Source of the DNA: Tetradesmus obliquus
Taxonomy: Eukaryota > Chlorophyta > Chlorophyceae > Sphaeropleales > Scenedesmaceae
Direction: 5' to 3'
DNA length: 64,000 nt
Assembly: GCA_030272155.1 (NCBI GenBank)
Contig: CP126206.1
Coordinates: 3,523,001-3,587,000, forward strand
Numbering within the stretch: position 1 is the first letter of the stretch; each line of letters begins with the position of its first letter. A program made the translations under genes and the position numbers. Below the pieces are notes generated by a model, which did no database searches, was not told the DNA's origin, and saw nothing but the letters and a program-made list of their open reading frames with translations. Positions 1 through 64,000 of the stretch are shown here, one piece after another.

Positions 1-439
1 TACAAATGGTACAAGCTGCATCAGCAGCACCCGCAGCATACCACAGCACACACAGCAGATCAGGTGACACGATGTGAAAAGGACAGCAGCTGGATGTCAG
101 CCTGCCAGGCTGGCTTGACCAGCAGCAGCAGGTGCAGCAGCCTGCTACGATGAAGGACAGCGGGGCAGCATCACAAGATGAACATGTTTATCCTGGGGTA
201 GCATCGTGCGTATGCGTGCAGCACAACCCGAGCGGGACACCAGCACAACCCCGAGACATCAACCCCAACAACTGCCATGTTACTTTTACTTCACAGCTGG
301 GAAGTGCTGCCTTTCCGCGGGATCTGCCATTCTGATTGACAGTGCGCTATCGTGTTGGTTGTGTCGAGCAGCTTTCAGCGCCCTCCCGCGTCCTACTCAG
401 CGATCTCGAGCACCTCCTAGTCTGCAAGCACCCTCAGCA
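1..439. other. Upstream flank of the GYF-domain gene
   Basis: No convincing separate gene is visible. The reading frame of the first GYF-gene exon is open back to an ATG at 206, but that part is not protein-like, so it is more likely 5' untranslated sequence or part of an unresolved upstream exon. CAG-rich short repeats are present at 1-140. Confidence 0.4.
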
Positions 440-3400
440 ATGCTTCGGCAGGGGAGCCAGGAGATTCCGGGCAGCTTCACGCCGCAATGGCTGCAGCAGA
501 GGCAGGGCCAGGCAGCGGCAGCTGGAGCCAGCCAGGACAAGCAGCAGCAGTCACAGGCCTCGCCCACAGCAGCAGCCCGGCGTGAGGAGAAGCCCTGGGT
601 GTCTGAGCGCTGGTCAACGGAGCGGGAGAAAGATGCGGACAGCAAATGGAGCCACGATCCTCCCTTTGACCGGCCTCGCTGGGGTGAAGATGAGCGTGAC
701 AGGGAGAGGCTGGTTCCCAGGCCCCAGCGCGAGCCTGGCAGGTGTGTTTCGGTGCCTTTGAATTGAATAATAACGTAGGAACACGTCTCAACGATCCATG
801 CTGCCGCAGGTGGAAGGCCAGCGAGTGGGGCAGTGGTACAGGCCAGGCCCGCGAGCCCTTTGCGCAGGGTGAGTTTCGGCGGGTCTGTACACTTTCATCG
901 ATATATTTGCTTCAATATACGCTGCACTGCTGACGCGGTGGTGCTGAGGCTGGGGTGGTTTGTGCTGCAGACCGCTGGGAGGGGCCCAGCAGCAGCCTGC
1001 TGGGGACTGGTCCCCCTCGTGATCGCTGGCGTAGTGAGGACAAAGCAGACAAGTGGGGCGGACCAAGTGAGTTGACGTGCAGCAGCAGCTCAGCATCACG
1101 CTCTCGGACAGCTGCAGAAGGGTGTCTGCGGCAATTGACAGCAGCAGCAGCAACTGCAGCAGCAGAGCGCGCAACACGCACATGTATGAACCTGCAAGCA
1201 GCAGATGCAACAATCAGCAGTGCTGTGCTCTGGCGGAGTCTTAGCAGCTGCGCTGGCAGCTGCTGTCACGTTGCAAGGGTGCTATCACAGCTGTGCTGGC
1301 AGCTGCTCTTATGTTGTAACAATTCATACATGCCGTTTATGTTGTGCATGCACTGCTGCTGCTGCTGCTGCTGGTGTTGCTGCTGCTGCTGCAGGGGGTG
1401 ACAGGCTGGATGTGCAGGAGCCGCCTAGCCAGTCGCGCATTGACCGCTGGAGGGCGCCAGGTGACCATCGGAAACTATCTACGTAGAATGTTTACTTGTA
1501 AAAGTTTTTACTTGTGTCATAGTACACATATCGTTCATGTCAATGATGATTGCAGGGTCGCAAAGTCTAGCAGGCAGCAGTGTTCTGCATGCCCGCTGCA
1601 GCTCAACTCAGCGGCAGAGTCCAATCGCGGTGGTACTGACTCTACTCATCAGACTTCTGCAAGCGCTCACCCCCCTTTCCTGCAAACTTTCCTGCAAGCA
1701 GGCGCGCGCACCAGCCTCGGCGAGGACCGCTTCGGGGAGCGCCCCGAGCGGCTGGGTGGTGGGCTGGGCAGCCGGGACAGCGGGGACTTTGGTGGGCCCA
1801 GCAGGACCAGCGTGGATGAGCGGGAGCGGGAGCGGGACAGGCTGGTGCCAAAAGGGCGCGGGTTTGGCTATGGGCGCGGGCGCGGCACAGGTGCGGCGGT
1901 GTATTTGTAAGTAGTATAACACCTTGCAGCTTATGGGTTGCTTCCTGCAAGCAGCTGTGCGCGTGCCGTGTGTGGTTGTTTCGTGTTATGTTTGTCGTGG
2001 GTGTGGGCGTGTACATGGCAGCCGTGACAGCGGGGACTTTGGTGGGCCCAGCAGGACCAGCGTGGATGAGCGGGAGCGGGAGCGGGACAGGCTGGTGCCA
2101 AAAGGGCGCGGCTTTGGCTATGGGCGCGGGCACGGCACAGGTGCGGCGACGTCTGTTTTGCAGATACTGCAGCATTTGGTGTGTTTCCTGCAAGCTGCTG
2201 GCTGTGCGTGTTGTCTGTTGCAAAGTGTAAGTTTGTTGTAATCGTGGGCGTGTGGTCGTTGTGGCAGCCGGGACAGCAAGTGCGTTGGTGTGTCCTGCAA
2301 GCAGCGGGAGCAGGAGCGGAGCGGGACAGGCTGGTGCCAAAAGGGCGCGGCTTTGGCTATGGCCGCGGCCGCGGCACAGGTGCGCACCCTGTAGCATTTG
2401 GCGTGTTTCCTGCAAGCTGCTGTGCGCGGGACGTGTGTTGTGCTTGTGCTTTGTGATTCTGTTGTGTGTTGTGCCGTGTGGTTGTTGTGGCAGCCGTGAC
2501 AGCGGGGACTTTGGTGGGCCCAGCAGGACCAGCGTGGACGAGCGGGAGCGGGAGCGAGACAGGCTGGTGCCGAAAGGGCGCGGCTTCGGCTATGGCCGCG
2601 GGCGCGGCACAGGTGCGGCGGTGTTAAGTATATCAAGTTGATCCTACGCCCTGCAGATGGCGGGGCTCCTGTAAGCTGTCGCCCCACGGCGCGTGTTGTG
2701 TCGTGGCAATGGGTGCGGGCGAGGCGCAGGTGGGCCTCCTGCCAGTGCTCTGGTGTGTTGTGCAAGCGGTCTGCGCTTCCTGCAAGGGCGTCTGTGTTTC
2801 CTGCAGACGTGGCCGCGCAGCTGTGTTGTTTTTTTGTCACTGGTTTGTGTCACTTGAAGAGCTATGTGTGCAATGTGTTCTGTCTCTGTCGCAGGTGCCG
2901 CGCTGGCGCCCGGCGCTTCCTTTAGAGCTGTGAAATCTGAGATATGATACTTACATGTGTGTGCATTTGCATTGTATGTTATGTCGGTGTCGCAGGCGCT
3001 GCGTTGGCGCCCGGCGCGTCTTCCTTTGACAGCTGGGCCAGCAAGGACCCCCTGGACGGCCCTGGCGGGCAAACTTTATCTCGGATCTGTCTCACCTGGT
3101 TTTACTGCACGTGTGTTATGTTCCGTAGGGGTCACAGGCGCTGCGCGGGCGCTCGCTGCTTTTTTGCTTCTAAACTTCAGAGAGGTTGCTCACATGTGTG
3201 TGCTCCTGCTTTTTAATGTTATTTCGGTTTTGTTGCAGGCGCTGCGCTGGCACCTGGCGCGTCATCCTTTGACAGCTGGGCCAGCAAGGACCCCCTGGAC
3301 GGCCCCGGCGGGCTGGGCGGCGGCAGCGGCAGCTACGGCCGCGCGCTCGGCGGGCTGGCGGCGGCTGGCGATCGCGGCGATCGCTACGGCAGCAGCAGCA

Positions 3401-4440
3401 GGGCCGGCCGCGAGGCTGAGCGGGAGCGCGAGCGGCGGCGCGCGATGCAGTACAGCAAGCAGCATCTGGAGGATCTGAAAGACATGATGATGTTTAAGCT
3501 GAAAGTGGAGGAGCTGCCGCTGCCGCGGGGGCTGACAATAGATGTGCTAGAGCACCTTTACAAAAAGGCGGCTGATGAGGAGGTGCACGAGGAGCATGAA
3601 AGCCGTGAGGCGCTGCCAGCTTGGGCAACCGAGCCGGTGCGGCCGCCTGGCGAAGCTGCTGCTGCTGCGCCGCCTGCTGCTGCAGCAGCAGCAGCACCTG
3701 CTGCGACTGCAGAGATACCAGCAGCTGCTGCGCCTGAGCAGGCAGCTGCGCCGCCGCCAGCAGCAGCAGCAGCAGCGCCGCAGCCTGCTGCAGCAGCGCT
3801 GCCGCCGCCGCCGGAGCTGCCACCTGGCATGCCGGCTGCTGCTCTGGAAGCTGACCAGTGGGTGTACCGGGATCCACATGGCTTAGAGCAGGGCGTGTTT
3901 ACAAAAGCAGAGATCCTGGATTGGTTTGAAGCAGCCTACTTCTCACCCGATCTGCCGCTGAGGTCTGCACTGCCAGGTCAGGAAGGGATCTGGACCCGCC
4001 TGGATGTCATGATCAGGGTTTGGGCCCTCACTGAGGCACACAGGGTTCAGCTGGTGCAGCAGAGCCACGCGGCAGCAGCAGCAGCAGCAGCAGGCGGGCC
4101 CGTGGTGGGCCTGTCAGATCTGACCGGCAGCGGTTCAGTGGACTCGCACCTGCCGCGGTTTAGGGAGGCTGCGTACGGCTCCAGCGGCGTCAACGCGTGG
4201 CTGCAGCAGCAGCACCCGCAGGAGCAGCAGCAGCAGCAGCAGCAGCATGCATTCCATCAGCAGCAGCAGCAGCCGTTTGCAGCACCTCTGCCGGGTGTGC
4301 CGCAGCCTGGCGCTGCAGGTGGTTGGGGAGCACCGGCAGCAGCAGCAGCAGCAGGTTACGGGCAGCAGCAGCCTGGCATGCCAGGTCAGCTGGTGGGCAC
4401 GCCGCCCACATCAGCAGGCCTGGTGGGCCCTGCAGCACAC

Positions 4441-4471
<31 letters not shown>

Positions 4472-5284
4472 TGTTTGCAGGAGCTGCGCCACTGCAGCAG
4501 CAGCAGCAGCAGCAGCGCACGCTGTTTGGTACCCCTCTGGAGCAGCCGGCTCCAGCAGCAGCAGCGTCAGCCCCTGTTGCAGCAGCAGCAGCAGCACCCA
4601 GCAGCACTGGCAGCAAGATGCTAGATCTGCTGTTCAACAGACGCCCAGCAGCAGAGGCTGTGCCGCAGCCTCAGCAGCAGCAGCAGCAGCAGCAGCAGCC
4701 AGCGCCAAATGCAGCTGCTGCAGCAGCAGATGCTACTGCGGGCGCATGGGAGACAGTACCCACCAAGGCTGCCAAGCAGGAGCGCCAGCAGCAGCAGCAG
4801 CACACGCGGCAGCAGCAGCAGCAGCAGCAGGAATCCGCCTGGCAGCAGCAGCAGCAGCGGCACGAGCCTGTTGTGCCACAGCAGCAGCAGCAGCAGCAGC
4901 TTCCAGAGGAGCGCCCTGCGCCCTCAGGCCCTGTTGTGATGCCGCTGTTCCCCCAAGCAGCAACAGCAGCAGCAAAGGCAGAGCCGCAAAAGCCAGCTCC
5001 CTGGGCAGCAGCAGCAGCAGCGCCAGCAGCAGCAGCACCAGCAGCAAAGTCCCTACGTGAGATCTTAGAAGAGGAGCAGGCACGAGCAGCAGAGGAAGCA
5101 GCGCGCGCAGAGGCGGCGGCAGCAGCAGCGGCAGCAGCAGCGCCGGCAGCAGCAGCAGCGCCGCTGCCACCTCCTGCAGCAGCAACAGCAGCAGCAGCAG
5201 GGGGTGCCAGCGCGTGGGGTAGGCCTGGGTCTGCTGGTGCTGCTGCTGCTGCCGGGGGTGTGCCCCCTGGCTGGGGTCCCAGCG

Positions 5285-5315
<31 letters not shown>

Positions 5316-5724
5316 GCCGCCGCTCATGCCTGTGGCAAGCGATGAGCTGTCGGCGCCTGTCAAGAAGGCAACGCTTGGGTGAGCACCTGCGCATTTCTTT
5401 GGCTCTATGCATTTGGAAACGTTGCCTTAATATCAGTCAGCGGTGTGCGGGTTTTCTGTTACCTGACAACAGCTGGATGGTCAAGTTAGGACTCTGTGCT
5501 GACTGGCTTGTGCTGCTGCTGCTGTCTGCAGGGAGATCCTGGCAGCAACGCATCCAGCACAGCAGCACCCTGCAACATTACAATCATTGACTTGTTCTCT
5601 TCTGCTGCTGCTGCTGCTGCTGCAGCAGGGAGATCCTGGCGGCGCGCTTGGGCAGCTCGGGGCGCACCGGCAGCAACGCGTCCAGCACAGCAGCACCCTG
5701 CAACATCACCCTCATTGACTTGTT

Positions 5725-5766
<42 letters not shown>

Positions 5767-5864
5767 AGGGAGATCCTGGCAGCTCGCCTGGGCAGCAGCG
5801 GGCGCACTGGCAGCAATGCATCCAGCACAGCAGCACCCTGCAACATCACTCTCATTGACTTGTT

Positions 5865-5915
<51 letters not shown>

Positions 5916-6013
5916 AGGGAGATCCTGGCAGCTCGCCTGGGCAGCAGCGGGCGCACTGGCAGCAATGCATCCAGCACAGCAGCACCCTGCAACATCACTC
6001 TCATTGACTTGTT

Positions 6014-6046
<33 letters not shown>

Positions 6047-9000
6047 AGGGAGATCCTGGCAGCTCGCCTGGGCAGCAGCGGGCGCACTGGCAGCAATGCA
6101 TCCAGCACAGCAGCAGCAGCAGCAGCAGCAGGGCCGTGGGGCTCAGCAGCAGTGCAGCGGCCGGCGGTGTCGCTGAACCACATCATGCAGGTGTGCATTG
6201 TTGTGCTGGAATCAATGTTGTTGATGTTAATTGTTGTTGACTAGGTTCTTGTTGAACAACAAGTGCATCCCACAACCTCAGACCATAACATGCACATGCG
6301 CTTTGCTGTGCTGTGCTGAGGGTGTGTCAGGGCACATGAAAGCACATGACAGCATCAGTTGACAACTGCATCTGCGTGTGTGTGCTGCTGCTGCTGCTGC
6401 TGCAGCAGGAGGAGATCGCTTGCGAAGAGACGCTCGCAGGCCTTGAGGGAGGCCAGGTGCAGGAGGAGGGCCTGGAGGACCTCATCGCTGCACTGCGCCA
6501 GCGCATCAATAACACTTTCAAACCTTTGGGTGCCTGTTTGGCCTGCGACGCCATGCAGGAGGAGGCCGCAAAGAAAAACACTGCTGGCGCACACACGAAC
6601 TCGTACTCAAGCAGTTGAGAGGAGATACTCCTTGTTGTCTGTCTCTGTTGTGCTGTTTCTGTTGCAGCAGGAGGAGATTGACCGCGAGGAAACACTTGCT
6701 GACCTTGAGGGAGGCCAGGTGCAGGAAGGGGGCCTCGAGGACTTGCTTGCTGCACTCTGCTGATGGGCTTGCTGCTGCTGTTGCTGCCGCTGCTGCTGCC
6801 GCTGCTGCAGGAGATTGACCGCAAAGAAACACACACTGCTGGTGAACACATGCGGTCGTTGCTTGAAATCGACATCTCAAAATACCATGTTTGGTGTCCT
6901 GTGTATACTGCTGCTGCTGCTGCAGCAGGAGGAGATCGACCGCGAGGAAACGCTTGCTGATCTTGAAGGAGGCCAGGTGCAGGAAGAGGGCCTCGAGGAC
7001 TTGATTGCTGCTCTGCGCCAGCGCAACAACAACGCAGCAGCAAGCCAGCAGCAGCAGCAGCGCCAGGCCTCCGGCGACGACGCCGGCCTCTTCTGGGACT
7101 ACTCCGGCAGCAGCAGCAGCAGGCCGGCGGCGGCTGCGCCGCCGCAGCCGGTGCCGCTGCCGCGGGCAGCGCTGGCAAATGCGGCGGCTGCTGCGCAGCC
7201 GCGCGCGGCGGCGCCGGCCGCGATCGCGCCGCCTGTTGTGGCGGGCCCGTGGGCGCGTGCCGCTACGAGTGGCGCGATCAAGGCGCCGCCGCCAGGCAGT
7301 GTACTGCAGCAGCAGCCGGCCATGCCAGGTCAGCGCAGCGCAGCAGCAGTGGTGGGCCGCACGCCGCCAGCCGTGCCTGGCGCCGTGTATGCTGCAGCGC
7401 CGATCGCTGGCAGCAGCAGCAGCGCGCGCCGGCCGGCTGCTGTTGCGCCGCCGCCGCCGGCTGCTAGTAACGGCGGTGGGCTGGACGATGCGATCGGCGT
7501 GCTGCCTGGTGGGCTGCAGCTGTCGGCGGGCTTTGCGGAGTGGTGCCGCGGGCAGATGCTACTGCTGAACGGCAATGACAGCATGGACATGATTGAGGTG
7601 CTGATGGGGCTCAGCAGCAACAGCGAGATTGCGGAGTGCTGCCAGGAGGTGTGGCAGAACAAGCCAGGTGCGTTTTTTCCCGTTGTTATACTGGTATGCT
7701 GTTCTCTTTTTTTTAGAACTTCTGAAAACCTTTAAAAGCAAAATAATGTGTGACTGATGCCAGTTTTCACCAGCATGAGTCACACAGTTTCTTGCTTTGA
7801 AAGACCTTTGGACATGAGTGAGGTGTTTATGGGGCTGAGCAGCAACACGCGAGATCACGCAGTGCTGCTAGGAGGTGTGGCAGAACACGCCAGGTGGGGG
7901 GATGTGTGACTGTCAGCCTCCCATATGTGTTTGTGTGTCCTTTGGCTCGTGGTCGTGCTTTGAAGTGTTATATGAATGCCGAGTGCTGCCAGGAGGTGTG
8001 GCACAACAAGCGAGGTGCGTGTTTGATACATCCCACAACCACGTTATGCGTTTTGTGACTGCTTGGACTTGACAGCATACTTATGGATGAGGTGTTGATT
8101 CGGCTGAGCACCACCTGGGTTTTCTGCAGCCCAAGCCGGCACCCTCATTTTAAATGTGCTGCTGCTCCCGCTGCTGCTGCTGCTGCTGCAGGTGTGACGA
8201 CGTTTGTGAGCGAGTTTGTGAAGCGCAAGCTGGCTATCCCATTCTCAAAATGCTGCTGCTGCTGCTGCTGCTGCCCTGCTCTGTCCTCACATGTAATGGA
8301 CGTGCAGGCGTGTCGACCTTTGTAAGTGAGTTTGTGAAGCGCAAGCTGGCGGAGCAGAACCGCAAGCCAGGCGGCAAGAAGAAGAAGGGAGCAGCAGCAG
8401 CAGCAGCAGTGCCGGCAGCAGCAGCGGCCAGCAGCGGCGTCAGCGCGGCTGGTGTCGGCATGATCAACACAGGTGAGGGGTTTGGGTGTTCAGGGTTTAA
8501 GGGTGCGAAGTTCTTGTGTTTTGTTTTGTTATGTTATGCTGTGTTAGGGCTTTGTGAGGGTTGGCCCAGGCTTGATCTGCGTTTCAGGTCACGCCTGGCT
8601 CAGCCCTTGTAACGCCCCAACAGGTGTTGAATTTAACAATGTGTTAAATTCTGGCACGGGCTGCATGTAATTAATGTAGCTTCAGCGTCAGTGCGGCTGG
8701 CGTCGGGATGATTAACACAGGTATCCAGAGTTGCGAGCTTTTGCTGCTTGTTTTTCCATGTTGTCGAAGGGCTGTGTAATGGGTTGAAGGGCATTGGCGG
8801 TTCGCGTCTCCATTCCAACATCTTCTGGGGATGTTCTCTGAATATTTTCACCCCCTTCCCCCTGGGTATGTTTAGGCGTTGTGAGGGTTGAACAGGTTGT
8901 TCTGTGGTACAGGTCACGCCTGGCTCAACCCTCACAAAACCCCAACAGGCGCCAAACGCTGTGTTACTTGCTGGCGCGGGCCGCTGTGTTACTTGCTGGC

Positions 9001-9510
9001 GCGGGCCGCTGTGTTACTTGCTGGCGCGGGCCGCTGTGTTACTTGCTGGCGCGGGCCGCTGTGTTACTTGCTGGCGCGGGCCGCTGTGTTACTTGCTGGC
9101 GCGGGCCGCTGTGTTACTTGCTGGCGCGACATGACGTGACTGTTGTGGTGTCAGCGGTGGTGGTCAGGTGGAGTTGGCGGTGGTCCCGGTTGTGGGCTGA
9201 ACAGGGGACTGTTGAGGCACTGGCAATGTGTCAGATGACATCTTAACGTTATTACGGAGGTTTACCCTGCAAGTTTCTGCAGGACGGGGGTTGCGAATGT
9301 CACCTGCGGCAGCCTGTCGGCAGAGCAGCGCAGCTGACCATGGGCTGAGTATGCGGCGCGTGCTAGGTCTGTGCCTCCCAAGAAACTGCATACAACATGC
9401 TGCTGGTGCAGCAGCAGCCGCCCCTGACTTCTGAGGCAAGATTCTTGAGAGCTTGGCAAGAAGGGCAAGATACATTTGCTTGCTTTGCTGTCTGACATCA
9501 AATACTCAAA

Positions 9511-9543
<33 letters not shown>

Positions 9544-9972
9544 AGCCACCAGCGATCCGTGGAGCAAGATCCCAAAGAAGCCCGGCAAGAAGGGCAAGAC
9601 TGTTGCGCTTGCTTTGGTGCATTGAGGTGGATACTCACTGCTTGTTGCTGCTGCTACTGCTGCTGCTGCTGTACCTTGAAACCCTGCAGCCACCAGTGAC
9701 TCGTGGAGCAAGATTCCCAAGAGGCCCGGCAAGAAGGGCAAGACTGTTGCGCTTGCTTTGTTGCTTTGAAAAGGTTACTTACTGCATGTTTCTGCTGCTG
9801 CTGCTGCTGCTGCTGTACTGTAATTCCTGCAGCCACCAGTGACTCCTGGAGCAAGATCCCCAAGAAGCCTGGCAAGAAGGGCAAGAAGGGAACCAAGCTG
9901 GATGCAGCAGCGCTCGGCTTCACCAGCAGCAGCAAGTTTGACGCAGACGTGCTGGGCGATGATGACGAGTAA
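440..9972 (+). CDS. GIGYF/EXA1-like GYF-domain protein, 10 exons, 1346 aa
   Basis: Exons joined by phase: 440-741, 810-868, 971-1066, 1395-1460, 1702-1890, 3239-5378, 6049-6190, 6926-7667, 8308-8472, 9833-9972; the sum closes at 1346 codons plus TAA. The N-terminal third is rich in charged RDRW/DRERD-type segments, as in plant EXA1. Around residue 309 a YSKQHLEDL segment could be an eIF4E/4EHP-binding motif (inference). A GYF domain starts near residue 445 (WVYRDPHGLEQGVF), the fold that binds proline-rich ligands. Long Gln/Ala tracts follow. Near residue 1201 a FAEWCRGQML segment opens the conserved GIGYF C-terminal helical region, and the protein ends in a Lys-rich tail plus acidic DDDE. 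GIGYF proteins are known for 4EHP-linked translational repression. The 440 start is the first Met of protein-like sequence. The exon 4 donor (GTGACC) is weak. Many exons carry flanking partial copies. Confidence 0.85.
2021..2612 (+). repeat. Three downstream copies of GYF-gene exon 5 end
   Basis: After the donor at 1890/1891 the last roughly 120 bp of exon 5 plus donor recur, ending at 2140, 2379 and 2612 (spacings 250, 239 and 233 bp). Each ends in GGCACAG followed by GTGCGG. The second copy is partly diverged; the first and third are nearly identical to the exon. Confidence 0.9.
2892..3160 (+). repeat. Three upstream copies of GYF-gene exon 6 start
   Basis: Copies of the acceptor and first bases of exon 6 begin at about 2895, 2996 and 3138, ahead of the complete exon at 3239. 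The copy at 2996 is the longest (about 70 bp) and the other two are short. Confidence 0.85.
3657..5330 (+). repeat. CAG/GCA coding microsatellites in GYF-gene exon 6
   Basis: The 2.1-kb exon is dominated by in-frame CAG (Gln) and GCA (Ala) runs, for example at 4224-4246, 4442-4470, 4672-4697 and 5283-5311. Both opposite-strand and shifted frames are therefore open, which creates many spurious Leu-, Cys- or Ser-rich ORFs. Confidence 0.9.
5528..6048 (+). repeat. Four upstream copies of GYF-gene exon 7 start, each after a CTG run
   Basis: Copies begin at 5532, 5629, 5769 and 5918; the complete exon begins at 6049. Each copy is preceded by a (CTG)n run ending in CAG, 11-17 units in the longest. 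Sequence between copies (a CATTGACTTGTT segment) is also conserved, so the unit is exon start plus intron tail. Confidence 0.92.
6411..6830 (+). repeat. Three upstream copies of GYF-gene exon 8 start
   Basis: Copies begin at 6416, 6668 and 6811 ahead of the complete exon at 6926. The first two extend about 90-100 bp into the exon (the LADLEGGQVQ-encoding part); the third is only about 25 bp. Confidence 0.9.
7798..8112 (+). repeat. Downstream copies of GYF-gene exon 8 end
   Basis: Degenerate copies of the exon end (EVLMGLSSN ... QEVWQNKP coding region) lie at 7805-7893 and 7974-8013 with donor-like GTGGGG or GTGCGT, plus a third short fragment at 8075-8110. All are in the intron after the complete exon, which ends at 7667. 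Confidence 0.8.
8190..8236 (+). repeat. Upstream copy of GYF-gene exon 9 start
   Basis: About 45 bp encoding FVSEFVKRKLA behind a CTG run and TGCAG acceptor. The complete exon 9 starts at 8308. A matching downstream copy of the exon 9 end lies at 8684-8720. Confidence 0.8.
8958..9127 (+). repeat. 25-bp minisatellite, about 6.8 copies
   Basis: Head-to-tail unit of 25 bp starting GCTGTGTTACTTGCTGGCGC, essentially perfect, inside the last intron of the GYF gene. A diverged single copy of the surrounding region lies about 300 bp upstream (8588-8662). Spacers are absent, so this is not a CRISPR array. Confidence 0.95.
9540..9745 (+). repeat. Two upstream copies of GYF-gene exon 10 start
   Basis: Copies of the PGKKGK-encoding exon start lie at about 9544-9602 and 9691-9747, each behind a CTG run and CTGCAG acceptor. 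The complete terminal exon starts at 9833. Confidence 0.85.
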
Positions 9973-10109
9973 ATGACATGTTATATGACATATTACATGG
10001 AACCAAGCTGGATGCAGCAGCGCTCGGCTTCACCAGCAGCAGCAAGTTTGACGCAGACGTGCTGGGCGATGATGACGAGTAAATGACATGTTATATGACA
10101 TATTACATG
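9890..10109 (+). repeat. Perfect 110-bp tandem duplication spanning the stop codon
   Basis: 9890-9999 and 10000-10109 are identical. Each contains the last part of exon 10, the TAA stop and 27 bp of 3' flank. The period, 110, is not a multiple of three, but the second copy lies beyond the stop and is harmless. Confidence 0.97.
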
Positions 10110-10793
10110 TGACGTGTTGTGCGATGAGCTGCGGCAGCGCTCGGATGAGTGCGGCGTGAGCTGGCAGCGGACGGCGGGCTTTCTTTTTGCAGAGCTGCTG
10201 TTTTTGCAGAACGGCATGCAGCGGTGGTCCCTTGATATGGTGTCAATTATGGCGGGCGCTTCACGGCTTTCATCCAAAGCATGCTGTGTTGCAGGGGAAA
10301 GTGGCTCTCTTTGCAATTTGCGCATTGCATGCTGGGCAGCAGCAGTGCTATGCTGGACACTGCTGCACTGTTGAACATGGATCGCAGTGCCTGTGCGGTT
10401 TGTGACTACCATCACCTTTTTTCTCAACTCCAGCCCGTGCTGCACTCCCTTCCTCCTCAGAATCCGGTCTCGACGCACTGTTCATGACATGTTTTATCAG
10501 TATCATGTGGCTGCAGTCTGAGCTGCAGCAGCAGGAGCAGCTGCAGTACTGGGATGGCCACGGACGTGCAAGTGACACATGTTTAGGGTTCGGATTCAAG
10601 CAAAGGAGTGCTCAGCTGTTGATGGTTACACCAATACCATCAGTCGTGGTTCGATTGTCCTGAACGTGGATGATGGTTGCAGGAACGCAGTCTTCTTCAG
10701 TAGCAAAGTTCCCGCCTTCGCTTACCATACGGTCATAGTGCTCAGCAGCTCGTCCCTCAGTATCATCACGACCCTTAAGCCAAAAATTAGCCC
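10110..10793. other. Intergenic region between GYF gene and CCDC103-like gene
   Basis: It should hold the 3' end of the upstream transcript and the promoter/5' UTR of the downstream gene. The minus strand carries a moderately protein-like open stretch at about 10612-10800 that I cannot assign. Confidence 0.4.
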
Positions 10794-12722
10794 ATGAACC
10801 GTCCTGCGAAACACAGCAAGGAGCTAGCGGGGGCGATCGCAGAGGACAGCAGGAGACAGGCCATAGATGATGCAAAGAAGCGGGCTGTGTCGCAGCATGC
10901 AGACTACGACACATTCAAGAAGCTGGTAGGTGACTGTTTTGTATCTTCGCGTCTCCAGAGCGTAAGCAGATGTCTGCAAAATGGTACAGTGCTGACTTGG
11001 TCAGCTGCTGCTGTGCAGGTGTCTGTTGCCCATTTGAAACCCCTGCACGCACCATCAGCAGGATCTCAAGGTGAGAAACGTTTTGGGTATGCTGGCTTGA
11101 CCATCTGCCACCCATGCATGTTGGACTGTGCCATGCTGAGCCAGCACACTGCAGTACTGGCCAGTGCCATGGCTACAGTGCCGCTGTAGCACCTTTCTCT
11201 TGCAGGAACAGCTGCATCTTGTGCGAACCATAACTATCCATCAAAACCACCAATTGGAAGCTATCAAAGCCATCTTGTGCCTGCTGCATGTGCTTGTCGG
11301 CACGGCCTCTCCTGCTGTCGAGCTTGCTACAACTCCCCTCAAGGCTTGGCTGCCTGTATGTGATATGCCTCACAGGCAACCTTTTGCCAGCATGGAAGAT
11401 GAACACAACCGCAGCAGCAGCAGGTGCAGCTGCAGCCGCAACAGCGCCAAGCACAGCAGCGCACAGCAACAGCGCAGCGCTTGCTACCCCTCCTGCCCCA
11501 AACAGCAAGAGCACTGCGGCGCAGCAGCACACGCCAGCACCGCAACAGCCCTGCGCACCAGCAACCCATAATCACAACACCACACCCTGCAGCAGCGGCG
11601 CTGACACCACCACCAGCAGCAACAGCAGCAGCAGCAGCAGCAGCAGTTTACCTCGAGCTACTGCTGGCAACTGCAACAGTGAGGTGCCGCGCAGCAGCCA
11701 CGAGTTTGCACGGGAGTGGAGAAGCAGCTGCAAGACAGCAGCAGACAAGTACAGGTATGCTTGCAGGACAGCATAACTAGGTAGCTGCAGTGCCAAACAG
11801 CCACGCACGTGCTGCTGCTGTAGCGCCGCAAGATGTTTCTTGGCGATCATCCTGCAAGCTGCTGCTGCTTGCAGGATTGTCATGGATGCTAGACATTGCA
11901 GCAGCAGCAGCAGCAGCAGCTTGCAGGATGGTCATGCTGCAATGCCAAACAGCTGCTGCTGTAGCGCCGCAAGATGCGTCTTGGCGACCATCCTAAAAGC
12001 AGCAGAAGCTTGCAGGATGGTTACCCATGTTAGAGTCCTGCAAGCAGCAGCAGCTTGCATGATTGTCACCCATGTTGGAGTCCTGCAAGCAGCAGCAGCT
12101 TGCAGGATGGTTACCCATGTTAAGAGTCCTGCAAGCAGCAGCAGCTGGCATAATTGTCACCCATGTTGGAGTCCTGCGAGCAAAGTGTTGGCAGCATAGC
12201 TGCAGTGCCAACAGCCACGGCTGTACTGCTTTAGCTCAGCAGCCATCAGTGCACTGTACCTTGCAATAGAGATGTACCAACATCACTATGCATCATCTGC
12301 TATTGCGCAGGTTGCCCGGCAGCATGCAGTACAATTTACCTCGCAGTACAGATGTGGCCACCATTACTATTCATCATCTGATATTCCGCAGGCTGCTGCA
12401 AGCGCTCCGCTGTTTCCCATGAAACCTACAAATGTCACAAGTGCTGTGTCACAACCTGCTGCTGTCATGCAGTCTGCTCAAGCGCTGTGGGTCTGTACAT
12501 TTAGGAAAGCTGTTCAGGGTGGAGATCAGCGGCGAGTTGTTGGGGCAGCTGCTGCTGGTGCTGCAGCAGCAGTGGCAGCAGCAGCAGCACATCGTCAACG
12601 GGCCTGAGGCGAGAGGCAGCAGCAACGCACAGGAAGAGCAGCAGCAGCAGCAGCAGCAGCAGGGTGCTTCGCTCCGGCCAGAGCAGCAGGAGGTGACCGC
12701 TGCCGCGGACCACAGCAGGCCA

Positions 12723-12755
<33 letters not shown>

Positions 12756-14180
12756 GCGCTGCATCAAGAGGCGCTGTTTGTTGTGCAGCTGCTCCACAGC
12801 CTGACAGGTGAGCCAATTGAACAGACGCAGATGCTGTGGTTTTTACACCTGCAGCCCGTCACAGCAGGTCATATTATTGCATAACTTTGATCTATATCCT
12901 AGCATGATCTCGTGCTGTGCTGTGGGTGCAGGGGCAGGGCGGTTTGAGCTGAGTGCGCGCTTGATCAGCAGCAAGGCCAAGCAGGCTGCAGGGCAGCTTT
13001 GCAAGGATCTGTGCTGGCTGCTGCTGCTGCTGCTGTTGCTATCTGCTGCGGCGCTACTGTGTGCAGGTGCTGGCCGCTTTGAGCTGAGTGCGCGCTTGAT
13101 CAGCAGCAAGGCCAAGCAGGCTGCGGGGCAGCTGTGCAAGGAGCTATGCTGATCGCTTCTGCTGCTTTTGCTGTCTGCTGCTGCTGCAGCTGCGGCGGCG
13201 CTGGTGTTTGCGACCCGCAGGGGCAAGAAGATACCAATGGGAGCTGAGCACGTGCTTGGTTTGATTACAATGACATGTCATCTTGCTGCTGCAACACTGC
13301 TTCGATCTAAATGCAGGCGCTGGCCGCTTTGAGCTCAGTACGCGCTTGATCAGCAGCAGTGAGAAGCGGGCTGGGGGGCAGCTCTGCAAGGAGCTGTGCT
13401 GACTGCTGCTGTCTGCTGCTGCTACTGCTGCTGCTACTGCTGCTGCTGCGGCCCTGCTGTGTGCAGGGGCAGGGCGCTTTGAGCTGAGTGCGCGTTTGAT
13501 CAGCAGCAAGGCCAAGCAGGCTGCAGGGCAGCTGTACAGCTTCAGAACCACCGTTGACACTCTGGCTGCTGCCTTGCATGACTGCAGGGGCTGGCCGCTT
13601 TGAGCTGTGTGCGCGCTTGGTCAGCAGCAAGGCAAAGCAGGCTGCAGGGCCAACTTTTGACAGGCGCTGTGCTGACTGCCTCTGCTGCTGCTGCTGCTGC
13701 TGCTGCAGCTGCGGCGGCGCTGCTGTTTGCAACCCGCAGGGGCAAGAGTAAACCAATGGGAGCTGAGCACGTGCTTGGTTTGAATAACAATAACATGTCA
13801 TCTTGCTGCTGCGACGCTGCTGTAATATGAATGCAGGGGCTGGTCGCTTTGAGCTGAGTGCGCGCTTGATCAGCAGCAAGGCCAAGCAGGCTGCGGGGCA
13901 GCTGTGCAAGGAGCTGGAGGCTACATTGGAGCAAGCAGCTCAGCTCAGCAGCAGCAGCAGCAGCAACGAGAAGAGCAGTGCAGCAGATTGCAATCAGCAA
14001 GAGGCACGCTCAGTTAGCGGTGAAGGGGTTGTTGAACAGCAGCAGCAGCAACAGCTGCAGCAGACAGCCGCACAGGCTTCAGCAGCAGGGAGTGGTGCTG
14101 TGGCAGTTACTGCTGGGCAGTGCCGCGAGGCGCTGCAGCAGCTGCAGCATGTGCGGCATAAGCTGTGCATCGCGTGTTGA
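10794..14180 (+). CDS. CCDC103: CCDC103/DNAAF19-like dynein-assembly factor
   Basis: Exons: 10794-10925, 11019-11070, an unresolved stretch 11206-11754, 12473-12807, 13837-14180 (TGA). The N-terminus (LAGAIAEDSRRQAIDDAKKR, then a YDTFKKLV/HLKPLH segment) matches the N-terminal helix of CCDC103. EFAREWRSSC matches its DFYRDWRRHL segment, LFRVEISGELLGQLLLVLQ its GLLGELLVAL region, and GRFELSARLISSKAKQ its C-terminal helical part. CCDC103 stabilises axonemal dynein arms, so the organism should make motile cilia (inference). Between 11206 and 11754 the frame must shift; only a 20-base gap (11356-11375) would reconcile it, too short for an intron, so one junction is missing or an indel is present. 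A Gln/Ala-rich insert is lineage-specific. The last exon has five truncated predecessors and two or three partial successors. Confidence 0.78.
11811..12185 (+). repeat. Intronic 55-60 bp tandem repeats in the CCDC103-like gene
   Basis: Units of CTTGCAGGATGGTTACCCAT type alternate with a sister unit containing ATTGTCACCCATGTTGGAG, four to five times between 12005 and 12183. A longer unit around TAGCGCCGCAAGATG occurs at 11820 and 11962. Many units contain TGCAG, but no exon similarity is visible. Confidence 0.8.
12932..13665 (+). repeat. Five upstream copies of the CCDC103-like terminal exon start
   Basis: Copies begin at 12932, 13067, 13317, 13467 and 13588; the complete exon begins at 13837. 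Each has a TGCAG acceptor in the same phase and encodes the FELSARLISSKAKQ segment, with changes in the third and fifth copies. None continues into the downstream coding part. Copies 2 and 3 run into an in-frame TGA shortly after the CKELC-encoding bases. Confidence 0.93.
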
Positions 14181-14284
14181 AGCAGCAGCAGCAGCAGCAG
14201 CGGTAGTAGCAGCAGCAGCAGCATGTGCGGCAGATTGTGCTGCGCAGGCCGGCGCAAGTACGACGCAGTTGGTAGTGGTTGAGG

Positions 14285-14545
14285 TTCCTGGTGAAGGGCA
14301 GCAGCAGCAGCAGCAGCAACAGCTCCAGGCAGCCACGCAGGCTTCAGCAGCGGGGGCTGGTGCTGTGGTAGTGACTGCGGAGCAGTGCAGGGAGGCTCTG
14401 CAGCAGCTGCAGCATGTGCGGCAGAAGCTCTGCATTGCACAGTAAAGCAGCAGCAGCAGTAGTAGCAGCAGCTGCAGCATGTGCGGCACAAGCTCTGCAT
14501 TGGGCAATGGACCAGCAGCAGCGGTAGCGGCGGCGGCACCATCTG
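14285..14545 (+). repeat. Copies of the CCDC103-like terminal exon end beyond the stop
   Basis: The coding end (QQLQHVRHKLCIA then stop at 14180) recurs at 14290-14445, with its own in-frame stop, and again in short form at 14468-14510. The middle copy keeps about 150 bp of Gln-rich coding similarity. Confidence 0.85.
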
Positions 14546-15299
14546 ATTGCAGCAGTTGCATCACGCATACAGCTCCAATGAACCACAATCTTGCGGTTGG
14601 CGTGGCGCATAGGTTTTCACTTCTTGGTTGAGTGGAGTGTGTAGTGTATTATATTGTAACTGTTTTAAAGCGTCTGCAAGTTACGGCCTGTGATCACTGC
14701 CTACACAACACATCCCAAGCCGTTTGGAACTTGCCCATGCTCAGCGTGAGTCACGCAGCAACACGCGGAAACTACTGACAGTTGTTAGTTGAGTAACTCA
14801 GTCGTCTTTATGTATCATACATGATGATCAGCACAGAGGACGTTCGTGATGAGTATCCCTTTGCCAGGCCTAGGACTTGCAGCGTGGTGCCACCGGCAGT
14901 GAGCTAGCCGAAGATAATTTCTCAATGAGCAATCCATAGGGCCTATCCCAGAGCTGTCACCTAAGAGACGCATCATTCACCTGTAGCAGCAGCAGCCGTA
15001 CAGCAGGCACCCCGTAGATGCACAGCAGTCAGGAGCCGTGGTGTGTTACACACAGCAGCGTCCACTGTAACAATGCATACTATGCACATCTGTACTTGTG
15101 CTGGTTGTTAGCAACACCTGACCATCAGGTAGGCACAGCCACTCCATCACAAGATATGATGTATGCTGTTCCTGCCATCACGAGGAGTCCTGTCTACGTA
15201 GACATACCCTGTGTTGCGCATAAATCATAGCAGTGCTAATCTAGTAGCCTATGATAGCACGTTCGCCAGGGCACCACAACATCACCCACACCCAGTGCA
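14546..15299. other. Intergenic region between two convergent genes
   Basis: Tail-to-tail spacer between the CCDC103-like gene and the S41 peptidase gene. It is lower in CAG repeats than its surroundings. I see no gene in it. Confidence 0.5.
14655..14659 (+). promoter_or_regulatory. Possible TGTAA polyadenylation signal
   Basis: TGTAA is the usual chlorophyte polyadenylation signal. This one is in an AT-richer stretch about 480 bp after the CCDC103-like stop. A five-base match alone is weak evidence. Confidence 0.25.
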
Positions 15300-15645
15300 G
15301 TGCACAGAACACCGCGTCCCAATCACCACCTACTGCAGCTGGCGCTGTTGGCAGCAGCCAGCTCCAGCACCAAATGCTGCTGCTGCCACATCGTTACTCA
15401 AACGCACAAAGCGCATTGCGCTGGTGGCACCACACACAATACCGCATTATGATGACACCGCATTATGGTAACGACTGAAACACCGCCTGCTGCTGCTAGC
15501 ACTGTCGGCCGGCAGCCAGCTCCAACACCAGCTGCTGCTGCTGCCTCAGCAACCTATGCAACTGCGCACAGAGCGGCGCACGTGGCGCAACACACACATC
15601 GCCGCCTGCTGCTGCTAGTGCTGTTGGCAGCAGCAAGCTGCCACC
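15300..15645 (-). repeat. Downstream copies of the S41 peptidase C-terminal coding end
   Basis: On the minus strand the Gln-rich end of the last exon (QLQHQ-type coding, stop at 15712) recurs at about 15310-15390, 15473-15545 and 15600-15642, beyond the stop codon. A TTGGCAGCAGC block on the plus strand marks most of the copies. Confidence 0.75.
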
Positions 15646-15711
15646 ATGTCTCCTGTATCAAATGCACACAGCACACCATACACACAACACCGCGCCACGT
15701 TAACAAACCAA

Positions 15712-18700
15712 TCACCGCCTGCTGCTGCTGGCGCTGTTGGCAGCAGCCAGCTCCAGCACCAGCTGCTGCTGCTGCCGCTGCTGCTGCGGCTGCCCCGCAT
15801 CAAGCCTGCACGCATCCAGCACTGCTGCTGCCTGCCCAGGTGCCGGCTGCGCCCCAAAATCTGGCGCTATCCCAAACCGGTCGATATCTGTGCCACGGGG
15901 TGTTAGGTATTTGCCGACTGTTATAACAAGGCCTGAGCTGTCGCTGAGTTCGTAGACTGACTGGATGAGGCCCTTGCCATAGGTGCGCTTGCCAACAAGC
16001 ACGCCCCTGCGTTATAAAAAAAGGTTGCGGGACGGGACAGCAGGGTCAGCATGGGACGTTGGGACAGCATGATCAGCATGGTAATAGGCAGCACGGATGA
16101 GGCCCTTGCCGTAGGTGCGCTTGCCAACAAGCACGCCCCTGTGTTTTGACCAAAAAAGGTTGCGGGACGGGACAGCAGGGTCAGCATGGGGCAGTCAGGA
16201 CAGCATAGTAATAATGTTTTCATGAGCCTCTCGTTGGTTCCCCCCCTATGAGCCTCTCGTTGGCTCCCCCCCTATGAGCCTCTCGTTGGCTCCTGACTGG
16301 GGTTCCCACTCCTCGATGAGTGGAGCATGTAATGTAATGTAATGTAATGTCATATACAGCACAAATGAGGCCCTGTCTGAAGATGCACTTGCCAACCAGC
16401 ACAGTCCTCCAGCTTCCAGCTGCACCCCTCCCCCTTCCCACGCGCCATTTCTTTTGTTCCAAACAACGACATCCTACTGGCTGGCCATACACAGCAATCA
16501 GGCGAACCTGACTGCCGAAGGCCTCCAGCTCCACCCCTCCCACACGCTATGCCCACCTGCAGTTGTCCTTCAGTGCGCCAGCCAGCATCTCCGGAGCGCT
16601 TGCAGTATGCTTGGCCACCAGTACACTCTGCAGCACTGCCCAACCCACAAGCTCACAACAACCAGCCAGCCCCAAACAACCAGCCAGCCCCACTGATACT
16701 CACCTGCAGTTGTCCTTCAGTGCGCCAGCCAGAATCTCCGGAGCGCTTGCAGTGTGCTCGTTCACAAGCACCGTCAGCAACACGGTCCAAACTACCACGC
16801 AACAGCACAAAAAGCCCATAACCCATGTTTCTCCCCCCTGCAGTTGTCCTTCAGTGCGCCAGCTAGAATCTCCACAGCGCTGGCAGTGTGCATGGTCGCC
16901 AGTACATTCTGCAGCACTGCCAACCCACATCCTAGAAGTTGAAAACAGCCAGCAGGCCCATTGACACGCACCTGCAATTGTCCTTCAGCGCGCCAGCTAG
17001 AATCTCAGACGCACTGGCAGTGTGCTCATTCACAAGCACCGTCAGCGGCAGCTGCGTTGCTGCAGCAGCGCCCGCGCGGGGCGGATCAGCTGCCATGGCC
17101 TTGCTTTGCGTGAGCACGATTGGCACCTGATCGGACAGGAACAGCCGAGCCACCTCCAGACCTTCTGACACCAGGCCGCCCCTGTTAGTGACAAAAAGAA
17201 TGACAGAAAATAAACAAATGACAGAACGAGTGCAGTGGCAGCAGGCGTGGGCAGGGCGTGTCAGACCTTCTGACACCAGGCCGCCCCTGTCAGTGACGAT
17301 GAAATGAACGGAACCAAGAGCAAAAGCAGCATCCACACAATGCAGGAACATGCGTGGGCGTTTGAGTCAGACGACCGGCACTTGTGTAGACAGGTTTTCG
17401 CGAGCCCTTGAAGGCGCAAAACCACTGTTGCTGCTGCTGCTGCTGGCGCAGGTCGAGCACCAGCTGCGCCGCGCCCTTTCATGCATTCCAGAATGTGACC
17501 TTCCAAGGTCAGTGTTTGCGTGTTTTAACTACAGTTTTAGGTTTAAAATTCAACCAAAAACATAGTTCAAATAGTGCACACCTGTTGTCGCGCAGGTCGA
17601 GCACGATCTCTGTCGCGCCCCGCTGTTGCAGCTGCTCCAGCGCTGCCGACACGTCACGCAGAGCACGCGCATTGAAGGACGCAAGGCGAATGGTGCCCAC
17701 CTGCAATAGCCAGAAAAATAATAGATTAGTTAAGTTGACAGTTTAAATTACATAAAAGCACGCCAGCCTGCACAGTCGAAAAAAGGCATGCAGCACATGT
17801 GACTGGCCAGAATTCAAAATTGACCAATCCTGTTTAAATCGTGTTTATACAGCACAGCCTCGCCCTCAAGGATGCCAGCCGGATGATGCCTTTTCCAACT
17901 TTCTGGTTTTTAGTAAGTAACTTTTTTTAGAGTAACTTTTCAGGCCCAATCAACAAGATAGCTATCTGAACTGTACGTCAGTAGCTTTAGCCAGTCGCAC
18001 AACACTCTGCCTTTTGCCCTGCCGCGTACCTCGCGGCCGCCTCCTCTTTCCTGCAAGCTACTTGTGACAGGCGATGCTAGGTAGCGCGCAGGGCGCTGCA
18101 CCGTGAGGTCGAGGCGCCGCCCGTCAGCCTTTCGCACCTGCACATCAAAACAGCAAACATGAACAAAGCATGCTGTAAAGTAACAATAAAATACAATCAA
18201 AAAACGAAATGCCTCATACGATCGTGCGAGCTGTCTGTCTGGCAGCAGATTGGGCGCTGCACTGCCAGGTCGAGGCACCGCCGAGGTCAGCCATGCGCAA
18301 ACCTGGTAGACCATGGTCAAACTTGGTCAACGCTCATGTTTGACCCACCGTGAGGTTGACTGCTGAGCTGGTGCTGCTGTCGTCTGGGCCTGCAATGAGT
18401 GTTGCTGCTTGGAAGGGGCTTGTACCTGACAGGTCAAGATCCGCAACCTGCAGCACATGACGACATAAAGAGCAGTTTTTTTTTGTATAATATGAAAAGC
18501 GATTATTGATGCCGAGCCAGCTGCCTGGAACAGAAAGATGCCTAATGACTTAAGGTAAGCATCGTGCAAATGCAACAACAGAAGAACGAGTGGTAACCAC
18601 AAGGCAGTAAGATACGCACTACACATGTCATAACACAGGTATAACACTTGAATGCCCCATTCCAACTCACCCGCAGCAGCTGGTCCCCCTGCTCCATGCC

Positions 18701-18813
18701 TGCCCTGTCTGCTTCTGATCCTTTTGACAGGCCCACCACCCACACGCCCCCGTTGGGGTCAGCAGCAGCAGCAGACTGAGGCAGCGCACGGCCCTGCAGG
18801 TGGGTAGCAATGT

Positions 18814-18857
<44 letters not shown>

Positions 18858-20998
18858 TAAGTGTAGTTTGGAGTGGGTGACAAAGGTATGTGCGCTGCAC
18901 AGGCCGTGACATCTCCTCATGCTTGCGCACTCTTCAAACAGGCTAGCATCACCACACACGTTTATGCCGTTTGAGTCCTAATATAAATAAAAATACACAA
19001 CAAGCTTGCAACTCACCGTCTTCTTGGTGTACTCCTCCGCCGTGCCGAGGTTCAAGCCCACGCCAGTCACGTCGTACTTCTTCATGCTCGCAAACTCCGC
19101 GGGTGGGATGAAACGGCAGTAGGGGTCCGCCACACCCTGCGCAAGCATCTCACGCACCACCCTGCGCAAGAAAATCGGGGTTTGCAGGTTGCAGTGCAGT
19201 AATAGCGTTTCGCACAAGGCTGAGCCGGTCTGCGGCCCTGTGCCAGCATCTCACGCACCACCCTGCGCAAGAATATTGGGGTTTTGCAGCAAAATCAGGG
19301 TAGGAGGTCAGCGAAGGCAAGGAAGCGGCAGTAGGGGTCAGCCACGCCCTGCGCAAGCATCTCACGCACAACCCTGCAGGGTTTAGCAGCACAACATGTT
19401 GTGTTTCATGTCGCTTACATCTGTCACCATTAGTACTCAGGGTACTTCACCTGAACAGGAGTGTGCAGTGCGTTGCAGTGCAGTGCAGGCTATCAGTGAG
19501 CAGAGACACCACTGAAGAACACGCAACAGGAGTACGGTTTGTGCCAAGAATTTCATGCACCACCCTGCAGACGTGTGCGGGGTGCGCGTTAGCACCACAG
19601 CGTAGTACAGTTTTGAAGATACATGCATCAAACACACCTGTGCACGCTGGATTGGTCCCTGTAGGTCAGGCTCACTGCCGAGTCGCGCAGCCAAGCCCAA
19701 TTTTCAAAATCAAAGCCGCTCTTGCGCGCATGCAACCCTATATGTGGCACCCATGGAAAAACAACAGAAAGGGGACACAATCTGGCCTCAAACCCCACCT
19801 GTGCACGCTGCCTTGGTCCCTGTAGGTCCTGCTGAGTGCCGCATCTCTCAGCAGGGACCACTTTTCGTGGTCAAAGCCGCTCTTGCGTGCATCCATGTAG
19901 CTGGTGTCAACCACCTCCCATACCTCCCTGATAAGGGCCTGAGCTGAGGCATCTGTGGCGGCCTGCAAGGCGGTGTAGGGTTCAGCAAGTGACACACCGG
20001 GTGCAGGATTTAGCAGCCAAAACACACAGGGTGTAGGATTCAGGATGTGAAGCGACTGGTGTGCACCACTTCCCACACCTTGGGAACACTTCCCACACCT
20101 CCCTGATCAGGGCTTGAGCAGAGGCATCTTTGGCGGCCTGCAGAATTGGGGCAGTTCAGAAGCCAGACGATGGTGTAATGAACATGAGCGCGCTCATGTA
20201 TCAGATGCCGCAATCTAAATTAAGCACGGAAGAGCATAGTCTCAAGCAAGCTAGCGAGCTTCTGATGCGTACGACTTGCAACTTGCAACTAGATGCCGCT
20301 ACTGGCACCATGCACATGTCTGCTGTGCGCAGCTCTGCTTGATGCCTGAAAGGCTGTCATCAGCATGCTCATCTTCGTTGATGTCTTCTGATCTGGATAT
20401 CCATAATGCGCCCTGCAATTCACCTGCTCGCTGCTGGCTGTCTCTTATGTGTTACAGTGTATTATAACAGTGGTTTACTACTCTGTTTCTTACTGTGTTA
20501 TAACCCGCATCTCACCTGCTCACTGCTGGCCGCGCCGCGTCGATCATGTGCACCCCGCTGCTGACTGCCCCAAAAGCCCTGTCGACCTGAGCCTCCAGCT
20601 GCGTCGCAACATTCGGTTCCCTTGTAATGCATAGCTTCTTATGTTGTATGGTGAGTTATAACAGTAATCTGCTACTGTTTGTTATAACCTGCATCTCACC
20701 TGCTCACTGCTCGCCTGTGCAGCGTCGATCATGTGCACCCCGCTGCTGACTGCGCCAAAAGCCCTGTCGACCTGAGCCTCCAGCTGCCTCACAACCTCCA
20801 GCATACCATCCTCTACCCTGCTGCCTACACTAAACAGCAGCTGGCCATGCTGCTGCTGCTGCTGATCCGGCGCTGCTGCTGCTGCTGCTGCCAGAGCACC
20901 AGCGTCACTGCTGCTGCTTGTGAGGAAGAATGCCCGGCTGCTCGCTACTTGCTGCTGCTGCTGTGGCAGCTGCAGCAGGAGCTGTGTGCCTTGTAGCG

Positions 20999-21033
<35 letters not shown>

Positions 21034-22129
21034 GCTGCGCGTGCTGCTGCATTGCCAGGGGCGGAGAGGCACAGTGACAGCACAAGTGCTGACACGGCTG
21101 CTAGCGTTGCTGCCTGCTGCAGTATGCCTGCAAGCAGCACACAATGAAATGCATACCCACAAACACATGTTACAATGGTGATGTGCATGGTGTGGTCTGC
21201 CGATGTCAACGCTGCAGTTGTTGCAATAACTGCTGCAATGTTTGCTGCTATGCAAGCGCGATGCATGCTGGGCCCAGTGCATACCATGACAGCAGCACAG
21301 TACACAGACATGCACACATGCACAGCAAAGGCACGAAGCTACTGCACGTCACTGACATGCTTGGACAGCAACAGCCAGCAGCGAGATGTTTATCTGACAG
21401 GCCGTCAAACAAGCAGTAGTGGCAATGACATATCAGCAACACATGTTATCAGGTGGCAGGCCAGCAGGATCTATCAAGATGTTAGCACACCTGCAAGACT
21501 AAGCTCCCTTCTGCTGCTGCTGCTGCTGCTATTCATGCTGCTGCTGCTGCCTGACACAGATCCCTCAACATGACCATCCCCTGTCAATGGCGTGCCAAGC
21601 AGCTGCTGCTGCTGACTGATTGTCTCACGCGCAACGTGCCCTTGCTGCTGCTGCTGCTGCTGCTGTTGTGCGTTGGCAGTTTCAGCTGCATCAGCACCTG
21701 GCAGATGCCTGCTAGCCTGCACAGCAGTGACACAAAACGCAGAGCTGTGAAAATTCAAGCCACGGAAGCAGCCATTCGCAGGGGAGGGTGTAGCAGCAGC
21801 AGCAGTACAGAGCACCAGCCACTGCAGGTGTGCAGCTCTGGCTTGGCATTGGCGAGTGCAGCTGCCTCACTCACCTGTTCCCGCAAGGCATCTGAATTTC
21901 CTTGGCTGCGACCTTGCAGCTGCCTGCACGTGCGCAGGGCTGGTCTGCTGCGTGGGCTGCTGCAGAGCGCCAAAGTTTGCCCAGCAACTGGCCTCGTCAG
22001 CAGCCTGCTTTGCGCGTGCAGACCGCAGCCGTGCTGCTGCATGCAGCTGATCTGACGCATCGAGCTGGCGCTGCTGCTGCCGAGGTTTGCTGTGAGCGAG
22101 CAGACAGACAGCGGGTGGAGCCAACCCAC
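15712..22129 (-). CDS. CTPA: Plastid S41 C-terminal processing peptidase (D1-protease family), 11 exons, 723 aa
   Basis: Exons (descending): 22129-21875, 21716-21491, 21127-20700, 19962-19799, 19161-19017, 18793-18671, 18447-18349, 18137-18030, 17700-17582, 17181-16972, 16006-15712; phases close at 723 aa. The first 85 residues are Ser/Arg-rich, like a chloroplast transit peptide. Near residues 161-190 a hydrophobic stretch ends at an A-x-A site, like a thylakoid transfer signal, so a lumenal location is likely. Next come the REVWEVVDTSYMD helix, a GVGLNLGT/GVWVVGLSKGSEADRAGM PDZ region and LDLRDNRGGL. The catalytic Ser is in HTASASEILAGALKD (about residue 612) and Lys in TYGKGLIQSV (about 637), 25 apart as in CtpA and Prc. 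Family members mature photosystem II D1 protein; this could be a paralogue with another substrate. It shares a 294-bp divergent 5' region with the SNARE gene. Confidence 0.9.
16078..16420 (-). repeat. Upstream copies of the last S41 exon start (active-site Lys exon)
   Basis: A near-identical copy of the VLVGKRTYGKGLI coding start lies at 16090-16140 and a diverged one at 16363-16412, both upstream in sense of the complete exon (starts 16006). The intron tail (GGTTGCGGGACGGGACAGCA on the plus strand) is duplicated too, at 16022 and 16156. Confidence 0.85.
16214..16292. repeat. 27-bp minisatellite, three copies
   Basis: Unit contains ATGAGCCTCTCGTTGG followed by a C-rich run, repeated about three times in an S41-gene intron. 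Confidence 0.85.
16557..16935 (-). repeat. Three downstream copies of the catalytic-serine exon end
   Basis: Minus-strand copies at about 16557-16625, 16702-16780 and 16848-16910 encode HTASAPE or HTASAVE followed by LAGALKDNC, where the genuine exon (17181-16972) has HTASASE. The copies at 16557 and 16702 end in usable GTGGGC or GTGAGT donors; the third ends in GGGGG and lacks one. Confidence 0.88.
17245..20620 (-). repeat. Other exon-fragment copies in S41 introns
   Basis: Exon-start copies, upstream in sense: 17255-17300 (GGLVSEGL), 18250-18290 (RRLDLTVQ), 19235-19275, 19345-19380 and 19545-19575 (VVREMLAQ), 20085-20143 (ASAQALI). Exon-end copies, downstream in sense: 17440-17490 (VLDLR), 19637-19727 (LTYRDQ), 20509-20610 and 20418-20445 (DAAQASSEQ). 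The polarity is the same throughout. Confidence 0.8.
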
Positions 22130-22423
22130 GCAAGGCAGTTTGTCGGTTCAGCACCGGATCTTCTCTTGCTCAACGTGTGCTATTTCAAACTAGAAGACCG
22201 TTAACATAGCTGAGGCACTCACGCCCATAGTGAGGAGCAAGGGCTTGAGGTGCGTCGAAGCTTGAACGTCATGTTACTGCAGGAACTTGCACGCAGGCGG
22301 AGAGTTTCGCACGCGAAGACAGCAGCCTCCGAGTGGCAACGATCACAACGCATTACACCTTGCTGCTGGGCAGAACGTGAACAAGGCATCGAAGGCACCT
22401 ACGCGGCATCACCACCTGCTTAC
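22130..22423. promoter_or_regulatory. Short divergent 5' region of S41 peptidase and R-SNARE genes
   Basis: 294 bp separate the two proposed start codons, which point away from each other. It must contain both 5' UTRs and promoters. I see no clear TATA box on either strand. Confidence 0.55.
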
Positions 22424-24851
22424 ATGGCACAGCGGAACGGGAAGCTGCTGTACAGCCTAGTAGCTCGAGGGACCGTCGTATTAGCGGAACAGAAGTGCGT
22501 GCTGTCTGCTAGGGCTGCAGCGGAGGGTGCTGCTAATGCTCCCATACAGCAGCATGGTCTGACAGCTTGCTGCTTCCTTGGCCTGCAGCAACACGACCGG
22601 CAATGCCCCTACAATTGCTATTCGCATCTTGGAGAAGCTGGGCTCGGAAGACACGTGAGTGGCCGCTGCAGCAGCTGCAGCTGAGCTGTGTTGAAGAGAC
22701 ACGTAGTACCACTTCCAGACAGGAAGCAGCCCAGGGTAAGCTGTGGCGTTTGGGGAGCTGTGCATGCACCCCACTCCTCAAGACTTGCAGGAAACAGCAG
22801 CATGTGTGTCACCTCTTTCCTTGGTAGGAAGTTATAGCCGAGGCAGTTGCAGCAGGGCACGTGCAGACACGCTGGAGACAGTGCTAGGCAATCGCTAGGG
22901 TTTTGACTTGCTTAGGGCTGCACAGCATGCACGTGCCGACACCACAGCTCTAGCGGCAGCTGGTTTGCAGGGGGCGCAGTTGTGTCAGGTGAGGTGCACC
23001 GCATGGGCAATGCCCAATCACACAGTTGCTGCATAGTGCACCACATAGTGCAACACATACTATGTCCTATGATAGCTGCTTCTGGCCTATGCATGCTGCT
23101 GCTGCTGCTGCTGCTGTTGCCGCAGGCGTGTGACGTATGCTCAGGAGCGGCACATGTTCCATGTGATGGTGGCAGGGGGGCTGACCTTCCTCTGCATGGC
23201 TGACGAGGTGATGAAGATGCGTTGGTACCATTTGAATAGTTTCAGCATCAAATGCACACAGACAGCAGTGGCGGTTGCTAGAGCTATCATTGTAGTATTG
23301 CAACTGCGCCCACCTTGCTGTGTGCATTGTGAACGAGGCGCGCGGGGCTGGCAGGCGGGCTCACCCTCCTGTGCATGGCAGATGAGGTGAGCAGGGCGCT
23401 GTTGTTTTTTAATTGCAAAAAGACAGCAATGTGAAGTACTAGTTGCCGCCCATTTGCCTTATTTGCAATGTCATAACATATATGCAGTGTCATAACATAT
23501 ATGCTATATAATTTGCTGCAGGGTGCCGGGCGGTACGTGCCATATGCCTTCCTGGAGGATGTGAAAGCAAACAGTGTACTGTAATTCACTTCGAACATGC
23601 AATATGTCATAACAAATTTGCTGTGTGATGTGATGCGGTGTCATGTTGTTTGTGCTGCAGGGTGCTGGGCGGCACGTGCTGTTTGCCTGCTTTGAGGATG
23701 TGAAAGCAAACAGTGTACTGTTATTCACTTCAATAAGCAATGTCATAACATGTATGCTATGTAATCTGCTGCAGGGTGCTGGGCGGCGCGTGCCGTTTGC
23801 CTTCCTGGAGGATGTGAAAGCAAGCTTCCTCAACAGCTACGGCGACAGCTACCAGCAGGTACGACAACGTTCAAATTGCTTCTTCTTTCTGGATGGGTGT
23901 TTCAGCAGCTGCAATCAGTCATATGACAGGCTGTCGCATATGAGTTCAGCACCGTGCTCACGCAGCGTGTGTATCTGCGTTTTTGCAGGCTATTGGCATG
24001 CCGAACAAACCTTGAATCTTGCTATTCCTGCATGGCTGCACGCTGTCGCCTATGAGTACAACGGCGCGTTCAGCACTGTGCTGGCGCAGCGCATGACATG
24101 CTTGCCGCCTGTCTGCAGGCTGCCTGCATACTGAACAAACCCCATACTTTGCGTGTCTGCATTTCCGCATGGCTGCAGGCAGTTGCGTATGAGTACAACG
24201 GTGCATTCAGCACTGTGCTGGCGCAGCGCATGACGTACTTCAACAGCGACCCGGGCGCTGACGTCATTGACAGGGTCCGTGGCGAGATCTCACAGGTGTG
24301 TGCGTGGTTTAGCAGGGTTGCAGGGCCTGAGGGTTTAGGGGCCTCGGTGAGTCTTTGGGAATGCACTGCACAGGAGTGCGTGACATACCTCAACAGCGAC
24401 CCAGGCGCTGATGTCATTGACAGAGTCCGCGGCGAGATCTCCCAGGTAACTGCGGCTTAGCAGGTGTATGTGTTTTCATGTCATCCAAATATATTTCTAG
24501 CGAGATCTCCCAGGTGCGTTCGGTGTTTAGGTTTTGGTGCCTTGTGTTTTGGGTTTCTGAAGACGGGCATTCAAACGGAGCGCGTTTGCTCACATGAGCT
24601 GGTCATGGTGGGCACCTTGTGTGCTCAGTGCGGTGTGCGCACGAAGTTCACAGCACAAGATCTACCCAGTTTGATTCTGCCCTGGTGACTTGCCAGCAGC
24701 CTTGGCTGCAGTTTCAAACATACATCTGCACAGATGACGCGCATGCTGCTGACAATCGGGTGCTGCTGCCGCTGCTGCTGCTGCTGCTGCTGCCAGGTGA
24801 AGGACATCATGGTGGAGAACATCGAGCGGGTACTGGACAGAGGTGGGTGGC

Positions 24852-24882
<31 letters not shown>

Positions 24883-25428
24883 CAACGCATGGAATCTGCT
24901 GCACTGTACATGTGGGGTGCTTGATCAGCAGCACTTTCGTGATGATGACAGCCATCATCGTTGTACGCTGGCGAGAGGCTGGACGTTGGGCCGGGAGATC
25001 AAATGCGCGTCATCTACTTGTGACAATGTTATATTTAATGATATTTTCATTGTTATACTATTGTTACTAATGCAGGTGAGAAGCTGGACCTGCTGGTGGA
25101 CAAGACCGACCTGCTGCAGGGAGAGGCGTTTGCTTTCCGGCGGGAGGCTACACGCGCACGCCGTGTCATGTGGTGGAAGGTGAGCGGCTGAGGGTTCAGG
25201 GTTCAGGGTTCAGACCACTGCTGTTGCTAGGGTTCTGGGCCTCAGGGCTCTGGATCGATCCTACCCGACCTATTGCCTGACTTGCTTTGGGAGTTGATAG
25301 TGTGCATGCAGATCACGGAAAACAGATGTGCCGCAGAAACATATGTGCGGCAGGCAGTGCTGCTTGCTGGATGCTGGCATGGGCGTGTATGTGCAGCTTT
25401 ACATGCCGCTATATTATCATCCGTGTGC

Positions 25429-25461
<33 letters not shown>

Positions 25462-25647
25462 TGCTGCCAGAATGTACATGTGGTTCATCATGGGCGGCAT
25501 CCTATCCGCAGTCATTTTCACCTGTTTGCTGCTGTTCTGCTGCTGCTGCTGTTGCTGTTCCAGAACGTGCGCATGTGGTTCATCATGGGCGGCATTGTAG
25601 CGGCAGTCATCTTCCTCATCGTGCTGCTGACAGTGGGCATCCGGTAA
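22424..25647 (+). CDS. VAMP7: VAMP7-type longin R-SNARE, 8 exons, 217 aa
   Basis: Exons 22424-22494, 22589-22654, 23126-23207, 23775-23858, 24179-24295, 24797-24842, 25076-25179, 25564-25647; phases close at 217 aa, the usual VAMP7/VAMP72 length. The longin domain opens with MAQRNGKLLYSLVARGTVVL and includes FLCMADE and RRVPFAFLEDVKASFLNSYG. The R-SNARE motif starts near residue 141 (VKDIMVENIERVLDRGEKLD) with the zero-layer arginine at about 155 and a KLDLLVDKTDLL helix. A C-terminal membrane anchor occupies about residues 195-215. Such SNAREs drive fusion of endosomal, vacuolar or secretory vesicles, facing the cytosol. Exons 3-5 and 8 have flanking partial copies; exons 1-2 do not. Confidence 0.93.
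23330..24515 (+). repeat. Exon-fragment copies in R-SNARE introns
   Basis: Downstream copy of the exon 3 end at 23336-23386. Upstream copies of the exon 4 start at 23521-23575 and 23661-23715. Upstream copy of the exon 5 start at 24023-24102. Downstream copies of the exon 5 end at 24372-24447 and, very short, at 24500-24513. The exon 4 copies terminate in the same GCAAACAGTGTACTG block. Confidence 0.88.
25465..25535 (+). repeat. Upstream copy of the R-SNARE membrane-anchor exon
   Basis: About 60 bp with acceptor, encoding MWFIMGGI followed by a diverged hydrophobic stretch, ahead of the complete exon at 25564. Confidence 0.85.
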
Positions 25648-25653
25648 AAGGAG

Positions 25654-25684
<31 letters not shown>

Positions 25685-25772
25685 AAAGGAACTGCAGCAA
25701 CAACCGGAGCGGCATTGTAGCAGCAGTCATCTTCCTCATTGTGCTGTGACGGTGGGCATCGGGTGAAAGGAG

Positions 25773-25840
<68 letters not shown>

Positions 25841-25935
25841 TGTGGGCATCGGGTGAAATGGGCATGCGAGCCTGCTTTACCATGGTGCTGCTCACGGTGG
25901 GCATCGGGCATGCAAGCCTGCTTCACCTGTCACTC
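25648..25935 (+). repeat. Membrane-anchor exon end copies and AGC microsatellite in the R-SNARE 3' flank
   Basis: Degenerate copies of the exon end lie at 25706-25770, about 25838-25856 and 25880-25908 (GGTGGGCATCGG blocks). They are separated by (AGC)n tracts at 25659-25684 and 25778-25837; the latter is about 20 uninterrupted units. Confidence 0.85.
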
Positions 25936-25943
25936 GGCAGGTA

Positions 25944-26164
25944 GATCTGCTGCGGCAGGCAATCTGCTGCGGCAGGCAATCTGCTGCGGCAGGTGATCTG
26001 CTGCGGCAGGTGATCTGCTGCGGCAGGCGATCTGGTGCGGCAGGCGATCTGCTGCGGCAGGCGATCTGCTGCGGCAGGCGATCTGCTGCAACAGGCGATC
26101 TGCTGCGGCAGGCGATCTGTTGCGGCAGGCGATCTGCTGCGGCAGGCGATCTGCTGCGACAGGC
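25944..26164 (+). repeat. 17-bp minisatellite, 13 copies
   Basis: Unit GATCTGCTGCGGCAGGC with single-base variants, exactly 13 units. Since 17 is not a multiple of three, all frames are sampled, which explains long spurious ORFs on both strands. Confidence 0.95.
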
Positions 26165-26849
26165 AGCACAGAAGGGCCTGGTGTGCTATGCTGTTGGCAG
26201 TGAACACCTGCTAGGGCTGCTGGCAACTCCAATCAAACAGGCTGGTGCTGCGAAGCAGCAGCAGCAGCAGCCAGCTTCTTTAAGCAGCAGGTGCTTGCAG
26301 TCAGCGCAGCAGGCACCACCACCAATTGACCAGCACGCAGCCAGCACATGTGCACTGTACAGTAAGGGCTCAGGCCATTTTGGATGGCAAGGCATAGTGC
26401 AAGGGCAAACTCAACCTTTTGTGTTATTTTGTTATTAGTGTGGTTATCGCTGGTGAATGAACCAGAGAGCACGTGGTAAGCAGCAACTTTTACGTGAGTA
26501 GGTTGTGCACATCAGCGAGGTCAGCGAGGTCTTTGCTTGCGGCGTGTGCACATCATGTCGATTATGGCATTTGTTGTGCGGTGTGTGTTCAGCTGCCCAG
26601 TAGCCACCCGGGTAGCATTGTCGTTGTTGTTTTGTTATGTGCATGGTACCATACTATGATGGCTATCAACAAACTGGTCAAAGCACAAATGATCAAATTA
26701 CCCATGTCAGTGCGTTGTTGTGCGTGCGCTGCTGTTTGCTTTTCTTACATGAATGAAATGGCAGCTGGTGCCGCTGTAGTAGCAGCAGCTGGTGCTGGAG
26801 CTTGCTGCTGCTGACAGCAGCAGCAGCAGCAGCAGGCGGCGATCGTTGC

Positions 26850-27134
26850 CTACATGTGCTGCGCTGCGTTCATTCTTGGGGTTCCGGGTTTGTGCTGCAC
26901 AGCACATGTGTGTGCAACCCGAGGTTGGCTGCAGGAAATGAGGAGGTTGCAGTGCTCCTCGTTGCTTGCAGGAACTGACATGCATGTAACACAACAGTTG
27001 CTCTGAATCGCTCTGTGCTCCTGTAGCAGCCTGCTGCAGATCTGATCTAAAGTGACAAATCGGATCTGCTCTGGAAGGTGCCAGTCAGCCTCTGGCAGGT
27101 CACTTGCTGAAATTTTCACGCCACTGTCGGCCAC
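26850..27134 (-). CDS. Possible small hypothetical protein or exon, 94 aa
   Basis: The first half looks protein-like (SDLPEADWHLPEQIRFVTLD, then a CSRLLQEHRA helix); the second half is low-complexity. I recognise no family. A short repeat with a second copy at 37989-38036 lies immediately upstream. It could be a genuine small gene, an exon of a degraded gene or chance. Confidence 0.25.
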   Translation of the reverse strand: MADSGVKISASDLPEADWHLPEQIRFVTLDQICSRLLQEHRAIQSNCCVTCMSVPASNEEHCNLLISCSQPRVAHTCAVQHKPGTPRMNAAQHM

Positions 27135-28655
27135 AGTTCAACTATAATAATAGTCTTCTTGTAAGCCTTACCTTATCGGCATTGGCCACAGTTCAACTGT
27201 GAATCACTTGTACTGAGCGTTTAGCAAAGGAGTCCCTTCAGTTTCCAGCTGTGCACAACTCAATGTGATTGCTCATCAACATGTTACACAGCGTTCAACA
27301 GCAATGACGTCAGGCGTGCACAAGTGATGCATCTGCCTAAGGAACTAGTCAAGGTACAAAGGGCTAACCTGAACAATGCGAGTGCTTCAGTGTGCCAGAC
27401 ACAAGTAACCTCGCCCGTTTTGGCAGCAAGTAACAGCCGACGCGCAAAACCATGCGAGTGCTTCAGTGCGGCACACACCACCAATAGCTGCGGCTGGCAG
27501 CAACACACATTTGCAAGCAAGCTGTCACGAGCCGGCCAACGCGCGAAACCCCAAACCAAAGCGCAGGTGTTGGTACGCATAACCATGGGAGTGCTGCAGT
27601 GTGGCGGGATACCACCGACAGCTGCCAGCACTGGCAGCGCAACACACTTGTGAACTATCACGAGTGGCAGGCCTCAGCAGGTGATAGTTCACAAGCCAGC
27701 AGAAACACAGACCTCAAACCAAAGCGCAGGTGTTGGGGGAAAGGGGTCTGGTCACCGACAACAGGTGCTGGCTTGCAGATGTTGAGAAACGCAGCAGGAA
27801 AAGGCTGCTGCACAGCCCTGAGGGTATGTGTTGTGCAGCACCTGCTGAAGCTCAGGCAGCAGCAACATGCACATATAGATATGCATGACGCGTGCTGTCA
27901 ACGCAGCAAAGATAGAAACACGCCGGAACTTGGCACTGGCAGATTCTAGCCTCTGCTTGTACACAGCTGCTGCCATTGTCAGGATGCTGCCACTCTATGC
28001 ATCGGTGCTGTGAACGCAACGTGTGTCAGCATTGCTGCCGACACAGACACACAAATGCAGGCTGACAGTGCTGCTGCTGCAGCCCACTTTTGCTCAAAGT
28101 GGCTACAAAGGGGCTACAAAGGTACAAAGGGTATGTTACGCAAGGCGTGCTTTCTCTGGTACAGTAATCAGAAGCCACTTCTTTCAGGCATCAAGCATTC
28201 CTTTGAAACATTCAACACTGGTCAAACAAAGGCGGCACATCTGGTCAAACTAACGCACACGAGAGAACACACCAAGTTGGGCCCTTTGCAGTTCTGATGC
28301 TCTGCAACGTGTGATGCTCCTATTGACTCCTGCAGATGCAAACAGATGTCCCAGTGCATGGCTCACTTGCATGGAAGGTGACGCACACACAGCAAAACCC
28401 ACCTCTGCTGCTCTGACACGACTCGCCATGCATCATACCTGCAGCATCGCATCTGTGCAAGGCGGGTCAGCACACAGAGCGCAGCACCACCACAATGCAC
28501 GCTACACGAGGAAACATGCACATCTGGCACATGCAGGCAAGAGATGAAGCACATGCACTGCCCCCAAACACACCACAACACACACTGAGCAGCCTCGCAC
28601 ACCAGTACTGACAAACAGTGACACACCGCTAGCCGCCAAAGCCGCACATGCCTTC

Positions 28656-28697
28656 TCGGTATGTAACACGGTATGTAACACGGTATGTAACACGGTG
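28656..28697. repeat. 13-bp tandem repeat, three copies
   Basis: Unit CGGTATGTAACAC in direct succession, followed by CGGTGCAC. Confidence 0.85.
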
Positions 28698-29340
28698 CAC
28701 TGCTGCTGCTGCTGTTGCCCCTGCAGCATCTCACTCTGCATCGCACCAGGTGCGCAGACAGCACGCCTGCAGGTGTCCGCGCCACGCCCCACAAGTTGAA
28801 GCACGGTCCTGCGAGCCGCACAGCCCCCAGACACACCAAAACACACACTGAGCAGCCTTGCAAACCAGTACTGACAAGCAGCCCCACACCGCTAGCCGCC
28901 CCCTCCACGCAAGCATTCACTGTGCGCCCTAACCCTTCTCGGTATGACACATGGCGCGCCGCTGCTGCTGCGCTGCTGCTGCTGCAGCAGCATACAACAC
29001 ATGTTGCACCAGTTGCGCCGACAGCACAAATGCAGGTGTTCGCGCTATACCCAACAAGTTGAAGCAAAATCCTGCAAACCACACAGCAAAGGCAACACCA
29101 TGTGCCGTTCAACGTGCATCAGTACAGTCAGCTCGACACCATCGCCTTACTGCTGCTGCTGCCACGTGCTGCTGTTGGTGACTGTTACGACCACGTAGCA
29201 GCACGATTAACCCATCGTAAAACACCCCACGCCCCACCACACAACGTTACAAAACACGAAGCGCACGGAACGAACAAACACACGCGCAGCCGCGCACAGC
29301 GTTGATGCTGCCTGCGCATGCGCCTGCGCGTGCAATGCCT

Positions 29341-29500
29341 GTGGTACAGCACATACAACATGTGGTACAGCACATGCAACATGTGGTACAGCACATGCAA
29401 CATGTGGTACAACACATACAACATGTGGTGCATCACATGCAATATGTGGTACAGCACATGCAACATGTGGTACAGCACATGCCTGTGGTACAGCACATGT
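29341..29500. repeat. 21-bp minisatellite, seven to eight copies
   Basis: Unit starting GTGGTACAGCACATGCAACA, phase-locked at 29341, 29362, 29383, 29404, 29425, 29446 and 29467, with a shortened final unit. The 21-bp period keeps frames open on both strands. Confidence 0.93.
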
Positions 29501-31964
29501 GGCCAATCCAATGCAGCTGCAGATGCAGCTGCACCACTGCCACACACACACCTGCATGCAGGCAGGCAGCTGCATAAGCATCTGCAGTGCAGTTTTTACA
29601 AGTCCCTATCGCCTGCCTCCTCCCCATCCTGCGCCGGCAGCCCCTGCTCTGCTCGACGCCTCACAACATAACATAACAACATAACATAACACAACGGCTT
29701 GCATGCACCCACATGCAACCCTTCTGACGACAACACCAAGGCCACCATGCACCAACACCACCACACAACAAGAACAGGAACAAAGCACACGAAGGTCCTG
29801 GCCAAACGGGGTAAAGCAGACGCCCCGCCCACCCCCTATGTGTTACAAACGCCCACTGCAATCCTCCACGGCCGCAGCAGACACCGATCATACACGGCTG
29901 CAGCAAACAAGGCCTTGCGTGACTCCAGCAAACATATACGTTGCCCGATCGCAGCACTGCTGCAGCAGACATAAACATGCCTGACCACAGAGCTACTGCA
30001 GCAACACAAGCGTTGCACGGTTGCAGCAACGCTGTGTGGGCCTTGATATCAATGATGTGTATACTGCAACACCTTTGTATACAAGCGATCCTGAGGACCG
30101 CATGAGCACCCTGCTGCACCTCAAGCAGCAGCGGGCACAACGCAGCAACGACCAGCAGCGCGCGACGCATCTGCATGCATTTGCAGCTCAATTGCACATG
30201 CTGCGCTGCGTGCACAAGCCACAAACAGCAAAGCAAAGCAAGGCAAGGAAATCCAAAGCAACAAAAAGCACAAGCGACGGCAAACATCAAATGCAATGCG
30301 GAATGCTTTGTAAGCGTGGCACAGCCTGCCAGGTAAGAGCCACTGGTATGGCACACCTGCACGGCACAATTCAAATTATTGTAACATGCAATGTAACACC
30401 CATTGTAACACGCAGCGCCGCACACACTGCAGAGGACAACAGCAACGGCAGCAGCAGCTGGCACCCATGTGCAGCTGCCTTGTGTTGTCACCAAATCCAA
30501 ACCCTAGGCACAAACAGACGGAAGATGCCCTGCTGCGATGCGATGATGTCACAAAGCACGCGGTACATGCTGCAGCCCTTTTTGCACAAGCAATCAGCGT
30601 AGGGCTGCATTGCTGCTGCTCCAAACCAGCCAGCCGGTGTTTACAGCAGCTGGGTCAAGCAAGCATGCTGCTGTGTATGCCTGCACAGCCTCAGCCGCAA
30701 CAAACGAAGTTGCGGCATTTTGATTGAACCTAAGGATTACACAAACGCGACAACAACGAAGCAAACGAAAGACGCAAACCGCAAGCCCAAACAAGACACC
30801 ACCACACCGGTGAGACACCCACCCACTGGGCGCAGGAACCCAGGCTTAATGTGCTGCCAAGCAACGCAAAGCAAGAAAAAAGACACAGAAGAGCAGCTAC
30901 CCCCGCTGAATAGTCCAGGCACAAGCAACGCCAGCTGTGGTGGTGTTGATTGTACAAGACACCGACACGAGTCGGTGCGGCAATTGTGACACAAAGCAGC
31001 AGAGCCAGAGTACAGCTCCAAACCTTGCTGCTGCTGCTGCTGGTGCCGCCAGCACTTGCTGCTGCCAGCGAACACGAGTCACACTGCAATGGCGACGCCA
31101 CACACAACAAGGCGGCCGCAAATCCTGCTGCTGCCAATAACAAACAGCCCTTCCTTTCAGCAGCCGCCCTGCTGACAGTACGAGAACTGCTTGCTGTGCC
31201 AAATGCGATTGGCAGAACTGCAAGCCAACGCAGGCCTGGGAAGACAGCGCTACTTGAGACGTAAGCGCTCCAACCTTTTCAGCAGCATGCACCACGTGCT
31301 TTCCTTTCCAATCCCCAATGAATCGTTGTATCTATCCCTATACAACTATCCCAATACAAGACAAGATACCCCAGTGGGCAAAGCTGCTCGGGTCTATTAG
31401 GTGTGTGCCACAACACACCGGCGGCAAGTGCATTGCATGCATTGAGCCGATGCATCAGTATCAGCAACATCAGACATCACCTGTCGAATGAAGACAAAAC
31501 TGACGTGCACTTCGCTGCATACCATGATGGAACACACGGTGCAAGAGTGACCGCGTGCTGCCACGTAAGCCAAAGGAGAAAGAAAAAGAGAAAGAGAGAG
31601 ACAGAGGGCCGGAAAGCAGCACCGTTGTTGTATGGTTGCTTGCAACTGATGCAATGTTTATATCAACAACAGCGCACGGAGTCGCACACACACATCGCGC
31701 ACACACCCCAAACCCACGCACATCTACACCCATGAGAGCGTGTGAGCAGCACAACTGCCCATTCACAGCTTCAGCAGCAACATCAAACCCCGTGAGCCTG
31801 CTCCTCCAACACCAACAATGCCTGCAGAGACAGACGAATAACTGCCACCAAACCTTTTGCGGCTGTTTGCGGCTGTATAGCTCTGCTGCTGTGTGCATTG
31901 CCATGCTGCTGCTGCCACCGCCACAGGCTGCATTACATCCTGCTCCTGCAGTCCCCGCCACGAG

Positions 31965-32103
31965 AAGCAGCCGCGCACGCTGCTGCTGCTGCGGCTGGCA
32001 ACGCGTACGCATCCTCCCAGCCTGCCTCTGCTCTCGCTGCCAAGGCTGCCTCCCTCAACACGACAACAGCAGCAGCAGCAGCTGCTGCTGCTGCTTGTGC
32101 CGC
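31965..32103 (-). repeat. Copy of the F-box/LRR terminal exon end beyond the stop
   Basis: The Ala-rich coding end near 32104-32160 is echoed at about 31978-32050 (GCGTACGCATCCTCCCAGCC against GCCTACGCATCTGCCCAGCC on the plus strand). The similarity is partial and Ala-codon bias contributes. Confidence 0.6.
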
Positions 32104-35100
32104 CTACGCATCTGCCCAGCCCGCCACCGCCTGCGCTGCAGCCGCCTCAGCCGCCGCGCCGGGCGTTATCTTCTGCTTCAAACGCAGCAAACTAACAGGC
32201 AGCCCGTGCAGCGCCTCGCAGCCACTTATGGTAAGGCTCTGCAGGGAATCACCTAACCCTGCCTCCTCACCCCCCATGCTACTGGGCAGGTGCCGCAAGC
32301 TTGCGCAGTTGTGCAGCACTATCTGCCGCAGCCCACCGAGCGCCCCCACACTCGGAGGCAGCTCCCGAAGGCTCGCGCAGTCGCTGAGAACGAGGCAGGT
32401 CAGGCTGCTGCGCAGTGAACTCGCACCAAAGTTCTCGGGAAGTTCGTGCAAGTTCTTGCAGGAAGTTACGTCCAGCCGCCGGAGTGACACCAGGTGGGCC
32501 AGGCAGGCGGGAAGTGCCGAGAGCGCCTGGCAGCCCCGAATTACCAGGTGGGTGAGTTCGATCAGACTTCCCAGTGAGGCGGGAAGTTCGCCGAGAGCTT
32601 GGCCGCCCACTGTGAACTTCACGAGCCGCGGCAGGCGGGCCCCCATGCCTGGAGGGAGCATCTCTAGGCTGGGCAGCTGCAGGGTGAGCCGCTGCAGGGC
32701 CGTCAGGGCGGGGCCGGCTGTTGTGAACAGGCCGTCTGGCAGCTCCTGTAGACAAACACGGTGCAACGCAGTAACACACGCGGTAAGTGGGAAGGAACAG
32801 GAGAGTGACGAGGGTGAGGCACTGCAGGGCGGGCCCTGCTGTTGTGAACAGGCCATCCGGCAGCTCCTGCAGTGCAGCAACAATGCAGCAGCAGCAGCAG
32901 CAGCAGCAAGGTCAGAAGGGGGCTGGGCAGCTGCAGGGTCAGCCGCTGCAGGGCAGTGAGCGCTGGGCCTGCTGTTGTGAACAGGCCGTCTGGCAGCTCC
33001 TGCAGTGCAAAAAAAAAAAAAAACGGTACAGAAGCAGTACGCATAGGTCAGGCAAGGACAGCAAAGCAGCTGCAGGGTGAGCCGCTGCAGGGCGGGGCCT
33101 GCTGTTGTAAAGTAAACAGACCGTCTGGCAGCTCCTGTAGATCAACAACGGTGTGAAGCAGCAAAGCAGAGCAGCAGAACATATGAAACCAAATAGACTT
33201 GCAGGAACCTGCCTGAGGCATTCGTACAATACACCAGCAAGCTTCACAACACGACAACCGATCAATACATAACATCAGGCTTGCAAAGTGCTGCTGAGCA
33301 TACAGCAGATTGCTGATCAACTACTCCATTGCTGTGCTTACCTGGATGCCGCAGCAGTCGCTGATTGACAGGCTAGTGAGCGAGGCAGCCAGGCGGGGCC
33401 CTGGGAAGGCAGCAGGCAGCGACTTGAGCCCGCCTGAAGCAGTAGCAGCAGCAGCGCAATGCGCGACTTTGTAAGAAGCAGGGGCATAGCAGGAAAGCAG
33501 AACACACAGGCAACACACTCTTGCTGAAGGGACGCAACCAACAAGTGTTAAACAACAATCTTCACAGCATTACACACTCACATGACTCAATCTCCAGGCT
33601 CTTCAGGCTTGTCAGCCTGAGCAGCGACTTGGGCAGCGCCTGCAGCTGCTGCTTGCAGGACGTTGCAGGACGCAACCACAAACCACATGCACAACAATTT
33701 GTGCAACATTTTCTGTGACACCATGAAACACAACATGCCGATGGCTTTCTTGCTATGGGTGTGATTAACATAGACATACAAAGATGAATTGTATCAAAGA
33801 TGACTCACATGACTCAATCTCCAGGCTCTTGAGGCTTGTCAGCTTGAGCAGCGACTTGGGCAGTGCCTGCAGCTGCGGGCAGCCCTTGACAGACAGCTGC
33901 TGCAGCTGCGACAGCCCCCCAATGCTGTACGGCAGCTTGCTCAGGTTTTCGCAGTGCAGCAGCGCCAGATGCTCCAGCGAAGACAGGCAGCCTGCAACAC
34001 AAAGGGGTTTGGCATGCGGCGGCGATGAGTGTAAGAAGCAAGCATTCGTGTACGGCAGCTTGCTCAAGTTCTCGCAGTGCAGCAGCGAGAGGTGCTCCAG
34101 CGAAGACAGGCAGCCTGCAATGTGTGTGTTCAAAGCACAGGTGGCGGCAGTACGTGATGTCAGCAGTAGACATGACGCGTGCGTGTGGCAGAAGCAGTGC
34201 AGCAGTGCCAAATGTTCCAGGGGAGACAGGCAGCCTGCAGCAAAAGTATACAGCCGTCAACATGTAATTGAGGCTTCATGGATTGTTATAAGTGGTGGGG
34301 TGCCTATATGTGAGGCACGCGCACATACAGGGTGCAAGCGGGGCACGCACACTTGCAGGAAAGCATACCCTGGGCACTGCTACACGTGCTATTCATCGCC
34401 CTTGTGTGCTGTGACTGCCATGTTGCATACTAATGATACATAGCATTCCTCTTAATGACATTCGTCAGCTTCGCAGTATTTTGGCACTCACCCAGGTCCT
34501 GTGGCAGCTCCTGCAGGTTGCTGCAGCAGCTGATGGTGAGGCTGTGCAGCTGAGATATGTGATTTATATACATTATGTATTTTCAAACATCATGACAGCC
34601 AGTCAGACTATTGCACTCACCCAGGTCCTGTGGCAGCTCCTGCAGATTGCTGCAGTGGCTGATGGTGAGGCTGTGCAGCTGACATATGTTATTTATAGAC
34701 ATTATGTCTTTTCAAACATCATGACAGCCGGTCACACCTCTGCACTTACCCAGGTCCTGTGGCAGCTCCTGCAGGTTGCCGCAGCAGCTGATGGTGAGGC
34801 TGTGCAGCTGCTGCTGCAGCAGGCACAGGTTTGAGGGCAGCTCCAGCAGGCTGGGGCAGCTGCGGAAGCACAGCGTGTTTGCTGACTTGGCACGAGACAT
34901 GAACCCCACCACTGTCTCTGTGTGCTGCTGTGGGCAGACTGTCTCCCCGTGCCAGCGCGCATGCTGCTTGCGCAGGGCAGACAGCGCCGCTGCTGCAAAG
35001 GCAGGCAGCAGCAGCGGCTTGCGGCGCAGCAGGCGCACGCTGCGGCTGTTGGTTTTGACGCAGAGCTGCTGCTCCTGCTTCTGCTCCTCCTCATAGACCA

Positions 35101-35470
35101 TGTGGCGGGTCCTGCCGTGGTTCGCTGCTAGCCATGACACCTGCTGCGCCTGCTGCTTGCGTGTGCTGCAGCTGCGTATCACCACCTGGGAAGGTAGCAG
35201 TGTCTTAGCCTCACGCCAAACGCGACAGACCAGCTCCGCTTGCAACACGTCCGCCGTGTCGGGAAGTGCTGCTAGCACCGTGGAGACAATGTGCAACTGC
35301 TGGTGCCATGGCGCAGCTGCAGAGCTGCCACCAAACTGAGAGCCTTCTTCGTGCTTTGAAGGCCCTAGAAAACCCGGCTTCAGCCCGCTGCTGTGCTTGC
35401 TGCCAACCCTCTGGCCGAGACAACCCTTGTGGAAAGGGACGCCCATGGCTGCTGAAAGCGTTACTGTCAC
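32104..35470 (-). CDS. F-box-like / plant-type leucine-rich-repeat protein, 4 exons, 545 aa
   Basis: Exons 35470-34750, 33991-33809, 33433-33342, 32745-32104; phases close at 545 aa. Residues about 58-100 resemble an F-box: LPDTADVLQAELVCRVWREA has the conserved LP, LVCR and W positions. From about residue 205 there are LRRs of the Cys-containing plant type (LTISCCGNLQELP, LEHLALLHCENLSKLP, LVSLRRLDVTSCKNLHELP), at least ten repeats, running to an Ala-rich tail. An F-box plus LRR suggests a substrate receptor of an SCF ubiquitin ligase (inference); without a clean F-box match a plain LRR protein is possible. The start could also be the Met eight codons later. All three internal boundaries carry partial copies. 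Confidence 0.78.
32815..33150 (-). repeat. Three upstream copies of LRR exon 4 start
   Basis: Copies encoding ELPDGLFTTAGPALTALQ begin (in sense) at about 32870, 33004 and 33143, ahead of the complete exon at 32745. One intron tail includes a 14-base A run on the plus strand at 33009-33022. Confidence 0.9.
33585..34240 (-). repeat. Copies of LRR exon 2 end and start
   Basis: The exon 2 end (KSLLRLTSLKSLEIESCE) is copied downstream at 33590-33655. The exon 2 start (CLSSLEHLSLLHC) is copied upstream at 34050-34115 and 34198-34236. The complete exon is 33991-33809. Confidence 0.88.
34485..34870 (-). repeat. 129-bp tandem repeat, three units, over the LRR exon 1 donor
   Basis: Blocks start at 34485, 34614 and 34743 (plus coordinates), each containing donor, about 58 bp of LRR coding sequence and the same intron segment (TTTTCAAACATCATGACAGC). 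In sense the first is the genuine exon 1 end and the other two lie in the intron. The 58-bp exonic part is not a multiple of three. Confidence 0.92.
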
Positions 35471-38400
35471 CTAAAACGAACTCAAGACTTTGAAAGACGA
35501 CTCCCGGAGACCTTGATCAGCTTTGGGCAACGCGGCCGGGCGCTTACAACTGTAAAGCAGGCGATACTTGAGTAAACATCGCCCAAAAAGGGCCTAGGAC
35601 TACATGAAACGTTTGCTTCTGCAAGCACAACTCGCGAACAAGGCAAGCGTCATGAACGCACGCCACGGGAAGAACCCTTCGCAGCCAGTCCCAACATCCC
35701 GGGCACGCGGCATATCCCTTGCCACGTGACTTATGCAACACTTTCTAAGATTTCTGACAGAGTTTGCTGCTTTCGCGCGTTCCGGTCAATGATGTCAACA
35801 TCCAGTCAGTCACAGCTGCTGCTGCAGCCCGCACCACAGTAGTGCGGCACACCTGATGCCCTCACGCGCGCGTGAGAGGTGTAGCATAACAACTACACAC
35901 GGGAAAGTTCTGCATACTTTAGACGTTTGTGCTGTGTACAGATGACTCTGTGATGCTGTAGCAGCAGCATTGCTTCACTACATGGCACAACCAAATGTTG
36001 TTGCAGTTGCAGGGAAAGCAGCAAAGCGGGCCAAGCAAACATGCAGGCACGTGTGCAGACTCAATGCACTTGCTAGACACAGCTTTGTGCCGCAGCTCTA
36101 GCGACGGTTGCTGATCTGGAGTTTCAACTGCTACCGTGACACATGGCGGTTGCGGTTGACAGTTTATGGAAGGCCAGCATGTGGCAGCAGTCGGCAGGCA
36201 CTGCTCAGCAGTCTCAGTGAGACTGGCATTGGATGCTCAGGGGCGTGCATGGCAACCTTCGCTGCAGCAGCTGCTGCCAGCTCAGCTGGCCTGCCTGCCT
36301 GGCCTGGCAGGGTGACGATTCATCAATGACGACTAATCACTCTGTTTGTTGTCAACACTCATCATCGGAAGATCACTTACCCCGCCACTGGCTATGATAG
36401 CATTGTGTCACTGAATCTCTGGAACAGAGACACACATGATTTTTGAGGTACGTACCCACAGTATACTGTGGCAGCCGCTGCAGTTGCTTTGGGACAACCA
36501 GCAGTCACAGTACTGTTTTGGGTTTATTGAACATGTGCTGTATTTGTGAATTTCAAGCAGAATCAGACCTAGATGTGGCAAATGGATATGGTTACACTCG
36601 AACTGTGCATCACCTCAAAGCACCATGCTGTGCTGCACAGGTGCTTGGCACTCATCAACTGCTGCCCCACCCCTGGACCATGATTGTTGAACAAAAAACA
36701 CTGCTGCCACATGGTGCACTGCGCTGGGCTCCCCCTGCCTTTTAAACAGGCGTTTCAAAAAAGTCAAGCGTGACATCGCGTCAGTGGTCAACGCACAGCA
36801 CAGCATCCCGCATTCAGCCATGGCGGTGTCCTGCAGGCAGCGCTTGCCTGCCTGCTGCTGTCAGTGGCACTCGCTTGCTGACAACACCCCTCGAGCTTCG
36901 CGTTGGCTCCTGAATGAAGCTCCTGCAACAGGCAGTGGCCCCTCAACAATGCAAGAACACCCGCAGTGGCATACAGCAAGCGCATCGCAGCGCTGCTAGC
37001 CTAGCTGTGACGCGGTGCTGGCATCTGCTGCAGCGCTGCTAGCCAAGCTGCAACTGGCATCTGCTGCTGACCATGCTGCGACTGGCATCTGCTGCTAGCC
37101 TAGCTGTGACGGCCGGCATCTCAGATGGGCCAGTGCTGCAGATGGCGCACAGCTCGCAGACCAGCAGCACCTCTTTCACGTCTCTGGCAGAGGTTGAGAC
37201 GGCAAATGCGCATTTGAAGAAAAATGCAAGACATCAGCGCCTGTGTCAAGACCATGGCTATGCGTATTGTGATACAGTAGACAATGCCGACCAGAGTCAA
37301 GGGCTCTGGGGCCAGACGAGGAAACAGGTTGTGCATTTGCCATGCCTAACAATGTCATATTACAGGTGTACACAAGGCTGCGTCAGCGTAGCACACACCA
37401 CCACCCATTGTTGCACGCCATCCCAGAGAAACCCAAAGCAACACATGCGTATGTTTGCCCAAAAGCCACCCAGAAAGAACAAAGAGATCTACTATAAATT
37501 TATGTTGGCTGCCGCCACCACAACAGCCGCCGGGTAGCATGCCACACAGCCTACAACACGAGGCAGTGCCCTGCACTGCATGTGGATGTGATGTAGGATG
37601 AAGCATGGAAGCCACCAAGTACGGCTGTCGAAAAGCTATGGTATCATGCGAAGATGATTAGTGATTGATGATTGGCTGTCAACAGCTTGGCATTATCTTA
37701 AGATAATTGGTGATTGAAGATTGGTGATGGAATGGTTGCCGGGCGGCTGCCATGCGCCAGCAGTGTGCAACTGCAGAGCCAGGCAGTGCGAGAAATTAGA
37801 AGCATGCACAATGAAGCAGCTGCTTGCATGCATGCACAAAAACCACGGCACGTGCGTGCGCAAGGACCACAGCACATGCATGCGCAAGACCACAGCACAT
37901 GCATGCGCAAGACCACAGCACATGCCGCATGTGCATGGCATGCGCCAGGACCACAGCACATGCATGCACGCGTGCTGGGTGCATGCTGGATAATAATAGT
38001 CTTCTTGTAAGCCATACCTTGTCATCGGCATCGGCAACCGCGCCCATGCATGCTGGATGTGTGAATGAGTGGCAAGGATGATGCAGATGCTTCAGCACTC
38101 TCGCTTGAGTAGCTGGAGTGCGCTAGCATTGCTGAGCAGGGAAGATGGATAACAAAAACATGCAGGCTGAGTCAAACATGGTCAAACACGGTCTTGAGGG
38201 ATCCCTCTTTGACGCCACACTACCCATGGCCTACTCATCACGCAAGCTTTGACCCACCACTACCATCAGAGAAACAACGCCCTGGTCCCATATCGACCCC
38301 AGTCCCACTGGTGACCTCATCCCGAATCTACCGGAGTCTTGCAGCACACAGCACTGTGCAGTGAGCGTGTTTGTTGAGCAATTCACACCACACTCAAGCT

Positions 38401-38570
38401 CCACGCCTCGCCTCATCTAATGCCTGGCTCCCTTCCCGCATGCTCATGCTTGCTTGCCAGACGACAGATCCCCTTCCACCCTCCCGTCCCTCACGCTCAA
38501 ACAGGGGTGCATTACTTGCTCCCCCCACGTGGAAAGTATGCATGTTCTACACAGTACGCATCCTGCGCAA

Positions 38571-38970
38571 CATCAAGTGCCAAAGGTGTCGTCCCTGATG
38601 CCACTGCTGGGCATCAGCCACGCTGCTGCTGCTGCTGCTGCTGCTGCGGCGGCGGCGGCTGCTTTTTGCTCACACACTCAAATCGCCCCATACAAGGCGG
38701 CCACGACAGACAAGGTGCAGCAGCATCATCACTGGGGTGGGACGTTCTGGATAAGAATGCGCAGCGCTTGTATTGCTGCAACTTGCACCACACCAAGTGC
38801 CGGAAGTGCCATCCCTGTTGCCACTGCTGGGCATCAGCCACGCTGCTGCTGCTGCTGCTGCTGCGGCGGCTGCTGCTTTTTGCTCACACACACTCAAATC
38901 GCCACATACAAGGCGGCCACGACAGACAAGGTGCAGCAGCATCATCACTGGGGTAGGATGTTCTGGGTAA
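38571..38970. repeat. Two copies of a roughly 215-bp unit
   Basis: 38571-38755 and 38791-38970 share CACTGCTGGGCATCAGCCAC, a CTG run, and ATACAAGGCGGCCACGACAG with few differences. No coding assignment. Confidence 0.88.
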
Positions 38971-39234
38971 TGCGCAGCGCTGGTTGTCATGGGATTGCTG
39001 CTGCGCAAGCAGTGCTCTGTCCTGAGCAGCTGCAGATGCCTCCAGCCGCAACTTTGTGTTGTACAGTGCCATCCAGCAGTAGTGCTGGTGTGCAGCACCC
39101 TTTCAAAAAACCTCACACATCTGCATCGCCGCCGAGCAGCACACTACGTGCACACAGCCAGACCCAGCTGCAGCTGGCAGCACCGGCTGCTGTGTAGAGA
39201 CACAGCACACACTTCTGCACACTGCCATAGCAGC

Positions 39235-39545
39235 AGCCGAATGCACTGCACTCTTGTGATGTGCTGCGGCCCACGTCCCGTCCTGCTCCATAGCTGATGT
39301 GAGCACATGTGGCCTGCCTGCATGTGTGGGTATCTCAGCAAGGACAGCACAGCACCTGCTGCACTGGACTCACAGCCTAGCTGTCACGCGCTGCGGCCCA
39401 CCTCCCCGGATGCATTGCACCCTTATGATGTGCAACCTCCCCTGCAGCACTTCACACTTCTGCACACTGCCATTGCAGCAGCCCGATGCATTGCACCCTT
39501 ATGATGTGCTGCGGCCCACGTCCCGTCCTGCTCCATAGCTGCTGG
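39235..39545. repeat. Repeats around GATGTGCTGCGGCCCACGTC
   Basis: The block occurs at 39257 and 39502 with a shorter relative at 39411, together with ATGCATTGCACCCTTATGAT-type flanks. It lies in the 3' flank of the channel gene. Confidence 0.8.
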
Positions 39546-39769
39546 GAACGCATGCGGCCTGCCGCCATGCCACACAGTGTGTACCCGCCCCAATGCTTCC
39601 CTTTCCATTGTCCTTTTAGTCTTTTATTGTGAGCAGTGCCCTGCTGCCTCGCTGTGCTGCTGCAGCAGCCTGCCTGCAGCTGCGGCCGCGCTAGCACTGC
39701 CAGCGCCTTCTACAGACCTTTGACATCCCTGCGTGCTGGCTGGCCGCTGCAGCTGCACATGATACATCA

Positions 39770-40120
39770 TCCATGAACCCTGCGTGAGGCGCCTTGGCCT
39801 TCTTAGGACTTGCACTGCCCTCCTCTTCTTCCTCGCACTTCGGTCCTTGTCTGTCAGCTTGCTGCTGCTGCAATACATTACATGAAGCTGGTGTGGGGCA
39901 CCTTGGCCTTCTTAGGGCTTGCACAGCGGTGCTGGCTGCTGCTGCATCCATCTCCTTTTGGCTGGCTGCTGCTGCATCCATCTCCTTTTGGCTGGCTGCT
40001 GCTGCATCCATCCCCGTTTGGCTGGCTGCTGCTGCAACACATCACATGAACCCTGCGTGGGGCGCCCTGGCCTTCTTAGGGCTTGCACTGCCCTCCTCTT
40101 CTTCTTCCTCCCTGCTTGCA
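39770..40120 (-). repeat. Three versions of the channel terminal exon
   Basis: Coding blocks for SPKKA(R/K)APHAGFM occur at 40111-40042 (acceptor and TGA), about 39930-39880 (TAA) and 39850-39691 (longer, own stop). By the polarity seen elsewhere the last one would be the complete exon and the first two truncated copies, so the terminal exon is ambiguous. Confidence 0.75.
39931..40035. repeat. 30-bp minisatellite, 3.5 copies
   Basis: Units start at 39931, 39961, 39991 and 40021 with GCTGGCTGCTGCTGCATCCA, between two candidate terminal exons of the channel gene. Confidence 0.95.
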
Positions 40121-42990
40121 GCGCGGCGCAACATACAATATGTAAGTATGGACAGTCTAGCATGAAAAATGCACATCTGCGCACCTGCAAGCACTGCTTG
40201 GCCCGGGGAACCCCCGCCCAAGGTCCCCCAGCGCTCGCGGTTTGTGCAGAGCAAAATCAACACAGCCTTCCATGCTGGACATTGCACTGCCTCCGCCAGC
40301 AGACCCCCTGTGGCGCAGCGCTACCATCCGTCCATGGAACTAAACAACAATATAAAAAACGCTGCTTGATGCAAACTTCTTCACCTGTAGGCAAAGGTAG
40401 ACACTCCCAGGAACGCTTTCAGCGTTTTAGCGCCCTCTTGAGGGCCACCTGGCGTGCTCGCCTCAAACCATCCATACTGGACATGGCACTGCCCCCGCCG
40501 GCTGGTCCCCTGTGGTGCCTCGCCGCAACCATTAACCAACAACAACAGAAACGCTACTTGATGCAAACTTCTTCACCTGTAGGCAAAGGTAGACACTCCC
40601 AGGAACGCTTTCAGCGTTTTAGCGCCCTCTTGAGGGCCACCTGGCGTGCTCGCCTCAAATCCATCCATACTGGACATCGCACTGCCCCCACCAGCCGATC
40701 CCCTGTGGCGCCTCGACATAGGAGGAGGCGGCAGGTGGCCGCCTGGGCCGCTGTGGCGCCTTGCTGCGACTACGGACCAACAACAACAACAAACACGCTA
40801 TTATTGTAGCAAACTCTCTCACCTGTAGGCAAAGGTTGACACGCCCAGGAACGCCTTCAGTGTTGTTGCGCCCTCTTGAGGGCCACCAGGCGTGCTCGCC
40901 TCAAACCCATCCATACTGGACATCGCACTGCCCCCACCACCCAACACGCAACTCCAAATGTAACAAGCATTCTTATGCTTACATCTCAACTCTCACCCCA
41001 ACTGCACCACACACACACACACCATGCCTGGACCCACCTGTAGGCAAATGTAGACACTCCCAGGAACGCCTTGAGCGTCTTGGCACCCTCCTGAGGGGCA
41101 CCAGGCGTGCTAGCCTCAAATCCATCCATATTCGACATCGCAACCCCTTACACCAACCGCGCAGCCCACAACCCCAACCAAATCACTCACACCATATGCC
41201 TGGCACCCACCTGTACGCAAAGGTAGACACTCCCAGGAACGGCTTCAGTGTTTTAGCGCCCTCCTGCGTCCCACCTGGCGCCCCCCTTTCCAAATAAAAC
41301 CATCCTTAATGGACAATGCACTGCCTCCGCCACCACACACGCAACCCTAAACCCAACCACACCACAAACACACCATGCCTGCACCCACCTGTAGGCAAAG
41401 GTAGACACTCCCAGGAACGCCTTGAGCGTCTTTGCACCTTCCTGAGGGCCGCCAGGCGTGCTGGCCTCAAACCCATCCATACTGGACATGGCACTGCCCC
41501 CACCGGCAGACCCCCTGTGGCGACTCGCCATAGGAGGAGGAGGCAGGTGGCCGCCGGCACCGGCAGCAGTACCGGTGCCTGAAGGTGGAGGTGGCGCACC
41601 GTCTCCGATGCCGATAAAAGCCAGAGCATGGCGTACGATGTTGCCGGTTGCGGAAGCTGGGTCTTTGCGGGCGTTGTGGATGAGGGTGAGGACAAAGCAC
41701 AGCCCAATTGCGATCAGCAGGATGTACCACAGGCCTGCAAAATTGCATGGTGGGAAGTTGCAGCAGCATCAGACAAGCATGTGTGAGCAGTGCGGCAAGG
41801 CGCTTGGCGTAGTAGCATGTGGCCGGTGGCAGAGGCTGAGTCTGTGCGAGCGTAGTGGATGAGGGTCAGAAGAAAGTAGAGCCCGATAGCGATCAGCAGG
41901 ATGTACCACAGCCTGCAGGAAAAGCGCAGCGTGCAGCAGTGTGAAGGGGAGGCAGTGCGGGGTGAAGGGAAGCGTCTGCTGGCAAGTTTTGAGGGAGGAG
42001 CAGCTGCAGATGAGCAGGGTGCGCCGCAGGCCTGCAGGGCAGCTTGAGCAGGTTGCAGGGCATGGTTGGTTGCGGAGGCGGGGTCGTTGCGGGCGTTGTG
42101 GATGAGGGTGAGGACGAAGCAAAGGCCGATCGCGATCAGCAGGATGTACCACAGGCCTGCAGTGTGAGAGCAGCACGGGTGAGAGCAGCAGAGTGACAGG
42201 GGGCAGCACAGAGAAGAATGAGAGCCTGCTGGCAAAAGCTGCCACAGCGCTTCAGGAAATGAGCGGTTGCAGACGAGCAGAAAGGTGCCACAGGCCTGCA
42301 GAGCAGCCAGGGCAGAATATATCGATGTACTGCTAGATTACCTTGCATCTGCTGTGGCTGGTGCTGTCATCATCGGCACGCCATAATGTCACTATGTGAC
42401 CCGACATAACACACCTGACACCTGGTATAGCAGCGATGGTAGGAGGCGTGGAGGCGCATGAGGTATCCTGATCGCCACACACGTCCCCTTCCTTAACTTA
42501 CGCGGGTGTTAAGTGTGAACACACCACGCGTAGCTCACTCACTCACTGGTATAGCTGGATCATCTTGCCGCTGCCGTGGCCGCCGCCCGTCATGACTACG
42601 TTGATATGTCATTATGTTAAATTGACTGAACAATCAACATAACACACCTGACACCTGGTACAGCTGGATCATCTTGCCGCTAACGTGGCCGCCGCTGTCA
42701 TCATCACCACGTCATTATGTCACTACGTGAACCGACAGAACACACCTGACACCTGGTACAGCTGGATAGCCTTGCCGCTGCCGCTGCCGCTGACGTCATG
42801 ACTACGTCGATATGTCACTATGTTACATTGAAAGGAACAGTCAACATAACACACCTGACACCTGGTACAACTGGATCATCTTGCCGCTGCCGTGGCCGCC
42901 GCCGTCGCTGGAAAAGCACTTGCTGGTGCCCCCTGTCTTCACATACACGTTTTCCAGCATGTCCAGCGCGCCTTGGTACGTCTGCGGTAG

Positions 42991-43033
<43 letters not shown>

Positions 43034-43591
43034 GAGTGTTGCTGCTGCCCCCAGTTTTGGCGTAGATGGTTTGGAGCATGTCCAGCGCGCCTCGGTACGC
43101 CTGCGGCATGCAACCGCAAAAATAAGCGACATCAGCAGCATGATTTGCTGGCAATGTCACCACACAAATGTCGCGCAAACAGAACCCAGTGAAGCATGTG
43201 TGTGCAGCACATGGTATGTATGCATATTAAGCAACGCATATGTGTGCCGCGCACCTGCAGCCTGACGATGGATGCTGAAAAGTCGAACACCGTAGAATCG
43301 TTGAAGTCGGCAGGGAAGGCCAGCGCCAGACTAAACGTCTCGAACGGCTCGCCCACTGCAGCAGCAGCAGCAGCAGCAGGAGGAAGAGTGGCAGCAGCAG
43401 CAGCATACAGGGGGCGGGTTCAATTGAAGTCTGCAGGGACGGCCAGCGCCAGGCTGAACGCTTCAAAGGGCTCGCCCACTGCAGCAGCAGCAGCAGCAGC
43501 AGCGGCGGCAGCAGCAATCAGGGGCCAGGTACTATTAAAGTCTGCAGGGAAGGCCAGCGCCAGGCTGAACGTTTCAAAGGTCTCGCCAACT

Positions 43592-43632
<41 letters not shown>

Positions 43633-46600
43633 CGGCAGCCGGCTGCAGACCCAGTCACAAGTGTATGCATACTGTGAGCAGCAGGGACCTGTGCGATAGA
43701 CAAAGGGCAGCAGGCTGCTGCCAAGATGCACGCCGGCTCTGCATTGCTGCAGGCCATCCATCCAGCAGACAATGATAACACCATGTTCGGTGGCCAGCTA
43801 TCAAACTGCCAACTAACATCTGGTTGTAACACAGGTGCCAAGAAAGGCCTCTCACCGGTGAACAGGTCGCAGTCTGGGTTGGTTCCCACTGTGTACTCCA
43901 GCACTGGCGCGTCCAGCACCAAGGCATCATAAGTGCCGGCACGAAGGTCAGCAACCATGGCTTCTTTGTCTGCCTCACCCTCCCTGCATTGCCAGAAATG
44001 TTCAGGGACCAGGGTCAGGGTTGGGTGTTATGAGGGACGCCGCAGGTGAGCGAGTGCACTAGAGCATCGTATTCGCCGGCACGCAGGTCAGCGACCATGG
44101 CTTCCTTATCTGCTTCACCTTCCCTGCAGCATTATCACAGCATCGACAACATAACAGCAAGACTGTTGGGGAAGTACTACTTTCATACACATGATGTGAG
44201 CCATGGCACTAGCGCATCATACGTGCCGGCACGCAGATCAGCAACCATGGCCTCCTTATCTGCCTCACCCTCCCTGCAGCATTCAGCACACAGGTGAAGG
44301 CATCCGATGTTGGTCGGTCGCAGTTCTAAACAATAACATCAGCACTAGGGCGTCATACGTGCCGGCACGCAGATCTGCGACCTTGGCCTTATTGTTTGCC
44401 TCACCCTCCCTGCGGCATGAAAGGGGTTTTAGGGTCAAGGGTTAGGGTTGAAGACTGAGTGTTAGGCGGGATGCCGCAGGTGAGCATACATTCTTTGTTT
44501 TCAACTCACCAGCTGTGCCCAGTCGCCTCAATGTTGTGATGATCCTGCAGCGCTGCCGCGCGGCAAGCCAGCACCAGTTGCAAATGGGAATCATACCACC
44601 ACCAGTTACACATGCGAGTAACAGCAGCACCACCGCGTACTGCTAAACCATAAGCCCACTCACCAGCTGTGCCCAGTCGCCTCAATGTTGTGATGATCCT
44701 TCAGCGCTGTCATGTAGCGACCCACCACCAGCTACACATGCAACAGCAGCATCACTTGCCACTAAACCATCACAACCCTGCTCACCAGCTGTGCCCAGTC
44801 GCCTCTATGTTGTGATGATCCTTGAGCGCTGTCATGTAGCGGCTCCACGTCAATACAGGCCGGCCGACAAGGTCCTTCTTGCCATGCACCGGGTGCACCA
44901 GCTTCTCAGCGGTGATCCTGTGTACAGAAAGGTTGCATGTTTGTGTGAGTTTGCATTGTTTGCATGTAAGCGTTCAGTTGACGTGGCCGCCCTGTGTAAA
45001 ATGCAGGAAAAGCAATTTGCAAAGGCACTTTGCAACACCGTATGATACGGGTCGGCCCACAAGGTCCTTTTTGCCGTGCACCGGGTGCACCAGCTTCTCA
45101 GCGGTGATCCTGCAGCATAACAGCAGCACAGCAGGGTTAGAGGGCAGTGTGGGCTTGTGCAAATGACTCAGCATGTGTGCCAGGCACCATGGCTGCACAA
45201 CTTCAGATCATCATCATCTTCTTCTTCTTCTTCTTCTTCTTCTTCTTCTTCTGCACAACTTCAGATCATCTTAAACATCAGATCATCTTGAACCTCGCAT
45301 CAACAGTGTTCTGATCTGCTTCTCCTGCTACGTGCTCTTCACTAACCTGCTTGCACTTGTCGCAGTGTACATCGAGACCATCACGAGCACCAAAAAGCCG
45401 TAGCCGAGCATCAGGATGCGAGAAGCATCCGCGGAAGGGTCTCCCACGTGACTCAGCACGTGCACCAGACGAGACAGAGAGTACCAGGACCATGCCTGCC
45501 AGCCTGCAGCACAACAGCGCAGAAGCAGCAGGGTTTGACAGGTTTGATATGGATAGTAAGATGACTCAGTGCGTGCACCCGGCGAGATTAACTGTACCAG
45601 GACCACGCCTGCCAGCCTGCACAATTTTGTGTTACAAAAAAGCACAGAAGCAGCAGGGTGTGGATGCAAAGTGTTGGTCAGGTGACTCAGCACGTGCACC
45701 AGGCGCGACAGAGAGTACCAGGACCACGCCTGCCAGCCTGCACACATTTGTTGTACACAAAAGCGCAGAAGCAGCAGGGTGAACATTTTAGTCCAGTGAC
45801 TCAGCGTGCACCAGGGGCGACAAACTGTGCCAGGACCATGCCTGCCAGCCTGCACACATTTGTTGTGCACACAAGCGCAGAAGCAGCAGGGTGAAGACTT
45901 TAGTCCAGTGACTCAGCACGTGCACCATCCGAGACAGAGAGTACCAGGACCACGCCTGCCAGCCTGCAGAACAATTGTTGTGCAAGAAGAACGCAGAAGC
46001 AGCAAGGTGAGGATTTCAGTCCGGTGACTCAGCACGTGCACCAGGCGCGACAGAGAGTGCCAGGACCATGCCCGCCAGCCTGGACAAGATGGTGTTTCAC
46101 AAAAGCGCAGAAGCAGCAGGGTTTGAGTGCAAAGGTTTTGGTCAGGTGACTCAGCACACGCGCCAGGCGAGACAGACTGTACCAGGACCACGCCTGAAAG
46201 TCTGCACACATTTGGTATACACAAAAGCGCAGAAGCAGCAGGGTTTGAGTGCAAAGATTTTGGTCAGGTGACTCAGCACGTGCACCAGGCGAGACTGAGA
46301 GTACCAGGACCATGCCTTCCAGCCTGCACACATTTGTTGTGCAACAAAACGCAGAAGCAGCCGGGTGAGGATTTCAGTCCGGTGCAACATTACGTGCACC
46401 AGGCGAGACAGAGAGTACCAGGACCTTGCCTGCCAGCCTGCACATATTTGTTGTACTCAAAAGCGCAGAAGCAGCAGGGTTTGAGCGCAGGGGTTTTGTC
46501 AGGTGGCTGAGCACGTGCACCAGGCGAGACAGACTGTACCAGGACCATGCCTTCCAGCCTGCACACATTTGTTGTACTCAAAAGCGCAGAAGCAGCAGGG

Positions 46601-47525
46601 TTTATGCGCAGGGGTTTTGTCAGGTGGCTGAGCACGTGCACCAGGCGAGATAGAGAGTACCAGGATCACGCCTGAAAGCCTGCACACATTTGTTGTACAC
46701 AAAAGCGCAGAAAAAGCAGGGTTTGAGTGCACAGGTTATGGTCAGGTGACTCAGCATGTGCACCAGGCGAAACAGGCTGTACCAGGACCACGCCTGCCAG
46801 CCTGCACGCATTTGTTGTACACAAAAGCGCAGGAAAAGCAGGGTTTGAGTGCAAAGGTTTTGGTCAGGTGACTCAGCACGTGCACCAGGCACAAAAAACT
46901 GTACCAGGCCCACGCCTGCCACCCTGCAGCACGACAGATCAGAAGCAGCATAGCAGCAGGGGTCAAGATCAGGGTCATTCAGGTGGCTCAGCTTACGAAC
47001 CAGGCGCAAACAGACTGTACCAGGACTACCCTTCCCAGCCTGCTGAAAGCAGCAAGCAGAACACGCAACACGAATATCAATGAGCTGAGCAAATGACTCA
47101 TAATGTACGCCAGGCAAATCAGACTGTACCAAGACCATGCCAGCGTGCAGGGTCGCGACAACAACAATTAACAGGCTGTTCAAATTCCTGCGCACCTTTC
47201 TTGACCTGCCCCTGCCTGCTGGGCGTCGCCCACTCAATAAGTGCCACGAGGAAGCCCACAGCCACGGCAGTGCCGCCACAGTAGACGCAAATGCAAAAAT
47301 GTTTTGCAGCACGCTGCAGCCACAACAGCTGCTGCCACTGCATGAATTGGAGCGGCTGCGTGCTCCAAACGCCACATGATTATCATGCAAACACAACCAT
47401 TCACGCACCTTTCATTACCTCGCCCTGCCTGCTGGGCGTCGCCCACTCGATGAGTGCCACCAGGAAACCCACAGCCACGGCAGTGCCGCCAAGCGCAAGC
47501 CACACCGTCCAGTGGAACACCTGCT

Positions 47526-47575
<50 letters not shown>

Positions 47576-50564
47576 CAAGTGATGCAGCAGCTGTAGGTGC
47601 ATTGTTATCCAACTGTGTGTCTTCAGTCTCCAGCAATGGCAGTGCCGCCAAGCGCAAGCCACACCGTCCAGTGGAAAACCTGCAGCAGCAGCAGCAGCAA
47701 CATGCAGCTCGGTGTTGCGGCAACAGTCAGCGCCTGGTGTCACCATGGTGTTCTAGGCCTGTCTTTGGCCTCCTCTGCAGCGCTGTTTCCACTGGCAGCG
47801 CTTCATGTCCCAACACTGCAAATCCCTGATTTTGTATCGATTCTGCCGTTTGCCAACAGTTTTGCTGAATCCAGGACCGCTGCTTGTGCCACCACGCACC
47901 TCTGAGAAGGCCCAGGTGGAGCCGGACTGCAGGTGTGCGGAGGTCATCACGCGCAGGCCGCCCAATGCAAAAGAAAGCTCATCTCTAGCCCCAGGCCATG
48001 ACCACGCATGTGCCCCCACCTCGGAAAAGGCCTACGTCACCTGGGCCCGGCTCGGAGCCGGACTGCAGCTGTGCGGGAGATCATCTTGCATGCAGCCTCA
48101 TCTCATGCCTTGGCCTGCTGTGCCTGCTGACATGCTGTGGATTTGTGTTCCTAGCGCACCTCTGAGAAGGCCCAGGTGCTTCCAGACTGCAGGTGAGCCG
48201 AGATCATCACACGCAGGCCGCTCTTGTGCCTGCTCTGCATAGGCACATGCCTGACCACAGCTGCCTTTTCAGCAGCTCTAGCACGCAAGCAACCACGCAC
48301 CTTCATGCGACGACGCACCCAAAGGCTAACTGTATTGATTAGTGCTGTGACGCACCTCTGAGAAGGCCCAGGTGGAGCCGGACTGCAAGTGTGCGGAGAT
48401 CATCACGCGCAGGCCGCTCTATGCAGAAAACAACTGCCCTTTCCAGTCTCTCAATATGCCACCACGCATGTGTACGCACCTCTGAGAAGGCCCAGGTGGA
48501 GCCGGACTGCAGGTGAGCCGAGATCATCACGCGCAGGCCGCTCTTGTAGGTGGGCCAGCTGAACTTGAGGGAAGATGCCAGGTTCTCCACAGACACCTCC
48601 ACGCCTGTTGGAGGAGGAGAACGGGCAAGAAAGGCGGGAAATGACAAGCAGAGGCTTTTGAGCAAAAGAGTCTGCACTGCTGAAATTAAGGCTGGGGCCG
48701 AGTTTGTCCACAGAAACCTCCACGCTTGAGGGAGAAAAGACAGGGGAACCAGGGGGAAAGGCATGTTGCTGCATGAAATGCTGTGTGCTGGTCTTGTGGC
48801 AGGCGGCCAAGTTGTCACTCGACACCACCAAGCCTGCAGGATTCCACTCTGTCGTGCTGTGTGAGACTTTACATGTCACTATCGCACCGGCTGCTGACAG
48901 GCTGCAGTGGCTTGCTGGGCGTCCCGTCCCTCCGCCATTGCGCTGTACTTGAGCTGAACACCTGCACCTGCCGTTTGGTGACATGCATCACTCACCGCCT
49001 GCTGACAGGCTGCAGTAGCTTGCTGGGCGTTTCAGGTCCTCCATCATTGCGCTGTAATTCATGCAGCTGAACACTCACACCTGCCTCCTTTTTTAACACA
49101 AGCAAGCCGTTGTTAACATGACATGCAACGCCGTGAGTGACTCACCGCCTGCTGACAGGCTGCAGAGGCCTGTTGGGCTCGTCAGGTCATCCATCATTGC
49201 GCTGTACTTGATGCAGCTGAACACTCGCAGCTGCCCCGTCTGTAACACCAATGATGCATGACTCACCGCCTGCTGACAGGCTGCATAGGCCAGTGGGGCT
49301 TTTCACGTCCTGCATCATCTCGCTGTACTTGATGCAGCTGAACACTTACACCTGGCTCCTTTTAAAACACAAGCAAGTCGTTAACATATCATGCATCGCC
49401 GTGAGTGACTCACCGCCTGCTGACAGGCTGTAGAGGCCTGTTGGGCTTTTCAAGTCCTCCATCATCCCGCTGTACTTGATGCAAAGCTGAACACTCATAT
49501 CTGCCTCAGCACTGCTTCGTCACCAACATGCATGACTCACCGCCTGCTGACAGGCTGCAGAGGCCTGTGGGGCTCTTCAGGTCGTCAATCATCTCACTGT
49601 ACTTGATGCAGCTGAACACATAGTCACCCTCCTCCCAGCCTACTTCTTGTGCAAGCATGCGGAACAGCTCAACCTGGTAGCCTGCAGGAACAACAGCAGC
49701 ATGTTTCAAAGCATCAGCAGGGAAAGCAGCCTAGCAGAATGTTTGCAGGAGTGTCAGCAAGCAGAGAAGCCGACTTCTTGAGCAAGCATGCGGAACAGCT
49801 CAACCTGGTAGCCTGCAGGAAGACACATATCAAAGAGCAGCATACAAGCATACGCATGGGTCAGGGAACAGCAGTTTGAGAACACCGTTCTAGCGGCTAG
49901 CAGGGCAGCCAATCTGTTGTGCAAGCATGCCGAACAGCTCAACCTGGTAGCCTGCAGGAAGAACAGCAGCAGATTTTCCAAAGTATCAGCAAGGCAAGCA
50001 GCCTTGCAGCATGCAAGAGCACAGCTCCACCTGGCAGCCTGCAGGGACACATTTCATGAGCATCATGAGGGCAGGGATGTGATACAAGGACATGGCTAGG
50101 CTGGGCAGACAGAGTATCAGCAGCAGCAGGCATGCTGCAGGACCAAGTACAAATGGCATGCATGCCAAGCGCAGCAGTGCTAGCTTTGCGCTGCACCCCG
50201 CTACTCCGTATGCTGCTGCAAACGCCTCACCTGTGAATGTGGTGTGGTCATCATCATGCTTGCACATCACCATTGGCAGCCAATCAGACACGCACACGTT
50301 GTATGGCTTTTGGAAGCGAGTGGCTTGCAGGAGAGACCTGCCCTGCTGCTGCAGCGCTTCATCTGTTGTGTTGGCATCCCTGCTGCTGCTGCAGCTTCCA
50401 GAAGGCGGACGAACGACGTCTGAATAGGAAGAGGGCCCAATCATGTAGCTGAATTGGCAGTGTACGCATGCCAGGCAGAACAGCAGCAGCAGCGCCTGCA
50501 CAGCTGCCTGCTGGGTTGCTGACAACCGGCAAACGCTCGACATGGGGACAAAATTACGTTTCAT
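40042..50564 (-). CDS. GLR: Ionotropic glutamate-receptor-like channel, 11 exons, 590 aa (620 with the alternative last exon)
   Basis: Exons: 50564-50231, 49681-49541, 48604-48480, 47520-47409, 45503-45347, 44917-44786, 43983-43856, 43355-43255, 42981-42855, 41734-41389, then 40111-40042 or 39850-39691; both ends keep frame. A hydrophobic signal peptide (QALLLLFCLACVHC) precedes a bacterial-SBP3-like S1 lobe (GYQVELFRMLAQEVGW). Then come M1 (about 203-226), a pore loop (AWSWYSLSRLVHVLSHVGDP) and M3 (SRILMLGYGFLVLVMVSMYT, where YTA recalls the iGluR SYTANLAAF motif). The S2 lobe follows (DLRAGTYDALVLDAPVLEYT), then M4 (LWYILLIAIGLCFVLTLIHN, from about 454) and a cytosolic Pro/Gly-rich tail ending in Lys/Glu. 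There is no N-terminal ANF domain. I do not see the TxxR ligand-binding arginine of S1, so the ligand may not be glutamate. Every intron except the one after exon 1 holds clear partial copies. Confidence 0.85.
40375..41312 (-). repeat. Five downstream copies of channel exon 10 end
   Basis: Copies of the AKTLKAFLGVSTFAYR-encoding end plus CACCTG donor side lie at about 40380-40495, 40570-40690, 40818-40935, 41035-41140 and 41208-41300. The complete exon ends at 41389. Two copies (40380, 40570) are nearly identical over 110 bp. Confidence 0.92.
41830..42310 (-). repeat. Upstream copies of channel exon 10 start (M4 exon)
   Basis: Copies of the WYILLIAIGL-encoding start lie at about 41835-41915 and 42060-42155, with a tiny fragment at 42287-42300. 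The complete exon starts at 41734. Confidence 0.9.
42400..42795 (-). repeat. Downstream copies of channel exon 9 end
   Basis: Copies of the GKMIQLYQVSG end with donor lie at about 42547-42595, 42650-42700 and 42745-42800, with a fragment at 42410-42430. The intron head (plus-strand GTCATTATGT-type) is included in each unit; period about 95-110 bp. Confidence 0.88.
43035..43600 (-). repeat. Upstream copies of channel exon 9 and exon 8 starts
   Basis: The exon 9 start (GALDMLQTIYAKTGG version) is copied at 43035-43105. The exon 8 start (GEPFEAFSLALA and GETFETFSLALA versions) is copied at 43422-43480 and 43532-43590, each directly behind a sense-strand CTG run. Confidence 0.9.
44065..44740 (-). 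repeat. Copies of channel exon 7 start and exon 6 end
   Basis: Exon 7 starts (EADKEAMVADLRAGTYDAL) are copied at 44065-44130, 44215-44278 and 44345-44412. Exon 6 ends (ALKDHHNIEATGHSW) are copied at 44508-44550 and 44663-44725. A start copy of exon 6 also lies at 45050-45116, upstream of the complete exon at 44917. Confidence 0.9.
45206..45252. repeat. CTT microsatellite
   Basis: About 11-12 CTT units inside an intron of the channel gene, flanked by a duplicated CACAACTTCAGATCATC block. It is the only prominent trinucleotide repeat here that is not CAG/CTG. Confidence 0.95.
45504..47133 (-). repeat. Array of 14 truncated copies of the channel pore exon
   Basis: Marker GTGACTCAGCACGTGCACC (plus strand) or close variants recur at about 45561, 45682, 45796, 45908, 46024, 46146, 46268, 46382, 46503, 46624, 46746, 46868, 46983 and 47092, spacing 109-122 bp. 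The genuine exon has it at 45448. Each copy carries a TGCAG-type acceptor and about 58 bp coding WQAWSWYSLSRLVHVLSH or a variant, then departs before the donor. M3 is never included. Confidence 0.95.
47200..47695 (-). repeat. Copies flanking channel exon 4 (M1 exon)
   Basis: An exon-end copy lies downstream at 47205-47290 (ALIEWATPSRQG version) and an exon-start copy upstream at 47636-47686 (FHWTVWLAL version). A roughly 50-bp sense CTG tract (plus 47524-47573) abuts the genuine acceptor. Confidence 0.88.
47895..48840 (-). repeat. Copies flanking channel exon 3
   Basis: Exon-end copies (ISAHLQSGSTWAFSE) lie downstream at about 47900-47955, 48018-48080 (weak), 48160-48215 and 48355-48420. Exon-start copies lie upstream at 48690-48728 (VEVSVDKL version) and 48808-48838 (VVSSDNLA version). 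Confidence 0.85.
48885..50045 (-). repeat. Copies flanking channel exon 2
   Basis: Five exon-end copies (YSEMIDDLKSPTGLCSLSAG region) lie downstream at about 48887-48950, 48991-49060, 49139-49215, 49261-49340 and 49408-49485. Start copies (YQVELFRMLAQEV) lie upstream at 49773-49815 and 49913-49953, with a short one at 50020-50042. Confidence 0.9.
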
Positions 50565-51340
50565 GGCGTTTACAGGTGTAAGTGATTGAGTGTGGAGCTA
50601 GCTATGCCTGCTGGTGCAGCTCAGGTGCAGACAGTCAAGCTTGTGCTGTGCCTGGCTCTTTGTGCTTAGCACGCCCCACACAAACAACCGTGTCTTCACA
50701 AAACGTGAGTGTTAGACTGCTTTAGTGCTCTGCAGCGAGCGACGTCGTGAGAATCTTCACATTCACAGGCACGAGTTTGTGTTTGTGTACAGATGATTTC
50801 TTCGCTGCTTACTACGCCAGAAATGAGCTTTTCAAAAACTTACTCAGCCGGTCACATGATGTGTCGCGTTAACACACATGATCAGGGTCAAACATTGGGG
50901 GCCCCGTGGTCAGCGCCCACCACTCGTGCACCCTCAACACGGCCAGCGGGGCTGTTGCACGACACAAACCAGCTCTCACTTCTTGTAATGACGCAATGCA
51001 CGTTACAACCAGCAGCATGCCACGACAACGTACACACAGCAGCACTCTGCTGCTGCACTCTGCTGTACAGCGCATGTGCAAGCAGCTAGCTTTGCAGCTG
51101 CCTCTGTCGCTACAGTGGCAGCTCCACAGCTGCTGAGCAGCAACTCAACAAGCCTTGATACAGTCGGCCCTCGCCCAGAGCACAACACAAGCGAGCAGGC
51201 CCGCCAGCTGAAACCTAAGCGCTGACAGTGCCTCTGTTCTCTGCCAACCCAAGCAGCCGAACCCACGAATGGCGCTGCAGCCTGAACTCGCCCATGACCA
51301 AAACCCTGCTGAATCACAACCCTCAAAACCCTAAACCACC
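50565..51340. other. Intergenic region between channel gene and eIF3g
   Basis: It contains the channel promoter (near 50565-50800) and the eIF3g 3' UTR (near 51340). The spacer is less repetitive than the introns. No gene seen. Confidence 0.5.
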
Positions 51341-51703
51341 CTAGCTCCGCTCCGCGCGTGGCGCCGCCCATTCCACGTGCAGGATGAGGTTGTCGTAGCC
51401 ATAGCCGTCCAGCGTGCGAATGGCACGCTCTGCATCCTCCCTGCAAACATGAAAGCAGAAAACAAAGCACACAGACGAGCACGTCAGAGGCAGGTGTACA
51501 TACGGCAGATGATGAGCACTGCCAACAGCAGCAGCAGCAGCAGATGGCGCGCTCCGCGTCTTCCTTGCAAGCACAACGTCATTACAGCAGCAGCAGCAGC
51601 AGCAGCGACAGAGGATGAGGAGGATGCACCACATGCAGGATGAGGTTGTCGTAGCCATAGCCGTGCAGCGTGCGCATGGCACGCTCTGCATCCTGCCTGT
51701 GAG

Positions 51704-51752
<49 letters not shown>

Positions 51753-51885
51753 GGATTAGGAGGATGCACCACGCGCAGGTTCATCTGGATGAAGTTGTCG
51801 TAGCCATAGCCGTCGAGCGTGTGAATGGCGCGCTCCGCATCCTCCCTGGTAACATAGATTTTTCAGAGTTTCTTGGCATGCCTGT

Positions 51886-51937
<52 letters not shown>

Positions 51938-54900
51938 TGTGGTGGTAGTTGACGAACACAAGTACAACACATCAGCTGCATGCGCACTACACCTCTGGCC
52001 GCTGCATGTGAAGTGTCAACTTTGTCGCACCTGTGGTGGTAGTTGACGAAGGCGAAGCCGCGGTTCTCTCCCATGGTGCGGTCCACCGCACGCGCACTAC
52101 ACTGTCAACCCTTACTCTCTACACCCCTGGCCGCATGTGAAGTGCGTCACCCAAAGCATGACAGCGCACCTGTGGTGGTTGTTGACACCGCCAACGCAAG
52201 TAGCACACACCGGCAGCACACACACTATTGACCCCAACCCTGGCACTACACCCCTGGCCGCTGCATGTGAAGCACAAAAAGGAATCGCACCTGTGGTGGT
52301 AGTTGACGAACGCGAAGCCGCGGTTCTCTCCCGTGGTGCGGTCCACCGCACGCGCTCTACACTGCGAACCCTTACTCTCGATACCCCTGGCCGCATGTTA
52401 AGTGCGTCACCCGAACCATGACAGCGCACCTGTGGTGGTAGTTGCCATACGCAAGTAGAACACACGGGCAGCACGCACACTGAACCCCAACCCTGGCACT
52501 ACACCCCTGGCCGCTGCATGTGAAGCATCATAACTTTGTCGCACCTGTGGTGGTAGTTGACGAAGGCGAAGCCGCGGTTCTCTCCCGTGGTGCGGTCCAC
52601 CGCCAGGAACACGCGGCTGATGGGGCCAAAGGGCCGGAACAGCTCCTGCATGTTTTAAATTCAAACTTTGAAGTTCAGTAAGTACTTGGATGAGGAACAT
52701 GTTTCTCAACAAGGAACACGCGGCTGATGGGGGCAAAGGGCCTGAACAGCTCCTGCAGGCAGGCAGTTCATGAGAACATGAGGTTCAGTGGGGAGTATAG
52801 TGGGGAACTGTGTTTTATTGGAGGGAATGCCAGGAACACGCGGCTGATGGGGCCAAAGGGCCGGAACAGCTCCTGCATGTTTCAAATTCAAAGTTTGAAG
52901 TTCAGTAAGTACTTGGATGAGGAACATTGTTCTGATTGAAGAACACGCGGCTGATGGGGCCAAAGGGCCGGAACAGCTCCTGCAGGCAGGCAGGCAAGTT
53001 GACACAAGTCATGAGAACATAAGGTTCAGTGGGGAGTTCAGTGGGGAGCTTTGTTTTGTTTGTTTTATTGGACAAAGGAATGCCAGGAACACGCGGCTGA
53101 TGGGGCCAAAGGGCCGGAACAGCTCCTGCATGTTTTAAAATTACGCGGTTCAGAAGGAATTTCGGCGGGAAACTTTGTCAAGATTGGGGAGGACAAGCGC
53201 AGTGGGAATAGCCAGGAACAGGAACATGCGGCTGATGGGGCCAAAGGGCCGGAACAGCTCCTGCAGGCAGTTTGATATTTTGAAGCGTTTTAAAGTTGAA
53301 AATTTAGGAAAGATGTTTGAGTGATGAACAGCTCAGTGGGCACAGAGAGCAAGTAAAAGACACCCACACAGCCGAAAGAGCCGACAGCATCACCCATCTC
53401 TGCCTGATGAGCGTCTGATCATCCCAAGCAGGGCTGCACGATGGTTCCTGCTGACACTCAACTTTGTCATTTTTACAATCGAGGAAAATACTAACCTGCA
53501 GGTCGCCCTCTGTGACGTCCTCAGACAGGTTGGTGACGCGCACGCTGTTCTCATCACGCTGCCGCCGCCCGTCGCCGCCAGCGCCCTCCATGCTTGCGCC
53601 GGGGCCCCTGCAGCAGAAGATAACACACCATAACAGAAGTTAGAAAGCTTATGAAAACCAAACAGTGGTTGGCGACGCGCACGCTGTCCTCGTCACGCTG
53701 CCGCCGCCCGTCGCCGCCAGCGCCCTCCATGCTCGCGCCGCAGCCCCTACAGCAGAAGATAATATTCACATGACAGCGCTCAGAACATGACAGCGCTTAG
53801 CGTATGATAAAAAATAATGAGATTAATATGGTGACGCGCACGCTGTTCTCGTCGCGCTGCCGCCGCCCGTCGCCGCCCGCGCCCTCCATGCTCGCGCCGG
53901 GGCCCCTGCAAGCACGAGAAAGACAGCATAACATATGTTCTTTCAGGCATTTAAGAACTACTTGATAGCTTGAAGGCTGATGGACTCTTTGGAAACTACC
54001 TGCTGCTTGTCACAACCGGTGCGCTGAAGGCAGCCCTGCAGGCTTGGGCCCCGCTGGGCCATCCTCTTCAGGCGGCTTCTCTGCCTCTGCTGCTAAAAGC
54101 TTGCTTAAAATATGCAAAAAAACCTAACTTCAACTCAAAAGCGTACATAAGTAGTACATTTCCTTGTGGTTGAAGCGCTGCTAGTTGTTACAACCGCTCT
54201 TACCTGTTGCGCACGCTTGGTGGCACGTAGCTGCCGGGCTTGGGTGCTGAAGGCAGCCCCGCAGGCTTGGGCCCCGCTGGCCCATCCCCCTCTTCGGGCG
54301 GCTTCTCTGCCTCTGCCAGCAGGCCCTTGGCACGCAGCAGCTCGCGCTCCATGCGCTTTTTGTACAGCACGTCCTTCAAGCTGTTATAACGAGCGTTATA
54401 ACACAGCAGCAGCGGGCGGTGCAGAGATCAGGTGCCGGTGGGCAGCACTGGCGCAACAAACAGAGCTTGACAAGCAAGTTGATGATTTCAAATCGGCCTC
54501 TGCCAGCACTCCCTTGGCACGCAGCAGCTCACGCTCCATGCGCTTTTTGTACAGCACGTCCTTCAAGCTGTTATAACGAGCATTATGACACGGCGGCAGC
54601 GGCAGGTGCCACAGCCGGCAGTGGATTGATGTCAGCTGACGGCACTGGCACGACTAGTACCTGCGCAACCTGGTCTGCACAAGCCTGCGCAGCTGCCACT
54701 GGTGCCAGTGCTGATACATCTCTATACATGTTTGATGTTTGTGAGCAGAGCCACGCGCCTGCCCACAATGGTCTGCTTGTCTGCGCCCTGCAGGGCCACC
54801 TGCATCTCTGGCAGCAAGGTGTGTGTACTACTGCTGCTGGTGCATTCAATTAGATTGTTGACAGTGACATTGCAGCTTGCATGTTGGCATTGAACATCAT

Positions 54901-56896
54901 CGCCACATCCGCCGTCCATCGCAATGGTTGGTGAAATGTTTGTGTGAGAGCCACGCACCTGCCCACGATGGTCTGCTTGTCTGCGCTCTGCAGCGCTGCC
55001 TGCATGTCGGTGAACTTCTTCTCCTGTGCAGTGGCCTTTGCGGGCCTGATGCGCTCAAAGGGAATGTCCTCCACGTGCCGTACTGCAGGCAGTACAAAGT
55101 CACAGCAGGCAGTACACATCAGAAGGCAGTACACAGCAGCATGTCTGTGGACTTCTTCTCCTGTGCAGTGGCCTTGGCCGGCCTGATGCACTCAAAGGGA
55201 ATGTCCTCCACATGCCGTACTGCAGGCAGTGAGATGACAGAGCAGAGTCACATGGCAGTACATAATCACATAGCTACATGACGCGCTGGAAGGGAAGGTC
55301 TATGTGCCGTACTGCACGCGGCAGAATAGCACGCAACCGCACATATCTGCTGTCAGCGCACGGCACAGGACTGCTGCTCGCAACAACACTGTTGCTGGTG
55401 ATCTGCACAGCTGCTTCAGATACAAGCCTGCGGAGCAGCTCTGCTACTGGAAACACTAATACACAATGCTGCTTCTCCTGTGCCACTGCTTTAGCTCTGC
55501 TGCTGCTGCTGCTGCTGCTGCTGCTTGCTGTTGATCAGGTTGATGGTGCTGGCTATGCATGCCCAGCTGCAAGCCATACAATGAGCACCGCCCACCCGCA
55601 CACTGTGCTAGCTATAAACAAGCATTGCACGTTCTAGCAACACTGGCCCACGGAACAGCAGTGCATGACCATCCCCTGCCCAGTGTGCAGTACCCTTCAT
55701 ACTGCTTATATATCCTGCCCCCTTGCACAACAGCTGTGCCTGCCATGATGGCCGCTGCCGCGTGTATCTGTGCTGCCTCTGCTGCTGCTGTCACTGTGCA
55801 TGTGAACATGACGTGAAGAAGAAAACGACATCCAACACCAGCTGCTGACAGCGCAACCAGCACACCGCGTGCAGCTATGAGCACAATATACGAATATGTT
55901 GTACATCTGGCCTCTGCTGCTCCATGCTGTCTCCTTTGCTGAGGCGTTGAGTTGCTGATACACTGCCACAAACAAAGCACTGCTACTGCTGAGCACACAC
56001 CACGGGAACCAAGCACAGCCCACCTGTCACGCTGTCGTCTGCGACCGCTCTGCTAAACAGACAGGTGGCCAACAGATGTGCCACAACTACAGCAGCACAT
56101 AGCTACACGCAGCCTACCTGTCACGCTGTCGTCTGCTGACTCCTTTGCTGAACGCAAAGTACCATTGCCGCACATACAGCGCAAGGACAGAACCACATGC
56201 CTTAGCAGCACAAGGAGACCCACCTGTCACGCTGTCATCTGCTGACTCCTTTGCTGCCAGGCCAAAGCGCTTCCACTGCTTGCGCTCCGCAGTGACCTGC
56301 AGCAGCAGCAGAAGCAGCAGCGGCAGCAGCAACGGTACATTGGTTCGAACTCCGCACACGACAGCAGGCACCTGCGATGCTCCGCCTGCAAGTGCGCTGT
56401 GAGGTGTCGATCATACAAACATGGCTGCTGTCATTTGACGAAGTGCTGCTTCTACCCAAAGAATGCACACAGAATGTGCATTGCAAGCTATGTAACCTTG
56501 CAGCTGTCGCTGAAGAAAACGCCATGCGCTACTGCTGCCAGTGCTGCTACTGCAGTAGCACTGCCCTGGCAGCAGCAGGCAGCAGCTGCGTGCCATGGTG
56601 ACAGCACACACTTCTTCATATAGCCTCTACATATACTTAGACAGCGTGTTACGATGTAAGCAGGCTTGCATGCCCGAATGCCTGAACCTGCTGCTTCAGT
56701 CGCCCACCTTGTAAACCTTCTGCTCTACGTTCACCACCTTGACCTTGGTAACCTTTTTAATGGCTTCTCCCTTATCGTTTTTGTAATACTCTGTTGTGAT
56801 TTTGATGCCGTGCGAGTCCGGGCCCTTCACTGTGGAAGGCGGCAGCGCATCCTCATCATCCAGCGTGTCTCCCCATCTGATCTTTGATTTGATCAT
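51341..56896 (-). CDS. EIF3G: Translation initiation factor eIF3 subunit g, 7 exons, 291 aa
   Basis: Exons 56896-56708, 56296-56224, 55082-54959, 54380-54204, 53607-53496, 52645-52545, 51440-51341; phases close at 291 aa, near the usual eIF3g size. The N-terminus (IRWGDTLDDEDALPP, ITTEYYKNDKGEAIKKVTKV) matches the eIF3g family, which binds other eIF3 subunits. A Lys/Glu helix and a PGSYVPPSVR linker follow. The C-terminal RRM has VRVTNLSEDVTEGDLQELFR, RNP1 RGFAFVNY (about 249-256) and a DGYGYDNLILHVEWAAP end. In 40S-bound eIF3 it promotes scanning and reinitiation. The CCHC zinc knuckle expected before LKDVLYKKR is missing from these exons; either it is lost or a small exon lies in 54381-54958. 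Met 56896 was chosen over an in-frame Met 14 codons upstream. Confidence 0.93.
51535..51860 (-). repeat. Three upstream copies of eIF3g exon 7 start
   Basis: Copies of the EDAERAIRTLDGYGYDNLI start lie at about 51540-51572, 51637-51697 and 51783-51847, separated by sense CTG tracts. The complete exon starts at 51440. Confidence 0.9.
51935..52545 (-). repeat. Downstream copies of eIF3g exon 6 end (RNP1 region)
   Basis: Good copies of the TTGENRGFAFVNYHHR end lie at 52290-52345 and 52030-52090. Short donor-side copies (GTGGTGGTAGTTG on the plus strand) lie at 51938, 52171 and 52430. Intergap sequence (CCCCTGGCCGC) is repeated too. Confidence 0.88.
52705..53270 (-). repeat. Five upstream copies of eIF3g exon 6 start
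   Basis: Copies encoding ELFRPFGPISRVF begin (in sense) at about 52756, 52877, 52985, 53127 and 53266, ahead of the complete exon at 52645. One copy (52756) has APISRV. Spacers between copies also repeat. Confidence 0.93.
53660..56150 (-). repeat. Other exon-fragment copies in eIF3g introns
   Basis: Exon 5 starts: 53668-53755 and 53829-53910. Exon 4 end: 54022-54095; exon 4 start: 54500-54570. Exon 3 end: 54757-54815; exon 3 starts: 55148-55222 and 55276-55318. Exon 2 ends (KESADDSVTG region): 56024-56060 and 56115-56152. All follow the outward polarity. Confidence 0.85.
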
Positions 56897-57300
56897 CTTG
56901 ACTTGTGTATGTATGAGATAGCTGACAGCAACAGGCACTCAAGTTGTCTGGCACAGCAAACTGTGACTACACTCTTGCACGTTGCAGGACGAGCTTCTCT
57001 AAGGGGCTTAAAACCTCGCTTAAGCAACCATCTAGCAGCTCAAAGAAAGCCAAAAGCGGACTGCGTCCAGTTCACTTTCAGCCCTAAACCGGTTACTTGA
57101 ACTCCGAATGAGGAGCAACTGCGTTTGCAAGAGTCTTTCGACGCAAAAGCACCAGATCGGGCTCGATGAACAGGTATCAGACGCCTTCGCCCGATTGTTG
57201 GCCGACATTATCGCCATCAGTTGACTCGACATCTGCTGAGCTTGCAAGGCGCATGCCGCTCTCACATGGCATGATGCCCTGATACGAAACATATTCATTC
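56897..57300. promoter_or_regulatory. Divergent 5' region of eIF3g and the unknown membrane protein gene
   Basis: 404 bp between opposed start codons, without exon-fragment repeats or CAG tracts. It probably holds both promoters. No obvious TATA element. Confidence 0.5.
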
Positions 57301-60300
57301 ATGGCTGACAAACGAAACTACGTGCCACTTAACGTGAAGACGTACAGGGAGGGCTTTCTCCGACTGCAAGGATGGACTGTCTTCTCCTGCATAGCTTTCT
57401 TCACGGCCGGTCTGCTGGTTCTTTACGAGGTGAACACATGCATAACCTGGTCTAAACATTACAGCGTAGCACAGTGCTGCTGACAGCGCATTCCAGCATA
57501 GGTATCATCTCAGGCAGTCAGGCCACAACTCCTCAAAGGGCCTGATGCACCTGCCAGCTATCACATGCTCATGGACACACGCAGGCAGAACCTTGCACAT
57601 ACTGACACAGATGCATATGACTTCACTGTATGCTCCTGTCGCAGCTGCTGGTGATAAATGTTGAAGATCAGGACTTCAGGGACATGCTGTTCGACTACAG
57701 AGTAACACGCCCAGGCATAGAGTGAGTGCGTGCTGCGTATGCTGCCAGCCAGAAGTTGCTCACGTTTCTCACCGTGCTGGCTGGCAGCCATTTTTTGATG
57801 CAGTGCATAGCAAGCACCTGCACCATAGCTGCGGCAGCTCAGAGTCCTTTGATGCAGCTGCGCACAGCCTGGGCTCTGCTGCTTGCATGGCACGAGCCAG
57901 AGGTTTTAGGTGTCTTCAAGACATACACAAAGAAAGTTGCTGAACGTGCCGGCTGGCAGCAACTGTTTGTTGCAGAGCTTAGCAAGCACCTCCACCCCAG
58001 CGTTGGCGGCAAAGGGGCCCTTGGGCAGCTGCCCTTGGCTAGCCAGCGCTACGCACAGCCTGGGGTATGCTGTTTGAATGGCCTAAGCCAACAGTTCAGG
58101 CACCTTCAGGCCATATACACAAACCTTCCGGCCATATACAAACCTGTAGTTTATAAACAAACATTCAGGCCATACACAAAGACAGCGGCAGCCGAGGATG
58201 TCACCGCTTCAATCCTACATGCACCTAACGTGTTGCCTGATTGCCATGCATCATGACCCTACCCCTCCTTACCCAGTTGCAGCCACCAGCACAAGCACTT
58301 TATCAGAAGCCACCACTGCTGCCACCACGACACAGCAGCTGCAGTAGAACTACTCATACTGACAAGCACCTGATGTGCTGCCGCTGCTGTGCCCATGGTC
58401 ATCTGCATCTTCCTACAGCCACCAGCACAAGCACTTTGTCAGCGGCCACTACTGCTGCCACCAGGACACAGCAGTGCACAGCTACAGCTGCCCCCGGCCG
58501 CCCAGCAACTTTTCGGCCTATTGGGGAAGCGACTCGCCGCCCTGCCCGCCTACTGTTCAGTTCACATGCCCGGACTTGACATCCAGCGGCTGCAACAAAG
58601 TGAGTAGGAGTTATGTTCAGTTACAGTAATAGAAAAGCAGCTGGCTCGGCAGCTAGTGCTGTGGAGCAACAGCAGTTCGTGCAGCATCAGCAGCAGCAGC
58701 AGCAGCAGCAGTTGAAGGTAGTTGTCTTCACGCCAGAAATCATGCACTCTATGCTATGCAGGTGCACGCTGCAGTGTACCCTGCGGCAGGCCTGGTGGGA
58801 GCATTCAAACGCCTTCATGATATAGCTAATGTATAACATGCACTCTATGCTATGCAGGTGCGGGCCGCAGTGTACCCAGCAGCAGGCCTGGATCCCTCAA
58901 CTGGCCATGCGGCCAACTGCAGCAGAGCAGGGCGTGTGCTGCTGCGGGCGCGGGCAGGGTCAGGCTATCGGCTGACTGCCAGTGTGCATGGCTCGCAGCT
59001 ATCTCAGCAGCTGGTGCTGAGTCCCAACAGGTGAGCACAAAAAAGTGGCAATGCATGAGCAGAGCATGCCGTACACATGTAGGGTGGCTACCAGTGTGCA
59101 TGGCTCGCAGCTGTCCCAACAGCTAGTGCTGGATCCCAACAGGTGAGAAGAGAAGGCGGCAATGCATAAGCATGCCGTAGGGTGGCTGCCAATGTGCATG
59201 GCTCGCAGCTGTCCCAATAGCTGCTGCTGGATCCCAAAAGGTGAGAAGAGAAGGCGGCAATGCATAAGCATGCCGCAGGGTGGCTGCCAATGTGCATGGC
59301 TCGCAGCTGTCTCAGCAGCTGGTGCTGGACCCCAACAGGTAAAAATTGGCATGACCAGCAACACGTGGGCAGCACTGCATGAGCATCATGAGCAGTTGCT
59401 GAAAAGCCCGAATGGCTGCCTACATATATGCAGCAGACGGTTGTGACGCTATGCAGGCGTCACTGACACTGCTGCTGCATCGCTGCTGCTGCTGCTGCTG
59501 GCTGCTTGCAGCATTGACACAGGCCAAGTCGACGCGTTCCTGGCGCAAGTGGCTGCCGCTCACAGCGATCCAATGTTCCTGCTACCCAGGTGAGCAGCGG
59601 CAGCGGGAGAGGATTGCCTGAGAGCTGTGGCCCTGGCCATGGCTTGAACACCCGCCAACCCTCACTTTCAGCAAAAACTGCATTACCCACAATGTTCTAA
59701 ATGTGCACCTTGTCTGTCCGTGCCATTTGCCCACGCAGTGAGCCGCTAGGCAGGTCGTTGCGGCTGGGTGATGCGCTGGTGCCGCTGCAAGCAGCGCTGA
59801 CTGACCCCAGTGGAGATAAGTTTGGCGAGTTTGGCTGGCCCTGGGAGCTGTGGCCTTGGCCGCCGCTCAAAAACCCGGTCAATCTTACTCTAAATCTCAC
59901 AGAAAATTGCACAGGCAACTATGTGTCAAATGCACGCACACACTGTTGGCGGTCCTCATTTGCCTGTCGTCTGCTGTGTGTGCCTGCTTATGCAGTGAAC
60001 CGCTGGGCAGGTCGCTGCGGCTGAGTGGCGCGCTGGTGCTGCTGCAGCCGCAGATGCAGGACCCTCACCACAACAGCACTCTCTAATCCTCATCCGTTTG
60101 TTTCTCACTGGCCTCCTCCCCTATTGCCTGCTTATGCAGTGAGCCGCTAGGCAGGCCGCTGCGGCTAGGTGGCGCGCTGGTGCCGCTGCAAGCAGCGCTG
60201 ACTGACCCCAGTGGCAACAAGTGGGGCGAGTTTGGCTGGCCCTGGGAGATGTGGCCCTGGCCGCCGCTCAAAATCCCGGTCAATCTTACTCTCAATCTAA

Positions 60301-63300
60301 AAAAAATGTACAGGCAACTATGTGTCAAATGCACGCACACACTGCTGGCGGTCCTCATTTGCATGTCGCCTCTGTGTCCGCTTGCCCGTGCAGTGAACCA
60401 CTTGGCAGGTCGCTGCGGCTGGGTGGTGCGCTGGTGCCGCTGCAGCGCTGACTGACCCCAGTGGAGACAAGTGGGGCGAGTTTGGCTGGCCCTGGGAGAT
60501 GTGGCCCTAGGCCCCGCTTACTCACCCTTACTGACTTGATCAGACAGCAAGCTGTATACCAAGCACTACGCCTTTATGATTTTGAAAGTGGGTGTGCTTC
60601 CTTTCTGCATGTTGTCCTGTCTTGCCCTGGTACAATGCAGTGAGCCGCTAGGCAGGTCGCTGCGGCTAGGTGGTGCGCTGGTGCCGCTGCAAGCAGCCTT
60701 AACTGACCCCAGCGGGGACAAGTTTGGAGAGTTTGGCTGGCCTTGGGAGCTGTGGCCTTGGCCGCCCAGTGCATCTTGCAGCAACACAGGCATGCCAGCA
60801 AGCCTGCGCCTAGAAGGTATGGTAGAATTCAACATGTGGGGTGGCACAGTCAGCCATGCGTGTTGCGCAGCAGTGACTGGCTCAATACATTCTCAAATAG
60901 TTTGGCTGGCCCTGGGAGCGGTCGGCCTGGCTGCCCAGTGCATCCTGCAGCAACACAGGCACGCCTGTTGCACTGCGCCTAGGAGGTGCGGTAAGAGTAG
61001 GGCCTGTAGACTTTTACAAGGGGTTGTATGGGTAGTTTAGTGTACCGCCACAACATGGGGACAAGTTCGGAGTTATTGGCTGGCCCTGGGAGCTGTGGCC
61101 TTGGCCGCCCAGTGCATCTTGCAGCAACACCGGCACGCCGGCACGCCTGCGGCTGGAAGGTGCGATATGTGCATGTTGTCCTGGCTGGCGTGGACTGGCT
61201 GCGTGCGGCACAGCCATGTTTTTGGCACCTGCATATCTTGTTGATTGTGCATCGTGCAACAACACCGGCACACCTGCGGATTTGCGACTGGAAGGTGCGG
61301 TGAGAGTAGGGCGAGTAGATGTTTGCAAGGGGTTCCATGGCGCCCATGCATAGTTTCAGTGTATCGCCACAGCATGGAAGACAAGTTTGGCGAGTTTGGC
61401 TGGCCCCGGGAGTTGTGGCCCTGGCCGCCCAGTGCATCCTGCAGCAACACAGGCACGCCTGCACGCCTGCGGTTGCAAGGTACGGTGGGGTTGTACATGT
61501 GGGGTGCGCACAGTGTGCAGTGCATGGTGCGCAGCAGTGACTGGGTTGAGTTTATGTTTGGCTGGCCCTGGGAGCTGTGGCCTTGGCCGCCCAGTGCATC
61601 TTGCAGCAACACACGGACACCCGCAAGCCTGCTCCTAGGAGGTGCGGTAAGAGTAGGGCCTGTAAACTTTTACAAGGGGTTGTATGGGTAGTTTAGTGTA
61701 CCGCCACAACATGGGGACAAGTTCGGAGTTATTGGCTGACCCTGGGAGCTGTGGCCTTGGCCGCCCAGTGCATCTTGCAGCAACACCGGCACGCCGGCAC
61801 GCCTGCGGCTGGAAGGTGCGATATGTGCATGATGTTTTGACTAGCATGGACTGGCTGCGTGCGGCACAGCGCTATTGCGGTGTTGCTCTCAGCATCTGCT
61901 TGGCACTTGCATGTCTTGTTGGTTTTGGTTGTCGCGCAAAGACAAGTTTGGCGAGTTTCGCTGGCCCTGGGAGCTATGGCCTTGGCCGCCCAGTGCATCT
62001 TGCAGCAACACAAGCACGCCAGCAAGCCTGCGCCTAGAAGGTATGGTGTGTAACTTTGTGCCGGATGCGGTTTAGGTTTGTGCATAAGGCTTGAAGCCGC
62101 TTTTGTTGAGTAACCTCCTAAGATGGAAGCAAAGTGTGCATAAGAGCTGTGGCCATGGCCTCCGAGCGCATCCTGCAGCAACACAGGGACACCTGCTGCA
62201 CTGCGGCTGGAAGGTGCGGTGCGAGTAGGGCGTGTACATGTTTGTCAACGGGTTTATGGGGCTTGGCGTCCCCGCTTAGCTGCGTGCTGCTGCCCGCTGT
62301 TGCGCTGCGGGCAGCGTCACAGCGCACTTTGCTGTATGTGACCCCACCAAATCATACTGTTGGCAGCAGCAACCACCTTCAGATTGATGACGTGGCTGCG
62401 TGCTGCCGCCCGCTGTTGTGCTGCAGGCAGCGTCAAGGCGCACTTCGCTGTGTTTGATCAAAGCAAGCCTGCATACATTTGGAAGCAACAAGGCCACTTC
62501 AAATGATGATGTGGCTGCGTGCTGCCGCCCTCTTTGCGCCGCAGGCAGCATCAAGGCTCGCTTTGCTGTATGTGACCTGCCAAACTATACTGTTGGCAGC
62601 AGCAACCACTTTCAGATCAATGACGTGGCTGCGTGCTGTTCTCTGCAGGCAGCATCAAGGCGCACTTTGCCGCCTTTGATCCAAGCAAGCTTACATAATT
62701 TTGGCAGCAGCAGCCGCTTACCTTTAACTGACCTGGCTGCATACTTTTCGCCATTTTGCATCGCAGGCAGCATCAAGGCGCACTTTGCTGCTTTTGATCC
62801 AAGCAAGCCCCTGCCACACTTCCCCGTTGCCTTTCTCGGCAGCGCCCTGTCAGTGCCGCAGTATCAGCGGCAGCTGCTGCCAGCTCAACAGCAGCAGCAG
62901 CAGGGAGCAGGAGCCGGTGCTATTGCCTTGGCAGCTGGGGTAGCACGGGGAGTTGCGGATGGCAATGCTACAGTAGTAGTGTCGGCCTTAACTGGCATCA
63001 ACATGTCGGTGAGTGCAATTCTTCCGCTCATTGTTGGCAGCACTGCTGCTTTACCATGTGAGCACAGCAGGGACAGATGAGGATGGCGATGCTACGGTAG
63101 TGGTCTCTGCCTTGACAGGCATCAACATGTCGGTGAGTGCTCCAGTCGGCGCTCAAGATTGCTTTCAAAAGAGCGATCACTCTCTCTTCTTGCACCTGCT
63201 GCACATTCGTCATGATGGGGGTTGGAGCCGCTTGAGTTCATTCTGTCAAACATACATTGGCCCGAACACTGTCCCAGCTTCGGCCATTGTAACAAGACCT

Positions 63301-64000
63301 TGGTTGCGCTGCTGCTGCTGCTGCTGCTGTGCAGGTTGGCCTACACTGCTGCCTCAGCTGGGCGCCTGCCGCGCATGGCAGCTGCACCCGCCCCTCACAC
63401 ATGACGCAACCAGAACACAAACCCCAAACTCATGTGCGCTGCTGCTTTGCAGGTGGGCTTGCTGCTGCAGCTGGGCGCCTTCAGGGCCTGGCAGCTGCAC
63501 CGCCCCTCTCATCACAATTCAACACAACGCAATTTGTGCTGCTGCTGCTGCTGCTGCTGCTGCCGCCGTAGGTTGGGCTGCTGCCGCAGTTAGGAGGCTG
63601 CCGGGCCTGGCAGCTGCACCGGCCAGGCCTGAGCCTTGAGTGCAACACAAATATGTAAATTGATGCGTGCTGCTTGCAGGTGGGTCTGCTGCCTCAGCTG
63701 GGCGCCTGCCGCGCCTGGCAGCTGCACCGGTGTGACATAAAAGTGTGACATAATTATGTAACTGATGTGCACTGCTGCTCTGCAGGTGGGTCTGCTGCCT
63801 CAGCTGGGCGCCTGCCGCGCCTGGCAGCTGCACCGGTGTGACATAAAAGTGTGACATAATTATGTAACTGATGTGCACTGCTGCTCTGCAGGTGGGCCTG
63901 CTGCCTCAGCTGGGCGCCTGCCGCGCCTGGCAGCTGCACCGGCCAGGCCTGTGCCTTGAGTACGGCAGGGAGCTGTGGAGGGGCAGCGTGGCGGAGCTGG
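57301..64000 (+). CDS. Unrecognised single-pass membrane protein with Cys-rich ectodomain (partial, runs off the window)
   Basis: Exons 57301-57429, 57645-57721, 58419-58599, 58858-59030, 59512-59589, 60641-60816, 62767-63008, 63892 to beyond 64000; phases agree at every junction, giving at least 388 aa. A short charged N-terminus (MADKRNYVPLNVKTYREGF) precedes one hydrophobic segment (about residues 25-41), suggesting a signal anchor. The following part has paired cysteines (HYCCHQD, SYSCPRPP, SPPCPP, FTCPD, SSGC), potential N-glycosylation sites (NFS, NCS, NAT, NMS) and an unusual GWPWELWPWPP motif. I recognise no family. The Cys and N-x-S/T pattern suggests a lumenal or extracellular domain (inference). 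Exons 3, 4, 6, 7 and 8 have flanking copies; exon 1 does not. Confidence 0.7.
58270..59340 (+). repeat. Copies flanking exons 3 and 4 of the unknown gene
   Basis: Exon 3 start copy at 58270-58332. Exon 4 start copy at 58761-58800. Exon 4 end copies at 59091-59141, 59187-59240 and 59283-59338 (VHGSQLSQQLVL coding, each with a GTGAG or GTAAA donor). The last three have a period near 97 bp. Confidence 0.9.
59738..60515 (+). repeat. Four upstream copies of unknown-gene exon 6 start
   Basis: Copies beginning TGAGCCGCTAGGCAGG or similar lie at 59739, about 59995, 60140 and 60394; the complete exon starts at 60641. They extend 60-140 bp into the exon and share an intron block (AATCTTACTCTAAATCT type) between copies. 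Confidence 0.92.
60890..62220 (+). repeat. Eight downstream copies of unknown-gene exon 6 end
   Basis: Copies of the GWPWELWPWPPSASCSNTG end plus GTGCGGT or similar donor lie at about 60899-60989, 61074-61162, 61245-61301, 61390-61481, 61557-61644, 61734-61820, 61952-62042 and 62140-62217. Confidence 0.93.
62300..63135 (+). repeat. Copies flanking unknown-gene exon 7
   Basis: Start copies (GSIKAHFA coding) lie at about 62308-62345, 62426-62460, 62543-62580 and 62649-62692. An end copy (VVVSALTGINMS plus GTGAGTGC donor) lies at 63074-63140. The complete exon is 62767-63008. Confidence 0.9.
63330..63891 (+). repeat. Five upstream copies of unknown-gene exon 8 start
   Basis: Copies of the LLPQLGACRAWQLHR coding start lie at about 63333, 63452, 63571, 63680 and 63786, ahead of the exon at 63892. 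The last two full units (63677 and 63783) are identical over 106 bp. Confidence 0.93.

Follow-up and report, generated by a model that had tools for sequence, protein, structure and literature searches.

Intronic copies of exon edges in Tetradesmus obliquus point to tandem duplication across splice sites and, possibly, continued exchange with the working exon

The window analysed here, a 64,000-nucleotide stretch of Tetradesmus obliquus chromosome DNA, was assigned eight genes in a preliminary description. Two of these were modelled with a reference protein: eIF3g on the minus strand, by spliced alignment to P0242, and w57 (57630-64000, plus strand), a relative of UniProt A0A383WL10, by spliced alignment to P0281. 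With five chaperonin genes on other chromosomes they make up seven reference-guided gene models; unsupervised codon-usage gene finding was dropped because it locked onto GC- and repeat-rich frames. The introns of both window genes, and hence of both strands as first described, contain partial copies of neighbouring exons, nearly all of which include either the start or the end of the exon. eIF3g carries 18 such fragments (11 start fragments upstream, 6 end fragments downstream and 1 internal), arranged as follows.

56708..56896, minus strand: eIF3g exon 1, coding part (spliced alignment to P0242)
56224..56296, minus: exon 2 (gene model)
56024..56150, minus: two exon 2 end fragments, downstream (56118-56150, 56024-56054; identity 0.97, 0.84)
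55139..55219, minus: exon 3 start fragment, upstream (81 of 124 bp, identity 0.93)
54959..55082, minus: exon 3 (gene model)
54759..54808, minus: exon 3 end fragment, downstream (identity 0.88)
54493..54567, minus: exon 4 start fragment, upstream (identity 0.95)
54204..54380, minus: exon 4 (gene model)
54023..54090, minus: exon 4 internal fragment, downstream, ending 42 nt short of the exon end; the sole exception among 119
53667..53905, minus: two exon 5 start fragments, upstream (53829-53905, 53667-53746; identity 0.95, 0.93)
53496..53607, minus: exon 5 (gene model)
52712..53260, minus: array of five exon 6 start fragments, upstream (53219-53260, 53082-53125, 52941-52979, 52829-52872, 52712-52752; identity 0.95-1.00)
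52545..52645, minus: exon 6 (gene model)
51937..52349, minus: three exon 6 end fragments, downstream (52291-52349, 52031-52089, 51937-51956; identity 0.98-1.00)
51629..51845, minus: two exon 7 start fragments, upstream (51787-51845, 51629-51696; identity 0.92, 0.94)
51347..51440, minus: exon 7, last coding exon (gene model)

The 25 fragments of w57 (14 start fragments upstream, 11 end fragments downstream) include longer arrays.

57630..57721, plus strand: w57 exon 1 (spliced alignment to P0281)
58283..58343, plus: exon 2 start fragment, upstream (identity 0.90)
58419..58599, plus: exon 2 (gene model)
58762..58795, plus: exon 3 start fragment, upstream (identity 0.85)
58858..59030, plus: exon 3 (gene model)
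59082..59338, plus: three exon 3 end fragments, downstream, period 98 (59082-59142, 59180-59240, 59278-59338; identity 0.82-0.89)
59512..59589, plus: exon 4 (gene model)
59739..60506, plus: array of four exon 5 start fragments, upstream (59739-59864, 59996-60046, 60140-60265, 60394-60506; identity 0.85-0.91)
60641..60816, plus: exon 5 (gene model)
60899..62213, plus: array of seven exon 5 end fragments, downstream (identity 0.79-0.94)
62427..62690, plus: three exon 6 start fragments, upstream (identity 0.88-0.95)
62767..63008, plus: exon 6 (gene model)
63066..63132, plus: exon 6 end fragment, downstream (identity 0.82)
63335..63836, plus: array of five exon 7 start fragments, upstream, spaced 106-119 bp (identity 0.86-0.98)
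63892..63999, plus: exon 7, cut by the window end (gene model)

Across the seven modelled genes 119 intronic exon fragments were placed, and the observation of exon-edge copies is real and strong: all 60 start fragments lie upstream of their exon and all 58 end fragments downstream, none is complete and none lies on the wrong side. The polarity claimed in the preliminary description thus held when counting was carried to other loci of the assembly, although 'without exception' has to give way to 118 of 119. The CCT5 exons 10-12 region, where the model is unreliable, was excluded from these counts. All 78 chaperonin fragments were polarised before that exclusion, which removed two conforming fragments and left 76 (35 start, 41 end); six more rows from the region had already been filtered, as lying on modelled exons or duplicating kept rows, and under the poor model their labels included complete, internal and overlapping. 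Nine further clear cases, recognised by eye from profile-HMM coordinates alone, are all start copies upstream (two in a chaperonin gene on C16, two each in HSP70 genes on C17 and C13, and three in a kinesin gene on C2). The nearest fragment lies a median of 128 bp off and successive fragments are spaced by a median of 124 bp, within the 100-250 bp first reported. Once a duplication across a boundary has to leave a single working exon, polarity follows almost from geometry, and it is therefore a weaker sign of a special rule than first supposed.

The repeats are local and follow the exons. Self-BLASTN of the window gave 191 direct and 4 inverted pairs, 190 of the direct pairs being no more than 3 kb apart; local direct repeats cover 12-69% of each of its eight 8-kb blocks, and there were none in two Markov-shuffled controls. 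One fragment searched in the 104.7-Mb assembly returned at least ten matches, those listed all lying in the same gene region, a pattern which, like the short distances within the window, does not fit introner-like or dispersed mobile repeats. A reference-free count over window positions 1-50000 and eight other loci placed donor-like motifs common to the repeat copies at the right end in 36 and inside in 14 of 327 strand-wise pair counts; for acceptor motifs the contrast was less marked (100 versus 84 of 327). The donor-like motifs were strand-specific in two oriented chaperonin loci, C16 and C14 (coding strand 14/56, other strand 0/54), and showed no strand specificity in the three remaining oriented loci, C8, C4 and C11, pooled (2/20 versus 3/20). 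Fragments occur at 44 of 80 exons and at 56 of 146 splice edges in the seven genes, which is what 'the normal state of most exons' amounts to here. The suggestion of a genome-wide rule likewise stands only in part: the five chaperonin genes on other chromosomes show the pattern, but no local repeat pair was present in a chaperonin locus on C2 (L040) or in L054 and L057, two of the five stretches chosen arbitrarily, and exon-edge copies are not universal among genes.

Likeness between fragment and exon stays at about 90% as far as the splice site and just a few bases outside it, and then mostly collapses. The profile is a step whose drop comes no more than about 8 nt from the splice site, with about 0.9 inside, 0.96-0.97 at the AG or GT, and means at 9-40 nt outside the edge of 0.378 for start fragments (null 0.264) and 0.296 for end fragments (null 0.253). 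Copies holding an exon part and the adjoining intron in tandem with the original were found, including hierarchical units in CCT3 exon 4 and contiguous tandem units in CCT4 exon 10 and eIF3g exon 6, where flank types alternate along the start-fragment array. Intron flanks were homologous at p <= 0.01 in 45 of 117 units, and the remaining 72 lean to similarity (51 with p <= 0.5). Set against minisatellites (VNTRs), most units are clearly alike in their exon part only, and some recent arrays are true tandem repeats (for example, 59079-59340).

The mechanism first put forward, in which segments across exon edges are repeatedly duplicated in tandem and then decay neutrally, would give polarity from geometry and leave exon parts unmaintained. 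It accounts for the polarity and the regular spacing, one event of the kind is on record in a potato RdRp gene (PMC4974935), and it is visible in young units similar in both exon and flank, such as that at -117 bp of CCT2 exon 10 (exon identity 0.98, flank 0.95). When gaps are allowed, a homologous flank is present in 8 of the 14 fragments at identity >= 0.97, and some of the set is thus simply recent duplication. Exon and intron parts should, however, then diverge together and intron-only duplications should be common. Exon identity and flank identity are uncorrelated (Spearman 0.06, p 0.49), exon identity is 0.914 with and 0.903 without a homologous flank (p 0.21), and in eIF3g exon 6 a 39-bp fragment (offset -334) is 100% identical to the exon with a flank-to-flank p of 0.18. 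Of the 117 local repeat pairs in five genes, 114 touch an exon or fragment and only 3 are intron-only, although other intron makes up 26476 of 39120 bp (68% of the span). Duplication across the boundary therefore stands as origin but not as the whole story: neutral decay, already strained by the scarcity of intron-only pairs and the step at the splice site, is unlikely to suffice.

In this green alga most of the genes examined hold exon-edge copies in their introns, nearly always on a side where splicing can pass them over. Their preservation amid changing intron suggests that copying or exchange of an unusual kind is still under way within ordinary genes. The reading we prefer, with a probability of roughly 0.5, is exon-anchored concerted evolution, in which old boundary-spanning tandem duplications have had their exon parts tied to the working exon by exchange and selection. 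The duplication origin is well supported: segments of about 100-150 bp across a splice site, each with an exon part and an intron part, appear to have been tandem-duplicated, often repeatedly and hierarchically. From geometry, the working exon would be the only copy joined to the remaining exon, and since only that copy can work, start copies stay upstream and end copies downstream; whole-exon and mid-exon duplications would be purged because the mRNA would change. The intron part of a unit drifts towards the unrecognisable, and the exon part remains about 90% like the working exon with its AG or GT usually kept. We infer that exon parts stay alike because fragments continue to exchange sequence with the working exon, whether by gene conversion or by unequal exchange among short direct repeats. 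Selection would fix one copy only, the working exon, an anchor that intron parts would lack, and any exchange that brought a faulty edge with its splice signal to the working position would be eliminated. The fragments are presumably passed over in splicing because, under exon definition, the acceptor and donor closest around the exon would win.

Similar exon parts with diverged flanks, as seen here, are accompanied by possible, indirect signs of exchange. Fifteen arrays were run, of which six were informative (at least three informative sites); incompatible site pairs exceeded tree simulations in three of these (P = 0.003, 0.017 and 0.037) and were not significant in the other three (P = 0.07, 0.157 and 1.0). 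Repeated mutation at synonymous sites could mimic this signal. Simple recombination models would predict some gradient with distance, length or position, but more distant fragments are no less like the exon (Spearman -0.11, p 0.25), longer fragments are no more like it, and identity shows no trend between the splice site and the inner end (p 0.45). Divergent haplotypes brought together by a cross were also considered as a source of the differences. More tentatively still, the purifying selection of an exon may be exported to nearby non-coding edge copies, such that frequent recombination would sustain a self-perpetuating, selection-anchored repeat class expanding introns genome-wide.

The nonsynonymous fraction of the differences, 0.42 (CI by array 0.34-0.51), lies below the 0.58 expected if the fragment were neutral and the exon next to it constrained (derived from 0.73, transitions weighted twofold), which also counts against plain decay; we read it as partial shelter, but direct selection on the fragments could fit it equally. 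The fragments might thus be functional themselves, as splicing decoys, splicing-factor binding sites or occasional cassette exons, and be held by purifying selection on exon part and splice signal. AG or GT is retained in 69 of 76 chaperonin fragments, the CCT4 exon 11 end array has 1 nonsynonymous and 38 synonymous differences, and some T. obliquus protein models contain a fragment (P0001, P0123, P0125 and P0129), with P0125 and P0128, both named OEZ86_007080, differing by one. We nevertheless doubt this explanation. Inner ends of the 76 chaperonin fragments show no excess of splice signals (GT 16/35, null 16; AG 15/41, null 22), for which reason fragments as cassette exons were rejected; frame-shifting gaps occur in 22 of 119 fragments; at nonsynonymous differences the outgroups agreed with the exon in 165 cases and with the fragment in 14 (43 mixed); and 90 of 146 splice edges have no fragment at all. 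Proteins of relatives (P0003, P0130 and P0242), which from their short contigs and accession style probably derive from transcripts, are without the inserts. Judged by sequence, the fragments are most probably non-coding copies.

A repair or RNA-linked process that copies into the neighbouring intron nothing but exon edges and the few bases just outside the splice site, leaving the flank behind, would explain why alignments reach no more than 8 nt beyond the edge in 39 of the 76 chaperonin fragments (53 of all 119), why intron-only repeats are nearly absent and why exon identity is independent of flank. We regard it as improbable: clear tandem units exist, the non-significant flanks retain residual homology, and the fragments retain the AG or GT that a spliced-mRNA copy would lack; this, together with the intron consensus they also preserve, is why copies of spliced mRNA were judged unlikely. 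Assembly artefact, possible in principle through mis-assembly of short tandem copies, is very improbable given that units differ by about 10% and that the same CCT3 fragment peptide occurs in UniProt T. obliquus P0123 (A0A383V980), probably from an independent assembly, and with one residue changed in P0125.

In open-licence PMC text, judged mostly by title and the start of the abstract, no genome-scale description of intronic exon-edge copies was recognised. The potato RdRp case (PMC4974935) is one tandem duplication across an intron-exon boundary, its segment running from the 3' part of an intron into the beginning of the exon that follows, and as in T. obliquus the partial exon copy adjoins the full exon. 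It is, however, one event in one gene, with the copy spliced as an added exon plus a new intron, whereas T. obliquus has copies at many edges of seven genes, often in arrays and on both exon sides, with flanks mostly decayed and no excess of inner splice signals. In the Rogers model, where an AGGT-containing exon segment duplicated in tandem gives rise to an intron (as cited in PMC4974935), and in the related tandem-duplication case of Drosophila near intron pairs (PMC2891723), tandem duplication likewise reshapes exon-intron structure and exonic sequence is spliced out, but as described there an exonic segment yields a new intron, whereas here an existing splice site is spanned and an existing intron lengthened. 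The exon edge is present in 118 of 119 fragments, unlike AGGT-type gain, in which an exonic segment creates both splice sites. Dscam contains tandem duplications of complete exons with mutually exclusive splicing and shares local tandem exon-derived repeats with splice sites, but its copies are whole alternative exons; with none of 119 complete and inner ends lacking splice signals, the T. obliquus fragments are neither cassette nor mutually exclusive tandem exons. Most descriptions of concerted evolution concern whole genes and long repeats, whereas the partners proposed here would be exon edges of 20-160 bp lying 85-1400 bp from a single constrained copy. The proposed exchange nonetheless resembles concerted evolution by gene conversion, in which exchange holds the divergence of duplicates low and selection shapes the outcome (PMC3924837).

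If our preferred reading is true, non-coding DNA is here being preserved through exchange with a neighbour under constraint, and could pass for function. The arrays also offer a natural test of how the spliceosome chooses among several near-identical acceptors or donors in one intron, because position relative to the remaining exon is their main difference. Spurious repeated peptides can turn up in the predicted proteins of T. obliquus, a species in wide use in algal biotechnology. If genome-wide, the process would be a route for intron growth: a table in PMC5966456 gives a mean intron of 462 bp in T. obliquus versus 230-302 bp in four other green algae, and in the modelled genes introns with fragments have a median length of 622 bp (n = 42) versus 314 bp for those without (n = 34).

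Polarised arrays of partial exon copies are common, not universal, at exon edges in the sampled genes of Tetradesmus obliquus, a green alga of the order Sphaeropleales, and in these arrays it is the exon edge that is preserved rather than the duplicated unit; the pattern is thus more specific than the preliminary description, according to which exon boundaries are tandemly duplicated outward and leave one complete exon among polarised fragments. Seven genes, five of them chaperonin genes on other chromosomes and two from the window, which lies at 3523001-3587000 of contig C16, were modelled with a spliced protein-to-DNA aligner written for the purpose and guided by the following protein records of T. 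obliquus or its relatives:

CCT4, guide P0003
CCT2, guide P0150
CCT3, guide P0128
CCT7, guide P0131
CCT5, guide P0121
eIF3g, in the window, guide P0242
Gene at window positions 57630-64000, guide P0281

The CCT2, CCT3 and CCT7 models exactly reproduced annotated T. obliquus proteins. The guide for CCT5 was a distant protein, and modelled exons 10-12 of this gene (contig C12) are doubtful: several close copies of one exon region misled the model, and the region may be a dense array. Across 57630-63999, most exon matches to T. obliquus A0A383WL10 (P0281) were ~82-93% identical, with 55% in one low-complexity piece, which suggests from sequence comparison that the two are paralogues or come from divergent strains; P0281 also has a lengthy repeated segment close to the C-terminus.

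Fragments, that is, partial exon copies, were placed by BLASTN of each gene against itself and projected onto exons, giving 78 in the five chaperonin genes, 18 in eIF3g and 25 in the 57630-64000 gene before exclusion. Leaving out the region of CCT5 exons 10-12 cost 2 of the 78 (both conforming) and 6 rows that had already been filtered out, which bore labels such as complete, internal or overlapping under the poor model, likely because it took copies for exons; the filters removed no rows in the other six genes. All 60 start fragments among the 119 kept lay upstream of their exon and all 58 end fragments downstream, with one internal and no complete copy, so that the polarity first described stands, and the claim that it has no exception holds in that no fragment is on the wrong side and needs qualifying for the internal one (54023-54090). 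The 118 polarised fragments are not 118 independent events, since the full set groups into 57 edge arrays plus the internal fragment. One end fragment, of CCT3 exon 14 (C17 locus), spans the stop codon, where the coding sequence ends, and not a splice site, showing that duplications of this type also occur outside introns. Nine further clear cases, chosen by eye from HMM coordinates alone with ambiguous overlaps (for example, kinesins on C6 and C5) uncounted, agree: two each in a chaperonin on C16, an HSP70 on C17 and an HSP70 on C13, and three in a kinesin on C2.

When the window was compared with itself by BLASTN under low-complexity masking, direct repeat pairs numbered 191 and inverted ones 4; in 190 of the direct pairs the two copies were <3 kb apart, and local direct repeats covered 12-69% of each of the eight 8-kb blocks, with none in two shuffled controls. 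Elsewhere in the assembly (104.66 Mb, 17 contigs), local repeats occurred in 11 of the 12 chaperonin stretches tabulated (12 of 15 extracted) and in three of five arbitrary stretches starting at base 1000001 of C1, C5, C6, C7 and C10 (13-28% coverage). The suggestion of a genome-wide rule is borne out insofar as arrays are common in the sampled genes, and fails as a universal statement: local repeats were absent from a C2 chaperonin locus matching CCT zeta (L040) and from two of the arbitrary stretches (L054 and L057), both of which have open frames of >400 aa. Gene-to-gene variation is large, L040 having no local repeats and CCT7 (L045) only five fragments. The fragments are not a dispersed repeat family, since a single fragment matched at least ten places in the whole assembly, and those counted all fell within its own gene region.

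The window also contains ordinary minisatellites (8957-9128, period 25; 25935-26164, period 17; 29340-29499, period 21) and many CAG/CTG tracts, and no Rfam family reached gathering score in it. Three of the four inverted matches join 15330-15639 and 26772-26843, possibly a short dispersed repeat. A Gln/Ala-rich open frame of 721 codons (3217-5382) contains, to judge by eye, a putative GYF-type domain.

Of 80 exons, 44 carried at least one fragment; counted by splice edge, the figure was 56 of 146. The nearest fragment lay at least 85 bp from its exon (median 128 bp), leaving at least 48 bp of intron between them, and successive fragments were spaced by a median of 124 bp. Introns with fragments had a median length of 622 bp versus 314 bp for those without; a published table (PMC5966456) gives the mean intron of T. 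obliquus as 462 bp, versus 230-302 bp in its four comparison species.

Similarity largely stops at the exon edge. Alignments ended within 8 nt beyond it in 39 of 76 chaperonin fragments, and at a strict threshold the flank (the intron part of the duplicated unit) was detectably like the exon's own flank in only 22 of the 76. Positional profiles of 60 start and 57 end fragments showed identity of ~0.9 up to the junction and 0.96-0.97 at the AG or GT, falling at 9-40 nt out to 0.378 for starts (null 0.264) and 0.296 for ends (null 0.253); ungapped flank identity was <0.4 in 20 of the 26 fragments with exon identity of at least 0.95. Plain tandem duplication followed by decay fares better in a gapped test kinder to it, restricted to the expected unit length and compared with composition-matched shuffles, in which 45 of 117 flanks were homologous at p ≤ 0.01 (48 on a rerun with new shuffles), including those of 8 of the 14 fragments with identity of at least 0.97; the other 72 were skewed to similarity (51 at p ≤ 0.5), which argues that flanks are decayed homologues. 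However, this explanation does not predict the combination of preserved exon parts, decayed flanks and rare intron-only pairs: exon identity was 0.914 with a homologous flank versus 0.903 without (p = 0.21), and of 117 local pairs in five genes, 83 involved an exon, 31 joined two fragments and 3 were intron-only, other intron making up 26,476 of 39,120 bp.

The fragments are mostly not coding. The fragment was the changed copy at 165 nonsynonymous differences and the exon at 14 (43 ambiguous), 22 of 119 fragments carried frame-shifting gaps, three changed codons were stops, and the inner ends of 76 fragments had GT or AG no more often than chance. They are nevertheless partly sheltered, because the nonsynonymous fraction was 0.42 (CI by array 0.34-0.51) versus 0.58 for a neutral fragment with only the exon constrained, a value calculated from a figure of 0.73, and mismatches per codon position numbered 125, 107 and 347. 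The fraction was 0.49 (0.39-0.58) with a homologous flank and 0.39 (0.29-0.49) without.

The origin is a known kind of event on an unusual scale, and the interesting part is the maintenance of exon edges, which plain duplication leaves unexplained. We infer that, once segments across exon edges had been duplicated in tandem, their short exon parts would go on exchanging sequence with the working exon. Fixed by selection, the working exon would keep donating the same sequence, while exchanges importing a damaged edge would be lost; exon part plus splice signal, being what would enter the working position, would be the part staying alike. Such exchange fits the pattern, and there are supporting signs of it: two eIF3g exon 6 fragments (offsets -227 and -334) have unlike flank types and both match the exon at 100% over at least 39 bp, and of 15 arrays run, three of the six with at least three informative sites showed excess incompatible sites. 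Counting against exchange, identity showed no gradient toward the splice site and no effect of distance; nor did it depend on fragment length.

The closest precedent comes from the potato RdRp gene, where one tandem duplication spans an exon boundary (PMC4974935), an event of the same kind of origin as the T. obliquus arrays, which differ in scale. A study of Drosophila near intron pairs (PMC2891723) and a gene-conversion review (PMC3924837) touch the two halves of the explanation. Searches of open-licence PMC text brought up no genome-scale description that was recognised as this pattern, so its novelty is provisional.

On general grounds of exon definition, the nearest acceptor-donor pair would be expected to win in splicing. 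The annotated proteins show gene finders apparently stumbling over fragments: in P0001 (CCT4, L039) a start fragment of 7 residues is treated as an exon; P0125 and P0128, two CCT3 records that share the name OEZ86_007080, are distinguished by an end fragment of 18 residues; and in P0129 a start-fragment peptide is repeated, with additional residues behind it. Because exon-fragment peptides occur in the predicted T. obliquus proteins P0001, P0123, P0125 and P0129 (CCT4, L039; CCT3 C17 locus, L051 and L052), public proteomes of this species may contain many spurious in-frame repeats. The CCT3 exon 4 end-fragment peptide has T in P0123 (UniProt A0A383V980) and I in P0125, a within-fragment difference between two T. 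obliquus records; by eye, the I form matches the exon 4 fragment that lies at offset +758 in the C17 locus.
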